Virus record (IMG/VR): IMGVR_UViG_3300033134_000009
Span: 1 to 36,731 of that record
Length of the DNA stretch: 36,731 nucleotides
Source: a virus
Reading direction: 5' to 3' (one strand)
The translations under genes and the position numbers were made by a program. The notes under the pieces were generated by a model. That model did not search any database. It worked only from the letters and a program-made list of their open reading frames with translations, and was not told the DNA's origin. This document shows positions 1-36,731 of this stretch, piece by piece; the stretch's first letter is position 1; each line of letters opens with the position of its first letter.

Positions 1-200
1 TTGGCAGAGCGTAGGTTGGCAGAGCCTAGGTTGGCAGAGCGTAGGTCGGCATAGCGTAGGTTGGCAGAGCGTAGGTTGGCAGAGCGTAGGTTGGCATAGC
101 CTAGGTCGGCAGAGCGTAGGTCGGCATAGCGTAGGTTGGCAGAGCGTAGGTTGGCAGAGCGTAGGTCGGCAGAGCGTAGGTCGGCATAGCCTAGGTTGGC
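1..200. repeat. 15-bp tandem repeat array (13 full units plus part)
   Basis: Units start every 15 bases from position 1 and follow T(T/C)GGCA(G/T)AGC(G/C)TAGG. Only unit positions 2, 7 and 11 vary. Read on the minus strand these changes are N/D, S/Y and R/G, so every difference alters the protein. A weaker 75-bp period is visible: units 4-6 and 9-11 are the same trio. The array codes for the pentapeptide repeats. Because it meets the window edge, its true length is not known and could be collapsed in assembly. Confidence 0.95.
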
Positions 201-317
201 CTCACTACTAACCGCTTCTTCTACAGTTTTCTTAATTGTATTATTTACACAACTGTATTCAAATAAAACCTTACCATTTAGCCAAGATACTATTTGGATT
301 TTAACTTTCTTTTTCAT
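1..317 (-). CDS. Pentapeptide-repeat protein (3' end outside window)
   Basis: The gene starts at ATG 317..315 behind a strong ribosome site (AGGAGGGGG) and runs off the left edge, so about 105 codons are visible. An N-terminal segment of about 39 residues ([20 protein letters not shown]...) is followed by at least 13 pentapeptides of the form A-(D/N)-L-(R/G)-(S/Y). This pattern is diagnostic of the pentapeptide-repeat fold, a right-handed square beta-helix. Some family members mimic DNA and inhibit or protect gyrase, but most have no known role. The repeats come from a near-perfect 15-bp tandem array. It is the last visible gene of the leftward operon. A 12-codon ORF (352..314) overlaps its start by ATGA and may only couple translation. 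Family call is firm; function is unknown. Confidence 0.9.
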
Positions 318-348
318 GCCCCCTCCTTTACTAAATTAGTGTCTTTAC

Positions 349-471
349 TCATAATGTCGGTTGTACCTTGTTTACTACTAATAAAAATACAAACATTAGC
401 CACAATAGACAGAGCACCCAAACTATAAAAACTACCCTAAAAAACCATTTCTTAATTTGTTTACTAGGCAT
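349..471 (-). CDS. Small single-span membrane protein, 40 aa
   Basis: This 40-codon gene begins MPSKQIKKWFF and consists almost entirely of one hydrophobic helix (about residues 10-33) with positive charges at the N-terminus, predicting a small inner-membrane protein. Its ATG overlaps the stop of the upstream gene as TAATG, and AAAGGA lies about 9 bases upstream, so translational coupling is likely. Its TGA lies about 30 bases before the pentapeptide-repeat start. No family is recognised. Position and hydrophobicity support it being real. Confidence 0.65.
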   Translation of the reverse strand: MPSKQIKKWFFRVVFIVWVLCLLWLMFVFLLVVNKVQPTL

Positions 472-737
472 TATTTATTATCCTTTAATTCTTTAATGCG
501 ATTTTCAATATAATCGGGGTCAACATCTATTGGTTTATCTGCCCACTCGTCAACTTTTTCTAATTCTTCTATAACACGCCTCTTAACGTATCGGTTAATG
601 GCTTGCACCATAAATTTTAGACCATAAGCATATTTACCTTGAAGTATGGCCGCTAATTCCCAATCATCATTTTCAGCAGCGTCTAATAAAATATTTTGTA
701 TTACTCTTAGTTCATCATTATTTGGAGTTTGGCTCAT
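471..737 (-). CDS. Unknown phage protein, 88 aa, charged helical
   Basis: I do not recognise this protein. It is highly charged and predicted mostly helical, with a KRRVIEELEKVDEWADK stretch and a lysine/glutamate-rich end. The ATG at 737 overlaps the stop of the 17-codon micro-gene as ATGA and has no good ribosome site of its own, so it is probably translated by coupling. Its stop forms TAATG with the next gene. No signal peptide, membrane segment or metal motif is visible. Confidence 0.75.
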   Translation of the reverse strand: MSQTPNNDELRVIQNILLDAAENDDWELAAILQGKYAYGLKFMVQAINRYVKRRVIEELEKVDEWADKPIDVDPDYIENRIKELKDNK

Positions 738-787
738 AAGTCAAATCCGTATTCTGGGTGACCGCTACATCTATCACAAGGACACAT
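734..787 (-). CDS. 17-aa micro-gene with CPCDRC motif
   Basis: The ATG at 787..785 has an excellent ribosome site (AAGGAGG with 5-nt spacing). It overlaps the stop of the KGG gene as TAATG, and its own TGA overlaps the next start as ATGA. The peptide is MCPCDRCSGHPEYGFDL; its three cysteines and one histidine could bind a metal. It may be a functional mini zinc peptide or a translational relay to the 88-aa gene, which lacks its own ribosome site. The exact fit at both ends argues against chance. Confidence 0.5.
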   Translation of the reverse strand: MCPCDRCSGHPEYGFDL

Positions 788-996
788 TATGTCCTCCTTC
801 CTCTCCGTGACTTACGTCCACCGATCGCTCCTGCTGTGCTAGCAAGCTCAGGATTGGCTGCAAAGCCTTTTACAGAGCCTCTGCGGGCTGTTCCAGCTGC
901 TCCACCCTTTGCTCCTATTTTTCGGTAAAAGTCCTTTCCGTGGCGTTGTCTGTTAGTGTCAGCGGCTAATTTACCGCCTTCTAGGGTTCCTGACAT
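787..996 (-). CDS. Small KGG-type glycine-rich basic protein, 69 aa
   Basis: The start is ATG 996, chosen over the upstream ATG at 1026 because AGGAGG lies 7-8 bases before it and the previous gene stops at 998. The protein begins MSGTLEGGKLAADTN and has repeated GAKGGAAG, GFAANPELASTAG and GAIGGRKSRRGRR-like segments. This matches a widespread family of small phage and stress-type proteins with K-G-G motifs, whose function is unknown. The C-terminus is strongly basic, which may indicate nucleic-acid contact (inference). Confidence 0.75.
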   Translation of the reverse strand: MSGTLEGGKLAADTNRQRHGKDFYRKIGAKGGAAGTARRGSVKGFAANPELASTAGAIGGRKSRRGRRT

Positions 997-997
997 T

Positions 998-1270
998 CTA
1001 AAATCCTCCTGTTGGGTTAAATTCAAAATATCCTAGTGTGTAATATTGCGGACGCCTACTTCCTTCACGCCAAAATTTGTCTCTAAACCTTTTAAATAGT
1101 TTTGCCTCTTTTTTCCAATCGTTAATGTCCATCTGCAACCCATTGTATAGTACACAGATCCGAGTCCTGGCTAACTTATCCGGCACTGCTACCCATAAGG
1201 TCCCAGGCTTCATGTCAATCGCTTCTCCCTTAATGAGGGCGTGTGGTTTATATATCTTAGGCTGTTTCAT
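998..1270 (-). CDS. Unknown protein, 90 aa
   Basis: I do not recognise this protein. It begins MKQPKIYKPHALIKGEAIDM, has a beta-rich, hydrophobic middle part (GTLWVAVPDKLARTRICVLYNGL) and ends with aromatic residues (YYTLGYFEFNP). Its ATG overlaps the stop of the single-strand binding protein gene as TAATG, so the two are probably co-translated. The position directly behind the binding protein suggests a role in early DNA metabolism, but nothing in the sequence proves that. Confidence 0.75.
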   Translation of the reverse strand: MKQPKIYKPHALIKGEAIDMKPGTLWVAVPDKLARTRICVLYNGLQMDINDWKKEAKLFKRFRDKFWREGSRRPQYYTLGYFEFNPTGGF

Positions 1271-1824
1271 TAGAATAGTATATCCTCTAGGTTTATTTCT
1301 TCTTCTTCCGGATCTTCGTTTCCTAGAGCGTCTCTAACCTTTTTCGCTTGCTCACGCCCACTCAGTTTTTTCTCTTCTCGGTGTTCTTCTAACCACATGA
1401 CATGCTGGGTAGAGTCTGCCTTATCTATCAGCTGGATAGGATCAAGCTTGTCACATTCGGCTTTTTCTTTATCGGTTAGATCGTATCGTTTAGTCCCGGG
1501 ACGAACTGAGTACCTAGTCTGTTGCTCTACCCCCGTGCGGGTGATTTTAATATCGTACTCAGAGGGATCGCCATACTCCTCATCTAAAACTAGATCTTTG
1601 ATGGAATTATACGTTGCGCCGTTGGTTGCCCAGATCTGAGCTGTCTGAGCGTCATGGTTCCAGATTACCCAGGCAAATCTGGAGGTCATGGTATCTTTGA
1701 AAATGTTATCAAAATATATTGGATCACTGACGAGGCGTACTTTAACAGTTTCCCCGTCGGCTATTTTCAAAAACAATCCCCCACCTGTATTTATTGTGGG
1801 GTATTTCTTGCTTATGTCTGCCAT
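1270..1824 (-). CDS. Single-stranded DNA-binding protein, gp32-like
   Basis: This 184-aa protein has an N-terminal segment (GGLFLKIADGETVKVRLV) typical of phage gp32-like OB-fold binding proteins. It ends in an acidic tail (EDPEEEEINLEDILF) of the kind that recruits replication partners in SSBs. It would coat single-stranded DNA during replication and recombination, together with the RecB-like nuclease encoded upstream. The start has AGGAGAACATAATG, overlapping the previous stop. The zinc ligands of T4 gp32 are not evident. Assignment rests on the N-terminal pattern plus the tail. Confidence 0.75.
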   Translation of the reverse strand: MADISKKYPTINTGGGLFLKIADGETVKVRLVSDPIYFDNIFKDTMTSRFAWVIWNHDAQTAQIWATNGATYNSIKDLVLDEEYGDPSEYDIKITRTGVEQQTRYSVRPGTKRYDLTDKEKAECDKLDPIQLIDKADSTQHVMWLEEHREEKKLSGREQAKKVRDALGNEDPEEEEINLEDILF

Positions 1825-2078
1825 TATGTTCTCCTATAGTTTCTTAATACAAACGAAAAAGGCTTTACGGATAGCCCGCTGTCAAACCTATCTATAAAAT
1901 GCCTAGCTTTTTTAGGAGTGGGAAAAGAAAAATCATCCTTTTTGATATAGATGTCTATATCGTCTACGGTTACCTCTCTGCGTCTTGTATTTCGGGCAAC
2001 TGCTTTAGCAATCGGACACTGCCGAGCATTCCCGCACACTCCGTTTCTAATATCTGCTTCAGTAATCTCTATTTTCAT
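1824..2078 (-). CDS. Conserved small phage protein with C...CPIA motif, 84 aa
   Basis: The protein begins MKIEITEADIRNGVCGNARQCPIAKAV. The C-x5-CP-(I/V)-A-x-A pattern after a beta strand occurs in many small phage proteins of unknown function found in early operons. The rest is basic and aromatic, ending FVLRNYRRT. Its ATG overlaps the upstream stop (ATGA) and its stop overlaps the binding-protein start (TAATG). No catalytic motif is visible. Confidence 0.75.
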   Translation of the reverse strand: MKIEITEADIRNGVCGNARQCPIAKAVARNTRRREVTVDDIDIYIKKDDFSFPTPKKARHFIDRFDSGLSVKPFSFVLRNYRRT

Positions 2079-2428
2079 TTCTTAACCTTTTTCCCTTTCT
2101 TTGCCTCAAGCTTTTCTATCTTTGCAGCAGCTTCTTCAAGTAACTCAAGTGCCCTATCTCTTTGCTCCACGATTGATTGAAACTGGTTATTAAAACTTTG
2201 TAACTCTCCTACCCGATGCTTTAGGCTGTCGTTATTCTCAGCCATCATTCTGTAAGCTGTTCTCATCTCACCCGCCTCTAAAGCTAACTTAACTAACGCT
2301 GCCTCCGTGGCACTCAGCGGATCCACGCTTATGTTAGCTACAAGATGTTCTCGCTCCTGGCGCAGTTGCTCAAGCGTACGATCAATTTCATCAACTCTTC
2401 CTATTGCCTGACTGTTAAATGTGTTCAT
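2075..2428 (-). CDS. Coiled-coil protein, 117 aa
   Basis: The sequence is dominated by heptad-like segments (about residues 12-35 and 60-112, including a long run of E, L, A and K residues), predicting an extended coiled coil with a lysine-rich end. The start is supported by GAAGGGAGA a few bases upstream. It sits between the nuclease and the C...CPIA gene. No enzyme motif is visible. A scaffold or partner of the recombination proteins is possible but unproven. Confidence 0.75.
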   Translation of the reverse strand: MNTFNSQAIGRVDEIDRTLEQLRQEREHLVANISVDPLSATEAALVKLALEAGEMRTAYRMMAENNDSLKHRVGELQSFNNQFQSIVEQRDRALELLEEAAAKIEKLEAKKGKKVKK

Positions 2429-2440
2429 CGTGTCTCCCTT

Positions 2441-3268
2441 CTAAAAAAGACTAAATTTATCTGCATATACCTTGATCTGCGGTGGCTTGGGATATCCTCC
2501 TAAATAATCCAATGCCGTCTCGTAGATCCTATTAAATGATTTTTCTCTAAAACTAGCTTCCTGCATTTGAAAACCAAACTTATGTTGTGGTGAATATCTC
2601 CAAATATATGCCTTTGTAGCAGGTTGCTCATTTATGTAACAGCGGTTAAACATATATTTATACTTAGAAACCTGTACCTTGTGGTTGTAGGAAGATTTAC
2701 CAGTGAATTTATAGTCCTTCACGAACTTAACAGGTTTTTCTTTGCCTTCTAAGGGCTTTTTAGGTACAAATCGTCCATTTTTATCCAAATCTAACGAATA
2801 CGTCGCATTACATAGTAACTCCAGCCTACGGAGGTCTGCGACGCTCACAAAGTCCATCGTGCCGCCTACTTTAAGGTTGGTGTCGGCCACAATGGCTTCT
2901 AAATGAGTCTCTTTAGGATATTTTCCTTGGGGAAAAAGGAACTGCATACATCGGATGAATGTAGTGATGGCGTCCTTTTCATACGTCGTGGGGAAATCCT
3001 CGGCATATAGTTCCATACCTAGTGAAAGATCTTCTAAAGCCTTGTGAAGCTTCGTTCCTCTTGCCCCGGTCATTTCAAAACGCTCTTGTGAAGCTTCGCC
3101 GTCCGTTACCCGCAGCCATGTTTTAAGACCTTCTGGAAAGGGGGCTCCTACTTCTAGGATGTGAGTTAGAGACACGTAGTACTCTCCGTCCACGAAGTAA
3201 TAATGATTGAGATCATCTTGCACTTTAGTGATCGTACAGTTGCTTAAGACGGTGGTAAACTCGTTCAT
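2441..3268 (-). CDS. PD-(D/E)XK nuclease, RecB/Cas4-like
   Basis: This 275-aa protein carries the ordered motifs of the RecB/Cas4 branch of PD-(D/E)XK nucleases: GARGTKLHKALEDL with H75, an acidic strand at E124, VGGTMDF with D139, D185-Y-K187 as the D-x-K core, and Q199-x3-Y203 as the QxxxY motif. Such phage enzymes are usually 5'-3' exonucleases for recombination, end processing or host DNA breakdown. No annealing protein was recognised next to it, but an SSB lies three genes downstream. A four-cysteine iron-sulphur cluster of the Cas4 kind is not evident. Confidence 0.8.
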   Translation of the reverse strand: MNEFTTVLSNCTITKVQDDLNHYYFVDGEYYVSLTHILEVGAPFPEGLKTWLRVTDGEASQERFEMTGARGTKLHKALEDLSLGMELYAEDFPTTYEKDAITTFIRCMQFLFPQGKYPKETHLEAIVADTNLKVGGTMDFVSVADLRRLELLCNATYSLDLDKNGRFVPKKPLEGKEKPVKFVKDYKFTGKSSYNHKVQVSKYKYMFNRCYINEQPATKAYIWRYSPQHKFGFQMQEASFREKSFNRIYETALDYLGGYPKPPQIKVYADKFSLF

Positions 3269-3278
3269 TTATAATACT

Positions 3279-3515
3279 CTAACGCTTAAGTTCCTTTAAT
3301 GCAAATGCTTTTATATTTAAAAACTCTTGCCGGATTGACTTCGCCACTGCTTGTTTACTCACACCTTCTCGTTGAGCTATAAAAACAAACGTTTCACCAT
3401 TGAGCCACCGAGTCAAGCGTTCGTACTGTTTTACACTCATCTGACTACCGTTATGGATATAGGCATGAAGAAAGCGCTCCACTAGGGCTTTATCCTCTTT
3501 TGTTGTGTTGGGCAT
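3279..3515 (-). CDS. Helix-turn-helix protein, 78 aa, sigma region 4-like
   Basis: Residues about 38-72 form a clear helix-turn-helix (LTRWLNGETFVFIAQREGVSKQAVAKSIRQEF), with the A-x3-GVS-x4-A turn seen in sigma-70 region 4 and transcription regulators. The start has a strong ribosome site (AAGGAGGAAGA) and overlaps the zinc-protein gene by 26 bases. It is probably a small DNA-binding regulator of phage transcription. A complete sigma factor is excluded by its size. Confidence 0.7.
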   Translation of the reverse strand: MPNTTKEDKALVERFLHAYIHNGSQMSVKQYERLTRWLNGETFVFIAQREGVSKQAVAKSIRQEFLNIKAFALKELKR

Positions 3516-3645
3516 TCTTCCTCCTTAGATAGCTAGCTCGGTATCCACATGACTTAGTACAATACTTCTTTCCGTATGTTCCCGGGAAAACAGGACAGTC
3601 ACATTCTGGATTACTGCATTTAACGAGAGTCTCTTCCCACTTCAC
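3490..3645 (-). CDS. Small zinc-binding protein, 51 aa
   Basis: Six cysteines are arranged as KCSNPECDCPVFPG...KKYCTKSCGYR, followed by a basic tail (YLRRKNAQHNKRG). This indicates a structural zinc knuckle with likely nucleic-acid contact. I place the start at GTG 3645..3643, because it overlaps the upstream stop as GTGA and removes a 34-base overlap. A longer TTG start at 3675 is possible. It lies directly before the helix-turn-helix gene, so a regulatory pair is plausible. Confidence 0.65.
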   Translation of the reverse strand: MKWEETLVKCSNPECDCPVFPGTYGKKYCTKSCGYRASYLRRKNAQHNKRG

Positions 3646-3893
3646 TTTAAACCTACTATCAGGATCAAACCCCAACCAGACACAGCTAGGATGATTAAGA
3701 TTATCCTGTGATGGCGCCTAAAAAGAGTTTTAAGCATTGTGAGTGTGCTAATATTCTCCAAACCTTGATCTACTTTTACTACTACGTCTTTTATTTTAGG
3801 TTCATCCCCGAATAAAAACGCTATTTCTTTATCCGTCATATCGTCTTCACTAAGATCTATAACTTTATCCACGCTCTGTTCTAATGTCTCCAT
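3642..3893 (-). CDS. C-terminally anchored membrane protein, 83 aa
   Basis: An acidic N-terminal domain of about 55 residues precedes a basic RRHHR cluster and one hydrophobic helix (about residues 63-82, IILIILAVSGWGLILIVGL), predicting a tail-anchored inner-membrane protein. The ATG lies three bases after the stop of the 59-aa membrane gene, with AAGGAG upstream. Function is unknown. Two membrane proteins in a row at the head of an early operon might act in exclusion or host takeover, but this is inference. Confidence 0.7.
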   Translation of the reverse strand: METLEQSVDKVIDLSEDDMTDKEIAFLFGDEPKIKDVVVKVDQGLENISTLTMLKTLFRRHHRIILIILAVSGWGLILIVGLK

Positions 3894-3895
3894 TT

Positions 3896-4075
3896 TTACT
3901 CCTTAATTAACTGACACCCTAACCCTATATAATCTAGGCATTCTGAATTGTAGGCTTGAGCCGGGGTAGTGTAATTGACGTACTGAAGAACAGCATAACT
4001 ACCCATACTTACACCGACTACGGTTCCGATGATTAAAGCAATAATTATTATTACTCCACTTCTAACCTGTTCCAT
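3896..4075 (-). CDS. Small membrane protein, 59 aa
   Basis: This gene of 59 codons begins MEQVRSGVIIIIALIIGTVV with a hydrophobic helix at about residues 8-30. A short outer part follows with two cysteines (SEC and LGC), which might form a disulphide outside the membrane. The ribosome site AAGGAGA sits 4-5 bases before the ATG. It is the first gene after the 4344..4316 promoter, so it should be the most strongly transcribed gene of the leftward operon. No family recognised. Confidence 0.7.
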   Translation of the reverse strand: MEQVRSGVIIIIALIIGTVVGVSMGSYAVLQYVNYTTPAQAYNSECLDYIGLGCQLIKE

Positions 4076-4315
4076 AATTCTCCTTTCATTAAAGTACCGG
4101 CTGCGGTTCTACGGGATTAGAGTAGTTGACCACATTTACCTTATGGGCAAGCACCGGTCTGGCAGCACGCACCTTGCGCCTTTTTTAAACACCGACTATG
4201 AGGTGTCACCAGTTTAGGAAGCCGAGGACATGAACACGCACAACACTTTGACTTCCTCAAGTTTGTTGGAATGTACAAGTTAAGTTGTTTCGCAATCCAC
4301 TCAACTATGCCAATT

Positions 4316-4344
4316 ACTATAAGCCTTAGTGTTTTTATTGTCAA
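4316..4344 (-). promoter_or_regulatory. Consensus sigma-70 promoter of left operon
   Basis: On the minus strand TTGACA (4344..4339) and TATAGT (4321..4316) are separated by exactly 17 bases. The predicted transcript starts near 4309 and has a leader of about 230 nt before the first gene at 4075. Two direct copies of GTCAACGTT lie just upstream of the -35 box. Confidence 0.75.
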
Positions 4345-4357
4345 CCCTTAACTGTGT

Positions 4358-4383
4358 ATAAACGTTGACTTTAACGTTGACAA
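4358..4383 (-). repeat. Direct repeat GTCAACGTT x2 upstream of promoter
   Basis: Read on the minus strand, GTCAACGTT-AAA-GTCAACGTT is a 12-base-period direct repeat that ends about 15 bases upstream of the -35 hexamer. This is the usual place for an activator or repressor site. The binding protein is unknown; the HTH protein (3279-3515) or the RHH-like protein (5022-5285) are candidates by position. Confidence 0.45.
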
Positions 4384-4409
4384 CTTCTTACGCTGTAGAC
4401 TTTTTTACG

Positions 4410-4541
4410 TTAAAAAGATGAGTCTACTAAGATCTTTTCTGGACGCTGTTTTCGCACGTAACATTTAAGATAATACTTAGATAGTGAGCGTAGTGTTTTA
4501 AATTTATTTATGCCGTTATTTGTAAAATATATTGTTACCAT
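4410..4541 (-). CDS. Leaderless small basic protein, 43 aa
   Basis: This 43-codon frame (MVTIYFTNNGINKFKTLRSL...) has no ribosome site. Its ATG starts exactly 6 bases after the TATACT box of a perfect-consensus promoter, so the mRNA should begin at the AUG. The protein is basic (many K and R) with tyrosine and leucine residues, and no domain is recognised. The same promoter-to-ATG geometry is found at four other genes here, which is the main support. The stop lies inside a nested hairpin at 4395-4427. Confidence 0.55.
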   Translation of the reverse strand: MVTIYFTNNGINKFKTLRSLSKYYLKCYVRKQRPEKILVDSSF

Positions 4542-4547
4542 AACTAA

Positions 4548-4576
4548 AGTATAGCACTAATGCTTACTATTGTCAA
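4548..4576 (-). promoter_or_regulatory. Consensus promoter TTGACA-17-TATACT, leaderless type
   Basis: On the minus strand TTGACA (4576..4571), a 17-base spacer and TATACT (4553..4548) preceded by TGc form a full sigma-70 promoter with extended -10. It overlaps the last codons of the putative terS gene. The ATG at 4541 is 6 bases downstream. Confidence 0.75.
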
Positions 4577-5009
4577 GATCTGTGAGGTCAATTATCTCTT
4601 CGTCTGGTGGAGGAGTTTCCCCGGAGCCTGTGAGATCTATGGCGATTTTCACTACTTCCGAATGCGACTCAATCCGTGTCGTGGCTTTTCCATGTACTTT
4701 ATCGTGACCAAACATAGCAGCATTTAAGGCTATCTCACGCTTTCTGGGGACTTCTGAGTCCTTCCAGTCTTTAACCGTGCCTACGATAGCTGACTCAAAC
4801 AGTTCATTGTGCTCAGCGAGTGCCATTTGGACGTTTTTATTTTGCATTAAATTTCTGCCTAATGTAGATGCAGAATAGGTATTTTTAACATTAAAACCAG
4901 CTTTTTTAACTGAAGTACTAATTGGCTCTTTAGGATTATCTATTCTAGCTTGTATAAAGGCCTTACGTTTAGGAGTAAGTTTATAATCTTTTTTTAATCT
5001 AACTGTCAT
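4557..5009 (-). CDS. terS: Putative terminase small subunit
   Basis: This 150-aa protein has an N-terminal segment (LTPKRKAFIQARIDNP...SVKKAGFNVKN...LGRNLMQNKNVQMALAEH) that fits the helix-turn-helix DNA-binding domain of phage small terminases. A helical middle segment and an acidic, disordered tail (IDLTGSG...IIDLTDLD) follow. It would bind the packaging site and hand DNA to the large subunit encoded at 9449-10822. It is unusual in lying on the opposite strand about 4.4 kb away from that gene. A transcription regulator with a similar HTH is the main alternative. Confidence 0.6.
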   Translation of the reverse strand: MTVRLKKDYKLTPKRKAFIQARIDNPKEPISTSVKKAGFNVKNTYSASTLGRNLMQNKNVQMALAEHNELFESAIVGTVKDWKDSEVPRKREIALNAAMFGHDKVHGKATTRIESHSEVVKIAIDLTGSGETPPPDEEIIDLTDLDNSKH

Positions 5010-5021
5010 AGATTAAGAATA

Positions 5022-5285
5022 TCATGCACCCCAATTTTGTGTAGGTTTATAAGATAATGATTTAACAGCTTTTTTAGCATCTGATTTAGTTTTTATTATA
5101 AAGTTTCCATTCCCTTGATATTTATTTATTAAATTTTCATCTTTAAGAGGTTTAATGTCTTTAGTTAAGAGGGTTTGAATAGTTGGAGCATTTAATTGTT
5201 GATGTAGCCACTCTGTTTTATTTGGTAATTTCTTCCATAACTTTAGATCGGCTTCAGTTCTTAAATATGCTGTTATTTGAATCAT
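5022..5285 (-). CDS. Possible ribbon-helix-helix regulator, 87 aa, leaderless
   Basis: I choose ATG 5285 (MIQITAYLRTEADLKLWKKL) rather than the GTG at 5315 because it lies exactly 6 bases after a TACAAT box, matching the leaderless arrangement seen elsewhere. The first 35 residues look like a short beta strand, then helix, PNKTEWL turn and helix, as in CopG-type ribbon-helix-helix proteins. The rest is basic. The -10 region is embedded in palindromes (GTGTACAC and ATGTATACAT), which suggests autoregulation. It lies just upstream of terS. Fold assignment is tentative. Confidence 0.5.
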   Translation of the reverse strand: MIQITAYLRTEADLKLWKKLPNKTEWLHQQLNAPTIQTLLTKDIKPLKDENLINKYQGNGNFIIKTKSDAKKAVKSLSYKPTQNWGA

Positions 5286-5314
5286 GTATACATTGTACAT
5301 TAATAACGTGTACA
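5281..5314. promoter_or_regulatory. Palindromic operator-like cluster
   Basis: Two perfect palindromes, ATGTATACAT (5285 region) and GTGTACAC (5307-5314), plus TGTACA lie over the promoter and start of the RHH-like gene. The 10-mer TATACATTGT here (5287-5296) recurs at 5481-5490 inside CACAAT-ATAC-ATTGTG, suggesting a shared binding site. Confidence 0.5.
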
Positions 5315-5321
5315 CTGTAAA
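5292..5321 (-). promoter_or_regulatory. Promoter TTTACA-18-TACAAT, leaderless type
   Basis: On the minus strand TTTACA (5321..5316), an 18-base spacer and TACAAT (5297..5292) precede ATG 5285 by 6 bases. TG directly precedes the -10 box. Palindromes overlap both elements. Confidence 0.6.
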
Positions 5322-5761
5322 GTATTTTAATTAGTTTTAATTTGGTTAAGAGTTATGTAACAGTTCAATGTATGAACTTTCTTCCCCGAGTTTCAAATTT
5401 TCAGAACCCCCAAAATATTAGAAAACGTCGCACTGCATGTCGTCAATTTACAGGGGTCAGATTGCTATAACGTCGCACAATATACATTGTGGATCACTAC
5501 TTACCACTGACGACAATAGACATACCTATTCGTCACGCTATATGTGGTGTACCACCATCCACAATATATGTATAATCAATGAAAGTTTTTTATTCTAACT
5601 AAAACTTTTGACCATTCCAAAAAACTATAGTACAAACCACCCCCCAGCGATGTTGCGTTCATTATTTTACTATATATTATATATATAATTAAGAAGATGG
5701 AGCTATGTCTATATATCTCCAAACATATTGACTAACATAATCACTTTGCTAGAATAATCTT
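5316..5761. other. Non-coding, repeat-rich intergenic region
   Basis: No gene is seen in about 445 bases. The region holds a second TATACATTGT (5481-5490) within an inverted repeat CACAAT/ATTGTG, a 10-bp direct repeat AACGTCGCAC (5424-5433 and 5469-5478), an inverted repeat GTGGT-GT-ACCAC near 5545, and an AT-rich TATATATTATATATATA-type tract near 5670-5690. Such a mix suits a control region or replication origin, but neither is proved. Confidence 0.55.
5728..5755 (+). promoter_or_regulatory. Promoter TTGACT-16-TAGAAT, leaderless type
   Basis: TTGACT (5728-5733), a 16-base spacer and TAGAAT (5750-5755), with TGc before the -10 box, lie so that ATG 5762 follows after 6 bases. Confidence 0.65.
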
Positions 5762-5941
5762 ATGGAAAAACAACCCTTAGTAACAAAAGACACCCCCCTA
5801 GTCGGTAAAGCCCCCCAGGTCAAAGTAATACTCATTAAAGAAGATTTAAATGAACTCCAGTCTCTCCTAGAACAAAAGTGGAAAATAGCCGTAGCTTACC
5901 AACATGCACAAGGAGCTTTATTCCTTTTAATGAAAGATTAG
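5762..5941 (+). CDS. Small leaderless protein, 59 aa
   Basis: This gene of 59 codons encodes MEKQPLVTKDTPLVGKAPQV, then a helical segment (IKEDLNELQSLLEQKWKIAV), ending ALFLLMKD. There is no ribosome site. The ATG lies 6 bases after an extended -10 box with a good -35, so a leaderless mRNA is predicted. It is the only plus-strand gene in this part of the genome and points towards the minus-strand MazG-like gene. Function is not recognised. Confidence 0.55.
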   Translation: MEKQPLVTKDTPLVGKAPQVKVILIKEDLNELQSLLEQKWKIAVAYQHAQGALFLLMKD

Positions 5942-5976
5942 AATGGATGAGAAGACCTTAGAACTTATTAAAGAGT

Positions 5977-6207
5977 TTAACCGGAAAAATCACCACCCTT
6001 CTTCTTTAAGAGTCTAGTTAGACGATACACTGCTAGATCTACAATCTCCTCTAGCTCACAGAATTCTAATTCTTCATCAGTAAGCTCCCACAGGTTCCCT
6101 CCGTGCTCTTTTTGACCTTTCAGGTACTTGGGTTCCATTTTTCTATGAAACTCCTCTATAAGAGCGTGTAGATGGTCTATATGGGCTTTACGTACATTGT
6201 TTGTCAC
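5977..6207 (-). CDS. MazG-like protein, 76 aa
   Basis: The start is GTG 6207, because AGGAG lies 7 bases upstream; a longer GTG start at 6222 lacks this. The segment M-x2-KYLKGQKEHGGNLWEL...FCELEEIVDLAVYRL resembles small phage proteins related to the MazG all-alpha NTP pyrophosphohydrolases, in which E-x2-(E/D) helices bind magnesium. If active, it would hydrolyse (d)NTPs or an alarmone. The family identification is by pattern and moderately sure; activity is not. Confidence 0.6.
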   Translation of the reverse strand: MTNNVRKAHIDHLHALIEEFHRKMEPKYLKGQKEHGGNLWELTDEELEFCELEEIVDLAVYRLTRLLKKKGGDFSG

Positions 6208-6248
6208 TTTGATGCTCCTCACCGTAAATTTTATTGATTATTTGTCGG

Positions 6249-7031
6249 TTAGACATATTTGACCCCTTCTTCTTTTACTTTTTTTCTATCAGATGGGTGA
6301 AAACCACAGTTAGGACATGTCCACCGACGATATCTGCCTGTTTTAGTCGGACGATAACCATCAGACCAAAACTTGCCTTCATAAAGGCATCTCGGACAGC
6401 CTTCGGGCCTTCCCTCTATATTAGCCATATTAGGGTGATTAGTGGACCACGCTCTCATGCAGAGATAGACTTTTTCTAATAAGATTGTATCCCAGCGGTT
6501 ATAGCGTTTCATTTTTGCCCAGGCTTTTGGATCTCCTTTCATGCAGCCGTCCCATGTTTCAATTCCCCCAGTGTCTATTTTCCCAGGAATGCCAAAATAT
6601 CTCGCTAGATCGTCTAGTTTATTTGACGTAAATCCGAATTCTTTTTTTGCCATTTTCTTCGTATCTATCTGAATAGTAGGAGAGTGTGGTTTAAGACCGT
6701 GCACAGCCATTCTTGCTCTAGTTTTTCGGTAGTCAAACTTATCCCCGTTATGGGCGATGGTAATATCTGCTTCGTTAAACAGTTTCCATAGTTCTTTGAC
6801 GACGTTTTGGTCATCATTCACTCCAGGTTTGTAGTTTTTAAAATCATCCTGACCAATAACGTGAGCTTTCTCACCTAACCATTTATATGAAAAACAGAGT
6901 ATCTGGAAGTCTTCAATAACACCTTTGCCTTGTCCTATGACGTCTTGTTCGTAAATGCCCCAAGTTTTGGTAATTAGATAAGAGGTTTCAAGATCATACA
7001 ACAAGACTTTAGTTTTAGTCTTGTCGGGCAT
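6249..7031 (-). CDS. DEDDy 3'-5' exonuclease with C-terminal zinc ribbon
   Basis: This 260-aa protein has the three exonuclease motifs of the RNase H-like DEDD superfamily: YDLET (D13, E15), AHNGDKFD (D100) and Y177-NRW-D181, the YxxxD form found in family B polymerase proofreading domains and YprB-like nucleases. C212PRC215 and C239PNC242 form a zinc ribbon at the end. It is therefore a stand-alone 3'-5' exonuclease, possibly for proofreading, repair or RNA decay. No polymerase gene is in this window. The start has GGAGG and overlaps the upstream gene by 17 bases. Confidence 0.85.
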   Translation of the reverse strand: MPDKTKTKVLLYDLETSYLITKTWGIYEQDVIGQGKGVIEDFQILCFSYKWLGEKAHVIGQDDFKNYKPGVNDDQNVVKELWKLFNEADITIAHNGDKFDYRKTRARMAVHGLKPHSPTIQIDTKKMAKKEFGFTSNKLDDLARYFGIPGKIDTGGIETWDGCMKGDPKAWAKMKRYNRWDTILLEKVYLCMRAWSTNHPNMANIEGRPEGCPRCLYEGKFWSDGYRPTKTGRYRRWTCPNCGFHPSDRKKVKEEGVKYV

Positions 7032-7263
7032 ATACAGCCTCCATCATTGTTTGGACACTGGGTTTTATGGGCGGTTGTTCCTCATGGTGAATCATAGCGT
7101 GTTCGTAGGAACATATGCGGTCTTTATTGACTTCAAGATCACGAAATTCTCTTTCTAGCTGAGTACGATACATATATGCCGGCCAGTACCTGTGGTGGAC
7201 GTTCATAAAGTGATTTTTTAGCGGACACTTCTCCTGGAGTTCAGGGGGACATTCAATCTTCAC
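7015..7263 (-). CDS. Cys/His-rich small protein, 82 aa
   Basis: I place the start at GTG 7263, with GGAGG 5 bases upstream, rather than the ATG at 7368 that would overlap the previous gene by over 100 bases. The protein begins MKIECPPELQEKCPLKNHF and has HHRYWPAYMYRTQLEREFR and ICSYEHAMIHH. The C-x7-C pair and the C-x3-H-x3-H cluster suggest a metal site. Similar short phage proteins with an EH-x2-(I/L)H ending are common but unassigned. It is too short for a complete HNH nuclease. Confidence 0.65.
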   Translation of the reverse strand: MKIECPPELQEKCPLKNHFMNVHHRYWPAYMYRTQLEREFRDLEVNKDRICSYEHAMIHHEEQPPIKPSVQTMMEAVYARQD

Positions 7264-7468
7264 TTTGACCTCCAAAGAACGGATCTTCTTTATCTCGGTA
7301 AAAAACGGCTGTAGGATACTGAGAATGGTCCATAACGCCCATTTCAGCAAGGTCTTCAAAGATCTCAATCACCCGGGCTAGAGAATCAATACATATATTC
7401 TCTGGGACTAGAATAAAACTCCACGATCCCCGGATAATATAGCCTTCATGGTCACCTTCGTATTTCAT
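7253..7468 (-). CDS. Unknown protein, 71 aa
   Basis: I do not recognise this acidic protein (MKYEGDHEGYIIRGSWSFIL...). A beta-strand-rich start is followed by a helix (DSLARVIEIFEDLAEMG). Its ATG overlaps the previous stop as ATGA and has GGAG 5-6 bases upstream, which supports the start. No metal or catalytic motif is visible. Confidence 0.7.
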   Translation of the reverse strand: MKYEGDHEGYIIRGSWSFILVPENICIDSLARVIEIFEDLAEMGVMDHSQYPTAVFYRDKEDPFFGGQSED

Positions 7469-7677
7469 GTGATCTCCAAGAGGGGGAATAATTCCTCTAA
7501 AAGCTGGTCTATTTTAGCGTTTTTTTCTTCAATAACGTCTTGGTGAATCCCAAAAGTGTGCATACACTGAGCGATCAATTCAACACACTGCTGCTGTTTC
7601 AAGCGATGGTCTTCACGCTCGTCTACTTCTTTTTCTAAATAGGCCTGGATTATCTCAGGCTGCGTGAGGCGGCTCAT
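7465..7677 (-). CDS. Unknown helical protein, 70 aa
   Basis: Nearly all of the sequence is predicted helix (AYLEKEVDEREDHRLKQQQC, then KNAKIDQLLEELFPLLE), so a small coiled-coil or oligomerising protein is likely. It overlaps its upstream neighbour by 23 bases and its downstream neighbour by 4. No family recognised. Confidence 0.7.
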   Translation of the reverse strand: MSRLTQPEIIQAYLEKEVDEREDHRLKQQQCVELIAQCMHTFGIHQDVIEEKNAKIDQLLEELFPLLEIT

Positions 7678-7909
7678 TGTTTAGCCCATCTATGAACGGA
7701 TCGTGTTCTGGTTCGCCAGCAGGAGCAGCCATAGGGTGTCCAAATGCTGGGACTGGGTCGTAAACACCGCTTCTATTAAGGGCAATGTTGACGAGGTTCA
7801 TATCTCGGATTTGAGAGGCAATTCGGCTTCCTATATGTTTGCGCATTTCCACTAGTTCTTGTGGGGTCATGCGGTCTATGTCTATTTTTATACCGTTGAT
7901 ACGTTCCAT
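7655..7909 (-). CDS. Unknown protein, 84 aa; first gene of the middle leftward operon
   Basis: The first half is helical (DIDRMTPQELVEMRKHIGSR...) and the second half is proline- and acid-rich and probably disordered. The ATG at 7909 follows an A-rich leader with no ribosome site. A weak TATATT box lies at 7941..7936 on the minus strand. It heads the 7909-5977 operon that includes the exonuclease. Function unknown. Confidence 0.7.
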   Translation of the reverse strand: MERINGIKIDIDRMTPQELVEMRKHIGSRIASQIRDMNLVNIALNRSGVYDPVPAFGHPMAAPAGEPEHDPFIDGLNNEPPHAA

Positions 7910-7949
7910 TTTGTTTTTTTTAAGACTCCGTTTTAAATATACACCTTCG

Positions 7950-7958
7950 TGATAAAAT
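7950..7958 (+). promoter_or_regulatory. Extended -10 promoter TGaTAAAAT
   Basis: TG-a-TAAAAT on the plus strand has no good -35. It would start a transcript near 7965 that ends at the 8130-8167 terminator. Confidence 0.4.
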
Positions 7959-8010
7959 AAAGTAGTTAAATAGGAAATTTGGGGATTCTACCAGCGTCTG
8001 ACCCCTGCCA

Positions 8011-8115
8011 ATGAAACACAGATCAGTTAAATCAGTTATAGACTTTGAACTCTACTACGAAACAATGGGATCCAGACAAGAAACTATCCTAGACATACTT
8101 GCCTCACAGCTATAA
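8011..8115 (+). CDS. Possible 34-aa peptide
   Basis: The ORF begins MKHRSVKSVIDFELYY and ends ILDILASQL, 15 bases before a rho-independent terminator and downstream of an extended -10 box. It has no ribosome site near the ATG, and the peptide matches nothing I know. The flanking promoter and terminator make a short transcript likely. Whether it is translated or acts as RNA is open. Confidence 0.35.
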   Translation: MKHRSVKSVIDFELYYETMGSRQETILDILASQL

Positions 8116-8129
8116 AAGACAATAGGACC

Positions 8130-8167
8130 CCCTTATCCTTGTAGCTAGGATATAAGGGCCGATTTTT
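8130..8167 (+). terminator. Rho-independent terminator
   Basis: CCCTTATCCT pairs with AGGA-ta-TAAGGG (two-base bulge, 7-base loop), followed two to four bases later by TTTTT (8163-8167). Confidence 0.6.
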
Positions 8168-8195
8168 ATATCTAAAACAGTGGCAGCGTCATAAG

Positions 8196-8259
8196 CATAG
8201 CAAAGGGCTAGGTTGCCGTGGTAGGGGGTGTTATAGCAGAGCCTAGACTTTACGCTATG
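8196..8259. other. Long imperfect hairpin, possible structured RNA
   Basis: CATAGC, AAAG and CTAGG on the left (8196-8212) pair with CCTAG, CTTT and GCTATG on the right (8242-8259), separated by small internal loops and a loop of about 29 bases. Its function is unknown. It lies in the leader of any transcript starting upstream on either strand. Confidence 0.45.
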
Positions 8260-8384
8260 ACTACGATCTATCCGGATCTGCTACATGTTTTGGGTTTTGA
8301 CATAGAGTACCTTTAACTCTTTTTATAAAAATGTATTTGCAAACATTTGACTTTTGTAGTACGCTGTAGGTACATTGAAAGTCA

Positions 8385-8410
8385 GCAGCTCCTTCGGGAG
8401 CTGTTTTCTT
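8385..8410 (+). terminator. Strong rho-independent terminator with UUCG loop
   Basis: CAGCTCC-TTCG-GGAGCTG is a perfect 7-bp stem with an ultra-stable UUCG tetraloop, followed by TTTTCTT. A TTGACA at 8297-8302 with TTTTAT 18 bases later could start a short transcript of about 75 nt ending here. The terminator also shields the late promoter from read-through. Confidence 0.8.
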
Positions 8411-8482
8411 AATGTCTACCCCTTTTTGGTTTTCATTGAAAGTCAAAAAGTTAGTTTTTAGTGTACGTTAAAAATTTTACTA

Positions 8483-8512
8483 TTGCAAGCACATACATAA
8501 TGAGCGTATGAT
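8483..8512 (+). promoter_or_regulatory. Late-operon promoter TTGCAA-18-TATGAT
   Basis: TTGCAA (8483-8488), an 18-base spacer and TATGAT (8507-8512) predict a start near 8519, about 24 bases before the first late gene. The terminator just upstream isolates it. Confidence 0.6.
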
Positions 8513-8542
8513 CTAAGTGTATTAACAATGAGGGAAAAACAA

Positions 8543-9304
8543 ATGGACGAAAATCCAAAACCTGGCAAAGGGCAAACTTTTGATCCAGACGAACCTCAAA
8601 CAAAAACAGAGCCTCAGGCTCAAGAAACAAAAGGAACTGTCACCTTAACACAAGAGCAGTTTGACGCACTTATTAAACGATTAGACGGGAGAAGCGTAAC
8701 GGATATGGCGCCGGCCGTGTCTTTTGCTACCGGTCTACGGACTAACTCGCTGGGACAAGTGGTAGGGACAGTCACAAAATACTCTATAGATCCCGAGGAC
8801 TACCCATCGCCAATAGAGGATCTTTTGGATGATTTTGAGAGGGATCCTAAAATGCGTAGATTTAATCTGAGGGATAATTATTATATCTCTTGGGATATGA
8901 CGGCTAAACCCTATCAGACTAAGGATGGTCTTTCTGTGCAGGAACCAACTTTCCATGTTACGATCCACGAAAACGAATACGATGAGGAGGGAAATGAAAC
9001 CGGCAGGTTCATAATCCGTAAGACGCTTCATTTTAACGAAGACGAAGAGTTAATAAATATCTTTGCTTCGGAGAATGGTATAGAAATTACGCCCGAAACA
9101 CTGAAAGATTTGTATAAAAAAGTTCGTTACCAGAGGGTAAGGGACTGGATGGTGAACGAATACTTCTTTCCGCCCAGGATCTACTCTCAAAATGACGATG
9201 CTACCGAACTGGCAGTAGACGGTCACGTAGTGAAAGTGGTTACCAAAAGTAATGTAAAAGGCTGGGATAAAACTCCAGTCATTAAAGATGAGGAGTTATC
9301 GTGA
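8543..9304 (+). CDS. Unknown protein before terL, 253 aa
   Basis: I choose ATG 8543, which has GAGGG 8 bases upstream, over the ATG at 8528 that lacks a site. The first 50 residues are disordered (P, K, Q and E rich). The rest is an alpha/beta domain with acidic and aromatic segments (DPEDYPSPIEDLLDDFERDP, RDNYYISWDM, RYQRVRDWMVNEYFFPPR). It is the first late gene and is coupled to the next by GTGA. It could be a packaging or head-assembly accessory by position only. Confidence 0.75.
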   Translation: MDENPKPGKGQTFDPDEPQTKTEPQAQETKGTVTLTQEQFDALIKRLDGRSVTDMAPAVSFATGLRTNSLGQVVGTVTKYSIDPEDYPSPIEDLLDDFERDPKMRRFNLRDNYYISWDMTAKPYQTKDGLSVQEPTFHVTIHENEYDEEGNETGRFIIRKTLHFNEDEELINIFASENGIEITPETLKDLYKKVRYQRVRDWMVNEYFFPPRIYSQNDDATELAVDGHVVKVVTKSNVKGWDKTPVIKDEELS

Positions 9305-9486
9305 TACTTAAGAAGAAACAACCAAAAGTAATAGACCAAGCTATAGTTTTAAAAGCCTATGATGTAATAATGCTTCCTAATGGCAACGTTTATAGGGTGG
9401 AACCCGATCTAACCAAACTCAAACTTTTGGCTGTAGATAACATACCTGATGGCAGTGGAATATCAGCCCCACCAAAAGCAGATTGA
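9301..9486 (+). CDS. Unknown small protein, 61 aa
   Basis: The gene starts with GTG overlapping the previous stop (GTGA), with GAGGAG in front. The sequence (MILKKKQPKVIDQAIVLKAY...LPNGNVYRVEPDLTKL) looks like a small beta-rich domain with a flexible end. It overlaps terL by 38 bases, which suggests co-translation with the terminase. No family recognised. Confidence 0.6.
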   Translation: MILKKKQPKVIDQAIVLKAYDVIMLPNGNVYRVEPDLTKLKLLAVDNIPDGSGISAPPKAD

Positions 9487-10822
9487 TGCCCACCGAGCGT
9501 TCTTAATAGATGGTTATAAACGTGGAACCCTCTTTTGGGGACGGCAGGTTGGTAAAACAATGTGGTCTGTTTATCAGGCCTGGATGTCTGCCGTCATGCA
9601 TCAGGGGCAATACTTTATTATTTTTCGGACTTATTCCCAGGCGGCCCAGGTGGTTTGGAAGCAATACCTTCACACAGTCCCGAAAGAACTCATAGCCGGA
9701 AAACAAGGCATTAACAACGATGATTTACGAATTACGTTTAAGCACCTAGAAGGACCCGTTAAGGTGGCTGGACTTGGCTGGGTTAAGATAAAACACAACC
9801 CTGAGCTTCCACCTTCTACGATTCGGCTTTTAGGATCAGATCAGGCCGATTCACATAGAGGAAATAAGGCGCACGGGCTTATTTTTGACGAATATGCTGA
9901 TCAAAACCCAGATAATTGGGAAGAGGTTTACAAATGGTTCCTAACGACCACAAAAGGCTGGGCGGCGTTTATGGGCACGCCTAAGGGATATAATCACTGG
10001 TACGACATGTTGGAATACGCCAACATAAAGAGCCATGGGTGGTACTTTTCCCGGGCTACCTGGAGAGATAATCCGGTAATTGATCCGGCTTGGGTAGCTA
10101 AAGAGCGAGAAGAGGCTGAGCTCAAAGGGACGCTTAACTCGTTCTTACAGGAAATGGAGCTGGAGTTCCGAGCGGTTCAGGGATCGGTTTACCCGACATT
10201 TAAGCGTTCTTTGCACGTGGTAAAACCCGAACAAATACCGAAAGAGGGTACTATTTACGTGGTGATAGATTTCGGTTATGCAGAAGACCATCCATTGGCA
10301 GTGAATTTTATTAAGGTAGATATAGAGGATCGTTGGTGGGTGTTTGACGAAATTCACGTAACTAAAACCGAATTAGATACCGTAATTGAAGACATTAAGC
10401 GCAAGACGGTGGATATGCGAGTAACGGCGTATGTAGGAGATGGCGCCAGACCCGACCTCGTAGCCTATATGCAGGGGAAAGGCCTTCCGGTGGTCCCTGC
10501 ACCTAAAGGTATGGGGTCTGTTTTGTCTGGGATTGATCTACTGCGGATTCGTTTAAAACCCAGGGTCCAGTTAGTAGGAGATCCAAAGCCTAATATTATG
10601 TTTTCATCCGTGTGTAAAAATACAATTTTAGAGTTTGAGCAGTATAAGTATGCTGAAGGGAAAAAAGACCGCCCCGCCAACGAGCTTCCTCTCAAGAAGG
10701 ACGATAACCATCCGGATGCAATTAGGTATCTTGCGTTATACTTGAAGAGCGGGTATAAAAAGGATAAAGATCCACCAAAAATGCAATGGGGAGAGTACGG
10801 TCTCCCAGTAGGAGCAATATGA
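9449..10822 (+). CDS. terL: Terminase large subunit (packaging ATPase and nuclease)
   Basis: This 457-aa protein has all the marks of a large terminase. The Walker A variant is G31-RQVGKT37, Walker B is LIFDEYAD (D147, E148), and the coupling motif is MGTPKG. The RNase H-like nuclease domain has acidic residues in VVIDFGYAED (D274), YVGDGARPDL (D331) and DDNHPDAIRY (D423). It pumps DNA into the prohead and cuts the concatemer. Length is typical. The ATG lies inside the previous gene and its TGA overlaps the next start (ATGA). The putative small subunit is far away on the other strand. Confidence 0.96.
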   Translation: MAVEYQPHQKQIDAHRAFLIDGYKRGTLFWGRQVGKTMWSVYQAWMSAVMHQGQYFIIFRTYSQAAQVVWKQYLHTVPKELIAGKQGINNDDLRITFKHLEGPVKVAGLGWVKIKHNPELPPSTIRLLGSDQADSHRGNKAHGLIFDEYADQNPDNWEEVYKWFLTTTKGWAAFMGTPKGYNHWYDMLEYANIKSHGWYFSRATWRDNPVIDPAWVAKEREEAELKGTLNSFLQEMELEFRAVQGSVYPTFKRSLHVVKPEQIPKEGTIYVVIDFGYAEDHPLAVNFIKVDIEDRWWVFDEIHVTKTELDTVIEDIKRKTVDMRVTAYVGDGARPDLVAYMQGKGLPVVPAPKGMGSVLSGIDLLRIRLKPRVQLVGDPKPNIMFSSVCKNTILEFEQYKYAEGKKDRPANELPLKKDDNHPDAIRYLALYLKSGYKKDKDPPKMQWGEYGLPVGAI

Positions 10823-11118
10823 AAGACGACATGCCGGTTTGGCTTAAGGATTTATATAAATCTACTAATGAAGTACCGTTTGGGGAAATTCACGTTCACA
10901 GGTTTCGTCATCGGACTAACATGTGGGAATTGGTAAAAGAAGTAATTTTATCTCCAAAAACTAATGAAGATGCATTTTTAGACCTCCAACAGTTATTAAA
11001 TAACCTAGTTTCGTCAAAATTTAGTGGTAAATTGGAATTTTCGCTAGATTTTGATAAAGAGGGTATAATCAACCATATAACAATTAAAAACAAAGAAATT
11101 AAAAAGTATGGAACCTAG
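10819..11118 (+). CDS. Unknown protein between terL and portal, 99 aa
   Basis: The start is ATG 10819, overlapping the terL stop as ATGA with AGGAG upstream; the longer frame from 10786 is rejected. The sequence (MKDDMPVWLKDLYKSTNEVP...) has a helical middle (DAFLDLQQLLNNLVSS) and a beta-rich end (GKLEFSLDFDKEGIINHITIKN). It overlaps the portal start by 11 bases. Function is unknown. Confidence 0.7.
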   Translation: MKDDMPVWLKDLYKSTNEVPFGEIHVHRFRHRTNMWELVKEVILSPKTNEDAFLDLQQLLNNLVSSKFSGKLEFSLDFDKEGIINHITIKNKEIKKYGT

Positions 11119-13243
11119 TAGCCTTAAAACAAAACTTACAAATCCCAATAATACAGCTCCATCTGGCGAAGATGACTATGAAAATATAAATCCAGAAACT
11201 TCAGGCGAGACTCAAGTTGACGAATATATTGAAAAAGTCCGAGCTGATTTTCGCTATGATCTTTTAGCACATGACAATTACATACAAAACTTTGATTCTT
11301 ATGAGGCAATGCTTATATCTCGGCCTTACGACTCAGTGTCTAAAAAGATCCAAAATGGGCTTTCAGACGGTAGAACCACCACGATTTACCAAGAACGAGC
11401 CGCTAGGGTGTGTGGACAACTTCCTAAAGGCTCTATGCGGGCTGCTGGTAAGAAGGATGAGGGCGTAGCTGCAGTTCTGGACATTATTAGGCAAAAGTAT
11501 GTCTATCCACATGCAAATGCCCAGGCTCCTCTCCTCCGAAAATACCGAAATTGGCAGTTTTATGCCTCAGTTTACGGATATATGCCCATGTTCTACGATT
11601 GGGAAGTAAACGAAAATAACGGTTATATTGGTCCACAGTGTTGGTTGTGGCACCCTAGGAATTTTGTGCCTCAGATTGGCAGAGCGTCTATAGAAGATAT
11701 GGATTATTGTACCGCTTTAACTTTCGTATCTGAGCCATTTTTGAAAAATTTGCTTAAAATGGATCCGGAGGACGCTGAAGAAGGGGGTTGGGATTTAGAC
11801 GAAGTTAAGATTCTGTGTGATTTGATAGAAGAACGCCTGAGGTTTCCAGATTCCCGTAGAGATTCTCTTTTGACCCGTGAGCGTCAATCTCAGGCTGAAA
11901 AAGGCCGAATTATGCTTGCAACCCGCTATGAGGCTGGGATGGACGGAAACTGGGTTACAATCGCTCCAGAGTACAACGGGGTTTGTGTCCGTTCTCTGCG
12001 TAATCCGCACCAAAATGGCAAAATACCCTTTGTTATAAAAGCGGCGACTGATACTTTTGATAACTTTTACAATCTAGGAGACTTTCAACGTGCAAAACCT
12101 CTTCAGTTCTTTAGCGATGGTCTTGATAATTTCTACGCTGCTGGTCTTAAACGTGGTCTTTACCCTCCTACTATTATTAATCCTGCTGGCGTTGTTAAGA
12201 GTTCTATCACACAAGATCCAGGGGCAATCTGGCAGGAAACGGTAGCTAATTCTATCCGAGAATACGCTACTTCTCCCGTAGGGCTAAATACTTACCAAGC
12301 AGCTAAAACCATGGTTAACGCTGCGCTTCTTAATCAGGCTGGAACTACGGATATGGCGTCAACCGACACTACGGCTGATCCAGCTTCTGGGAAAAGTCCG
12401 CAAGGAATCGCTCAACAGGCTCAAAGGGAGTCTGCACGAGACAATCAGGATAGATTTGATCTGGAGTCTGCGATAGAGATTTTGGAAGATCGCATGATGG
12501 GATTATTTGGGACGATGGCGACGGAGAACATTAATATTGATATGTTTGCTGAAGATTTTAAAGAAATTGCCGAAGCGGGGCTCATAGGCGTAGACGATAA
12601 TGGTAACTTAATTGGTTCTTTGGCTAAAATGCTAGATATTAGTGAAAGTAAAAATAGTGCCAAAATGACCATTAAGCCGGCTTTCTTTAAGAATTTGTCG
12701 CTTAGATTTGAAATTGATCCTAACTCTACCGCCTCTTCCGATAAGCGTACCCAACTGTCTAACTTGGAGAATTTTGTTCAAGGAATTGGATCTTTACAGA
12801 ACGTAATGACTCAAATAAACGACCAAGGCTGGATGTTAGATGTTGTCCAACTAGCTAAGTTAGAAGAGGACCTAGGAGACGTACCAGAAATGGGTAAGAT
12901 ATTCCGAAAGATGACTCCTCAAGAGCAACAGGCTTACCAGCAGTCTCAGCAACCAGCGCCTAAGCCTCCGACTGATATTGATACCACAGCCTACAAAGAT
13001 TTACCTGAGTGGGCACAAATGCAAAGACTCCAAAAAGAAGGCTATACTGTACCTCCAAATGCTGATTTTTCTACTACAGACGATAAACTTAAAGCAGCTG
13101 AATTTGGTCTAAAAGCTCACGAAGCTATCCAACCAAAACCCGAAGCTACCCCTCCTCCAGAGTTTCATAATGGTAAACTAATTAAAGATCCTGTAATAGC
13201 AGATGCCCATAAAAAGGTAGGAGCAATAGCAAATGGCAGATAA
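11108..13243 (+). CDS. Portal protein, P22-type
   Basis: The 711-aa length matches the large portals of P22-like podoviruses (about 700 residues). The N-terminal half has features of such portals: an acidic start, AMLISRPYDSVSKKIQNGLSDGR, YASVYGYMPMFYDWEVN and WLWHPRNFVPQ. A helical stem region with glutamine-rich segments and a Pro-rich, disordered C-terminus follow. It forms the dodecameric ring through which DNA passes. It directly follows terL and an unknown gene, as expected. It starts with ATG inside the previous gene. Confidence 0.88.
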   Translation: MEPSSLKTKLTNPNNTAPSGEDDYENINPETSGETQVDEYIEKVRADFRYDLLAHDNYIQNFDSYEAMLISRPYDSVSKKIQNGLSDGRTTTIYQERAARVCGQLPKGSMRAAGKKDEGVAAVLDIIRQKYVYPHANAQAPLLRKYRNWQFYASVYGYMPMFYDWEVNENNGYIGPQCWLWHPRNFVPQIGRASIEDMDYCTALTFVSEPFLKNLLKMDPEDAEEGGWDLDEVKILCDLIEERLRFPDSRRDSLLTRERQSQAEKGRIMLATRYEAGMDGNWVTIAPEYNGVCVRSLRNPHQNGKIPFVIKAATDTFDNFYNLGDFQRAKPLQFFSDGLDNFYAAGLKRGLYPPTIINPAGVVKSSITQDPGAIWQETVANSIREYATSPVGLNTYQAAKTMVNAALLNQAGTTDMASTDTTADPASGKSPQGIAQQAQRESARDNQDRFDLESAIEILEDRMMGLFGTMATENINIDMFAEDFKEIAEAGLIGVDDNGNLIGSLAKMLDISESKNSAKMTIKPAFFKNLSLRFEIDPNSTASSDKRTQLSNLENFVQGIGSLQNVMTQINDQGWMLDVVQLAKLEEDLGDVPEMGKIFRKMTPQEQQAYQQSQQPAPKPPTDIDTTAYKDLPEWAQMQRLQKEGYTVPPNADFSTTDDKLKAAEFGLKAHEAIQPKPEATPPPEFHNGKLIKDPVIADAHKKVGAIANGR

Positions 13244-13517
13244 GAATTTACTGGCAAGTTTTAGGCCATTAACTGATGATTTTAAAATTGAAGAACCTGA
13301 TACTACTCCGGATGATTCTGACGAAAAACGACGTAAGAGCATAAGCAGAACGAAAAAATGGAAAGAATTTCTAGCATTCGTAGATCAACGGATTGAGCTT
13401 TATAAAGACTTTCAACCTGGGGTTAATCCGGCTATTACTAAAACGGACGACAACTGGCGAGTAGCAGATTGTGTTATTAAAGAATTGACGGTCTGGAAGA
13501 ACTTCATAGATGATTAA
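13233..13517 (+). CDS. Unknown protein behind the portal, 94 aa
   Basis: The start overlaps the portal end by 11 bases. The N-terminal third is acidic and disordered, followed by a basic helical part (RRKSISRTKKWKEFLAFVDQ) and an aromatic end. I do not recognise it. Its place between portal and scaffold suggests a head-assembly accessory, without sequence proof. Confidence 0.7.
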   Translation: MADKNLLASFRPLTDDFKIEEPDTTPDDSDEKRRKSISRTKKWKEFLAFVDQRIELYKDFQPGVNPAITKTDDNWRVADCVIKELTVWKNFIDD

Positions 13518-13806
13518 GCGTTTAAAAACTGATAAAGATTACATAGAGGCTGGTGTAGAGCCTCCCGAGCATATTATTCACACCGGTTCGGAAACTGTAC
13601 TTCAAGACACCCATTTACATTCCTGGGTAGCTAGAGGAAACTTTCTTCATTGCGAGGGATCGGAAACGGCCACAGCTCACGGCATCCCCTACGATCATCT
13701 TAATAAGGTTTTTGTAGGCACAGATGCGGACGGAGCACCAATTTTTAAAGACATTAAGGTTAGAAAGTTTATAGTTGTTGACAGTAGAGAGAAAAAGCCA
13801 GTATAG
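13510..13806 (+). CDS. Unknown protein, 98 aa, beta-rich
   Basis: The sequence contains several histidine-bearing segments (EPPEHIIHTGSE, QDTHLHSWVARGNFLHCEG) and a beta-rich C-terminus (VFVGTDADGAPIFKDIKVRK). It overlaps the previous gene by 8 bases. A promoter for the capsid genes overlaps its last codons. No family is recognised; a small beta-barrel is plausible. Confidence 0.65.
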   Translation: MIKRLKTDKDYIEAGVEPPEHIIHTGSETVLQDTHLHSWVARGNFLHCEGSETATAHGIPYDHLNKVFVGTDADGAPIFKDIKVRKFIVVDSREKKPV

Positions 13807-13807
13807 T
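13778..13807 (+). promoter_or_regulatory. Capsid-gene promoter TTGACA-18-TATAGT
   Basis: TTGACA (13778-13783), an 18-base spacer and TATAGT (13802-13807) lie over the end of the preceding gene. The transcript would start near 13814, directly before a GGGG-CCGT-CCCC hairpin (13818-13829), and serve scaffold and coat genes. Confidence 0.7.
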
Positions 13808-13817
13808 ATTAAACAAT

Positions 13818-13829
13818 GGGGCCGTCCCC
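13818..13829 (+). other. 5'-end hairpin of capsid transcript
   Basis: GGGG-ccgt-CCCC lies about 4 bases after the predicted transcription start. A stable hairpin at an mRNA 5' end can slow decay. No T-run follows, so it is not a terminator. Confidence 0.45.
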
Positions 13830-13856
13830 CCTTAAGCGGATGAAAGGAAAATTAAA

Positions 13857-14663
13857 ATGGCAGACTCAGATGAGGATAAAACAACATTAGGGCAAGATAC
13901 CCCTGATGCTACGGACGACCAACCCGTAGATAAGCCCGACGAGAACACCCCTCCGGTAGAAGAAGACGACAAGGATGACCAAAGTCGTCGTGAACGCCGA
14001 GAAGAACGTTATGTGGATCTTTTAGCTAACAAGATTAAAAGTACACCGCAGCCCGTTTATGAGGATAATTTGTTCAAACCGAGCGAATATGAACCTTTAG
14101 AATTTAAAGAGGGTGCAGAATACGATCCAGCTCAGTTAGAAGAAGATCGTAAGGCTGTCTCGGCTAATAAACTAGCCGAGGGAGTAGATCTAGGCTTCAA
14201 ACGAGGAATGAACGCAGCTCAGGCCATCAAGTGGGAAACCAACTTTATGATGGATGCTAAAGACGTTAAGTCCGAGTACGGAGAAAAGCTAGATCCTAAG
14301 ATAGAAAAAGCTGTTGTCCAAGATTATATCGCTGCTAGTGGTATAACTCAGGACGCTAAAGGCAGATTAAATATCGCTAATCCCAATATAAACTTTAAAG
14401 AATTCTTTGACAAAGAGATGGATAAAATGGAGACCTATGCAGCTCTCGCAAGAGCTGAATCTTCAGATAATGTAGCCAAACAAGCTGCTAAAGGCGCAAT
14501 TCGGCCTACCACAGCTTCTAAGCCTACAAAAGGTGATCACGGATTTGATCCAAACGATCCCGTAAGATCTGTAGCTAGAATGACTAGCGAACAGTATCAT
14601 GAACTCGGCGGCAAAGAAGCTAGTGATGCGTACCTAGCGGAACGTGGACTAGCCCCGAAATAG
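13857..14663 (+). CDS. Probable scaffolding protein
   Basis: This 268-aa protein lies directly before the coat gene and is highly charged. The first 60 residues are acidic and disordered, followed by RRERREERYVDLLANKIKS and a mostly helical body, with a basic C-terminal third (KGAIRPTTASKPTKGDHG, ending YLAERGLAPK). Size, charge, position and strong ribosome site (GAAAGGAAAATTAAA) match a scaffold that guides coat assembly and leaves the prohead. The family is inferred from context, not from a motif. Confidence 0.75.
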   Translation: MADSDEDKTTLGQDTPDATDDQPVDKPDENTPPVEEDDKDDQSRRERREERYVDLLANKIKSTPQPVYEDNLFKPSEYEPLEFKEGAEYDPAQLEEDRKAVSANKLAEGVDLGFKRGMNAAQAIKWETNFMMDAKDVKSEYGEKLDPKIEKAVVQDYIAASGITQDAKGRLNIANPNINFKEFFDKEMDKMETYAALARAESSDNVAKQAAKGAIRPTTASKPTKGDHGFDPNDPVRSVARMTSEQYHELGGKEASDAYLAERGLAPK

Positions 14664-14698
14664 TTTTCAATAAAAAATAAAGAGAAGGAAATAAAGTT

Positions 14699-15550
14699 AT
14701 GGCGGATGTCACAACGACCACTGAGGCCTATCTAATAGCGCAGAAGTGGACAAAAGAAGTTGAACTACCTTTTTATAAGGCTCTTCGCTTCCAAGCTTTG
14801 GTAACACAGCGTGGAAACCTAGTTCAGGATGGTGGTAACATCATCAACGTACCATTCCTGGGTACGCTAAACGCCAGGAGCAAAGCAGCCTCAACTAACG
14901 TCACTTATGACGCCAACACTGAGACTACTATTACCATAAACATTAACAAGCAAACCTACTCAGCTGTCCTTATTGAGGACATCGCTAAGGTACAGGCTAG
15001 CTATGACCTGCAGTCTCTTTATCGTGCTGCTCAGGCCGAAGCTGTTGCTAGGCAGGTTGATACCGATATTGCTTCCCTTTACACAGGGGCTGGTACTACT
15101 GTTTCAGCCGGTGCTACTGTTACTGACCCGAACGTCATATCTGTTGTTCAGACTTTTGATGCTAACAACGTTCCTCGTAGCGAACGTTACGGCATAATTG
15201 GTGCTTACACCGAATCTGACCTATTGAACGTCAACAAGTATGTTGCTTACGATCAAACTGGTCAAACAGGTGTTGCGGTTAAAGAAACAGCTTCCGATGA
15301 CTCCCTTGTAGGACGTTTGTACGGCATGGAACTACATATGTCAAACAACGTTGTAGTAACTGGTGGTTCAGGTTACGACGTCTTCTTCCACAAGAAGGGA
15401 CTATCCATTGCTATGCAGCTTCCTCCAACTTACAAAATGGAAGACTCTGTTGATGCAATCGGTATGAAAGCTGTACTTCACTGTATTTACGGTGTAGCAG
15501 TTGAAAGGTCAACTGCTGTAGTAGCGCTTTCAAGAACTACTAACGCCTAA
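14699..15550 (+). CDS. Major capsid (coat) protein, HK97-fold type
   Basis: The 283-aa protein begins MADVTTTTEAYLIAQKWTKEVELPFYKALRFQ and continues with features of phage coat proteins: GGNIINVPFLGTLNA, KQTYSAVLIEDIAKVQ (spine helix region), ARQVDTDIASLYTG and a C-terminal GMKAVLHCIYGVAVER. It has the place (after scaffold), length and beta-rich composition of an HK97-like major coat protein. A strong ribosome site (GAAGGAAATAAA) and the upstream promoter suit high expression. It probably forms the shell of the head. Confidence 0.88.
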   Translation: MADVTTTTEAYLIAQKWTKEVELPFYKALRFQALVTQRGNLVQDGGNIINVPFLGTLNARSKAASTNVTYDANTETTITININKQTYSAVLIEDIAKVQASYDLQSLYRAAQAEAVARQVDTDIASLYTGAGTTVSAGATVTDPNVISVVQTFDANNVPRSERYGIIGAYTESDLLNVNKYVAYDQTGQTGVAVKETASDDSLVGRLYGMELHMSNNVVVTGGSGYDVFFHKKGLSIAMQLPPTYKMEDSVDAIGMKAVLHCIYGVAVERSTAVVALSRTTNA

Positions 15551-15560
15551 TAGGTCGCTT

Positions 15561-15579
15561 GGGGCTGGCGCACAGCCCC
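15561..15579 (+). other. Stable hairpin after the coat gene
   Basis: GGGGCTG-gcgca-CAGCCCC is a perfect 7-bp stem that starts 10 bases after the coat stop. No T-run follows, so it is more likely an mRNA stabiliser or processing site that raises coat-gene output than a full terminator. Confidence 0.55.
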
Positions 15580-15601
15580 TCTAAAAGAAAAGGAAATAAA
15601 A

Positions 15602-16129
15602 ATGTCTAAAGCAGAATATATTGCAAACAGCTCGGACTTCGTTTACAACGCTAGTACTCAAGCTGGTGTAGCACTTTCTACGGGACTATCTACAACTCAG
15701 ACTGGTTTTACCCTGACTAATCCATTTAACTCAGGCTATAACTTGATCCTGTTGCAGATATTTGTCACGCCTACGACTATTCCGGCAGCTACAGCGTCTA
15801 TTGTCTTGACCGCAAATATTGCTACCGCAGCTAGTTCCACGGCAGTAGTCCAGACTACTGCGTTAACTGTAAGAAACGCTAAGTTAGGCGCAGGTTCTAA
15901 TGCTGTAGGATTGGCGGCTTCTGCTGCTACCTTACCAGCTGCTCCAGTTGTTGTAGCGCCCTTGGGAGGTATTGCTGGAACTACTGACGTTGCTTCACCT
16001 AGTACCCTCCTAACCAACCTAGATGGTGGTTTTGTAGTCAGTCCAGGAAGCGCCGTTTCGGTCAACTCGTTAACCACAGCAATTACTTGTATCGTGGCAA
16101 TGAACTGGGCCGAAGTAGCAGCATTTTAG
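15602..16129 (+). CDS. Probable capsid decoration or head protein, 175 aa
   Basis: The sequence is rich in Ala, Thr, Val and Ser, lacks charge in the middle, and alternates beta strands, indicating an extracellular-type beta-sandwich. Segments such as TGFTLTNPFNSGYNLILLQI and AAMNWAEVAAF-like ending resemble virion surface proteins encoded behind coat genes. The ribosome site AAAAGGAAATAAAA is strong. Decoration or head-fibre function is inferred from position. Confidence 0.6.
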   Translation: MSKAEYIANSSDFVYNASTQAGVALSTGLSTTQTGFTLTNPFNSGYNLILLQIFVTPTTIPAATASIVLTANIATAASSTAVVQTTALTVRNAKLGAGSNAVGLAASAATLPAAPVVVAPLGGIAGTTDVASPSTLLTNLDGGFVVSPGSAVSVNSLTTAITCIVAMNWAEVAAF

Positions 16130-16138
16130 TGTTACAAT
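16130..16138 (+). promoter_or_regulatory. Extended -10 promoter TGtTACAAT
   Basis: TG-t-TACAAT lies one base after the previous gene ends and about 28 bases before the 16166 ATG, which has AAGGAG. No -35 is evident. Confidence 0.45.
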
Positions 16139-16165
16139 ATAAACATTAACTAAAAGGAGAATGTT

Positions 16166-16732
16166 ATGTCCCCAGATGAGACAACTTCTGCTCCAGTAGA
16201 CTCTACGGTTCCACCCGTAGTGGATCCTGCTGTAGCTGCCACAGATGAGCCCGTAGAGGCTCCTGCTGCGTCTGCAGAGCCAGCAACGGCTCCAGACGTA
16301 CCAGTATCAGCTCCCGAGGCTCCAGCACCAGCTGCTGAGACTCCAGAGCCTTCACCTGAGCCAGAAACAACTCCAGCCGACCAAGGAGAGGCAACTGCAA
16401 AGCCTCCGGTAGAGGACACTATTACGAGTGCTCCTTTGCCTGAAAATCCTGCTCCAGCGGAGCCGACTGAAGAAGTTTCTACGCCAGAGGAAGACAAAGA
16501 GGCTGAAAGGCTTGACAGTGAGGCTGAAAAGCACGCTGCTGAGGCTGCCAGTGAAAGTACAGAAGCCGCTCAAGATCTCTCCCCTGAGGAGGAGGCCGCT
16601 GCTTCAACCGATTCGCATATTGACGGATCAAACATAGGCCAAACAACAGCTGGAGATTTTCAAGAAAATCTACCTAAAAATGAAAATGGACAGGTAGAAA
16701 TAGACGAGAATGGCAAAGTTGTAGGTCTGTGA
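16166..16732 (+). CDS. Low-complexity acidic Pro/Ala/Glu-rich protein, 188 aa
   Basis: Residues 1-150 are almost wholly P, A, E, T, S and V, with repeated APA and PEP motifs. The last 35 residues (SHIDGSNIGQTTAGDFQENL...) look more ordered. The protein must be largely disordered and acidic. It lies among head and fibre genes, so it could be a head-surface, linker or ejection-related protein, but its function is unknown. Its start has AAGGAGAATGTTATG. Confidence 0.7.
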   Translation: MSPDETTSAPVDSTVPPVVDPAVAATDEPVEAPAASAEPATAPDVPVSAPEAPAPAAETPEPSPEPETTPADQGEATAKPPVEDTITSAPLPENPAPAEPTEEVSTPEEDKEAERLDSEAEKHAAEAASESTEAAQDLSPEEEAAASTDSHIDGSNIGQTTAGDFQENLPKNENGQVEIDENGKVVGL

Positions 16733-16738
16733 TACAAT
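16730..16738 (+). promoter_or_regulatory. Extended -10 promoter TGaTACAAT
   Basis: TG-a-TACAAT overlaps the stop of the 188-aa gene. It predicts an RNA start near 16745 that ends at the 16791-16812 terminator. Confidence 0.5.
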
Positions 16739-16744
16739 AAATAA

Positions 16745-16813
16745 GTCTCAATCTATACACTACTTAAGAGGTTGAGTTTACGATATGAAACCGCCACTCC
16801 ACTGGCGGTTTTG
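16745..16813 (+). ncRNA. Candidate small RNA of about 70 nt
   Basis: From the predicted start, the RNA would hold a 7-bp stem CTCAATC/GGTTGAG (16747-16778 region, one G-U pair), a short linker and a terminator hairpin CCGCCA-ctccac-TGGCGG followed by TTTTG. No ribosome site or conserved ORF is visible. Promoter, stem and terminator fit into one compact unit between two genes. Confidence 0.45.
16791..16812 (+). terminator. Rho-independent terminator
   Basis: CCGCCA (16791-16796), a 6-base loop and TGGCGG (16803-16808) followed by TTTTGTATTT form a clear terminator upstream of the GroES-like gene. Confidence 0.75.
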
Positions 16814-16819
16814 TATTTA

Positions 16820-16828
16820 TGGTATAGT
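16820..16828 (+). promoter_or_regulatory. Extended -10 promoter TGgTATAGT, leaderless type
   Basis: TG-g-TATAGT is followed by 6 bases and then ATG 16835. No -35 is visible, and the upstream terminator blocks read-through. Confidence 0.6.
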
Positions 16829-16834
16829 TGGTTT

Positions 16835-17089
16835 ATGCAACTATTACATGATAACGTGGCTGTGGAGCAGGATGCGCCACAAAAAGAGACAGAGGCCGGT
16901 ATTTTACTGGCAGAACAGATAGCTACTTACTCGCCCATTGGTACTATTGAGGGTGTAGCACCGAACATAAGCGGTATAAAAAAAGGTGATAGGGTAATAT
17001 ATCAGCCCCACGGGGGTCAGTTTGTTAAATTTGAGGGAAAGGAGCTAGACATTGTCCCTTATGGGTCAATTTTAGCGAAGATTAAGTGA
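16835..17089 (+). CDS. GroES-like co-chaperonin
   Basis: The 84-aa protein matches the chaperonin-10 pattern: MQLLHDNVAVEQDAP (PLxDRV-like strand), a mobile-loop region with AGILLAEQ where I-L-L stands for the GroEL-binding I-V-L of GroES, then PIGTIEGVAPN, IKKGDRVIYQPHGGQFVKFEGKEL and DIVPYGSILAKI. It is shorter than the 97-aa bacterial protein but complete. It would cap host GroEL, probably to fold the coat protein (as T4 gp31 does). The start at 16835 is supported by the leaderless promoter; an earlier TTG start in the terminator region is rejected. It ends in a GTGA overlap. Confidence 0.85.
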   Translation: MQLLHDNVAVEQDAPQKETEAGILLAEQIATYSPIGTIEGVAPNISGIKKGDRVIYQPHGGQFVKFEGKELDIVPYGSILAKIK

Positions 17090-17325
17090 GATCTGCATCT
17101 AAAGATATAGCTTTAACTAACCGTAAGACGACTAAATTTGGTGAAGCGGTTAAAAAGCAGATAGGCAGCGCCACGCTGAGGGATTTTGGAGGTCGGGCAA
17201 AGGTGACAATGAGGTGGAACCTGAATCCGGCCTCTATAAGGGATCAGGTTTTTGAACTCTCTATTAATGGAGAAAAGGCGTATATAGACTTGGAGCAATT
17301 ATTGGCATATACTAGGCTCATGTAG
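17086..17325 (+). CDS. Unknown basic protein coupled to GroES, 79 aa
   Basis: A GTG start overlaps the GroES stop (GTGA), so the two genes are probably co-translated. The sequence (MRSASKDIALTNRKTTKFGE...) is basic, with a beta-rich second half (VTMRWNLNPASIRDQVFELSINGEKAYIDLEQL). A small beta domain such as an SH3-like fold is possible. Not recognised. Confidence 0.65.
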   Translation: MRSASKDIALTNRKTTKFGEAVKKQIGSATLRDFGGRAKVTMRWNLNPASIRDQVFELSINGEKAYIDLEQLLAYTRLM

Positions 17326-17327
17326 CG

Positions 17328-17336
17328 TGATAAACT
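17328..17336 (+). promoter_or_regulatory. Extended -10 promoter TGaTAAACT
   Basis: TG-a-TAAACT lies three bases after the previous stop, with a leader of about 15-20 bases containing AAAAGGAAAATAAAA before ATG 17360. Confidence 0.4.
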
Positions 17337-17359
17337 AAAAATATAAAAGGAAAATAAAA

Positions 17360-17770
17360 ATGGCTTTAGATGATGTAGCTCAACCCGATTCAAATGATAT
17401 TCCCCAGGTAGATCTGGCTGCTCTGTCTTTTGGATATAATCCCTTTGTTCTTCCAGCTACCCTACCCTCTACCCCAGCCCCTTTAACCAGTAGTTCTGGT
17501 AAGTTTGGCGGGTACGCCGTGATGAACACTACTACCTCCCTAGCTTACTTATTTATTTGGGATTCAACAGCCGCCCCCACAATAGGCACAAACGCTCCTA
17601 GGATAATTATTCCTCTTCCTTATAACGCAACTACTGGCAACGGCACAATGGCTAACCTTGATTTAGATAATGGAGTTAAGATACAGCATCAGCAGTGGTA
17701 TTGTATTTCCAGTTCTTATAGCGGTGCGGCTCAAACGTCTGGTGTAGTAGGAACACTGTTTGTAATATAA
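17360..17770 (+). CDS. Beta-rich structural protein, 136 aa
   Basis: The sequence is uncharged, with P, T, S, G and aromatic residues (FGYNPFVLPATLPSTPAPL, YAVMNTTTSLAYLFIWDST, KIQHQQWYCISSSYSG), indicating a beta-sandwich virion protein. A strong ribosome site (AAAAGGAAAATAAAA) precedes it. It probably belongs to the head-surface or fibre set with the following genes. No precise family recognised. Confidence 0.55.
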   Translation: MALDDVAQPDSNDIPQVDLAALSFGYNPFVLPATLPSTPAPLTSSSGKFGGYAVMNTTTSLAYLFIWDSTAAPTIGTNAPRIIIPLPYNATTGNGTMANLDLDNGVKIQHQQWYCISSSYSGAAQTSGVVGTLFVI

Positions 17771-17779
17771 GGAGAAGGT

Positions 17780-18210
17780 ATACCTCCAGTCCCCATAGTC
17801 TCAACAACAGCCTTGTCAAGCTATACGTCAGATGAAACTGGTGCCACTTACACTATTAACACTGGGGGATATAATAACGTACAGGGAGATCATCTGCTGT
17901 TTGCTATAACTGGTAATTCAGGCAACTCTACATTCAATGAACATTGTGGTTCTGGCAACTTTAATACTATAGCTACAGACTTAGGGCTAGAGGTAAACCG
18001 AAACCTAGTTGTAGCTGGATGGTGCATGAACTATGCACGAGACGAGATCCTAGGCGGTCAACTAGGCGCTCAAGGACAAAGACAGTTTACTAGCGTATCG
18101 GTTGGGGGGGTAGCACCGAATCTATCGGAGGAATACTGTTCATGTTAGATACTGCTTTACCTATAGATTATATGGCTGGAGTGCTGCCCGCAGCTGGTGT
18201 TGGTAGCTAA
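17780..18210 (+). CDS. Structural protein split by a G7 run; probable -1 frameshift product
   Basis: The zero frame runs to TAG at 18146-18148. Within it, GTT-GGG-GGG-GTA (18101-18112) holds seven G (18104-18110). Reading on in the -1 frame gives about 34 more residues (GGSTESIGGILFMLDTALPI...) that end VLPAAGVGS at TAA 18208-18210, much like the ends of neighbouring proteins. So slippage or an indel joins the two frames. The start is unclear: TTG 17813 has no ribosome site, whereas ATA 17780 has AAGGAG five bases upstream. The fused protein has an uncharged, beta-rich virion-protein composition. Confidence 0.55.
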
Positions 18211-18212
18211 CG

Positions 18213-18221
18213 TGATATGAT
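18213..18221 (+). promoter_or_regulatory. Extended -10 promoter TGaTATGAT, leaderless type
   Basis: TG-a-TATGAT lies 3 bases after the frameshifted gene ends and exactly 6 bases before ATG 18228, which has no ribosome site. Confidence 0.6.
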
Positions 18222-18227
18222 GAAAGC

Positions 18228-18956
18228 ATGGATAAAAAACAAAATAATGACGAAATAACTAAAAGAGATTATCGGATTGCAGTTCGGGGTATTATAGAAG
18301 CGTTAGGGCGGCTTTCCAAAGAGCTACAGCTCAAGCTTGGTGATGTAGAAAAAGCGGCTAAGACGTTTCCCGAAATTCCCCAACCTAACATAAGCATTAA
18401 GGCTCCCATAGTGAAAGTTGACGCCCCTAACCTCAAAGGGATAGAGGTTTTATTATCTAAAGAACTGCCTAAGCTTTTAAAACAGTTGACAGACTCTATT
18501 CCTGAAACGCCTGAAACAGACCTGAGCGGTGTAGAAAAAGCGTTGGAGAAGCTTCTTTATACTATGGCTGAGGTTAGAGACCGTAAAATCCCTGTTCCTC
18601 AGATGCCCACCACGCTAAAAGTTACTAACCCGAACGGAACTCCGGTAGGATCTGAAGCTTTACCTCTCTCTACCACGCCTTTAGTGGGTCAAGCAGTAAT
18701 TTCTACTACGGGCACAGCCGTAAACCTAGAATCAGGAAGTAGCCAAGCACTTCTTAATGGTTTGATTGTGACCGCAAACGCTAACAATGTAGCAGATGTC
18801 TGTTTAGGAACATTTGATGTAGAAAACATAACAAATGGGGCTGGTAATGGATATGTTCTCCAACCAGGTGCTTCTATTTCTTTTGCCCTAGCTAACTCAG
18901 ACGAACTATGGGTCACAGGAACAGCAAATGATTCAATAAGCTGGGCTGGTAGCTAA
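18228..18956 (+). CDS. Structural protein with coiled-coil N-terminus, 242 aa, leaderless
   Basis: Residues 1-125 are charged and helical (IIEALGRLSKELQLKLGDVE, LLSKELPKLLKQLTDS), with a proline-rich IPQMP linker. Residues 130-242 form an uncharged beta domain ending VTGTANDSISWAGS. A helical stalk with a beta head suggests a trimeric fibre or head-fibre protein. There is no ribosome site; an extended -10 box 6 bases upstream predicts a leaderless mRNA. Confidence 0.6.
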   Translation: MDKKQNNDEITKRDYRIAVRGIIEALGRLSKELQLKLGDVEKAAKTFPEIPQPNISIKAPIVKVDAPNLKGIEVLLSKELPKLLKQLTDSIPETPETDLSGVEKALEKLLYTMAEVRDRKIPVPQMPTTLKVTNPNGTPVGSEALPLSTTPLVGQAVISTTGTAVNLESGSSQALLNGLIVTANANNVADVCLGTFDVENITNGAGNGYVLQPGASISFALANSDELWVTGTANDSISWAGS

Positions 18957-18957
18957 A

Positions 18958-19182
18958 ATGTTACCCTATGCTGGCCCCCCTCCAAAAACTGAGGTTATAG
19001 TAGTAAGCTCTGATCCTACTACGGGTGAAGAGGGGGTATTTTATATGGTTAGTGGAGATCCCACTACCCTTTGGTACTTTATTAATGGGAATCGTTATTA
19101 TATTACGGGAACGGAAGATAACCCAACACCACCACCGTCGGGAAGGACCTATGGCATTTTGCTTGCTGTTCCTATAACATAG
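18958..19182 (+). CDS. Unknown small protein, 74 aa
   Basis: The start ATG follows the previous stop by one base (TAAAATG). The protein MLPYAGPPPKTEVIVV is beta-rich and ends with a hydrophobic stretch. A similar FPYAGAP segment occurs in the small gene at 20916, so the two may be distant paralogues used as fibre accessories (inference). Confidence 0.55.
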   Translation: MLPYAGPPPKTEVIVVSSDPTTGEEGVFYMVSGDPTTLWYFINGNRYYITGTEDNPTPPPSGRTYGILLAVPIT

Positions 19183-19204
19183 AAGTATAAAAGGAAAATA
19201 AACA

Positions 19205-20914
19205 ATGTCCGGACAAACAAACATACCTATTACTGAAGGAAGCGGAACTGACATAGATGCTTCTCAGACCACAGGTACTGGTAACTTACGACAAACCATC
19301 ACAATAGGAGATCCTTTAACCGACGGCGACGTTGCACAAGTAACCTCTGCAAAGGCTCTACAAGTGGATATTGGGGCTACTACCGCCAACTCTACAGCTT
19401 TGAAGGTAGAGGGCGCAGGTACAGCCGGTACTCCATCTGGTGGTGTTCTTAGTATTCAAGGTGTGTCTAGTGGAACAGCTGTACCGGTTTCCCTTTCTTC
19501 TGTGGCTGTAACTCAAGCTACGGCATCCAGTCTTAATGTCCAGTCACAAATTTATGATGGTACAAATATAGCTAATGTAGTAGCGGGAGACTCGGGATTT
19601 AATGGTCTAGCGGTAGCTTCAGCCACAAAAACTTACACATTCTCTACATCCTCAAGCGGTGCTCAGACAATTTTAGCTAATACACCTACGGAAGGGTTTA
19701 GCTACATAGAAATAGTATTTAGTTCGGTTGGGTCGGGGCTAGCTCTTAGCGGTCAGTACTCTACGGCAAGTGGTGGTACTTATAGTAACAGTTCCACTTT
19801 TAGTTCATCCTCAGGCGGTGCAGTAACTACGCTAGGAACTTCTGCTAGCACTGTTTACTTTGGCCCTATACGAGGAAACTATTTTCAAATTGCAGTATCA
19901 GCTTTAACATCGGGAACTTTTGCAGGGACAGTGACTCTTAGAGCAACTGCACCACCTCCAACCACTGTAAATGTAACCCAGCAAGGTACGTGGACAGTAG
20001 GCTCTAACTCTGCCACCGGATCAGCCGTTCCCGCTAACGCATTTTACGCAGCCATGGATAACTCTGGCGGTAACCTCACGGGACTACGGACTGTGGGAGC
20101 CATGGGGGATGCTGGATCAGCGGATATCATTCTAGCCGTAGGACAAGGTATATTCAATGGCACCAACTGGGACAGAATAAGGAGCGCAAATGCTGCTGCT
20201 GGCACTACAGGAACAGGTTTAACAGGAGTCGGACTTTTAGGATATGATGGCACAGACTGGCAGTACACAGGGATAGATGCTTCTCATAACTTAAAAGTAA
20301 ATATAGAAGCCATAGGAGCTACAAGTTTGCCTGTGGTTGGTTTAGGTACGGCCGGTTCACCGTCGGGTGGAGTTTTGACTGTTCAGGGTGCTTCCAGTAT
20401 GACAGCTCTTTCAACCACAGATACCAATATAGCTAGTACTACGGCCGCTTTAAATGGTACTTTACCAGCGGACGCTTCTTTAGATGGCGCTCAGGTCAGG
20501 ACAAGTGAGCAATCTGCGCTCTCAAATGGGAAAATAACAGCCTATGTGGCGGACAAAGTAGGTAAGCAAATCGTTCTATTAAATGCTAACCCAGAGAACT
20601 TTGGGTCGGCCGTGGCAACGGCCACAGGGACAAGCTCTACTTCTACTGGGCTATCTAGTCCAGGATCAGGGCTTAAGTGGTACATTACAGATATTATCCT
20701 TACTAATTCTGGAGGTACTACAGTGACAGTAAACTTACAAAATGGTTCGGGAGGGTCTACAATAGCCACAGGGATAGCCCCGGCTGGAGGCGGTCATAGT
20801 ATTAACTTCAGGACCCCGTTAAATAGTATGTCTACTAATACAGTTCCATACTTTGCTTGTTCAGGAAGTTCATCTACTGTTTCAATAACAATATCGGGAT
20901 ATATAGGAGCTTAA
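19205..20914 (+). CDS. Large beta-rich fibre or head-fibre protein, 569 aa
   Basis: The protein is mostly T, S, G, A and V in beta repeats. A module appears twice: GTAGTPSGGVLSIQGVSS (about residue 75) and GLGTAGSPSGGVLTVQGASS (about residue 380). Such GTAGTPSGGV-type modules are common in phage head fibres and adaptor-type proteins. DGTNIANVV and FNGTNWDRIRSANAA segments also resemble fibre domains. The C-terminal 100 residues look like a separate beta-sandwich tip. Ribosome site AAAAGGAAAATAAAC. Probably host-facing. Confidence 0.7.
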   Translation: MSGQTNIPITEGSGTDIDASQTTGTGNLRQTITIGDPLTDGDVAQVTSAKALQVDIGATTANSTALKVEGAGTAGTPSGGVLSIQGVSSGTAVPVSLSSVAVTQATASSLNVQSQIYDGTNIANVVAGDSGFNGLAVASATKTYTFSTSSSGAQTILANTPTEGFSYIEIVFSSVGSGLALSGQYSTASGGTYSNSSTFSSSSGGAVTTLGTSASTVYFGPIRGNYFQIAVSALTSGTFAGTVTLRATAPPPTTVNVTQQGTWTVGSNSATGSAVPANAFYAAMDNSGGNLTGLRTVGAMGDAGSADIILAVGQGIFNGTNWDRIRSANAAAGTTGTGLTGVGLLGYDGTDWQYTGIDASHNLKVNIEAIGATSLPVVGLGTAGSPSGGVLTVQGASSMTALSTTDTNIASTTAALNGTLPADASLDGAQVRTSEQSALSNGKITAYVADKVGKQIVLLNANPENFGSAVATATGTSSTSTGLSSPGSGLKWYITDIILTNSGGTTVTVNLQNGSGGSTIATGIAPAGGGHSINFRTPLNSMSTNTVPYFACSGSSSTVSITISGYIGA

Positions 20915-20915
20915 T

Positions 20916-21104
20916 ATGTTACCCACGGAAGCTAACATACAGTCAGTAGTAAATAACGAAGACGGCTGGAGCGTTTTAGTAACATATACAGACCAAAACG
21001 GTGCTGAATATTCTACTAACTTTCCTTATGCGGGAGCGCCAGACCAAATTGACGTGACGGCTGAAGATAACTACACCTATTACGAGAGTCTAATTACGGG
21101 GTAG
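20916..21104 (+). CDS. Unknown small protein, 62 aa
   Basis: GGAGCTTAATATG provides a ribosome site and the gene overlaps nothing. The sequence (MLPTEANIQSVVNNEDGWSVLVTY...FPYAGAPDQIDVTAEDNYTYYE) is acidic and beta-rich and shares the PYAG motif with the 18958 gene. It lies between two fibre genes. Function is unknown. Confidence 0.55.
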   Translation: MLPTEANIQSVVNNEDGWSVLVTYTDQNGAEYSTNFPYAGAPDQIDVTAEDNYTYYESLITG

Positions 21105-21105
21105 C

Positions 21106-21870
21106 ATGGCGAGCATAAATGCAGAAGTAACGGGCGCTGGAGGAAGTGGCGCTAGCGCTGGTACGGCTAACGCTTCTGGTGGAGGTGGTGGTGGCGGCTA
21201 TGCTGAAGGTAGTATTTCGGTTACAAATGGGACCGGATATACAGTTACGGTCGGGCAAGGTGGCGCAGCCGTCAATAATGCTGTTGGCAACCAGGGTGGT
21301 ACGTCTTCCTTTGACAGTACAAGTATCTTAGAGGCGACAGGTGGAGCTGGAGGCAGCCAAACTACGGGTACGGCCAGCGGTGGTGCTGGTTCGGGTTCTG
21401 GAGCTTCCGTAACTAATACGGGTGGTACGGGATCGGGTAGAGAGTCTGCTGGAATATCTGGAGCTGGAGGGGGTGCAGCGGCTTACGGAAGTGCGGGTGG
21501 GAACGCTTCTAATAATACGGCTGGTACAGCTGGTACGGGTAACCTTACAGGCTCATCTAATAATGCAGGGGCAGGTGGAACTGGCATAACCAATACCACT
21601 ACCAACGGAAACCCAGGCAACAACTATGGTGGTGGTGGCTCAGGCTGTAGGGGGACAAGTAATACAAGTGGTGCGGGTGCTAACGGTATAGTGGTTTTGT
21701 CTGCGCCAGTAGGTACGTTTAGCGCTTCCGGTACGACTGGTGGGACTCACACCCAGGCCGGTGGTTACGATATCTGGACATTTACAAGTTCAGGAACGTG
21801 GACTCCGGCAGCTCCTTCGGGTGCTAGTTCTGTAGCAGGGTTTTTACTTACCCTGGGCGCAGGGGCCTAA
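21106..21870 (+). CDS. Glycine-rich adhesin-like protein, 254 aa
   Basis: Residues 5-200 are dominated by glycine (GGGGGGGYAEG, ATGGAGGSQTTG, GAGGGAAAYGSAGG) interspersed with beta segments such as SISVTNGTGYTVTVGQGGAAV. This is the pattern of phage glycine-rich fibre tips that form polyglycine-II bundles and bind receptors. The last 50 residues (GGYDIWTFTSSGTW) form a beta cap. GGGG before ATG is the ribosome site. Receptor binding is inferred from the family. Confidence 0.75.
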   Translation: MASINAEVTGAGGSGASAGTANASGGGGGGGYAEGSISVTNGTGYTVTVGQGGAAVNNAVGNQGGTSSFDSTSILEATGGAGGSQTTGTASGGAGSGSGASVTNTGGTGSGRESAGISGAGGGAAAYGSAGGNASNNTAGTAGTGNLTGSSNNAGAGGTGITNTTTNGNPGNNYGGGGSGCRGTSNTSGAGANGIVVLSAPVGTFSASGTTGGTHTQAGGYDIWTFTSSGTWTPAAPSGASSVAGFLLTLGAGA

Positions 21871-21872
21871 TG

Positions 21873-21900
21873 TTGCTTTAACTACACAGGGTGGTATTAT
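21873..21900 (+). promoter_or_regulatory. Promoter TTGCTT-16-TATTAT with TG extension
   Basis: TTGCTT (21873-21878), a 16-base spacer and TG-g-TATTAT (21892-21900) precede the 21929 gene, with AAAAGGAAACAAAA in its leader. Confidence 0.55.
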
Positions 21901-21928
21901 ATTTATAGAAAACTAAAAGGAAACAAAA

Positions 21929-22987
21929 ATGGCAACAACTGGAATATCTGGCTTAGTAAACGGTAACGCTGCTGCCGGAGTCCCTATAGCGGGATCTATG
22001 GAGGCGGGGACTCCACCTACAGCTCCTACCCCTACTCTTAATACACATGGGTTTTATGCACCAGGGCAAGGAACTCAAGCTACTGCTACCCCTACTAGTC
22101 CGACCCCTACTCCTTCTTCTACTTCTAGCGGACCTTCTGCAGCTCAGCAAGCGCAAGACGCCTTAAACGCTAAAATTAGTGAGCTTATTATAACAGGTAC
22201 AAACGCTGCTCAAGCTGGGGGAACGGCTGGCACAGCTTCCGGAGTAGAGAATATAACCGATCTAGGCTCTAACGCCTATGCTACTTTAGAAAATCAGCAA
22301 AACGCTATCAATGAAGCAAACCTTCAGACTGGCGTGACTCAAATTAACTCTATTAAGCAGTTAATGAATACTATCCACGATGGTTTACAAGGGGTGGGAG
22401 TCAATTTGGGTGATAGTAATGCACTTAGTTCCTCCGCAGCTGGTGCTGCTGCTAGAGCTTATGCTAACTACGGTAACGTAGGTGTGAACACCGCCAACAA
22501 CACGGCAGCGGTGGCTAACCAGGCGGAGGATGTTCAACAGACCGACTTAGGGAACTTAATAGCTGCTAATAAGACACAGTTAGATGCTGCTAGAGACGCT
22601 GCCATCACAAGTATTACAGCTCAGGCGGCTCAAGCTTTAGACTCCTTACAAACTCAGATAACTTACTTGGGGGGAGACCCTAATTCAGTCCCAGTACAAA
22701 ACATTAAAAATGGAATTATCCAGTCAGCTCAGGATGATTTAGCAACTGTAGATCAAAATTACCAAAACATGCTTAATGGTATTATTCCGGCTACTGCTAC
22801 TCAGACTGAACAGGCGGCTGAGTCTGCCTCCAACGCTGGAGTTCTTCCAAGTTCTGAGACGCCTTTCCAGACTACCTCTCTACTATCTAATCCAGAAACT
22901 GCTCAGACTCAAACGCCAGCAGCAACTTTGATACCCTTAACACTGGGGCCAGTAAATGGGAGTGGTGATCAGAATCAGGGGACTTAA
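21929..22987 (+). CDS. Probable internal virion (ejection) protein, 352 aa
   Basis: The N-terminal 75 residues are P/T/S rich and disordered. Residues 75-300 are Ala-rich and helical (AAQQAQDALNAKISELIIT, AAITSITAQAAQALDSLQTQ), and the end is again disordered. Such Ala-rich helical proteins lying before a giant protein are typical of podovirus ejection proteins, which are packed in the head and form a channel during infection. The assignment rests on composition and context. Confidence 0.55.
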   Translation: MATTGISGLVNGNAAAGVPIAGSMEAGTPPTAPTPTLNTHGFYAPGQGTQATATPTSPTPTPSSTSSGPSAAQQAQDALNAKISELIITGTNAAQAGGTAGTASGVENITDLGSNAYATLENQQNAINEANLQTGVTQINSIKQLMNTIHDGLQGVGVNLGDSNALSSSAAGAAARAYANYGNVGVNTANNTAAVANQAEDVQQTDLGNLIAANKTQLDAARDAAITSITAQAAQALDSLQTQITYLGGDPNSVPVQNIKNGIIQSAQDDLATVDQNYQNMLNGIIPATATQTEQAAESASNAGVLPSSETPFQTTSLLSNPETAQTQTPAATLIPLTLGPVNGSGDQNQGT

Positions 22988-22989
22988 AA

Positions 22990-25900
22990 ATGTCTCTAAA
23001 ACTAACGGGTAAAGGTTCAATCTTAGATACAGTAGCTAATGCTACAGTTGCCGGAGTTAAGGACGTAGGAGATCTAGCTTCCGCTGGTTTAGACAAGATC
23101 GTGGGCAACTCCCAGGGTGCAGATCAATCTCTAGCTGCTATCAAAAGTAACGATCAGAATCTCTCTGGCGAAAATGTCGGATCTAACATAAGCGGTTTAG
23201 GTTCAGATCTAGTTCAGGGAGGTGTTAATCCTATTGCCAGACCGGTAGTTGGTTTAGGAATAGGGTTAGGTGAGGATGTAACTGGCAGTCCTCCGCAGGA
23301 TGAAACAGGCTTAGGCGCAGATTTAACTAACTATGCCTCAGATAATGGAAAGATTAAGAATTTAGGCTCTCCTAGACAGTTATTAGGAAACGCTATTCAA
23401 ACGGGTGTTAACGTAGCTACCTTAGGTAAGGGATCAACTTTAGAAGGAGCAGTAGAGGGTGGGGTTAAAGATGTATTGGGTAATGATTTAGAAGGCCGAG
23501 TAGTTGGGAGAGTAGTGGGTGGAGCAGCAACGGGGGCTGCTATAGGGGCTGGGTATGGTACGGGGACCGCAGTTGCTAGCGCTAAAACGCCAGGCGAAGC
23601 TGTGAAAGATATTGCCACCCCAGCTGTACAGATAGGCGCTATAGGGGGGGTAGCTGGTTTGGCCTCGGAAGTACCTGACTTAAAGGAAAATGCTACTCCT
23701 CTGGACGAGGTGGGTGGAATTAACAACCGCCCAGTTCCAAAACCTAGTGATTTACCAGAACCCAACCCTCCAGAAAATGCCGAAGAGTTAATAGCTCAGA
23801 ATAATCCTCTTAATCCTACCCCTCCTGTTACTCCTGATACCGTTAGCACCCCTGAAGGCCCTGAACCAGACCCGGAGGAGATGATGGCTATCACCCAAAA
23901 TGTTCAAGATGATCTTCAGCAGCCTATAGATTTTACAAAAGTTGGAGGGGCTAATCAGGAACTAAATCAAACCATAAACACTTTAGCTAATCACTTCAAA
24001 CAACGGGACTTGGCAAGTAGGGCGCAGCCCACTGATCTGTATAAGCAGATTAAGGCTCAGGGAGGGATCGCTCGTAGTTACTACGAAGATATTCCGCTAT
24101 ATCTTAAGAATAGTAAGGGCACTTCCCTAGATGAGATAGCTAGTAACCTTGGGTATAAAAGTGATGCTGAACTCCATGATGCGATTCTACGAGAGCGAGA
24201 AGTCAGAGGAGGTGGTAAGCCTACTGTTCAGGATCCCGAAGGGTATAAAGAAGAAGCAAAAGCATATATTGCCGCTCATCCTCAAGAATTTGACAATGTC
24301 ATACAGAGAGCTAAGGCAGAAAAAGACATAGATAGTTATCTAAAAGCTGATAAAACTTCGGGGTATTCTAAGGCTAAATATCAGATACCAAAAGGAGCAC
24401 CAGCCAAGAAGTTTATTCAGGCATTATGGGATAAGACTCACTCTCCCGAACATGCAGCTGCTATGGATGTAGGTGCACAGCTAGGCGACGTAAGAACTAC
24501 CTTAAAAGCTGAAGAAGCGCTTAGGGATCAGTCACGGGCTGAATATAACAAAATGCTTAAAAACCCTCCTGACCCTGAAACTGTCAGAGCTAAGGCTGCT
24601 GAACTCAACTCCTTAGAAGGACGAGTAAGAAACTTAAAGAACCAAGAAACTCACTACGCTCAGACCTACGGGAAGATTCGTACTCAACTGGACGAAAAAT
24701 ATCCAGACTTCAATTTAACCGCCAAAAAAGGTGTACGCCTTACAACAAAAGGAGCTGGGTTTGAGACTGCCAAGCCAGTTAAAGTGATCTCTTCTACCCC
24801 AGCCCCAGAAGCTGTCCCAACGGCGCCTCCTGCTCCTTTAAGTAATGAACCAGGCGCACCACTAACTCCAGAAACTTACGCTAAGGTCTTCGGGGTATCT
24901 CTGGATAAGGCCAAGGCTGATCTAGCTGCTGAAGAGAAGCTAGAACATACTACCGAAGCTCCAGGGCGTAGTATTGTGGGCGACAGAGCTATCCTAGAGG
25001 GCATAAAAAACGGCGACAGTGATGCTGCTCTGGTGCGAGGCTATATGGACGCTACGGGCGTGGATGAGGCAACCGCCACAAAAGCTGTTGGGATTTTATC
25101 TCAAAATGAGCACGTAGACAGTTTTGGTAATCCAGAAAACAATCCTATGTATGGGAGGGTGGCGGATTATGAGATTGGTAAAGCCCCTGAAGTTAAAGGA
25201 CTAAATAAAGTTTTACTCACTACCAAAAAGGGTGTGCAACATTTACAGACTAATCCCCTTATAAATAAGGCTCTCCTACGAGCCACAGGTCCAGGCAAGC
25301 TGTTGGAAGTGGAACGAGACCTAGCTAAGAGAACATGGGATCAACTGAGTCCCGAAGACCAAGCATTAGCGGATAAGCTAAGAGGTAATGATATAGAAAC
25401 GGTTGCTAAAGAAGCTAAAGATCCTCAGTTATTTACTGAATATGCAACCCAAGCAAAGAGAATAGAAGACACCATCCACGCTACACGGGCTACAGACGCC
25501 GTAGGAGACCCTACAGGCCTTTATAGGCGCAATTACGGTGCCGGCTTCCACGTAGCTGATGAGAAGGGAGTTCCTACAAATATAGATCAGTTTGTTGGTA
25601 AGGAAATGCCTTGGATGAAAGGACGTAATTTTAATAATTATGAAGATGTGGAGAGGGCTTCTGGCTTGAAACGTTCTACGGCTAACTTCCACGAGGATGT
25701 AGAAAAAGACGTAGCTACTGCTGATAGATACATCTCTACTCATAGCTTGGCGAATGGCTTAAATGAAGCTTTTGGAGAAGGCGCAGCTCATTATGGCAAT
25801 ACAGACGTTCCAGCTGACTTAAAACCGCTTCAAGAATTTACTGACGGCACGGGAAAGCCCTTAGTCTTTGCCCGAAAAGACATAGCAGATAGAATAAATG

Positions 25901-28329
25901 ATCGCCAGCAGTATCAGTATCGGACTGATGCTCTTGGGAACCTTCTAAGAGGATATGACAGTCTAAACGGGGCCGTGAAAACTCTTAAATTATCTTTTGG
26001 TGGATTTCACAACATTAACATAGGCTTATCCCAGGCAGTCTTAGATACTCCTAAAACCCTAGACACTCTTCAGGCTTGGGGAAGTGATCCGTACTACAGA
26101 GCGCAGTTAGAGAATGCTATAGAGGATGGTTCTTTAGAGAAAGCCTTACACGGTGGTATCACGCTGGATGCTGGAGCAGAGTTTGACAAAACTGGCTCCG
26201 CCTTAGATAAGATTGATGACATGCCTGGCATTAAGCAACTCCACTCTTCTTTGTTCCAAAGGCAAATTCCTATGAGCAAACTTTTGGTGTTCCAAAAATA
26301 CACTAAAGACCTTACTTTAGATAAAGATTACGACACTATCCGAGGGGTTGCCCGTGTTACCAACAACGTCTTCGGAGGCATTAACCGAATGGTGGATGGT
26401 ATGAGTGCCTCTAGGCTTAAACTTATAGGACGGGCCGTACTAGCGACAGACTATAACGAAGGACAAATCCGTGTCTTACTGAGCGCTCTTTCTAAAGGAG
26501 GGGTGGAAGGTCGTATTGCTAGACAAATGATCGGGGGAAGAATGGCTCTTCTTGCTGCTCCAGGTACTATACAGGCTATTGCAGATAAAAAAGCTACTAC
26601 CCCTGAACAGATTGCCAAATTAGTTGGACATCAATTATTTAACCCGACAATCCAGACTCCTTGGAAAACTGCGGGTGGTAATCCTAAGCAGATCGCTCTA
26701 CTAGCAACAGTAACTAATAAGTTTGCTCGTGCCGTTGAACCAGCCCTTAATAGTAATAACCCAGATAAATTATCGGGTCTGAAACAGGAACTAGCTGGTA
26801 ATACTAGTGCTCTCGCCTCTGCCCTGGAGGAAGAATACCAAAACTCTGACTATTATGGAGATCCTATGCATGGACACGGTCTTACGGCAGCCGAGGATGT
26901 AGGGAACTTAGTTAATGCAGCTGCTCCTATTCCAGCTCAACCAGTGGGTAGGGCGCTAGAAAACGTTAAAGGACTGGCTAACAATAAAGCTATACAGATT
27001 GTGTCTGGTGGACAGTCAGCTATCTCACCGGTGGAGGCTGGAGTGGACATAAGTGGTATCGGTAGGGGCCAAGCCAATCCCGACAGCCCAGAACTTCAAA
27101 TTCTTAATAATCGTCAGTTAATGTACGAAGGGTTGCCAACCACGGCAGACAAAAATGCTTTATCAAATATCCACCCTAGTTGGAGTGGTAGCCTAACAAA
27201 GGCTGAAGAGAATGCTGCGTATGCTAATCCTAATTATGAGGTAAACAAGTGGAACTCTTTGAGGGAAAACGCTCCAGACACACCGGTTTACACGGCCTTG
27301 AAAAAACAAAACGCTATGGCGGAAAAGAACGGGGAACCTGGCGATCCACTGCTAAGCTTAAGCGCTCACGATTATAAAATTGTGACTGAATACGAGTTTC
27401 TAAAGCATGCTGATGAAGGTCCAGGTGCTAACAACACCGCAGCTGTTATGTACTCTCAGAATAAGGCTATGATTGACAAATACGAAACCGACGAGAACAA
27501 TTACGGAAATAAGATGAACGCTCTCTACAATCAAAGCCAGGGGCTTAAAGGAAGTAACGAACCTACCGAAAAGGTCGGAGGTGCTCCTCAATATACGGAG
27601 ACTCCAGAGCAAGAAAAATTAGCAAACCAATATTACGCTATGACAGACGGAAATAGTACTTCCCAACAGAGAGCGCAGTTCCTAACAGATAATCCTGAGC
27701 TGAATCAGTTGTTCAATGCTCAGTTTAACGCCGAGAATACTATCCGTAAACAACAGGGAGAACCTCTACTAAAGCCTTACCCTCAGGCCTCTAGTGCTCT
27801 TAATGATTTCATGAATACCTATACGGCAGCCTCTAAAGCCGATAGAGCAACGCTGAGAAATGACAATCCTTCTTCATACACGGCTATGCAGAACTACCTA
27901 GCCCAGGTAGATGAATATCTAGTTTCAGAGACAGCAGGACAAGCTAATTTCCAAGGTCAGAGTCTTACTCAGAGCAATCTAAAAGAAATCTACGACCTAG
28001 GACAATACGACATAGCACCTACCGAGAATGATGACGGAACCACAACATATTCAGTTAATCCTACAGCTGCCTACAACGATTCTTCTTCAGGGAGTGGATC
28101 CTCCGGTGGCTCAAGCACGGAGGTTAACGACCTTATTAACGACTTAGACCGTGAACATGCTGTAGAGACCGTTAAATATATGGGTAGAAAAGCTTACATC
28201 AAGAAGCTTAATAGCCATCGTAAAGTTTATTTACCTCAACCTAAGCACATACAACTGAAGGGTCAAAAAGCTTTCCAACTTCCCTCTCAAGCTAAAACTA
28301 AAGCAAAGAATACGCCTATTGTGGTGTAA
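22990..28329 (+). CDS. Giant internal-virion/polyvalent-type protein, 1779 aa
   Basis: The largest gene of the window. The start (SLKLTGKGSILDTVANATVAG...) and glycine-rich residues 150-220 are small-residue rich. A Pro-rich linker spans about 255-300, and a charged helical part covers 330-600. A large ordered helical region around 750-1350 (TTKKGVQHLQTNPLINKALL, YDSLNGAVKTLKLSFGGFHN, RVTNNVFGGINRMVDG) resembles the domains of giant phage polyvalent and ejection proteins. The end is strongly basic. It probably travels inside the head and enters the cell with the DNA. No transglycosylase or protease motif was recognised. Confidence 0.65.
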   Translation: MSLKLTGKGSILDTVANATVAGVKDVGDLASAGLDKIVGNSQGADQSLAAIKSNDQNLSGENVGSNISGLGSDLVQGGVNPIARPVVGLGIGLGEDVTGSPPQDETGLGADLTNYASDNGKIKNLGSPRQLLGNAIQTGVNVATLGKGSTLEGAVEGGVKDVLGNDLEGRVVGRVVGGAATGAAIGAGYGTGTAVASAKTPGEAVKDIATPAVQIGAIGGVAGLASEVPDLKENATPLDEVGGINNRPVPKPSDLPEPNPPENAEELIAQNNPLNPTPPVTPDTVSTPEGPEPDPEEMMAITQNVQDDLQQPIDFTKVGGANQELNQTINTLANHFKQRDLASRAQPTDLYKQIKAQGGIARSYYEDIPLYLKNSKGTSLDEIASNLGYKSDAELHDAILREREVRGGGKPTVQDPEGYKEEAKAYIAAHPQEFDNVIQRAKAEKDIDSYLKADKTSGYSKAKYQIPKGAPAKKFIQALWDKTHSPEHAAAMDVGAQLGDVRTTLKAEEALRDQSRAEYNKMLKNPPDPETVRAKAAELNSLEGRVRNLKNQETHYAQTYGKIRTQLDEKYPDFNLTAKKGVRLTTKGAGFETAKPVKVISSTPAPEAVPTAPPAPLSNEPGAPLTPETYAKVFGVSLDKAKADLAAEEKLEHTTEAPGRSIVGDRAILEGIKNGDSDAALVRGYMDATGVDEATATKAVGILSQNEHVDSFGNPENNPMYGRVADYEIGKAPEVKGLNKVLLTTKKGVQHLQTNPLINKALLRATGPGKLLEVERDLAKRTWDQLSPEDQALADKLRGNDIETVAKEAKDPQLFTEYATQAKRIEDTIHATRATDAVGDPTGLYRRNYGAGFHVADEKGVPTNIDQFVGKEMPWMKGRNFNNYEDVERASGLKRSTANFHEDVEKDVATADRYISTHSLANGLNEAFGEGAAHYGNTDVPADLKPLQEFTDGTGKPLVFARKDIADRINDRQQYQYRTDALGNLLRGYDSLNGAVKTLKLSFGGFHNINIGLSQAVLDTPKTLDTLQAWGSDPYYRAQLENAIEDGSLEKALHGGITLDAGAEFDKTGSALDKIDDMPGIKQLHSSLFQRQIPMSKLLVFQKYTKDLTLDKDYDTIRGVARVTNNVFGGINRMVDGMSASRLKLIGRAVLATDYNEGQIRVLLSALSKGGVEGRIARQMIGGRMALLAAPGTIQAIADKKATTPEQIAKLVGHQLFNPTIQTPWKTAGGNPKQIALLATVTNKFARAVEPALNSNNPDKLSGLKQELAGNTSALASALEEEYQNSDYYGDPMHGHGLTAAEDVGNLVNAAAPIPAQPVGRALENVKGLANNKAIQIVSGGQSAISPVEAGVDISGIGRGQANPDSPELQILNNRQLMYEGLPTTADKNALSNIHPSWSGSLTKAEENAAYANPNYEVNKWNSLRENAPDTPVYTALKKQNAMAEKNGEPGDPLLSLSAHDYKIVTEYEFLKHADEGPGANNTAAVMYSQNKAMIDKYETDENNYGNKMNALYNQSQGLKGSNEPTEKVGGAPQYTETPEQEKLANQYYAMTDGNSTSQQRAQFLTDNPELNQLFNAQFNAENTIRKQQGEPLLKPYPQASSALNDFMNTYTAASKADRATLRNDNPSSYTAMQNYLAQVDEYLVSETAGQANFQGQSLTQSNLKEIYDLGQYDIAPTENDDGTTTYSVNPTAAYNDSSSGSGSSGGSSTEVNDLINDLDREHAVETVKYMGRKAYIKKLNSHRKVYLPQPKHIQLKGQKAFQLPSQAKTKAKNTPIVV

Positions 28330-28353
28330 AATAAAGAAAAAGGAAAAATAAAC

Positions 28354-29130
28354 ATGAGCGATACTTTTCAAACAATGTTCCAGGAATATTACGTCCTCTT
28401 CCGAGGAGATAATACAATTCCTACCCAGACTGATCCCGAGTGGTCTATTGCTGTCTATGCTGGCAACAGGGCGATTCGCAGATGGGCAAATGTGGACGGA
28501 GAAGAGTGGGACGTTTTATGGGACGTAGCTTCAAATAACGGATTTTCTTATACCTACGAAGGAGTGGACGCCAGTCCAACCATAACCACTTACGTTTGTC
28601 CTACAAACATGGCTAGACCTGGAGGATTTGTCCAAATGACTGATCCTGTATCTCAAAGCTGGATTCACATTGCGGTAGTTAAGTTACAAGATGTTCAGTT
28701 TCAGACTTCTTCGGAGCCGTATGCTTACTTCACTGGAGGTACTGAGGTAGGTTGGACAATGCATCTTAATTTCTCCGGGTCTTCAAACTATGGTTGGATC
28801 ATAGACTTTCCCATGTATAAGGTACCCACTTACTTCAACGCTACGCTGAGCGCAGACGGAGCAACTGTGGAAGAAACTGGCTCTACCGTCTCTGAATGTC
28901 CCGACTCTTCCTATATCATCAACTCTATGCTGGCTGGGCGTCTGTTTGAAACTCGTAACCCGTTTTTCCAAGAGGCTCAGAGACAAGCAGAGGTAGCGCT
29001 TAAAGGTATGCAGATTAAAAACGGAACTGGAACTCCAGGAAATACTTGGAATCTTAATGATAATAATAAGACGGGAGTGTTTGGGCCTGAGAATACTCCG
29101 GCGATAACTAACTCAGGCTTCGGATTCTAA
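28354..29130 (+). CDS. Probable head-tail connector protein, 258 aa
   Basis: The protein begins MSDTFQTMFQEYYVLFRGDN and continues TQTDPEWSIAVYAGNRAIRRWANVDGEEW. This helical start resembles P22 gp4/T7 gp11-type adaptor proteins and similar connector proteins. A beta-rich centre (SWIHIAVVKLQDVQF, GWTMHLNFSGSSNYGWIIDF) follows, and the C-terminus is helical then disordered. It is followed directly by the gp10-like hub, which strengthens a connector role. Ribosome site AAAAAGGAAAAATAAAC. Confidence 0.65.
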   Translation: MSDTFQTMFQEYYVLFRGDNTIPTQTDPEWSIAVYAGNRAIRRWANVDGEEWDVLWDVASNNGFSYTYEGVDASPTITTYVCPTNMARPGGFVQMTDPVSQSWIHIAVVKLQDVQFQTSSEPYAYFTGGTEVGWTMHLNFSGSSNYGWIIDFPMYKVPTYFNATLSADGATVEETGSTVSECPDSSYIINSMLAGRLFETRNPFFQEAQRQAEVALKGMQIKNGTGTPGNTWNLNDNNKTGVFGPENTPAITNSGFGF

Positions 29131-29131
29131 C

Positions 29132-31186
29132 GTGGCAGAAGATCTCACCGTAAACATTCCAATGAAGTTTCCGGCTGAGGCTACACTCAGTCAAAGCTTA
29201 TTTGATGCTGGGGTTGTTACCTTAATAAACGAGTCTAATCTAGCACAGAATATGCTCTCGGAAGCTACCAATATAATGCTTTACGAGAAGGGAGCGCCTG
29301 GGCCACGCTGGGGAACTGACTGGTTTGGGTCAGAACTTCCTGGAGGGTTAGCTATAGATGGCGCAGGAATGTACCAAAGCGCTGCTGATGCTAACCATCT
29401 GCTGGTAGTCTCGGGAGGGACTATCTATAGATCCACTAACGATGGGGCAACCTGGACTGCTTGTACGGGCGCCTCTTTCACTTCGGGCAAGAAGGCATAC
29501 TTTTCTCAAGGATCTTCGGACGGGTCCGGCAATAACTATCTTTATATAACCAACGGCTACGACTACCCTATTAGGTATAACGGAACCACCACTTTAGTGC
29601 CTTTTATTGCTATTTCACCACCTTCAGCTCCTACAGTTACCGAGACAGGGCTTACTAGCGGAGTTTACGAATATTTCTACCGAATCTCAGCCGTTAATGA
29701 GGTGGGATTTACTCAGGCGTCTGCGTCGGGGACGATCACCACGAATGTATCACGTGAGAGCTGGGATCCCACTAACACGGGTGATTATTATGTTACCTTG
29801 AGCTGGCCAGCGGTTTCGGGAGCCGTCAGATACGACATTTACTTAGCCGAAGATGCTTCTGATGATGCTGCTAATAACAACTATTATCTTGATTCTGTAG
29901 GAGCTGTTTCTTCTCCAGGCTATGTGGACAACGGTCAGATAGCCCTTAATCCAAACACAACAGCTCCTCTTGAAAACACCTCTGGAGGTCCAAGAGTGCG
30001 TGAACTTGTCCCTATCGGATCAAGGATGTGGGGGGTAGAAGACAGAGATTTTCCTTATAGGGTATGGTGGACCGGTTCTGGTCCTTTTGTAGGCTACTTT
30101 TCAGATTCTTATGATGGTGGATATATTGACCTTGAATTAGGCTCTCAGCGCTATCCTGTGCAAGTCATAGACTACAGAGATGGTAAAGGAGATCCTCTTA
30201 CTACCGTATTCTGTAATTCAGCTAACTCCATCGGCTGTATTTGGCAAATTTCTCTGGTAGCTACCACACTGCTTGATACACAGTTTACTCAGCCATCGGC
30301 TAATAAGCTGGCTGGATCCAGAGGAACCCCCGCTCCTAACTCGGTTGTCTCAGTTCTAAATGACTTTATGTTCTTTAACTACCAGGCAGTTTACGACCTA
30401 GGCTCCCGTCAGCAACTTTTTAACTTACTGTCTTCGGACGAATACTCCGCCAACATCCGCCCTACTCTTATATCTAACATCAATCCAGCCGCTAACTCCT
30501 CAGTCTCAGCTTTCTTCTACTTGGCAAAGGTGTTTATATCGGCTCCATTTAACTCTACTGTGAATAATACAACAATGGTTTGGGACTCAGAACGTAAAGC
30601 TTGGATCCCCTACGCCTATACCCTAGGGATGGAAAGGATGCTTCAATACACTGATACCACTGGTATTAACCACATGCTTTTCTGGAAGCCAGGTGACGCT
30701 CAGTTAAGCGAAACTTCTCAGTTTATTTTAGGAGATTATGGCGAAGTTTTCCAAACTTCCCTCACCACCGGTCTGATCCCTACTGTTCCGAAAGACAGGT
30801 TTGGTTTTGCCCAGATAGATACGGGCTATTTGGAGTTTGCTAATCCCGCTGGAGGAATTAACGTTGAACTTCTTGGGATAGACCGTACTGTAGGCTTTAG
30901 AACCCAAAAAACTGTTACTCTAACCCCGTCGGCTACTTCTTCAAATGTAGGGTGGTCTACTTTTGTCTGGTCGGCGACGCCATGGTCTTACGCTTCTGCC
31001 ACTGCTACAAACTATTCTGAGTCCTCTGCAAAAAGATACTTCTTTGTTAATAAGGAACTCAATGCTTACCAGTATCGTATTACCACTTTTACAAATATAT
31101 CGCAGTATATATTAAGGACCCTAGAAGTTACCGGAACACCTACGCTGTCTGGTCCTCCACCAGCCTGGAGGTTGAATGCAACTTAA
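29132..31186 (+). CDS. Tail hub/stabilisation protein, P22 gp10-like beta-propeller
   Basis: A GTG start lies one base after the previous stop. The 684-aa protein has repeated beta blades typical of P22 gp10-type tail proteins (NLAQNMLSEATNIMLYEKGA, LLVVSGGTIYRSTNDGATW, YLYITNGYDYPIRYNG, GSRMWGVEDRDFPYRVWW, WDSERKAWIPYAY). It also carries a fibronectin-III-like insert (PSAPTVTETGLTSGVYEYFY...) around residues 165-270. Such hubs close the portal and hold the tail fibres. The next gene is a fibre, as expected. Confidence 0.75.
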   Translation: MAEDLTVNIPMKFPAEATLSQSLFDAGVVTLINESNLAQNMLSEATNIMLYEKGAPGPRWGTDWFGSELPGGLAIDGAGMYQSAADANHLLVVSGGTIYRSTNDGATWTACTGASFTSGKKAYFSQGSSDGSGNNYLYITNGYDYPIRYNGTTTLVPFIAISPPSAPTVTETGLTSGVYEYFYRISAVNEVGFTQASASGTITTNVSRESWDPTNTGDYYVTLSWPAVSGAVRYDIYLAEDASDDAANNNYYLDSVGAVSSPGYVDNGQIALNPNTTAPLENTSGGPRVRELVPIGSRMWGVEDRDFPYRVWWTGSGPFVGYFSDSYDGGYIDLELGSQRYPVQVIDYRDGKGDPLTTVFCNSANSIGCIWQISLVATTLLDTQFTQPSANKLAGSRGTPAPNSVVSVLNDFMFFNYQAVYDLGSRQQLFNLLSSDEYSANIRPTLISNINPAANSSVSAFFYLAKVFISAPFNSTVNNTTMVWDSERKAWIPYAYTLGMERMLQYTDTTGINHMLFWKPGDAQLSETSQFILGDYGEVFQTSLTTGLIPTVPKDRFGFAQIDTGYLEFANPAGGINVELLGIDRTVGFRTQKTVTLTPSATSSNVGWSTFVWSATPWSYASATATNYSESSAKRYFFVNKELNAYQYRITTFTNISQYILRTLEVTGTPTLSGPPPAWRLNAT

Positions 31187-31189
31187 ATG

Positions 31190-31198
31190 TGATATAGT
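31190..31198 (+). promoter_or_regulatory. Extended -10 promoter TGaTATAGT
   Basis: TG-a-TATAGT lies just behind the hub gene, with a weak TTGAAT 15 bases upstream. A seven-codon ORF (ATGAGTCAAATAAAAGAG...) begins three bases after the box. The fibre gene follows with its own ribosome site. Confidence 0.5.
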
Positions 31199-31228
31199 AA
31201 AATGAGTCAAATAAAAGAGAAATAAAAA

Positions 31229-33031
31229 ATGCCAAATGTGTCTTCTGTAACAGATAACTTTTTCCCAACAGCTTACGAGAATACTGTACCTATGACTCTA
31301 ACCAGTACTATAACTGCTGGTGCTACCACCGTAGCAGTAACAGGTGCTACCAATTATACCAATGGCGAGGTTGTTTGTTGGACTATAGACCCAACGACGC
31401 CTTCTTTGAAGCAAGTCTTTACCGGAGTGTGGAACTCTGGATCGTCTGAAGTTACAAACGTAGTGTGGACGGAAGTACCCACAGGCGGATCTAACGTTGG
31501 TCACTCTGCGGGAGCTACGATTATAGACTACGTCTCAGCCACTCACTGGGATATTGCCATGAAGGGGATCTTATCCTTTGCTACCCAAGCGGGAGGTCTA
31601 CAAACATCTGCCGTGCAAGCGGCTCTTAATATCTCTAACCTAGCAGCTAACGGCTGGAATAACTTAGGCTATACCACAACTTACGGATCTAACAATGGCA
31701 ATAAGGAATTCACCGTTACCTGTACTGGAAACTTGACTACCGTGCTTTCTCCTGGCATGAAGATGAATTTTACTCGTGGGACTACACCTCCAACAGAGTG
31801 TATGGCGTTTTCCTCAGCATCTTCTCAATATGCTTCAATTTCCAGCCCTTCGGGGATTACATTTACTTCTGCTTTTACTTGTGAAGCGTGGGTTTACCTG
31901 CTAAGCTATCCTGCTAGTGGTCAGCCAGCTGGTATTATTAGCCGAAGCGATAACTCCACGGGAGGCTGGCAATTCTTAATCTCAAACGTTACGGGAGGGC
32001 CAGAGGTAGCGTATGCTTCGTCTAGCAACTTTACATCCGCAGTTAGTTACCAAGCTATTCCCCTAAATCAATGGGTACATGTAGCTGCTGTAGTTAGCTC
32101 AGTAAGCGGCAAAACAATGAGTATCTACATAAATGGTACGCTGGTTCCATCCTACGTTAATCAAAACAGCTCTACCGCTTTAACTCAAACTGGCAATCTT
32201 GAGATTGGTGCAGTCGCCACCGTTTCTAACTCATACCTCAATGGTTATGTCTCAGAAGCTCGTGTATGGTCAGTGGCTCAAACCCAAGCTAACATTCAGG
32301 CTAACATGGCTATAAACCTAACAACAGCCACAAATTTGGTAGCTTGCTATCAAGGTAACGGAGCTTGGACTGACTCTTCTGGTAATAGTAATACCCTGAC
32401 AGCGGAGGGTGGAGCAATAAATAACCAAGCTAATAATCCGTTTAATGCTATAGAATATGGGGTTATAACTAAAGTATCTTACTCTAATCCTACAACTACG
32501 ATTACATTATTTACTGGTAATTCTAATACGATACCTAACCAAACCTTATCTTCTCCTCAATATTCTGTTGTTAAAGCGCCCTATGGCTTTCCGACTGGGC
32601 GCGATAACTGGACGTTAGTGCTTACCCTGTTGAGTCAGGTTGATACCAGCGGTACCTCACCCAACACTATTTATAACCCAGGAGGTGTGTATATAGCTAT
32701 TCCTACGGGTAGCTGGAATCTTACTGGTCAACTTATGCCTTACGTGGCGTCCAGTAGTTCCATAGTGAACATGGCGGCTGGTCTATCTACTTCTAGTTCT
32801 GCCTTTATTCTAGGAAGCAACCTTGCGGCTCAGCAGACTAATCAATACAGTAACTCCGCGCCAAACATTTATACCCTTTTGGTTAGGGCTAATATTAACT
32901 TATCCGCCTTAACTAACTATTATCTATTGATTGTTAGTTCCGCGTACTTTTCTACGTTAGCTTTTGGAGGCAATACCTCTACGGAGTATCCAGACCAGAC
33001 AACTATATTAGCAGAATGTGGGTATATATAG
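31229..33031 (+). CDS. Tail fibre with LamG/concanavalin-like lectin domain, 600 aa
   Basis: The N-terminus (residues about 15-140) looks like a virion-attachment domain (DNFFPTAYENTVPMTLTSTI..., ending VSATHWDIAMKGILSFA). Residues about 190-390 form a LamG/concanavalin A-like lectin domain: YASISSPSGITFTSAFTCEA, LNQWVHVAAVVSS, MSIYINGTLVPSY and YLNGYVSEARVWS are hallmark strands of the jelly-roll. The rest is a beta-rich C-terminal region. It probably binds a surface sugar on the host. The domain call is firm; the ligand is unknown. Confidence 0.8.
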   Translation: MPNVSSVTDNFFPTAYENTVPMTLTSTITAGATTVAVTGATNYTNGEVVCWTIDPTTPSLKQVFTGVWNSGSSEVTNVVWTEVPTGGSNVGHSAGATIIDYVSATHWDIAMKGILSFATQAGGLQTSAVQAALNISNLAANGWNNLGYTTTYGSNNGNKEFTVTCTGNLTTVLSPGMKMNFTRGTTPPTECMAFSSASSQYASISSPSGITFTSAFTCEAWVYLLSYPASGQPAGIISRSDNSTGGWQFLISNVTGGPEVAYASSSNFTSAVSYQAIPLNQWVHVAAVVSSVSGKTMSIYINGTLVPSYVNQNSSTALTQTGNLEIGAVATVSNSYLNGYVSEARVWSVAQTQANIQANMAINLTTATNLVACYQGNGAWTDSSGNSNTLTAEGGAINNQANNPFNAIEYGVITKVSYSNPTTTITLFTGNSNTIPNQTLSSPQYSVVKAPYGFPTGRDNWTLVLTLLSQVDTSGTSPNTIYNPGGVYIAIPTGSWNLTGQLMPYVASSSSIVNMAAGLSTSSSAFILGSNLAAQQTNQYSNSAPNIYTLLVRANINLSALTNYYLLIVSSAYFSTLAFGGNTSTEYPDQTTILAECGYI

Positions 33032-33039
33032 GAATAAAT

Positions 33040-33312
33040 ATGACAATGCCAACCAATGCTACCCTCGCCAAGCAAATAGAACAAAACCATGCAGAGATTA
33101 AAGATCGTCTTGAGGGTGTAGAAAAACAAGTTCTCCTTACTAACGGACGGGTCAAGGATTTAGAACGTAAAGATATTGCTCGGGAAGCTGTCCTTGAATA
33201 TAAAGCTAAAGAAAAAGTAGACCGAAAAGATAACCGAGCCTATACACTGTCTATTCTTTTAACCATCGCTACTCTGCTGGGTATTGGTATTGGTGTCTAT
33301 CTAAGTAGGTAA
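33040..33312 (+). CDS. XhlA-like small membrane protein, 90 aa
   Basis: The start ATG 33040 has GGAATAAAT in front; the frame from 33016 is longer than needed. Residues 8-60 are a charged coiled coil (IEQNHAEIKDRLEGVEKQVLL...), followed by one membrane helix (about 66-87, LSILLTIATLLGIGIGVYL). This is the architecture of XhlA-type lysis-associated proteins. It lies at the start of the lysis cassette. Confidence 0.65.
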   Translation: MTMPTNATLAKQIEQNHAEIKDRLEGVEKQVLLTNGRVKDLERKDIAREAVLEYKAKEKVDRKDNRAYTLSILLTIATLLGIGIGVYLSR

Positions 33313-33314
33313 AA

Positions 33315-33653
33315 ATGATCTGGTATATTATATCTCATCCCCTCGGACTATGTGTGGGAACTCCTACTCAAATACTCCTATGTAAAGGGTATAACTTATG
33401 GTCAGGAATAGTCTCAGATGTCGGAGAAGTTACTTTAATTACTGCTTTAATTGCCACTCTAGTTACTCTTTATAAACGTCATAATTGTGCTGTCCCACGA
33501 TGCCCTAACTTGTCCCATAAAAAATATGAAATCAAGGAAATTAAAGAATATACTTGTAAAAAACATCATACAAAATACTGGCACGACCTTCTCATAGAAC
33601 AGTATAAACAAGACTATCCTGAACAGTTTAACCATATAAAGAGTGGTGCGTAA
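33315..33653 (+). CDS. Membrane protein with Cys/His cluster, 112 aa
   Basis: A hydrophobic start and a membrane helix (about residues 32-54, VSDVGEVTLITALIATLVTL) precede a cytoplasmic KRHNCAVPRCPNLSHKK...YTCKKHH motif, which fits a zinc site. Membrane proteins with this H-N-C-x4-C and C-x2-HH arrangement occur in actinophage lysis regions (established pattern recalled from such phages). The exact role is unknown. Confidence 0.6.
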   Translation: MIWYIISHPLGLCVGTPTQILLCKGYNLWSGIVSDVGEVTLITALIATLVTLYKRHNCAVPRCPNLSHKKYEIKEIKEYTCKKHHTKYWHDLLIEQYKQDYPEQFNHIKSGA

Positions 33654-33775
33654 TGGGCTTTTTTGACTCAGCAACCCCTGAACAGCGTGAGGAAGATGAC
33701 TTAAGACGTATCGCTCAAGGCATAGAAACTGTCGTAAAACTGCTAGAACAAATCCTAGAGGCACTAACCAAATGA
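33653..33775 (+). CDS. Small helical protein, 40 aa
   Basis: The ATG overlaps the previous stop as TAATG and the TGA overlaps the next start as ATGA, so it is exactly embedded in the cassette. The sequence MGFFDSATPEQREEDDLRRI continues as an amphipathic helix (VVKLLEQILEALTK). It could be a regulator or partner of the adjoining membrane proteins. Function is unknown, but the fit makes it credible. Confidence 0.6.
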   Translation: MGFFDSATPEQREEDDLRRIAQGIETVVKLLEQILEALTK

Positions 33776-34065
33776 CTTACAACCAAGAAACTATCAAACT
33801 GTCTTTTGCGGCTCTGGCTGCGATGATCTTTCAAGATATAATCTGTGTGCTCATGGTACAAGCTGAGGCTCGTAATCATGGCTGGTTAGCTGGTAGCATG
33901 GATAGTGTCCAGTGGCTTTTTGGGCTATTCACCGCCTTTGTAACCATTACTGCTCTGCAAGGACATAAAAGAAGCCGGAAATACGCTCTTATTGCCTTCG
34001 TAACCTGTGGAAACCTTATCGGATCAGAGATAGGTGTTCTTATAGGACAACAATATATAAAGTAG
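33772..34065 (+). CDS. Three-span membrane protein, holin candidate
   Basis: Three hydrophobic helices lie at about residues 10-28, 46-64 and 71-92, with a basic GHKRSRKY loop. The HGWLAGSMDSVQWLFGLF segment resembles actinophage membrane proteins of lysis cassettes. The position between an XhlA-like protein and the endolysin suggests a holin, or another membrane factor for endolysin release. No sequence motif fixes the function. Confidence 0.6.
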   Translation: MTYNQETIKLSFAALAAMIFQDIICVLMVQAEARNHGWLAGSMDSVQWLFGLFTAFVTITALQGHKRSRKYALIAFVTCGNLIGSEIGVLIGQQYIK

Positions 34066-34091
34066 TATTATAAAAATAAGGAGAATTAAAA

Positions 34092-34916
34092 ATGTTACCA
34101 TTTAAAGACATAAGTTACGCTCAAGGCGCTTACAATATGGGCGCAAACCCCGATCAAATCATCGCTATTAGGATGTCTAGCGGGGAAGGAGGACTTCACT
34201 TTGATAGTGATGCCACCGCTAATTACAATAACGCTTCGGCTGCCGGGAAGGTGATTATAAACTATCACTTCGCTGGTACGGCTGATCCTACTACCGAAGC
34301 TAAGTTCTTTATAGAAGCTGTCAGCCCCTTAGCTGAAGGAGATATTTATGCTTTAGATATTGAGCTAGGACAGGACGCTGCTTGGATTAATACTTTCGTG
34401 GAGTATGTCCATTCAGTAACTAACTGTTGGCCCCTCGTATATATGAATATCTCCACCGCTAACGCCATATGGTCTGGCGTTAATTCTAACTGTGGACTAT
34501 GGCTTGCAGCTCCCTCCTGGGGATTTGATCAAGTCATCACAGAGCTTAACTCAAGTATTGTCTATGTAGCTCAGCAAGGGCCTACTGTGAATGGTGTAGA
34601 TACAGACATGTTCTTTGCGCCCGACTTGGCGCACGTTAAAGCCTATGGCTACAAAAACACTCCTGCGCCAACTCCCGCCCCGGCTCCTGCTCCTGTAGCT
34701 CCTCCAACTCCTACTACAACCGATAACCAAATCTTACCCTCCCCTACCCCCCCTGCTGCCCCTGCGCCAACTCCCGCCCCTGTTACACCTCCCACACCAG
34801 CGGGGCAGGGAAGTGTCAAACCCACCCCTGTACCGACCCCTGTTAAGAGTGTAGAAGCTACAACAAAGCTATCTTTTTGGCAAAAACTACTTGCTTTGTT
34901 ACATATAAAAATATAG
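34092..34916 (+). CDS. Endolysin, GH25 muramidase with Pro-rich linker and helical tail
   Basis: Residues 1-185 match glycoside hydrolase family 25: FKDISYAQG with D6, ALDIELG with D89 and E91, YMNIST, WLAAPSWG, and VAQQGPTVNGVDTDMFF with D170. It cleaves the glycan strand of peptidoglycan. A Pro/Ala/Thr linker (about 190-255) leads to a short C-terminal amphipathic helix (LSFWQKLLALLHIKI) in place of a recognisable wall-binding domain. No signal peptide is seen, so it needs a holin. Ribosome site AAGGAGAATTAAAA. Confidence 0.85.
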   Translation: MLPFKDISYAQGAYNMGANPDQIIAIRMSSGEGGLHFDSDATANYNNASAAGKVIINYHFAGTADPTTEAKFFIEAVSPLAEGDIYALDIELGQDAAWINTFVEYVHSVTNCWPLVYMNISTANAIWSGVNSNCGLWLAAPSWGFDQVITELNSSIVYVAQQGPTVNGVDTDMFFAPDLAHVKAYGYKNTPAPTPAPAPAPVAPPTPTTTDNQILPSPTPPAAPAPTPAPVTPPTPAGQGSVKPTPVPTPVKSVEATTKLSFWQKLLALLHIKI

Positions 34917-35019
34917 ACTAAAAGTATTCAAGCAGAGAAAGCTGCCGAAAGGTATGGGAGTATCGCTATATAAAACCCCGCTCTCTTGAAAACAGAAACT
35001 AAAACAAAAGGAGAGCAAT
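34917..35019 (+). other. Structured leader, non-coding
   Basis: TTCAAG (34927-34932) and CTTGAA (34985-34990), extended by AGAG/CTCT, bracket a 43-base loop containing TGCC-GAAA-GGTA, a small GNRA-type hairpin. A TATATA box lies at about 34967-34972. No ORF is seen. It may control the 35020 gene. Confidence 0.4.
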
Positions 35020-35946
35020 ATGCCATCCAGAATGGAACTAGAACAAAGAGCGAGAGTTGTTGGTATTAACCCAGCAAACTATCTAAATGACTCTAAATTA
35101 GAGCAACGTGTTCTTTGGAATGAAATTAACCAAGCTACCGCTTCAGGAACGGCTGCCTCAGGCACGCTAACTGGAACCGCTACTGAACCAAGCGTGGGAG
35201 ATCAGATTCAGCTTGGACCTATTACCTATACTTTCGTAACGAGCTTAACTGAAGCCTTGGCTTCGCAGACCCTCACAGGCTCCAATGCAGCCAACGCTAC
35301 CAACGGCTCAACGGTTACCATCGGCACTACGACATACATCCTAGTAACAACTCTAGGATCTCAGGCTAACCAAGTCTTAATTGGGACTACCGCAGATAAC
35401 ACGCTAACTAACCTAGTAGACGCTATTACAGGTGCAGGAACGATCGGAACTAACTACTCCAACGGAACTGTCACTAACACACAGGTTACGGCTACTGGTC
35501 CATCCTCACACGTGGTTACGATTACAGCCCTAGCGGTAGGAACGTTTGCTAACGGAATTACCGTAGGGACAACTGAGCCCACCTATACGTGGGGAGGTAC
35601 AACCCTATCGGGTGGAGTCAATCCTGTACCTAACCAGATCGTTAGAAGCGCTACTGCAGCTACAACCTACGCTAACATTAAGGCTGCCATAAACGGAGCT
35701 TCGGGAGCCGGTACTACCTATTCAACTGGAACTAATGCTAACCCTGTTGCTAGCGCTGGCACGGTATCAGGAAACAACATTCCTATCACCGCTACAGTCC
35801 CCGGCAGTGGCACCTCTATCGCCACCACAATACCTACGGGATCCCAGTTCTCATGGGGTGCAACTACACTTCAAAGTAATGTTCAGGCTATAATTGCCAT
35901 GCCAACCGCCGACGCCGCAGGGGAAACAGGCGCAGCCTTAGTTTAA
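35020..35946 (+). CDS. Structural protein with repeated beta modules, 308 aa
   Basis: Residues 1-36 (MELEQRARVVGINPANYLND...) are helical, like a SAP/HeH motif. After that come beta modules of a type frequent in phage virion proteins: GDQIQLGPITYTFVTSL, GSTVTIGTTTYILVTTLGSQ and LTNLVDAITGAGTIGTNYSN, plus YTWGGTTLSGG and FSWGATTLQS endings, about two to three repeats. Threonine and glycine dominate. It has AAAAGGAGAGC in front. Its position after the lysin suggests a late-added virion or fibre protein. Confidence 0.6.
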   Translation: MPSRMELEQRARVVGINPANYLNDSKLEQRVLWNEINQATASGTAASGTLTGTATEPSVGDQIQLGPITYTFVTSLTEALASQTLTGSNAANATNGSTVTIGTTTYILVTTLGSQANQVLIGTTADNTLTNLVDAITGAGTIGTNYSNGTVTNTQVTATGPSSHVVTITALAVGTFANGITVGTTEPTYTWGGTTLSGGVNPVPNQIVRSATAATTYANIKAAINGASGAGTTYSTGTNANPVASAGTVSGNNIPITATVPGSGTSIATTIPTGSQFSWGATTLQSNVQAIIAMPTADAAGETGAALV

Positions 35947-35965
35947 AAATAAGAAAGGAAAAAAT

Positions 35966-36313
35966 ATGGGTGTAAATCATTTAAAAAGAGACGCACAAGC
36001 CGTACAGGCTGGAACGTACAGAGGGAATGCTCATAACAGTCCTCAGTCTCAGCAAACACAGTCTGGACCAAACTTCAAGCGTCCGGCTGAAACCAGTGGA
36101 ACTCGTCAAGTACCAGACGTACCAGCGGTAGACAGTTTTGACAGTAAGAGTGTTCATCCGGGGAATGCTGCTCCTCAACCACCAAAAGGCAACGACAACG
36201 GTGGTAGGGCAGGTGCAAAAGGCGGTCAAGAACATATCGGATCTGCCTCTGGTAACAAGAAACTGATGAGTGGTGGTTCAGCTGGCGGTCCTGGCGGCAA
36301 TGTAGGAGTCTAG
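35966..36313 (+). CDS. Disordered Gly/Asn/Ser-rich protein, 115 aa
   Basis: The sequence is low complexity (SQQTQSGPNFKRPAETSGTR, GNDNGGRAGAKGGQEH, GGSAGGPGGN) and basic, with no membrane segment. It is likely intrinsically disordered. A strong ribosome site precedes it, and the 36315 gene starts one base after its stop. Function is unknown; a nucleic-acid-binding or virion-internal role is possible. Confidence 0.6.
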   Translation: MGVNHLKRDAQAVQAGTYRGNAHNSPQSQQTQSGPNFKRPAETSGTRQVPDVPAVDSFDSKSVHPGNAAPQPPKGNDNGGRAGAKGGQEHIGSASGNKKLMSGGSAGGPGGNVGV

Positions 36314-36314
36314 C

Positions 36315-36539
36315 ATGGCTGTTCGTCATCTAAAGAGCCAATCTGGCAACCAACATAGCCCAGGCTATTCGGGTATACATATTAAAAAGTCTCACAGCGG
36401 GCTTCTCCATAAAAAGTTAGGAATTCCTCAAGGAGAGCCTATCCCAGAGAGTAGATTAAAATCGGCAGAGAACAGTTCCAGCGCCTCTCTGAGGAGTGAA
36501 GCTCAATTTGCCGATAATTCAAAAGGATGGAAAAAATGA
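36315..36539 (+). CDS. Conserved small phage protein, 74 aa
   Basis: The second half (SHSGLLHKKLGIPQGEPIPE, then RLKSAENSSSASLRSEAQFA, ending KGWKK) matches a widespread family of small basic phage proteins with LH-x2-LG-(I/V)P-x-G and a C-terminal lysine/tryptophan. Their role is unknown. GGAG before the ATG provides a ribosome site. The TGA overlaps the next ATG as ATGA. Confidence 0.6.
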   Translation: MAVRHLKSQSGNQHSPGYSGIHIKKSHSGLLHKKLGIPQGEPIPESRLKSAENSSSASLRSEAQFADNSKGWKK

Positions 36540-36731
36540 CAATCAACATAACTCAATTAAGTAAAGGGCAGTGGGGAAAAGTGGGTAAAGTGGCTCTATG
36601 GCTAGCTGTATCAGCAGCTTGTGCCGGGGCGTTAGCTTTTGTTACTAAAAATCCTAAGCTATTAGCTACCCTGCCAGGGTGGAACGTACTAGGGGTTTTT
36701 GTGCAAGGTTTACTAACTACTGAAGAGAGTA
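36536..36731 (+). CDS. Small membrane protein (3' end outside window)
   Basis: The ATG overlaps the previous stop (ATGA) with AAAAGGATGG upstream. The 65 visible codons start MTINITQLSKGQWGKVGKVA, with a membrane helix at about residues 18-38 (LWLAVSAACAGALAFV) and a second hydrophobic part (LPGWNVLGVFVQGLL). A small two-span membrane protein is likely. The gene continues beyond the right edge. Confidence 0.65.
   Translation, partial: MTINITQLSKGQWGKVGKVALWLAVSAACAGALAFVTKNPKLLATLPGWNVLGVFVQGLLTTEES

Follow-up and report, generated by a model that had tools for sequence, protein, structure and literature searches.

Are the genes whose start codon lies exactly six bases behind a -10 hexamer, in the DNA of a phage, expressed from leaderless mRNAs? 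This question was raised by an IMG/VR record of 36.7 kb with a GC content of 44% (the window, that is, the whole stretch of DNA analysed), whose source is an uncultivated tailed phage. The products that could be named in it were a terminase, GroES, an SSB-like protein, an exonuclease-like protein and a GH25 lysozyme. The stretch from 8.1 to 33.0 kb had no near DNA match among 50,697 sequenced phages. The putative portal protein (Table 1) had 65 relatives in IMG/VR and no relative in the sequenced-phage collection by tblastn, and the same search with the conserved protein at 14699-15550 and with the 1,779-aa protein gave no match among sequenced phages. Rfam returned nothing at the gathering threshold on the window and two closer searches gave nothing meaningful; the region 4076-4309 was ruled out as a structured RNA (z = -0.31).

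Geometry of the six start sites

The initial annotation had described five ATGs, 4541(-), 5285(-), 5762(+), 16835(+) and 18228(+), with a -10-like hexamer ending exactly 6 nt upstream, TG or TGn before the box and the ribosome site missing. All of this was borne out by direct reading: the hexamer was at the described distance at 5/5 ATGs, TG or TGn preceded it at 5/5, and an AGGA, GGAG, GAGG or AAGG motif was present in 0/5 genes. The canonical TGn was seen in four of the five; at 5285 the TG adjoins the hexamer, which is therefore not a canonical extended -10. A sixth site, overlooked at that stage, was found at ATG 5009(-), the start of a terminase-small-subunit-like gene (terS). Over the six genes, TGn stood directly 5' of the hexamer in 5/6 (5285 having TG without the n), a Shine-Dalgarno (SD) site was found in 0/6, and the first T of TANNNT was in every case exactly 12 bp from the start codon, as in the TA-led class, where this distance is about 12 bp. 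Good -35 hexamers were present in three of the six (4541, 5762 and 5285); the promoters of 16835 and 18228, which had no good -35, would rely on the extended -10. The features are collected in Table 1.

Table 1. Positions of the promoter elements, genes and other features discussed in the text.
Feature	Positions	Strand	Remarks
43-aa putative ORF 4541	4410..4541	-	Coding status uncertain; no homologue found
Promoter of 4541	4548..4576	-	TTGACA (4571-4576), 17-nt spacer, -10 at 4548-4553; TGC-TATACT-TTAGTT-ATG; -1 base T
Terminase small subunit-like gene (terS), 150 aa	4557..5009	-	phrog_51, E = 2.3e-4; 73 family ORF hits
-10 of terS	5016..5021	-	TGA-TATTCT-TAATCT-ATG (ATG 5009); N6; -1 base T
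87-aa protein 5285, ribbon-helix-helix-like by motif	5022..5285	-	Helices 11-18 and 23-31
Promoter of 5285	5292..5321	-	TTTACA (5316-5321), 18-nt spacer, -10 at 5292-5297; TG-TACAAT-GTATAC-ATG; -1 base C
Promoter of 5762	5728..5755	+	TTGACT (5728-5733), 16-nt spacer, -10 at 5750-5755; TGC-TAGAAT-AATCTT-ATG; -1 base T
59-aa ORF 5762	5762..5941	+	Homologue in L026 with an SD site in place of the layout
Putative portal protein	11108-13243		Name given by location and adjacent genes; without profile match
Terminator-like hairpin	16788..16811	+	Directly 5' of the groES -10; from sequence
-10 of groES	16823..16828	+	TGG-TATAGT-TGGTTT-ATG (ATG 16835); N6; no good -35; -1 base T
GroES (Cpn10), 84 aa	16835..17089	+	PF00166, E = 5.8e-13
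-10 of 18228	18216..18221	+	TGA-TATGAT-GAAAGC-ATG; N6; no good -35; -1 base C
242-aa protein 18228	18228..18956	+	No Pfam/PHROG match; 36 family ORF hits

Both strands of the window were scanned for TGn?TANNNT-N6-ATG opening an ORF of at least 40 aa. The comparison with shuffled sequence that had been proposed as a check came out in favour of the pattern, with 6 sites against 0.225 ± 0.49 (maximum 3) in 200 dinucleotide shuffles. At candidate start ATGs of the window there were six extended -10s at N6 and none at the other spacings from 0 to 12; the mean over all other spacings up to 30 was 0.27, and the P of the N6 excess was about 4e-7. When the TG was ignored, TANNNT-N6-ATG occurred 32 times in the whole window versus 23.6 ± 4.5 in the shuffles, only a mild excess, so that the TG and the open frame matter. 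Two TANNNT-N6 matches, at 1270(-) and 33016(+), lacked TG, had a purine at -1 and were set aside.

Spacing and initiator signature in the phage family

The window was pooled with the family loci, which gave 2,194 non-redundant gene calls and 3,043 candidate ATGs. In this set TGnTANNNT-Nk-ATG was counted 8, 1, 36, 4 and 6 times for k = 4 to 8, and for the 36 cases at N6, given the expectation from the other spacings, the Poisson P was about 2e-17; 31 N6 cases remained when the window was excluded. The base at -1, which played no part in the selection of the class, was a pyrimidine in 43/43 members (T 28, C 15), against 48% of other SD-less ATGs (Fisher P = 4e-14); orthologues within the 43 are non-independent data, and their upstream sequences differ. 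Extended -10s at most other spacings, in small counts, did not follow this rule. Bacterial RNA polymerase favours a pyrimidine at -1 and a purine at +1, and given this match the A of the start codon behaves as +1.

An SD-like motif was found in 1/43 class members versus 874/1420 first-ATG genes (62%), a deficit that is in part inevitable, the -10 taking up the place of the SD. A -35 with at least 4/6 matches accompanied 17/43 members, compared with 12.8% of control extended -10s. GTG and TTG starts showed no N6 peak (3 GTG, 2 TTG), and considering that GTG starts are rarer, no conclusion about the host was drawn from these counts. The layout was present in about 2% of the family gene calls, strongly associated with a TG ahead of the -10, and was also carried by genes of the relatives L030, L075, L146 and L168 that are homing-endonuclease-like as named from sequence.

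Predicted leaderless mRNAs and the genes concerned

Leaderless mRNAs had been predicted in the initial annotation, and the prediction gained support from the exact spacing, the missing SD sites, the -1 pyrimidine, the -35 enrichment, the relatives and phage lambda cI as control. Taking this evidence into account, we consider it very probable that the six genes (4541, terS at 5009, the ribbon-helix-helix-like 5285, 5762, groES at 16835 and 18228) have private sigma-70-type promoters that give leaderless mRNAs. Each gene would have its own promoter, with an (extended) -10 ending 6 bp before the ATG, and the host sigma-70-type holoenzyme would be used there. The A of the start codon would be the first transcribed base, set by a normal Y(-1)A(+1) initiator, and ribosomes would recognise the 5'-terminal AUG of the leaderless mRNAs directly, with no Shine-Dalgarno pairing; both the 5' ends and the efficiency of translation are what we infer from this arrangement. 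Compactness is the likeliest reason for the layout: few bases suffice to give one gene its own promoter, for example behind a terminator in the case of groES or between neighbouring genes in that of terS. Some points speak against the leaderless reading. ORF 4541 is short and unconserved, and its site taken on its own could still be chance; in L026 the homologue of 5762 is SD-led; and the promoters of many groES orthologues are leadered or not visible.

The identity of GroES, already given in the initial annotation, was confirmed by PF00166, and its start is fixed since the Pfam alignment runs from residue 2. In the family, groES gave 56 ORF hits, of which 44 were distinct, with TANNNT exactly at N6 in 12/44. 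The group of the window's groES has six members; N6 was found in five (the window, L003, L091, L094 and L095) and N8 in L026. The remaining orthologues had a leadered promoter or none visible. On the weakly resolved groES tree about 9 changes of the N6 state are required, and so the layout seems to come and go. The -10 directly followed a terminator-like hairpin at groES in the window, L091, L094, L095, L120 and L153.

About 14 loci had N6 at the terS orthologue, and several more had N7. N6 was also seen in the homologues of 5285 in L026, L120 and L058 and in the homologue of 18228 in L047. The product of 5285 looks ribbon-helix-helix-like by its motif and two helices: the monomer model contained two confident helices and no strand, the fold being formed by an N-terminal strand and two helices, and the protein had no match to Pfam and PDB profiles. 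The palindromes GTGTACAC and ATGTATACAT overlap the 5285 promoter, and for this reason autorepression of the gene is possible. The label "regulator-like" of the initial annotation is unproven, and its "fibre" for 18228 found no counterpart among the Pfam and PHROG families.

Alternative readings and known systems

The layout had also been taken as a hint to Actinobacteria, a suggestion that the data do not support. Leaderless genes in which TANNNT lies about 12 bp ahead of the start occur widely among bacteria and exceed 20% in Actinobacteria and Deinococcus-Thermus (PMC3160421). It is possible, although rather unlikely, that the layout marks an actinobacterial host, which would agree with this high share, with the Cluster O mycobacteriophages, where leaderless promoters were predicted (PMC4351075), with a gene annotated rpfB in a distant terL relative, and with the GH25 endolysin, whose hits are led by Arthrobacter and Curtobacterium phages and also include Firmicutes phages; this endolysin suggests a monoderm host and singles none out. 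However, neither WhiB over the cut-off nor Rpf was found in 27 family records, and these markers not being obligatory in actinophages, their absence lowers the claim without excluding it. No N6 peak was seen in Arthrobacter phage Wollypog, mycobacteriophage D29 and Propionibacterium phage PA6, and two scans of 84,980 species genomes, with the portal protein and with a portal profile, gave pattern matches, no confirmed relative and no provirus. Leaderless genes occur, moreover, in many phyla, and the layout alone does not identify the host. GroES was not found in two published accounts of Patescibacteria phages.

The -10 geometry common to all six genes could also mean that they form one separately timed class, switched jointly through a phage factor that acts on promoters of this type. 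We regard this as improbable: a near-consensus -35 in 3/6 and none in 2/6 speaks against a single activator, and the orthologues have a leaderless promoter in some relatives and a leadered one in others. The data fit a gene set with its own compact promoters.

Slightly less credible still is that the promoters are real but translation proceeds mostly from read-through transcripts or downstream starts, with a small leaderless share. Many other starts in the window are SD-independent or coupled, and the promoterless groES orthologues must be read from upstream. Nevertheless, a terminator-like hairpin precedes groES, the GroES start is fixed by homology, the terS and ribbon-helix-helix-like homologues begin at the same point, and the -1 pyrimidine rule tied to the ATG would have no reason if the placement of the start were irrelevant. 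It is more speculative again, and very unlikely, that the leaderless set (terS, groES and a regulator-like gene, joined in relatives by genes of homing-endonuclease-like type) makes up a translational regulon. If it did, its mRNAs would be translated through 70S ribosomes or recognition of the AUG end where initiation from an SD breaks down, as might happen late in infection or when host toxins damage the anti-SD, and the phage could finish particle assembly. Least tenable is chance, by which AT-rich upstream DNA would yield TANNNT near ATGs and the matches would have been picked by the reader; it agrees with the mild excess of TANNNT-N6-ATG in the window when TG and ORF are ignored, but is already refuted at the family level, taking together the open-frame sites against the shuffles, an N6 peak one base sharp in independent relatives and the -1 pyrimidine without exception.

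Returning to the predicted leaderless mRNAs, the mechanism is already known, and the phage family is a new, unusually clean and well-documented instance of it. In Deinococcus, leaderless genes were proven experimentally (PMC12340547), and in mycobacteria a 5'-terminal ATG or GTG is sufficient (PMC4633059). The TA-led genes of Actinobacteria and Deinococcus-Thermus (PMC3160421, PMC12340547) have, as here, the first T of TANNNT about 12 bp before the start and no SD; they make up about 20-40% of genes in those cellular genomes, whereas in the phage family the share is about 2% of gene calls and the layout is TG-associated. Cluster O mycobacteriophages (Corndog and relatives; PMC4351075) differ in their known mycobacterial host, the leaderless layout being likewise sequence-predicted.

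On sequence evidence alone, precise to the single base and joined by an independent initiator signature, leaderless expression probably recurs in this uncultivated phage family and would include the core genes terS and groES. A cheap test, the search for TGnTANNNT-N6 and a pyrimidine next to the ATG on its 5' side, would predict transcription starts in viral metagenomes and also correct gene starts there. In phage lambda, the cI gene as expressed from PRM is a textbook leaderless gene. The same scan performed on lambda found cI and one 31-codon frame, cI being the only match on a known gene. TGnTANNNT-N6-ATG, the arrangement seen in the window, lies in lambda on a phage regulator; lambda has one such gene, whereas the phage of the window has six, packaging and chaperonin genes among them.

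Gene content and unequal identity among relatives

The two adjacent genes 14699 and 15602 (window 14699-16129) have 93% and 86% identity, respectively, to the related viral locus L003, whereas the terminase and the portal of the window reach only 67-70% with the same locus, and this difference suggests either a recent exchange or a strong constraint on the two genes. Regarding groES, it was common in the uncultivated phage family of the window, being present in 7 of the 10 records of one set and in 44 distinct copies overall, and it was located downstream of the putative capsid genes. One gene of MW202497, a distant relative by terL, is annotated as groEL.

Putative minimal promoters and tRNA arrays outside the window

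The arrangement TGnTANNNT-N6-ATG, in which the -10 hexamer ends 6 nt before the start codon, was also seen at homing-endonuclease-like genes of the relatives L030, L075, L146, and L168, as if such mobile genes came equipped with a minimal promoter of their own. Among the unrelated viral contigs retrieved via GroES (L004-L025) there was a small excess of the 6-nt spacing, 6 versus about 1 at other spacings. In two close relatives there are arrays of tRNA genes, 17 at L160:15328-17770, including a tRNA-Ile with anticodon TAT, and 14 at L091:215-3070; upstream of the latter, on the same strand, lies a 58-aa ORF with the layout TGGTATAAT-N6-ATG. No tRNA genes were found in the whole 36,731 nt of the window.

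Stretches without an evident ORF and an unusual start site

Promoter and the stretch after it in the window
Feature	Location	Strand	Basis
Near-consensus promoter, TTGACA-17-TATAGT, with the stretch up to the ORF at 4075	4076-4344	(-)	Sequence

Between this promoter and the ORF at 4075 lie about 234 nt in which no leftward ORF is listed; the stretch on that strand showed no unusual structure (z = -0.31) and its Rfam search gave no meaningful match. At L160:18300-19400, between terS and the homologue of the 59-aa ORF 5762 in the relative G001, another long region has no obvious ORF; it contains a TTGACA-type promoter and GC-rich repeats, and had no match in Rfam. At window 17768-17815, a strong Shine-Dalgarno-like site, AAGGAGAAGG, is followed by ATA at the place expected for the start codon. 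This ATA shares the reading frame of the ORF at 17813, which starts with TTG, and may be a non-standard start codon or the result of a mutation or of an error in sequencing.
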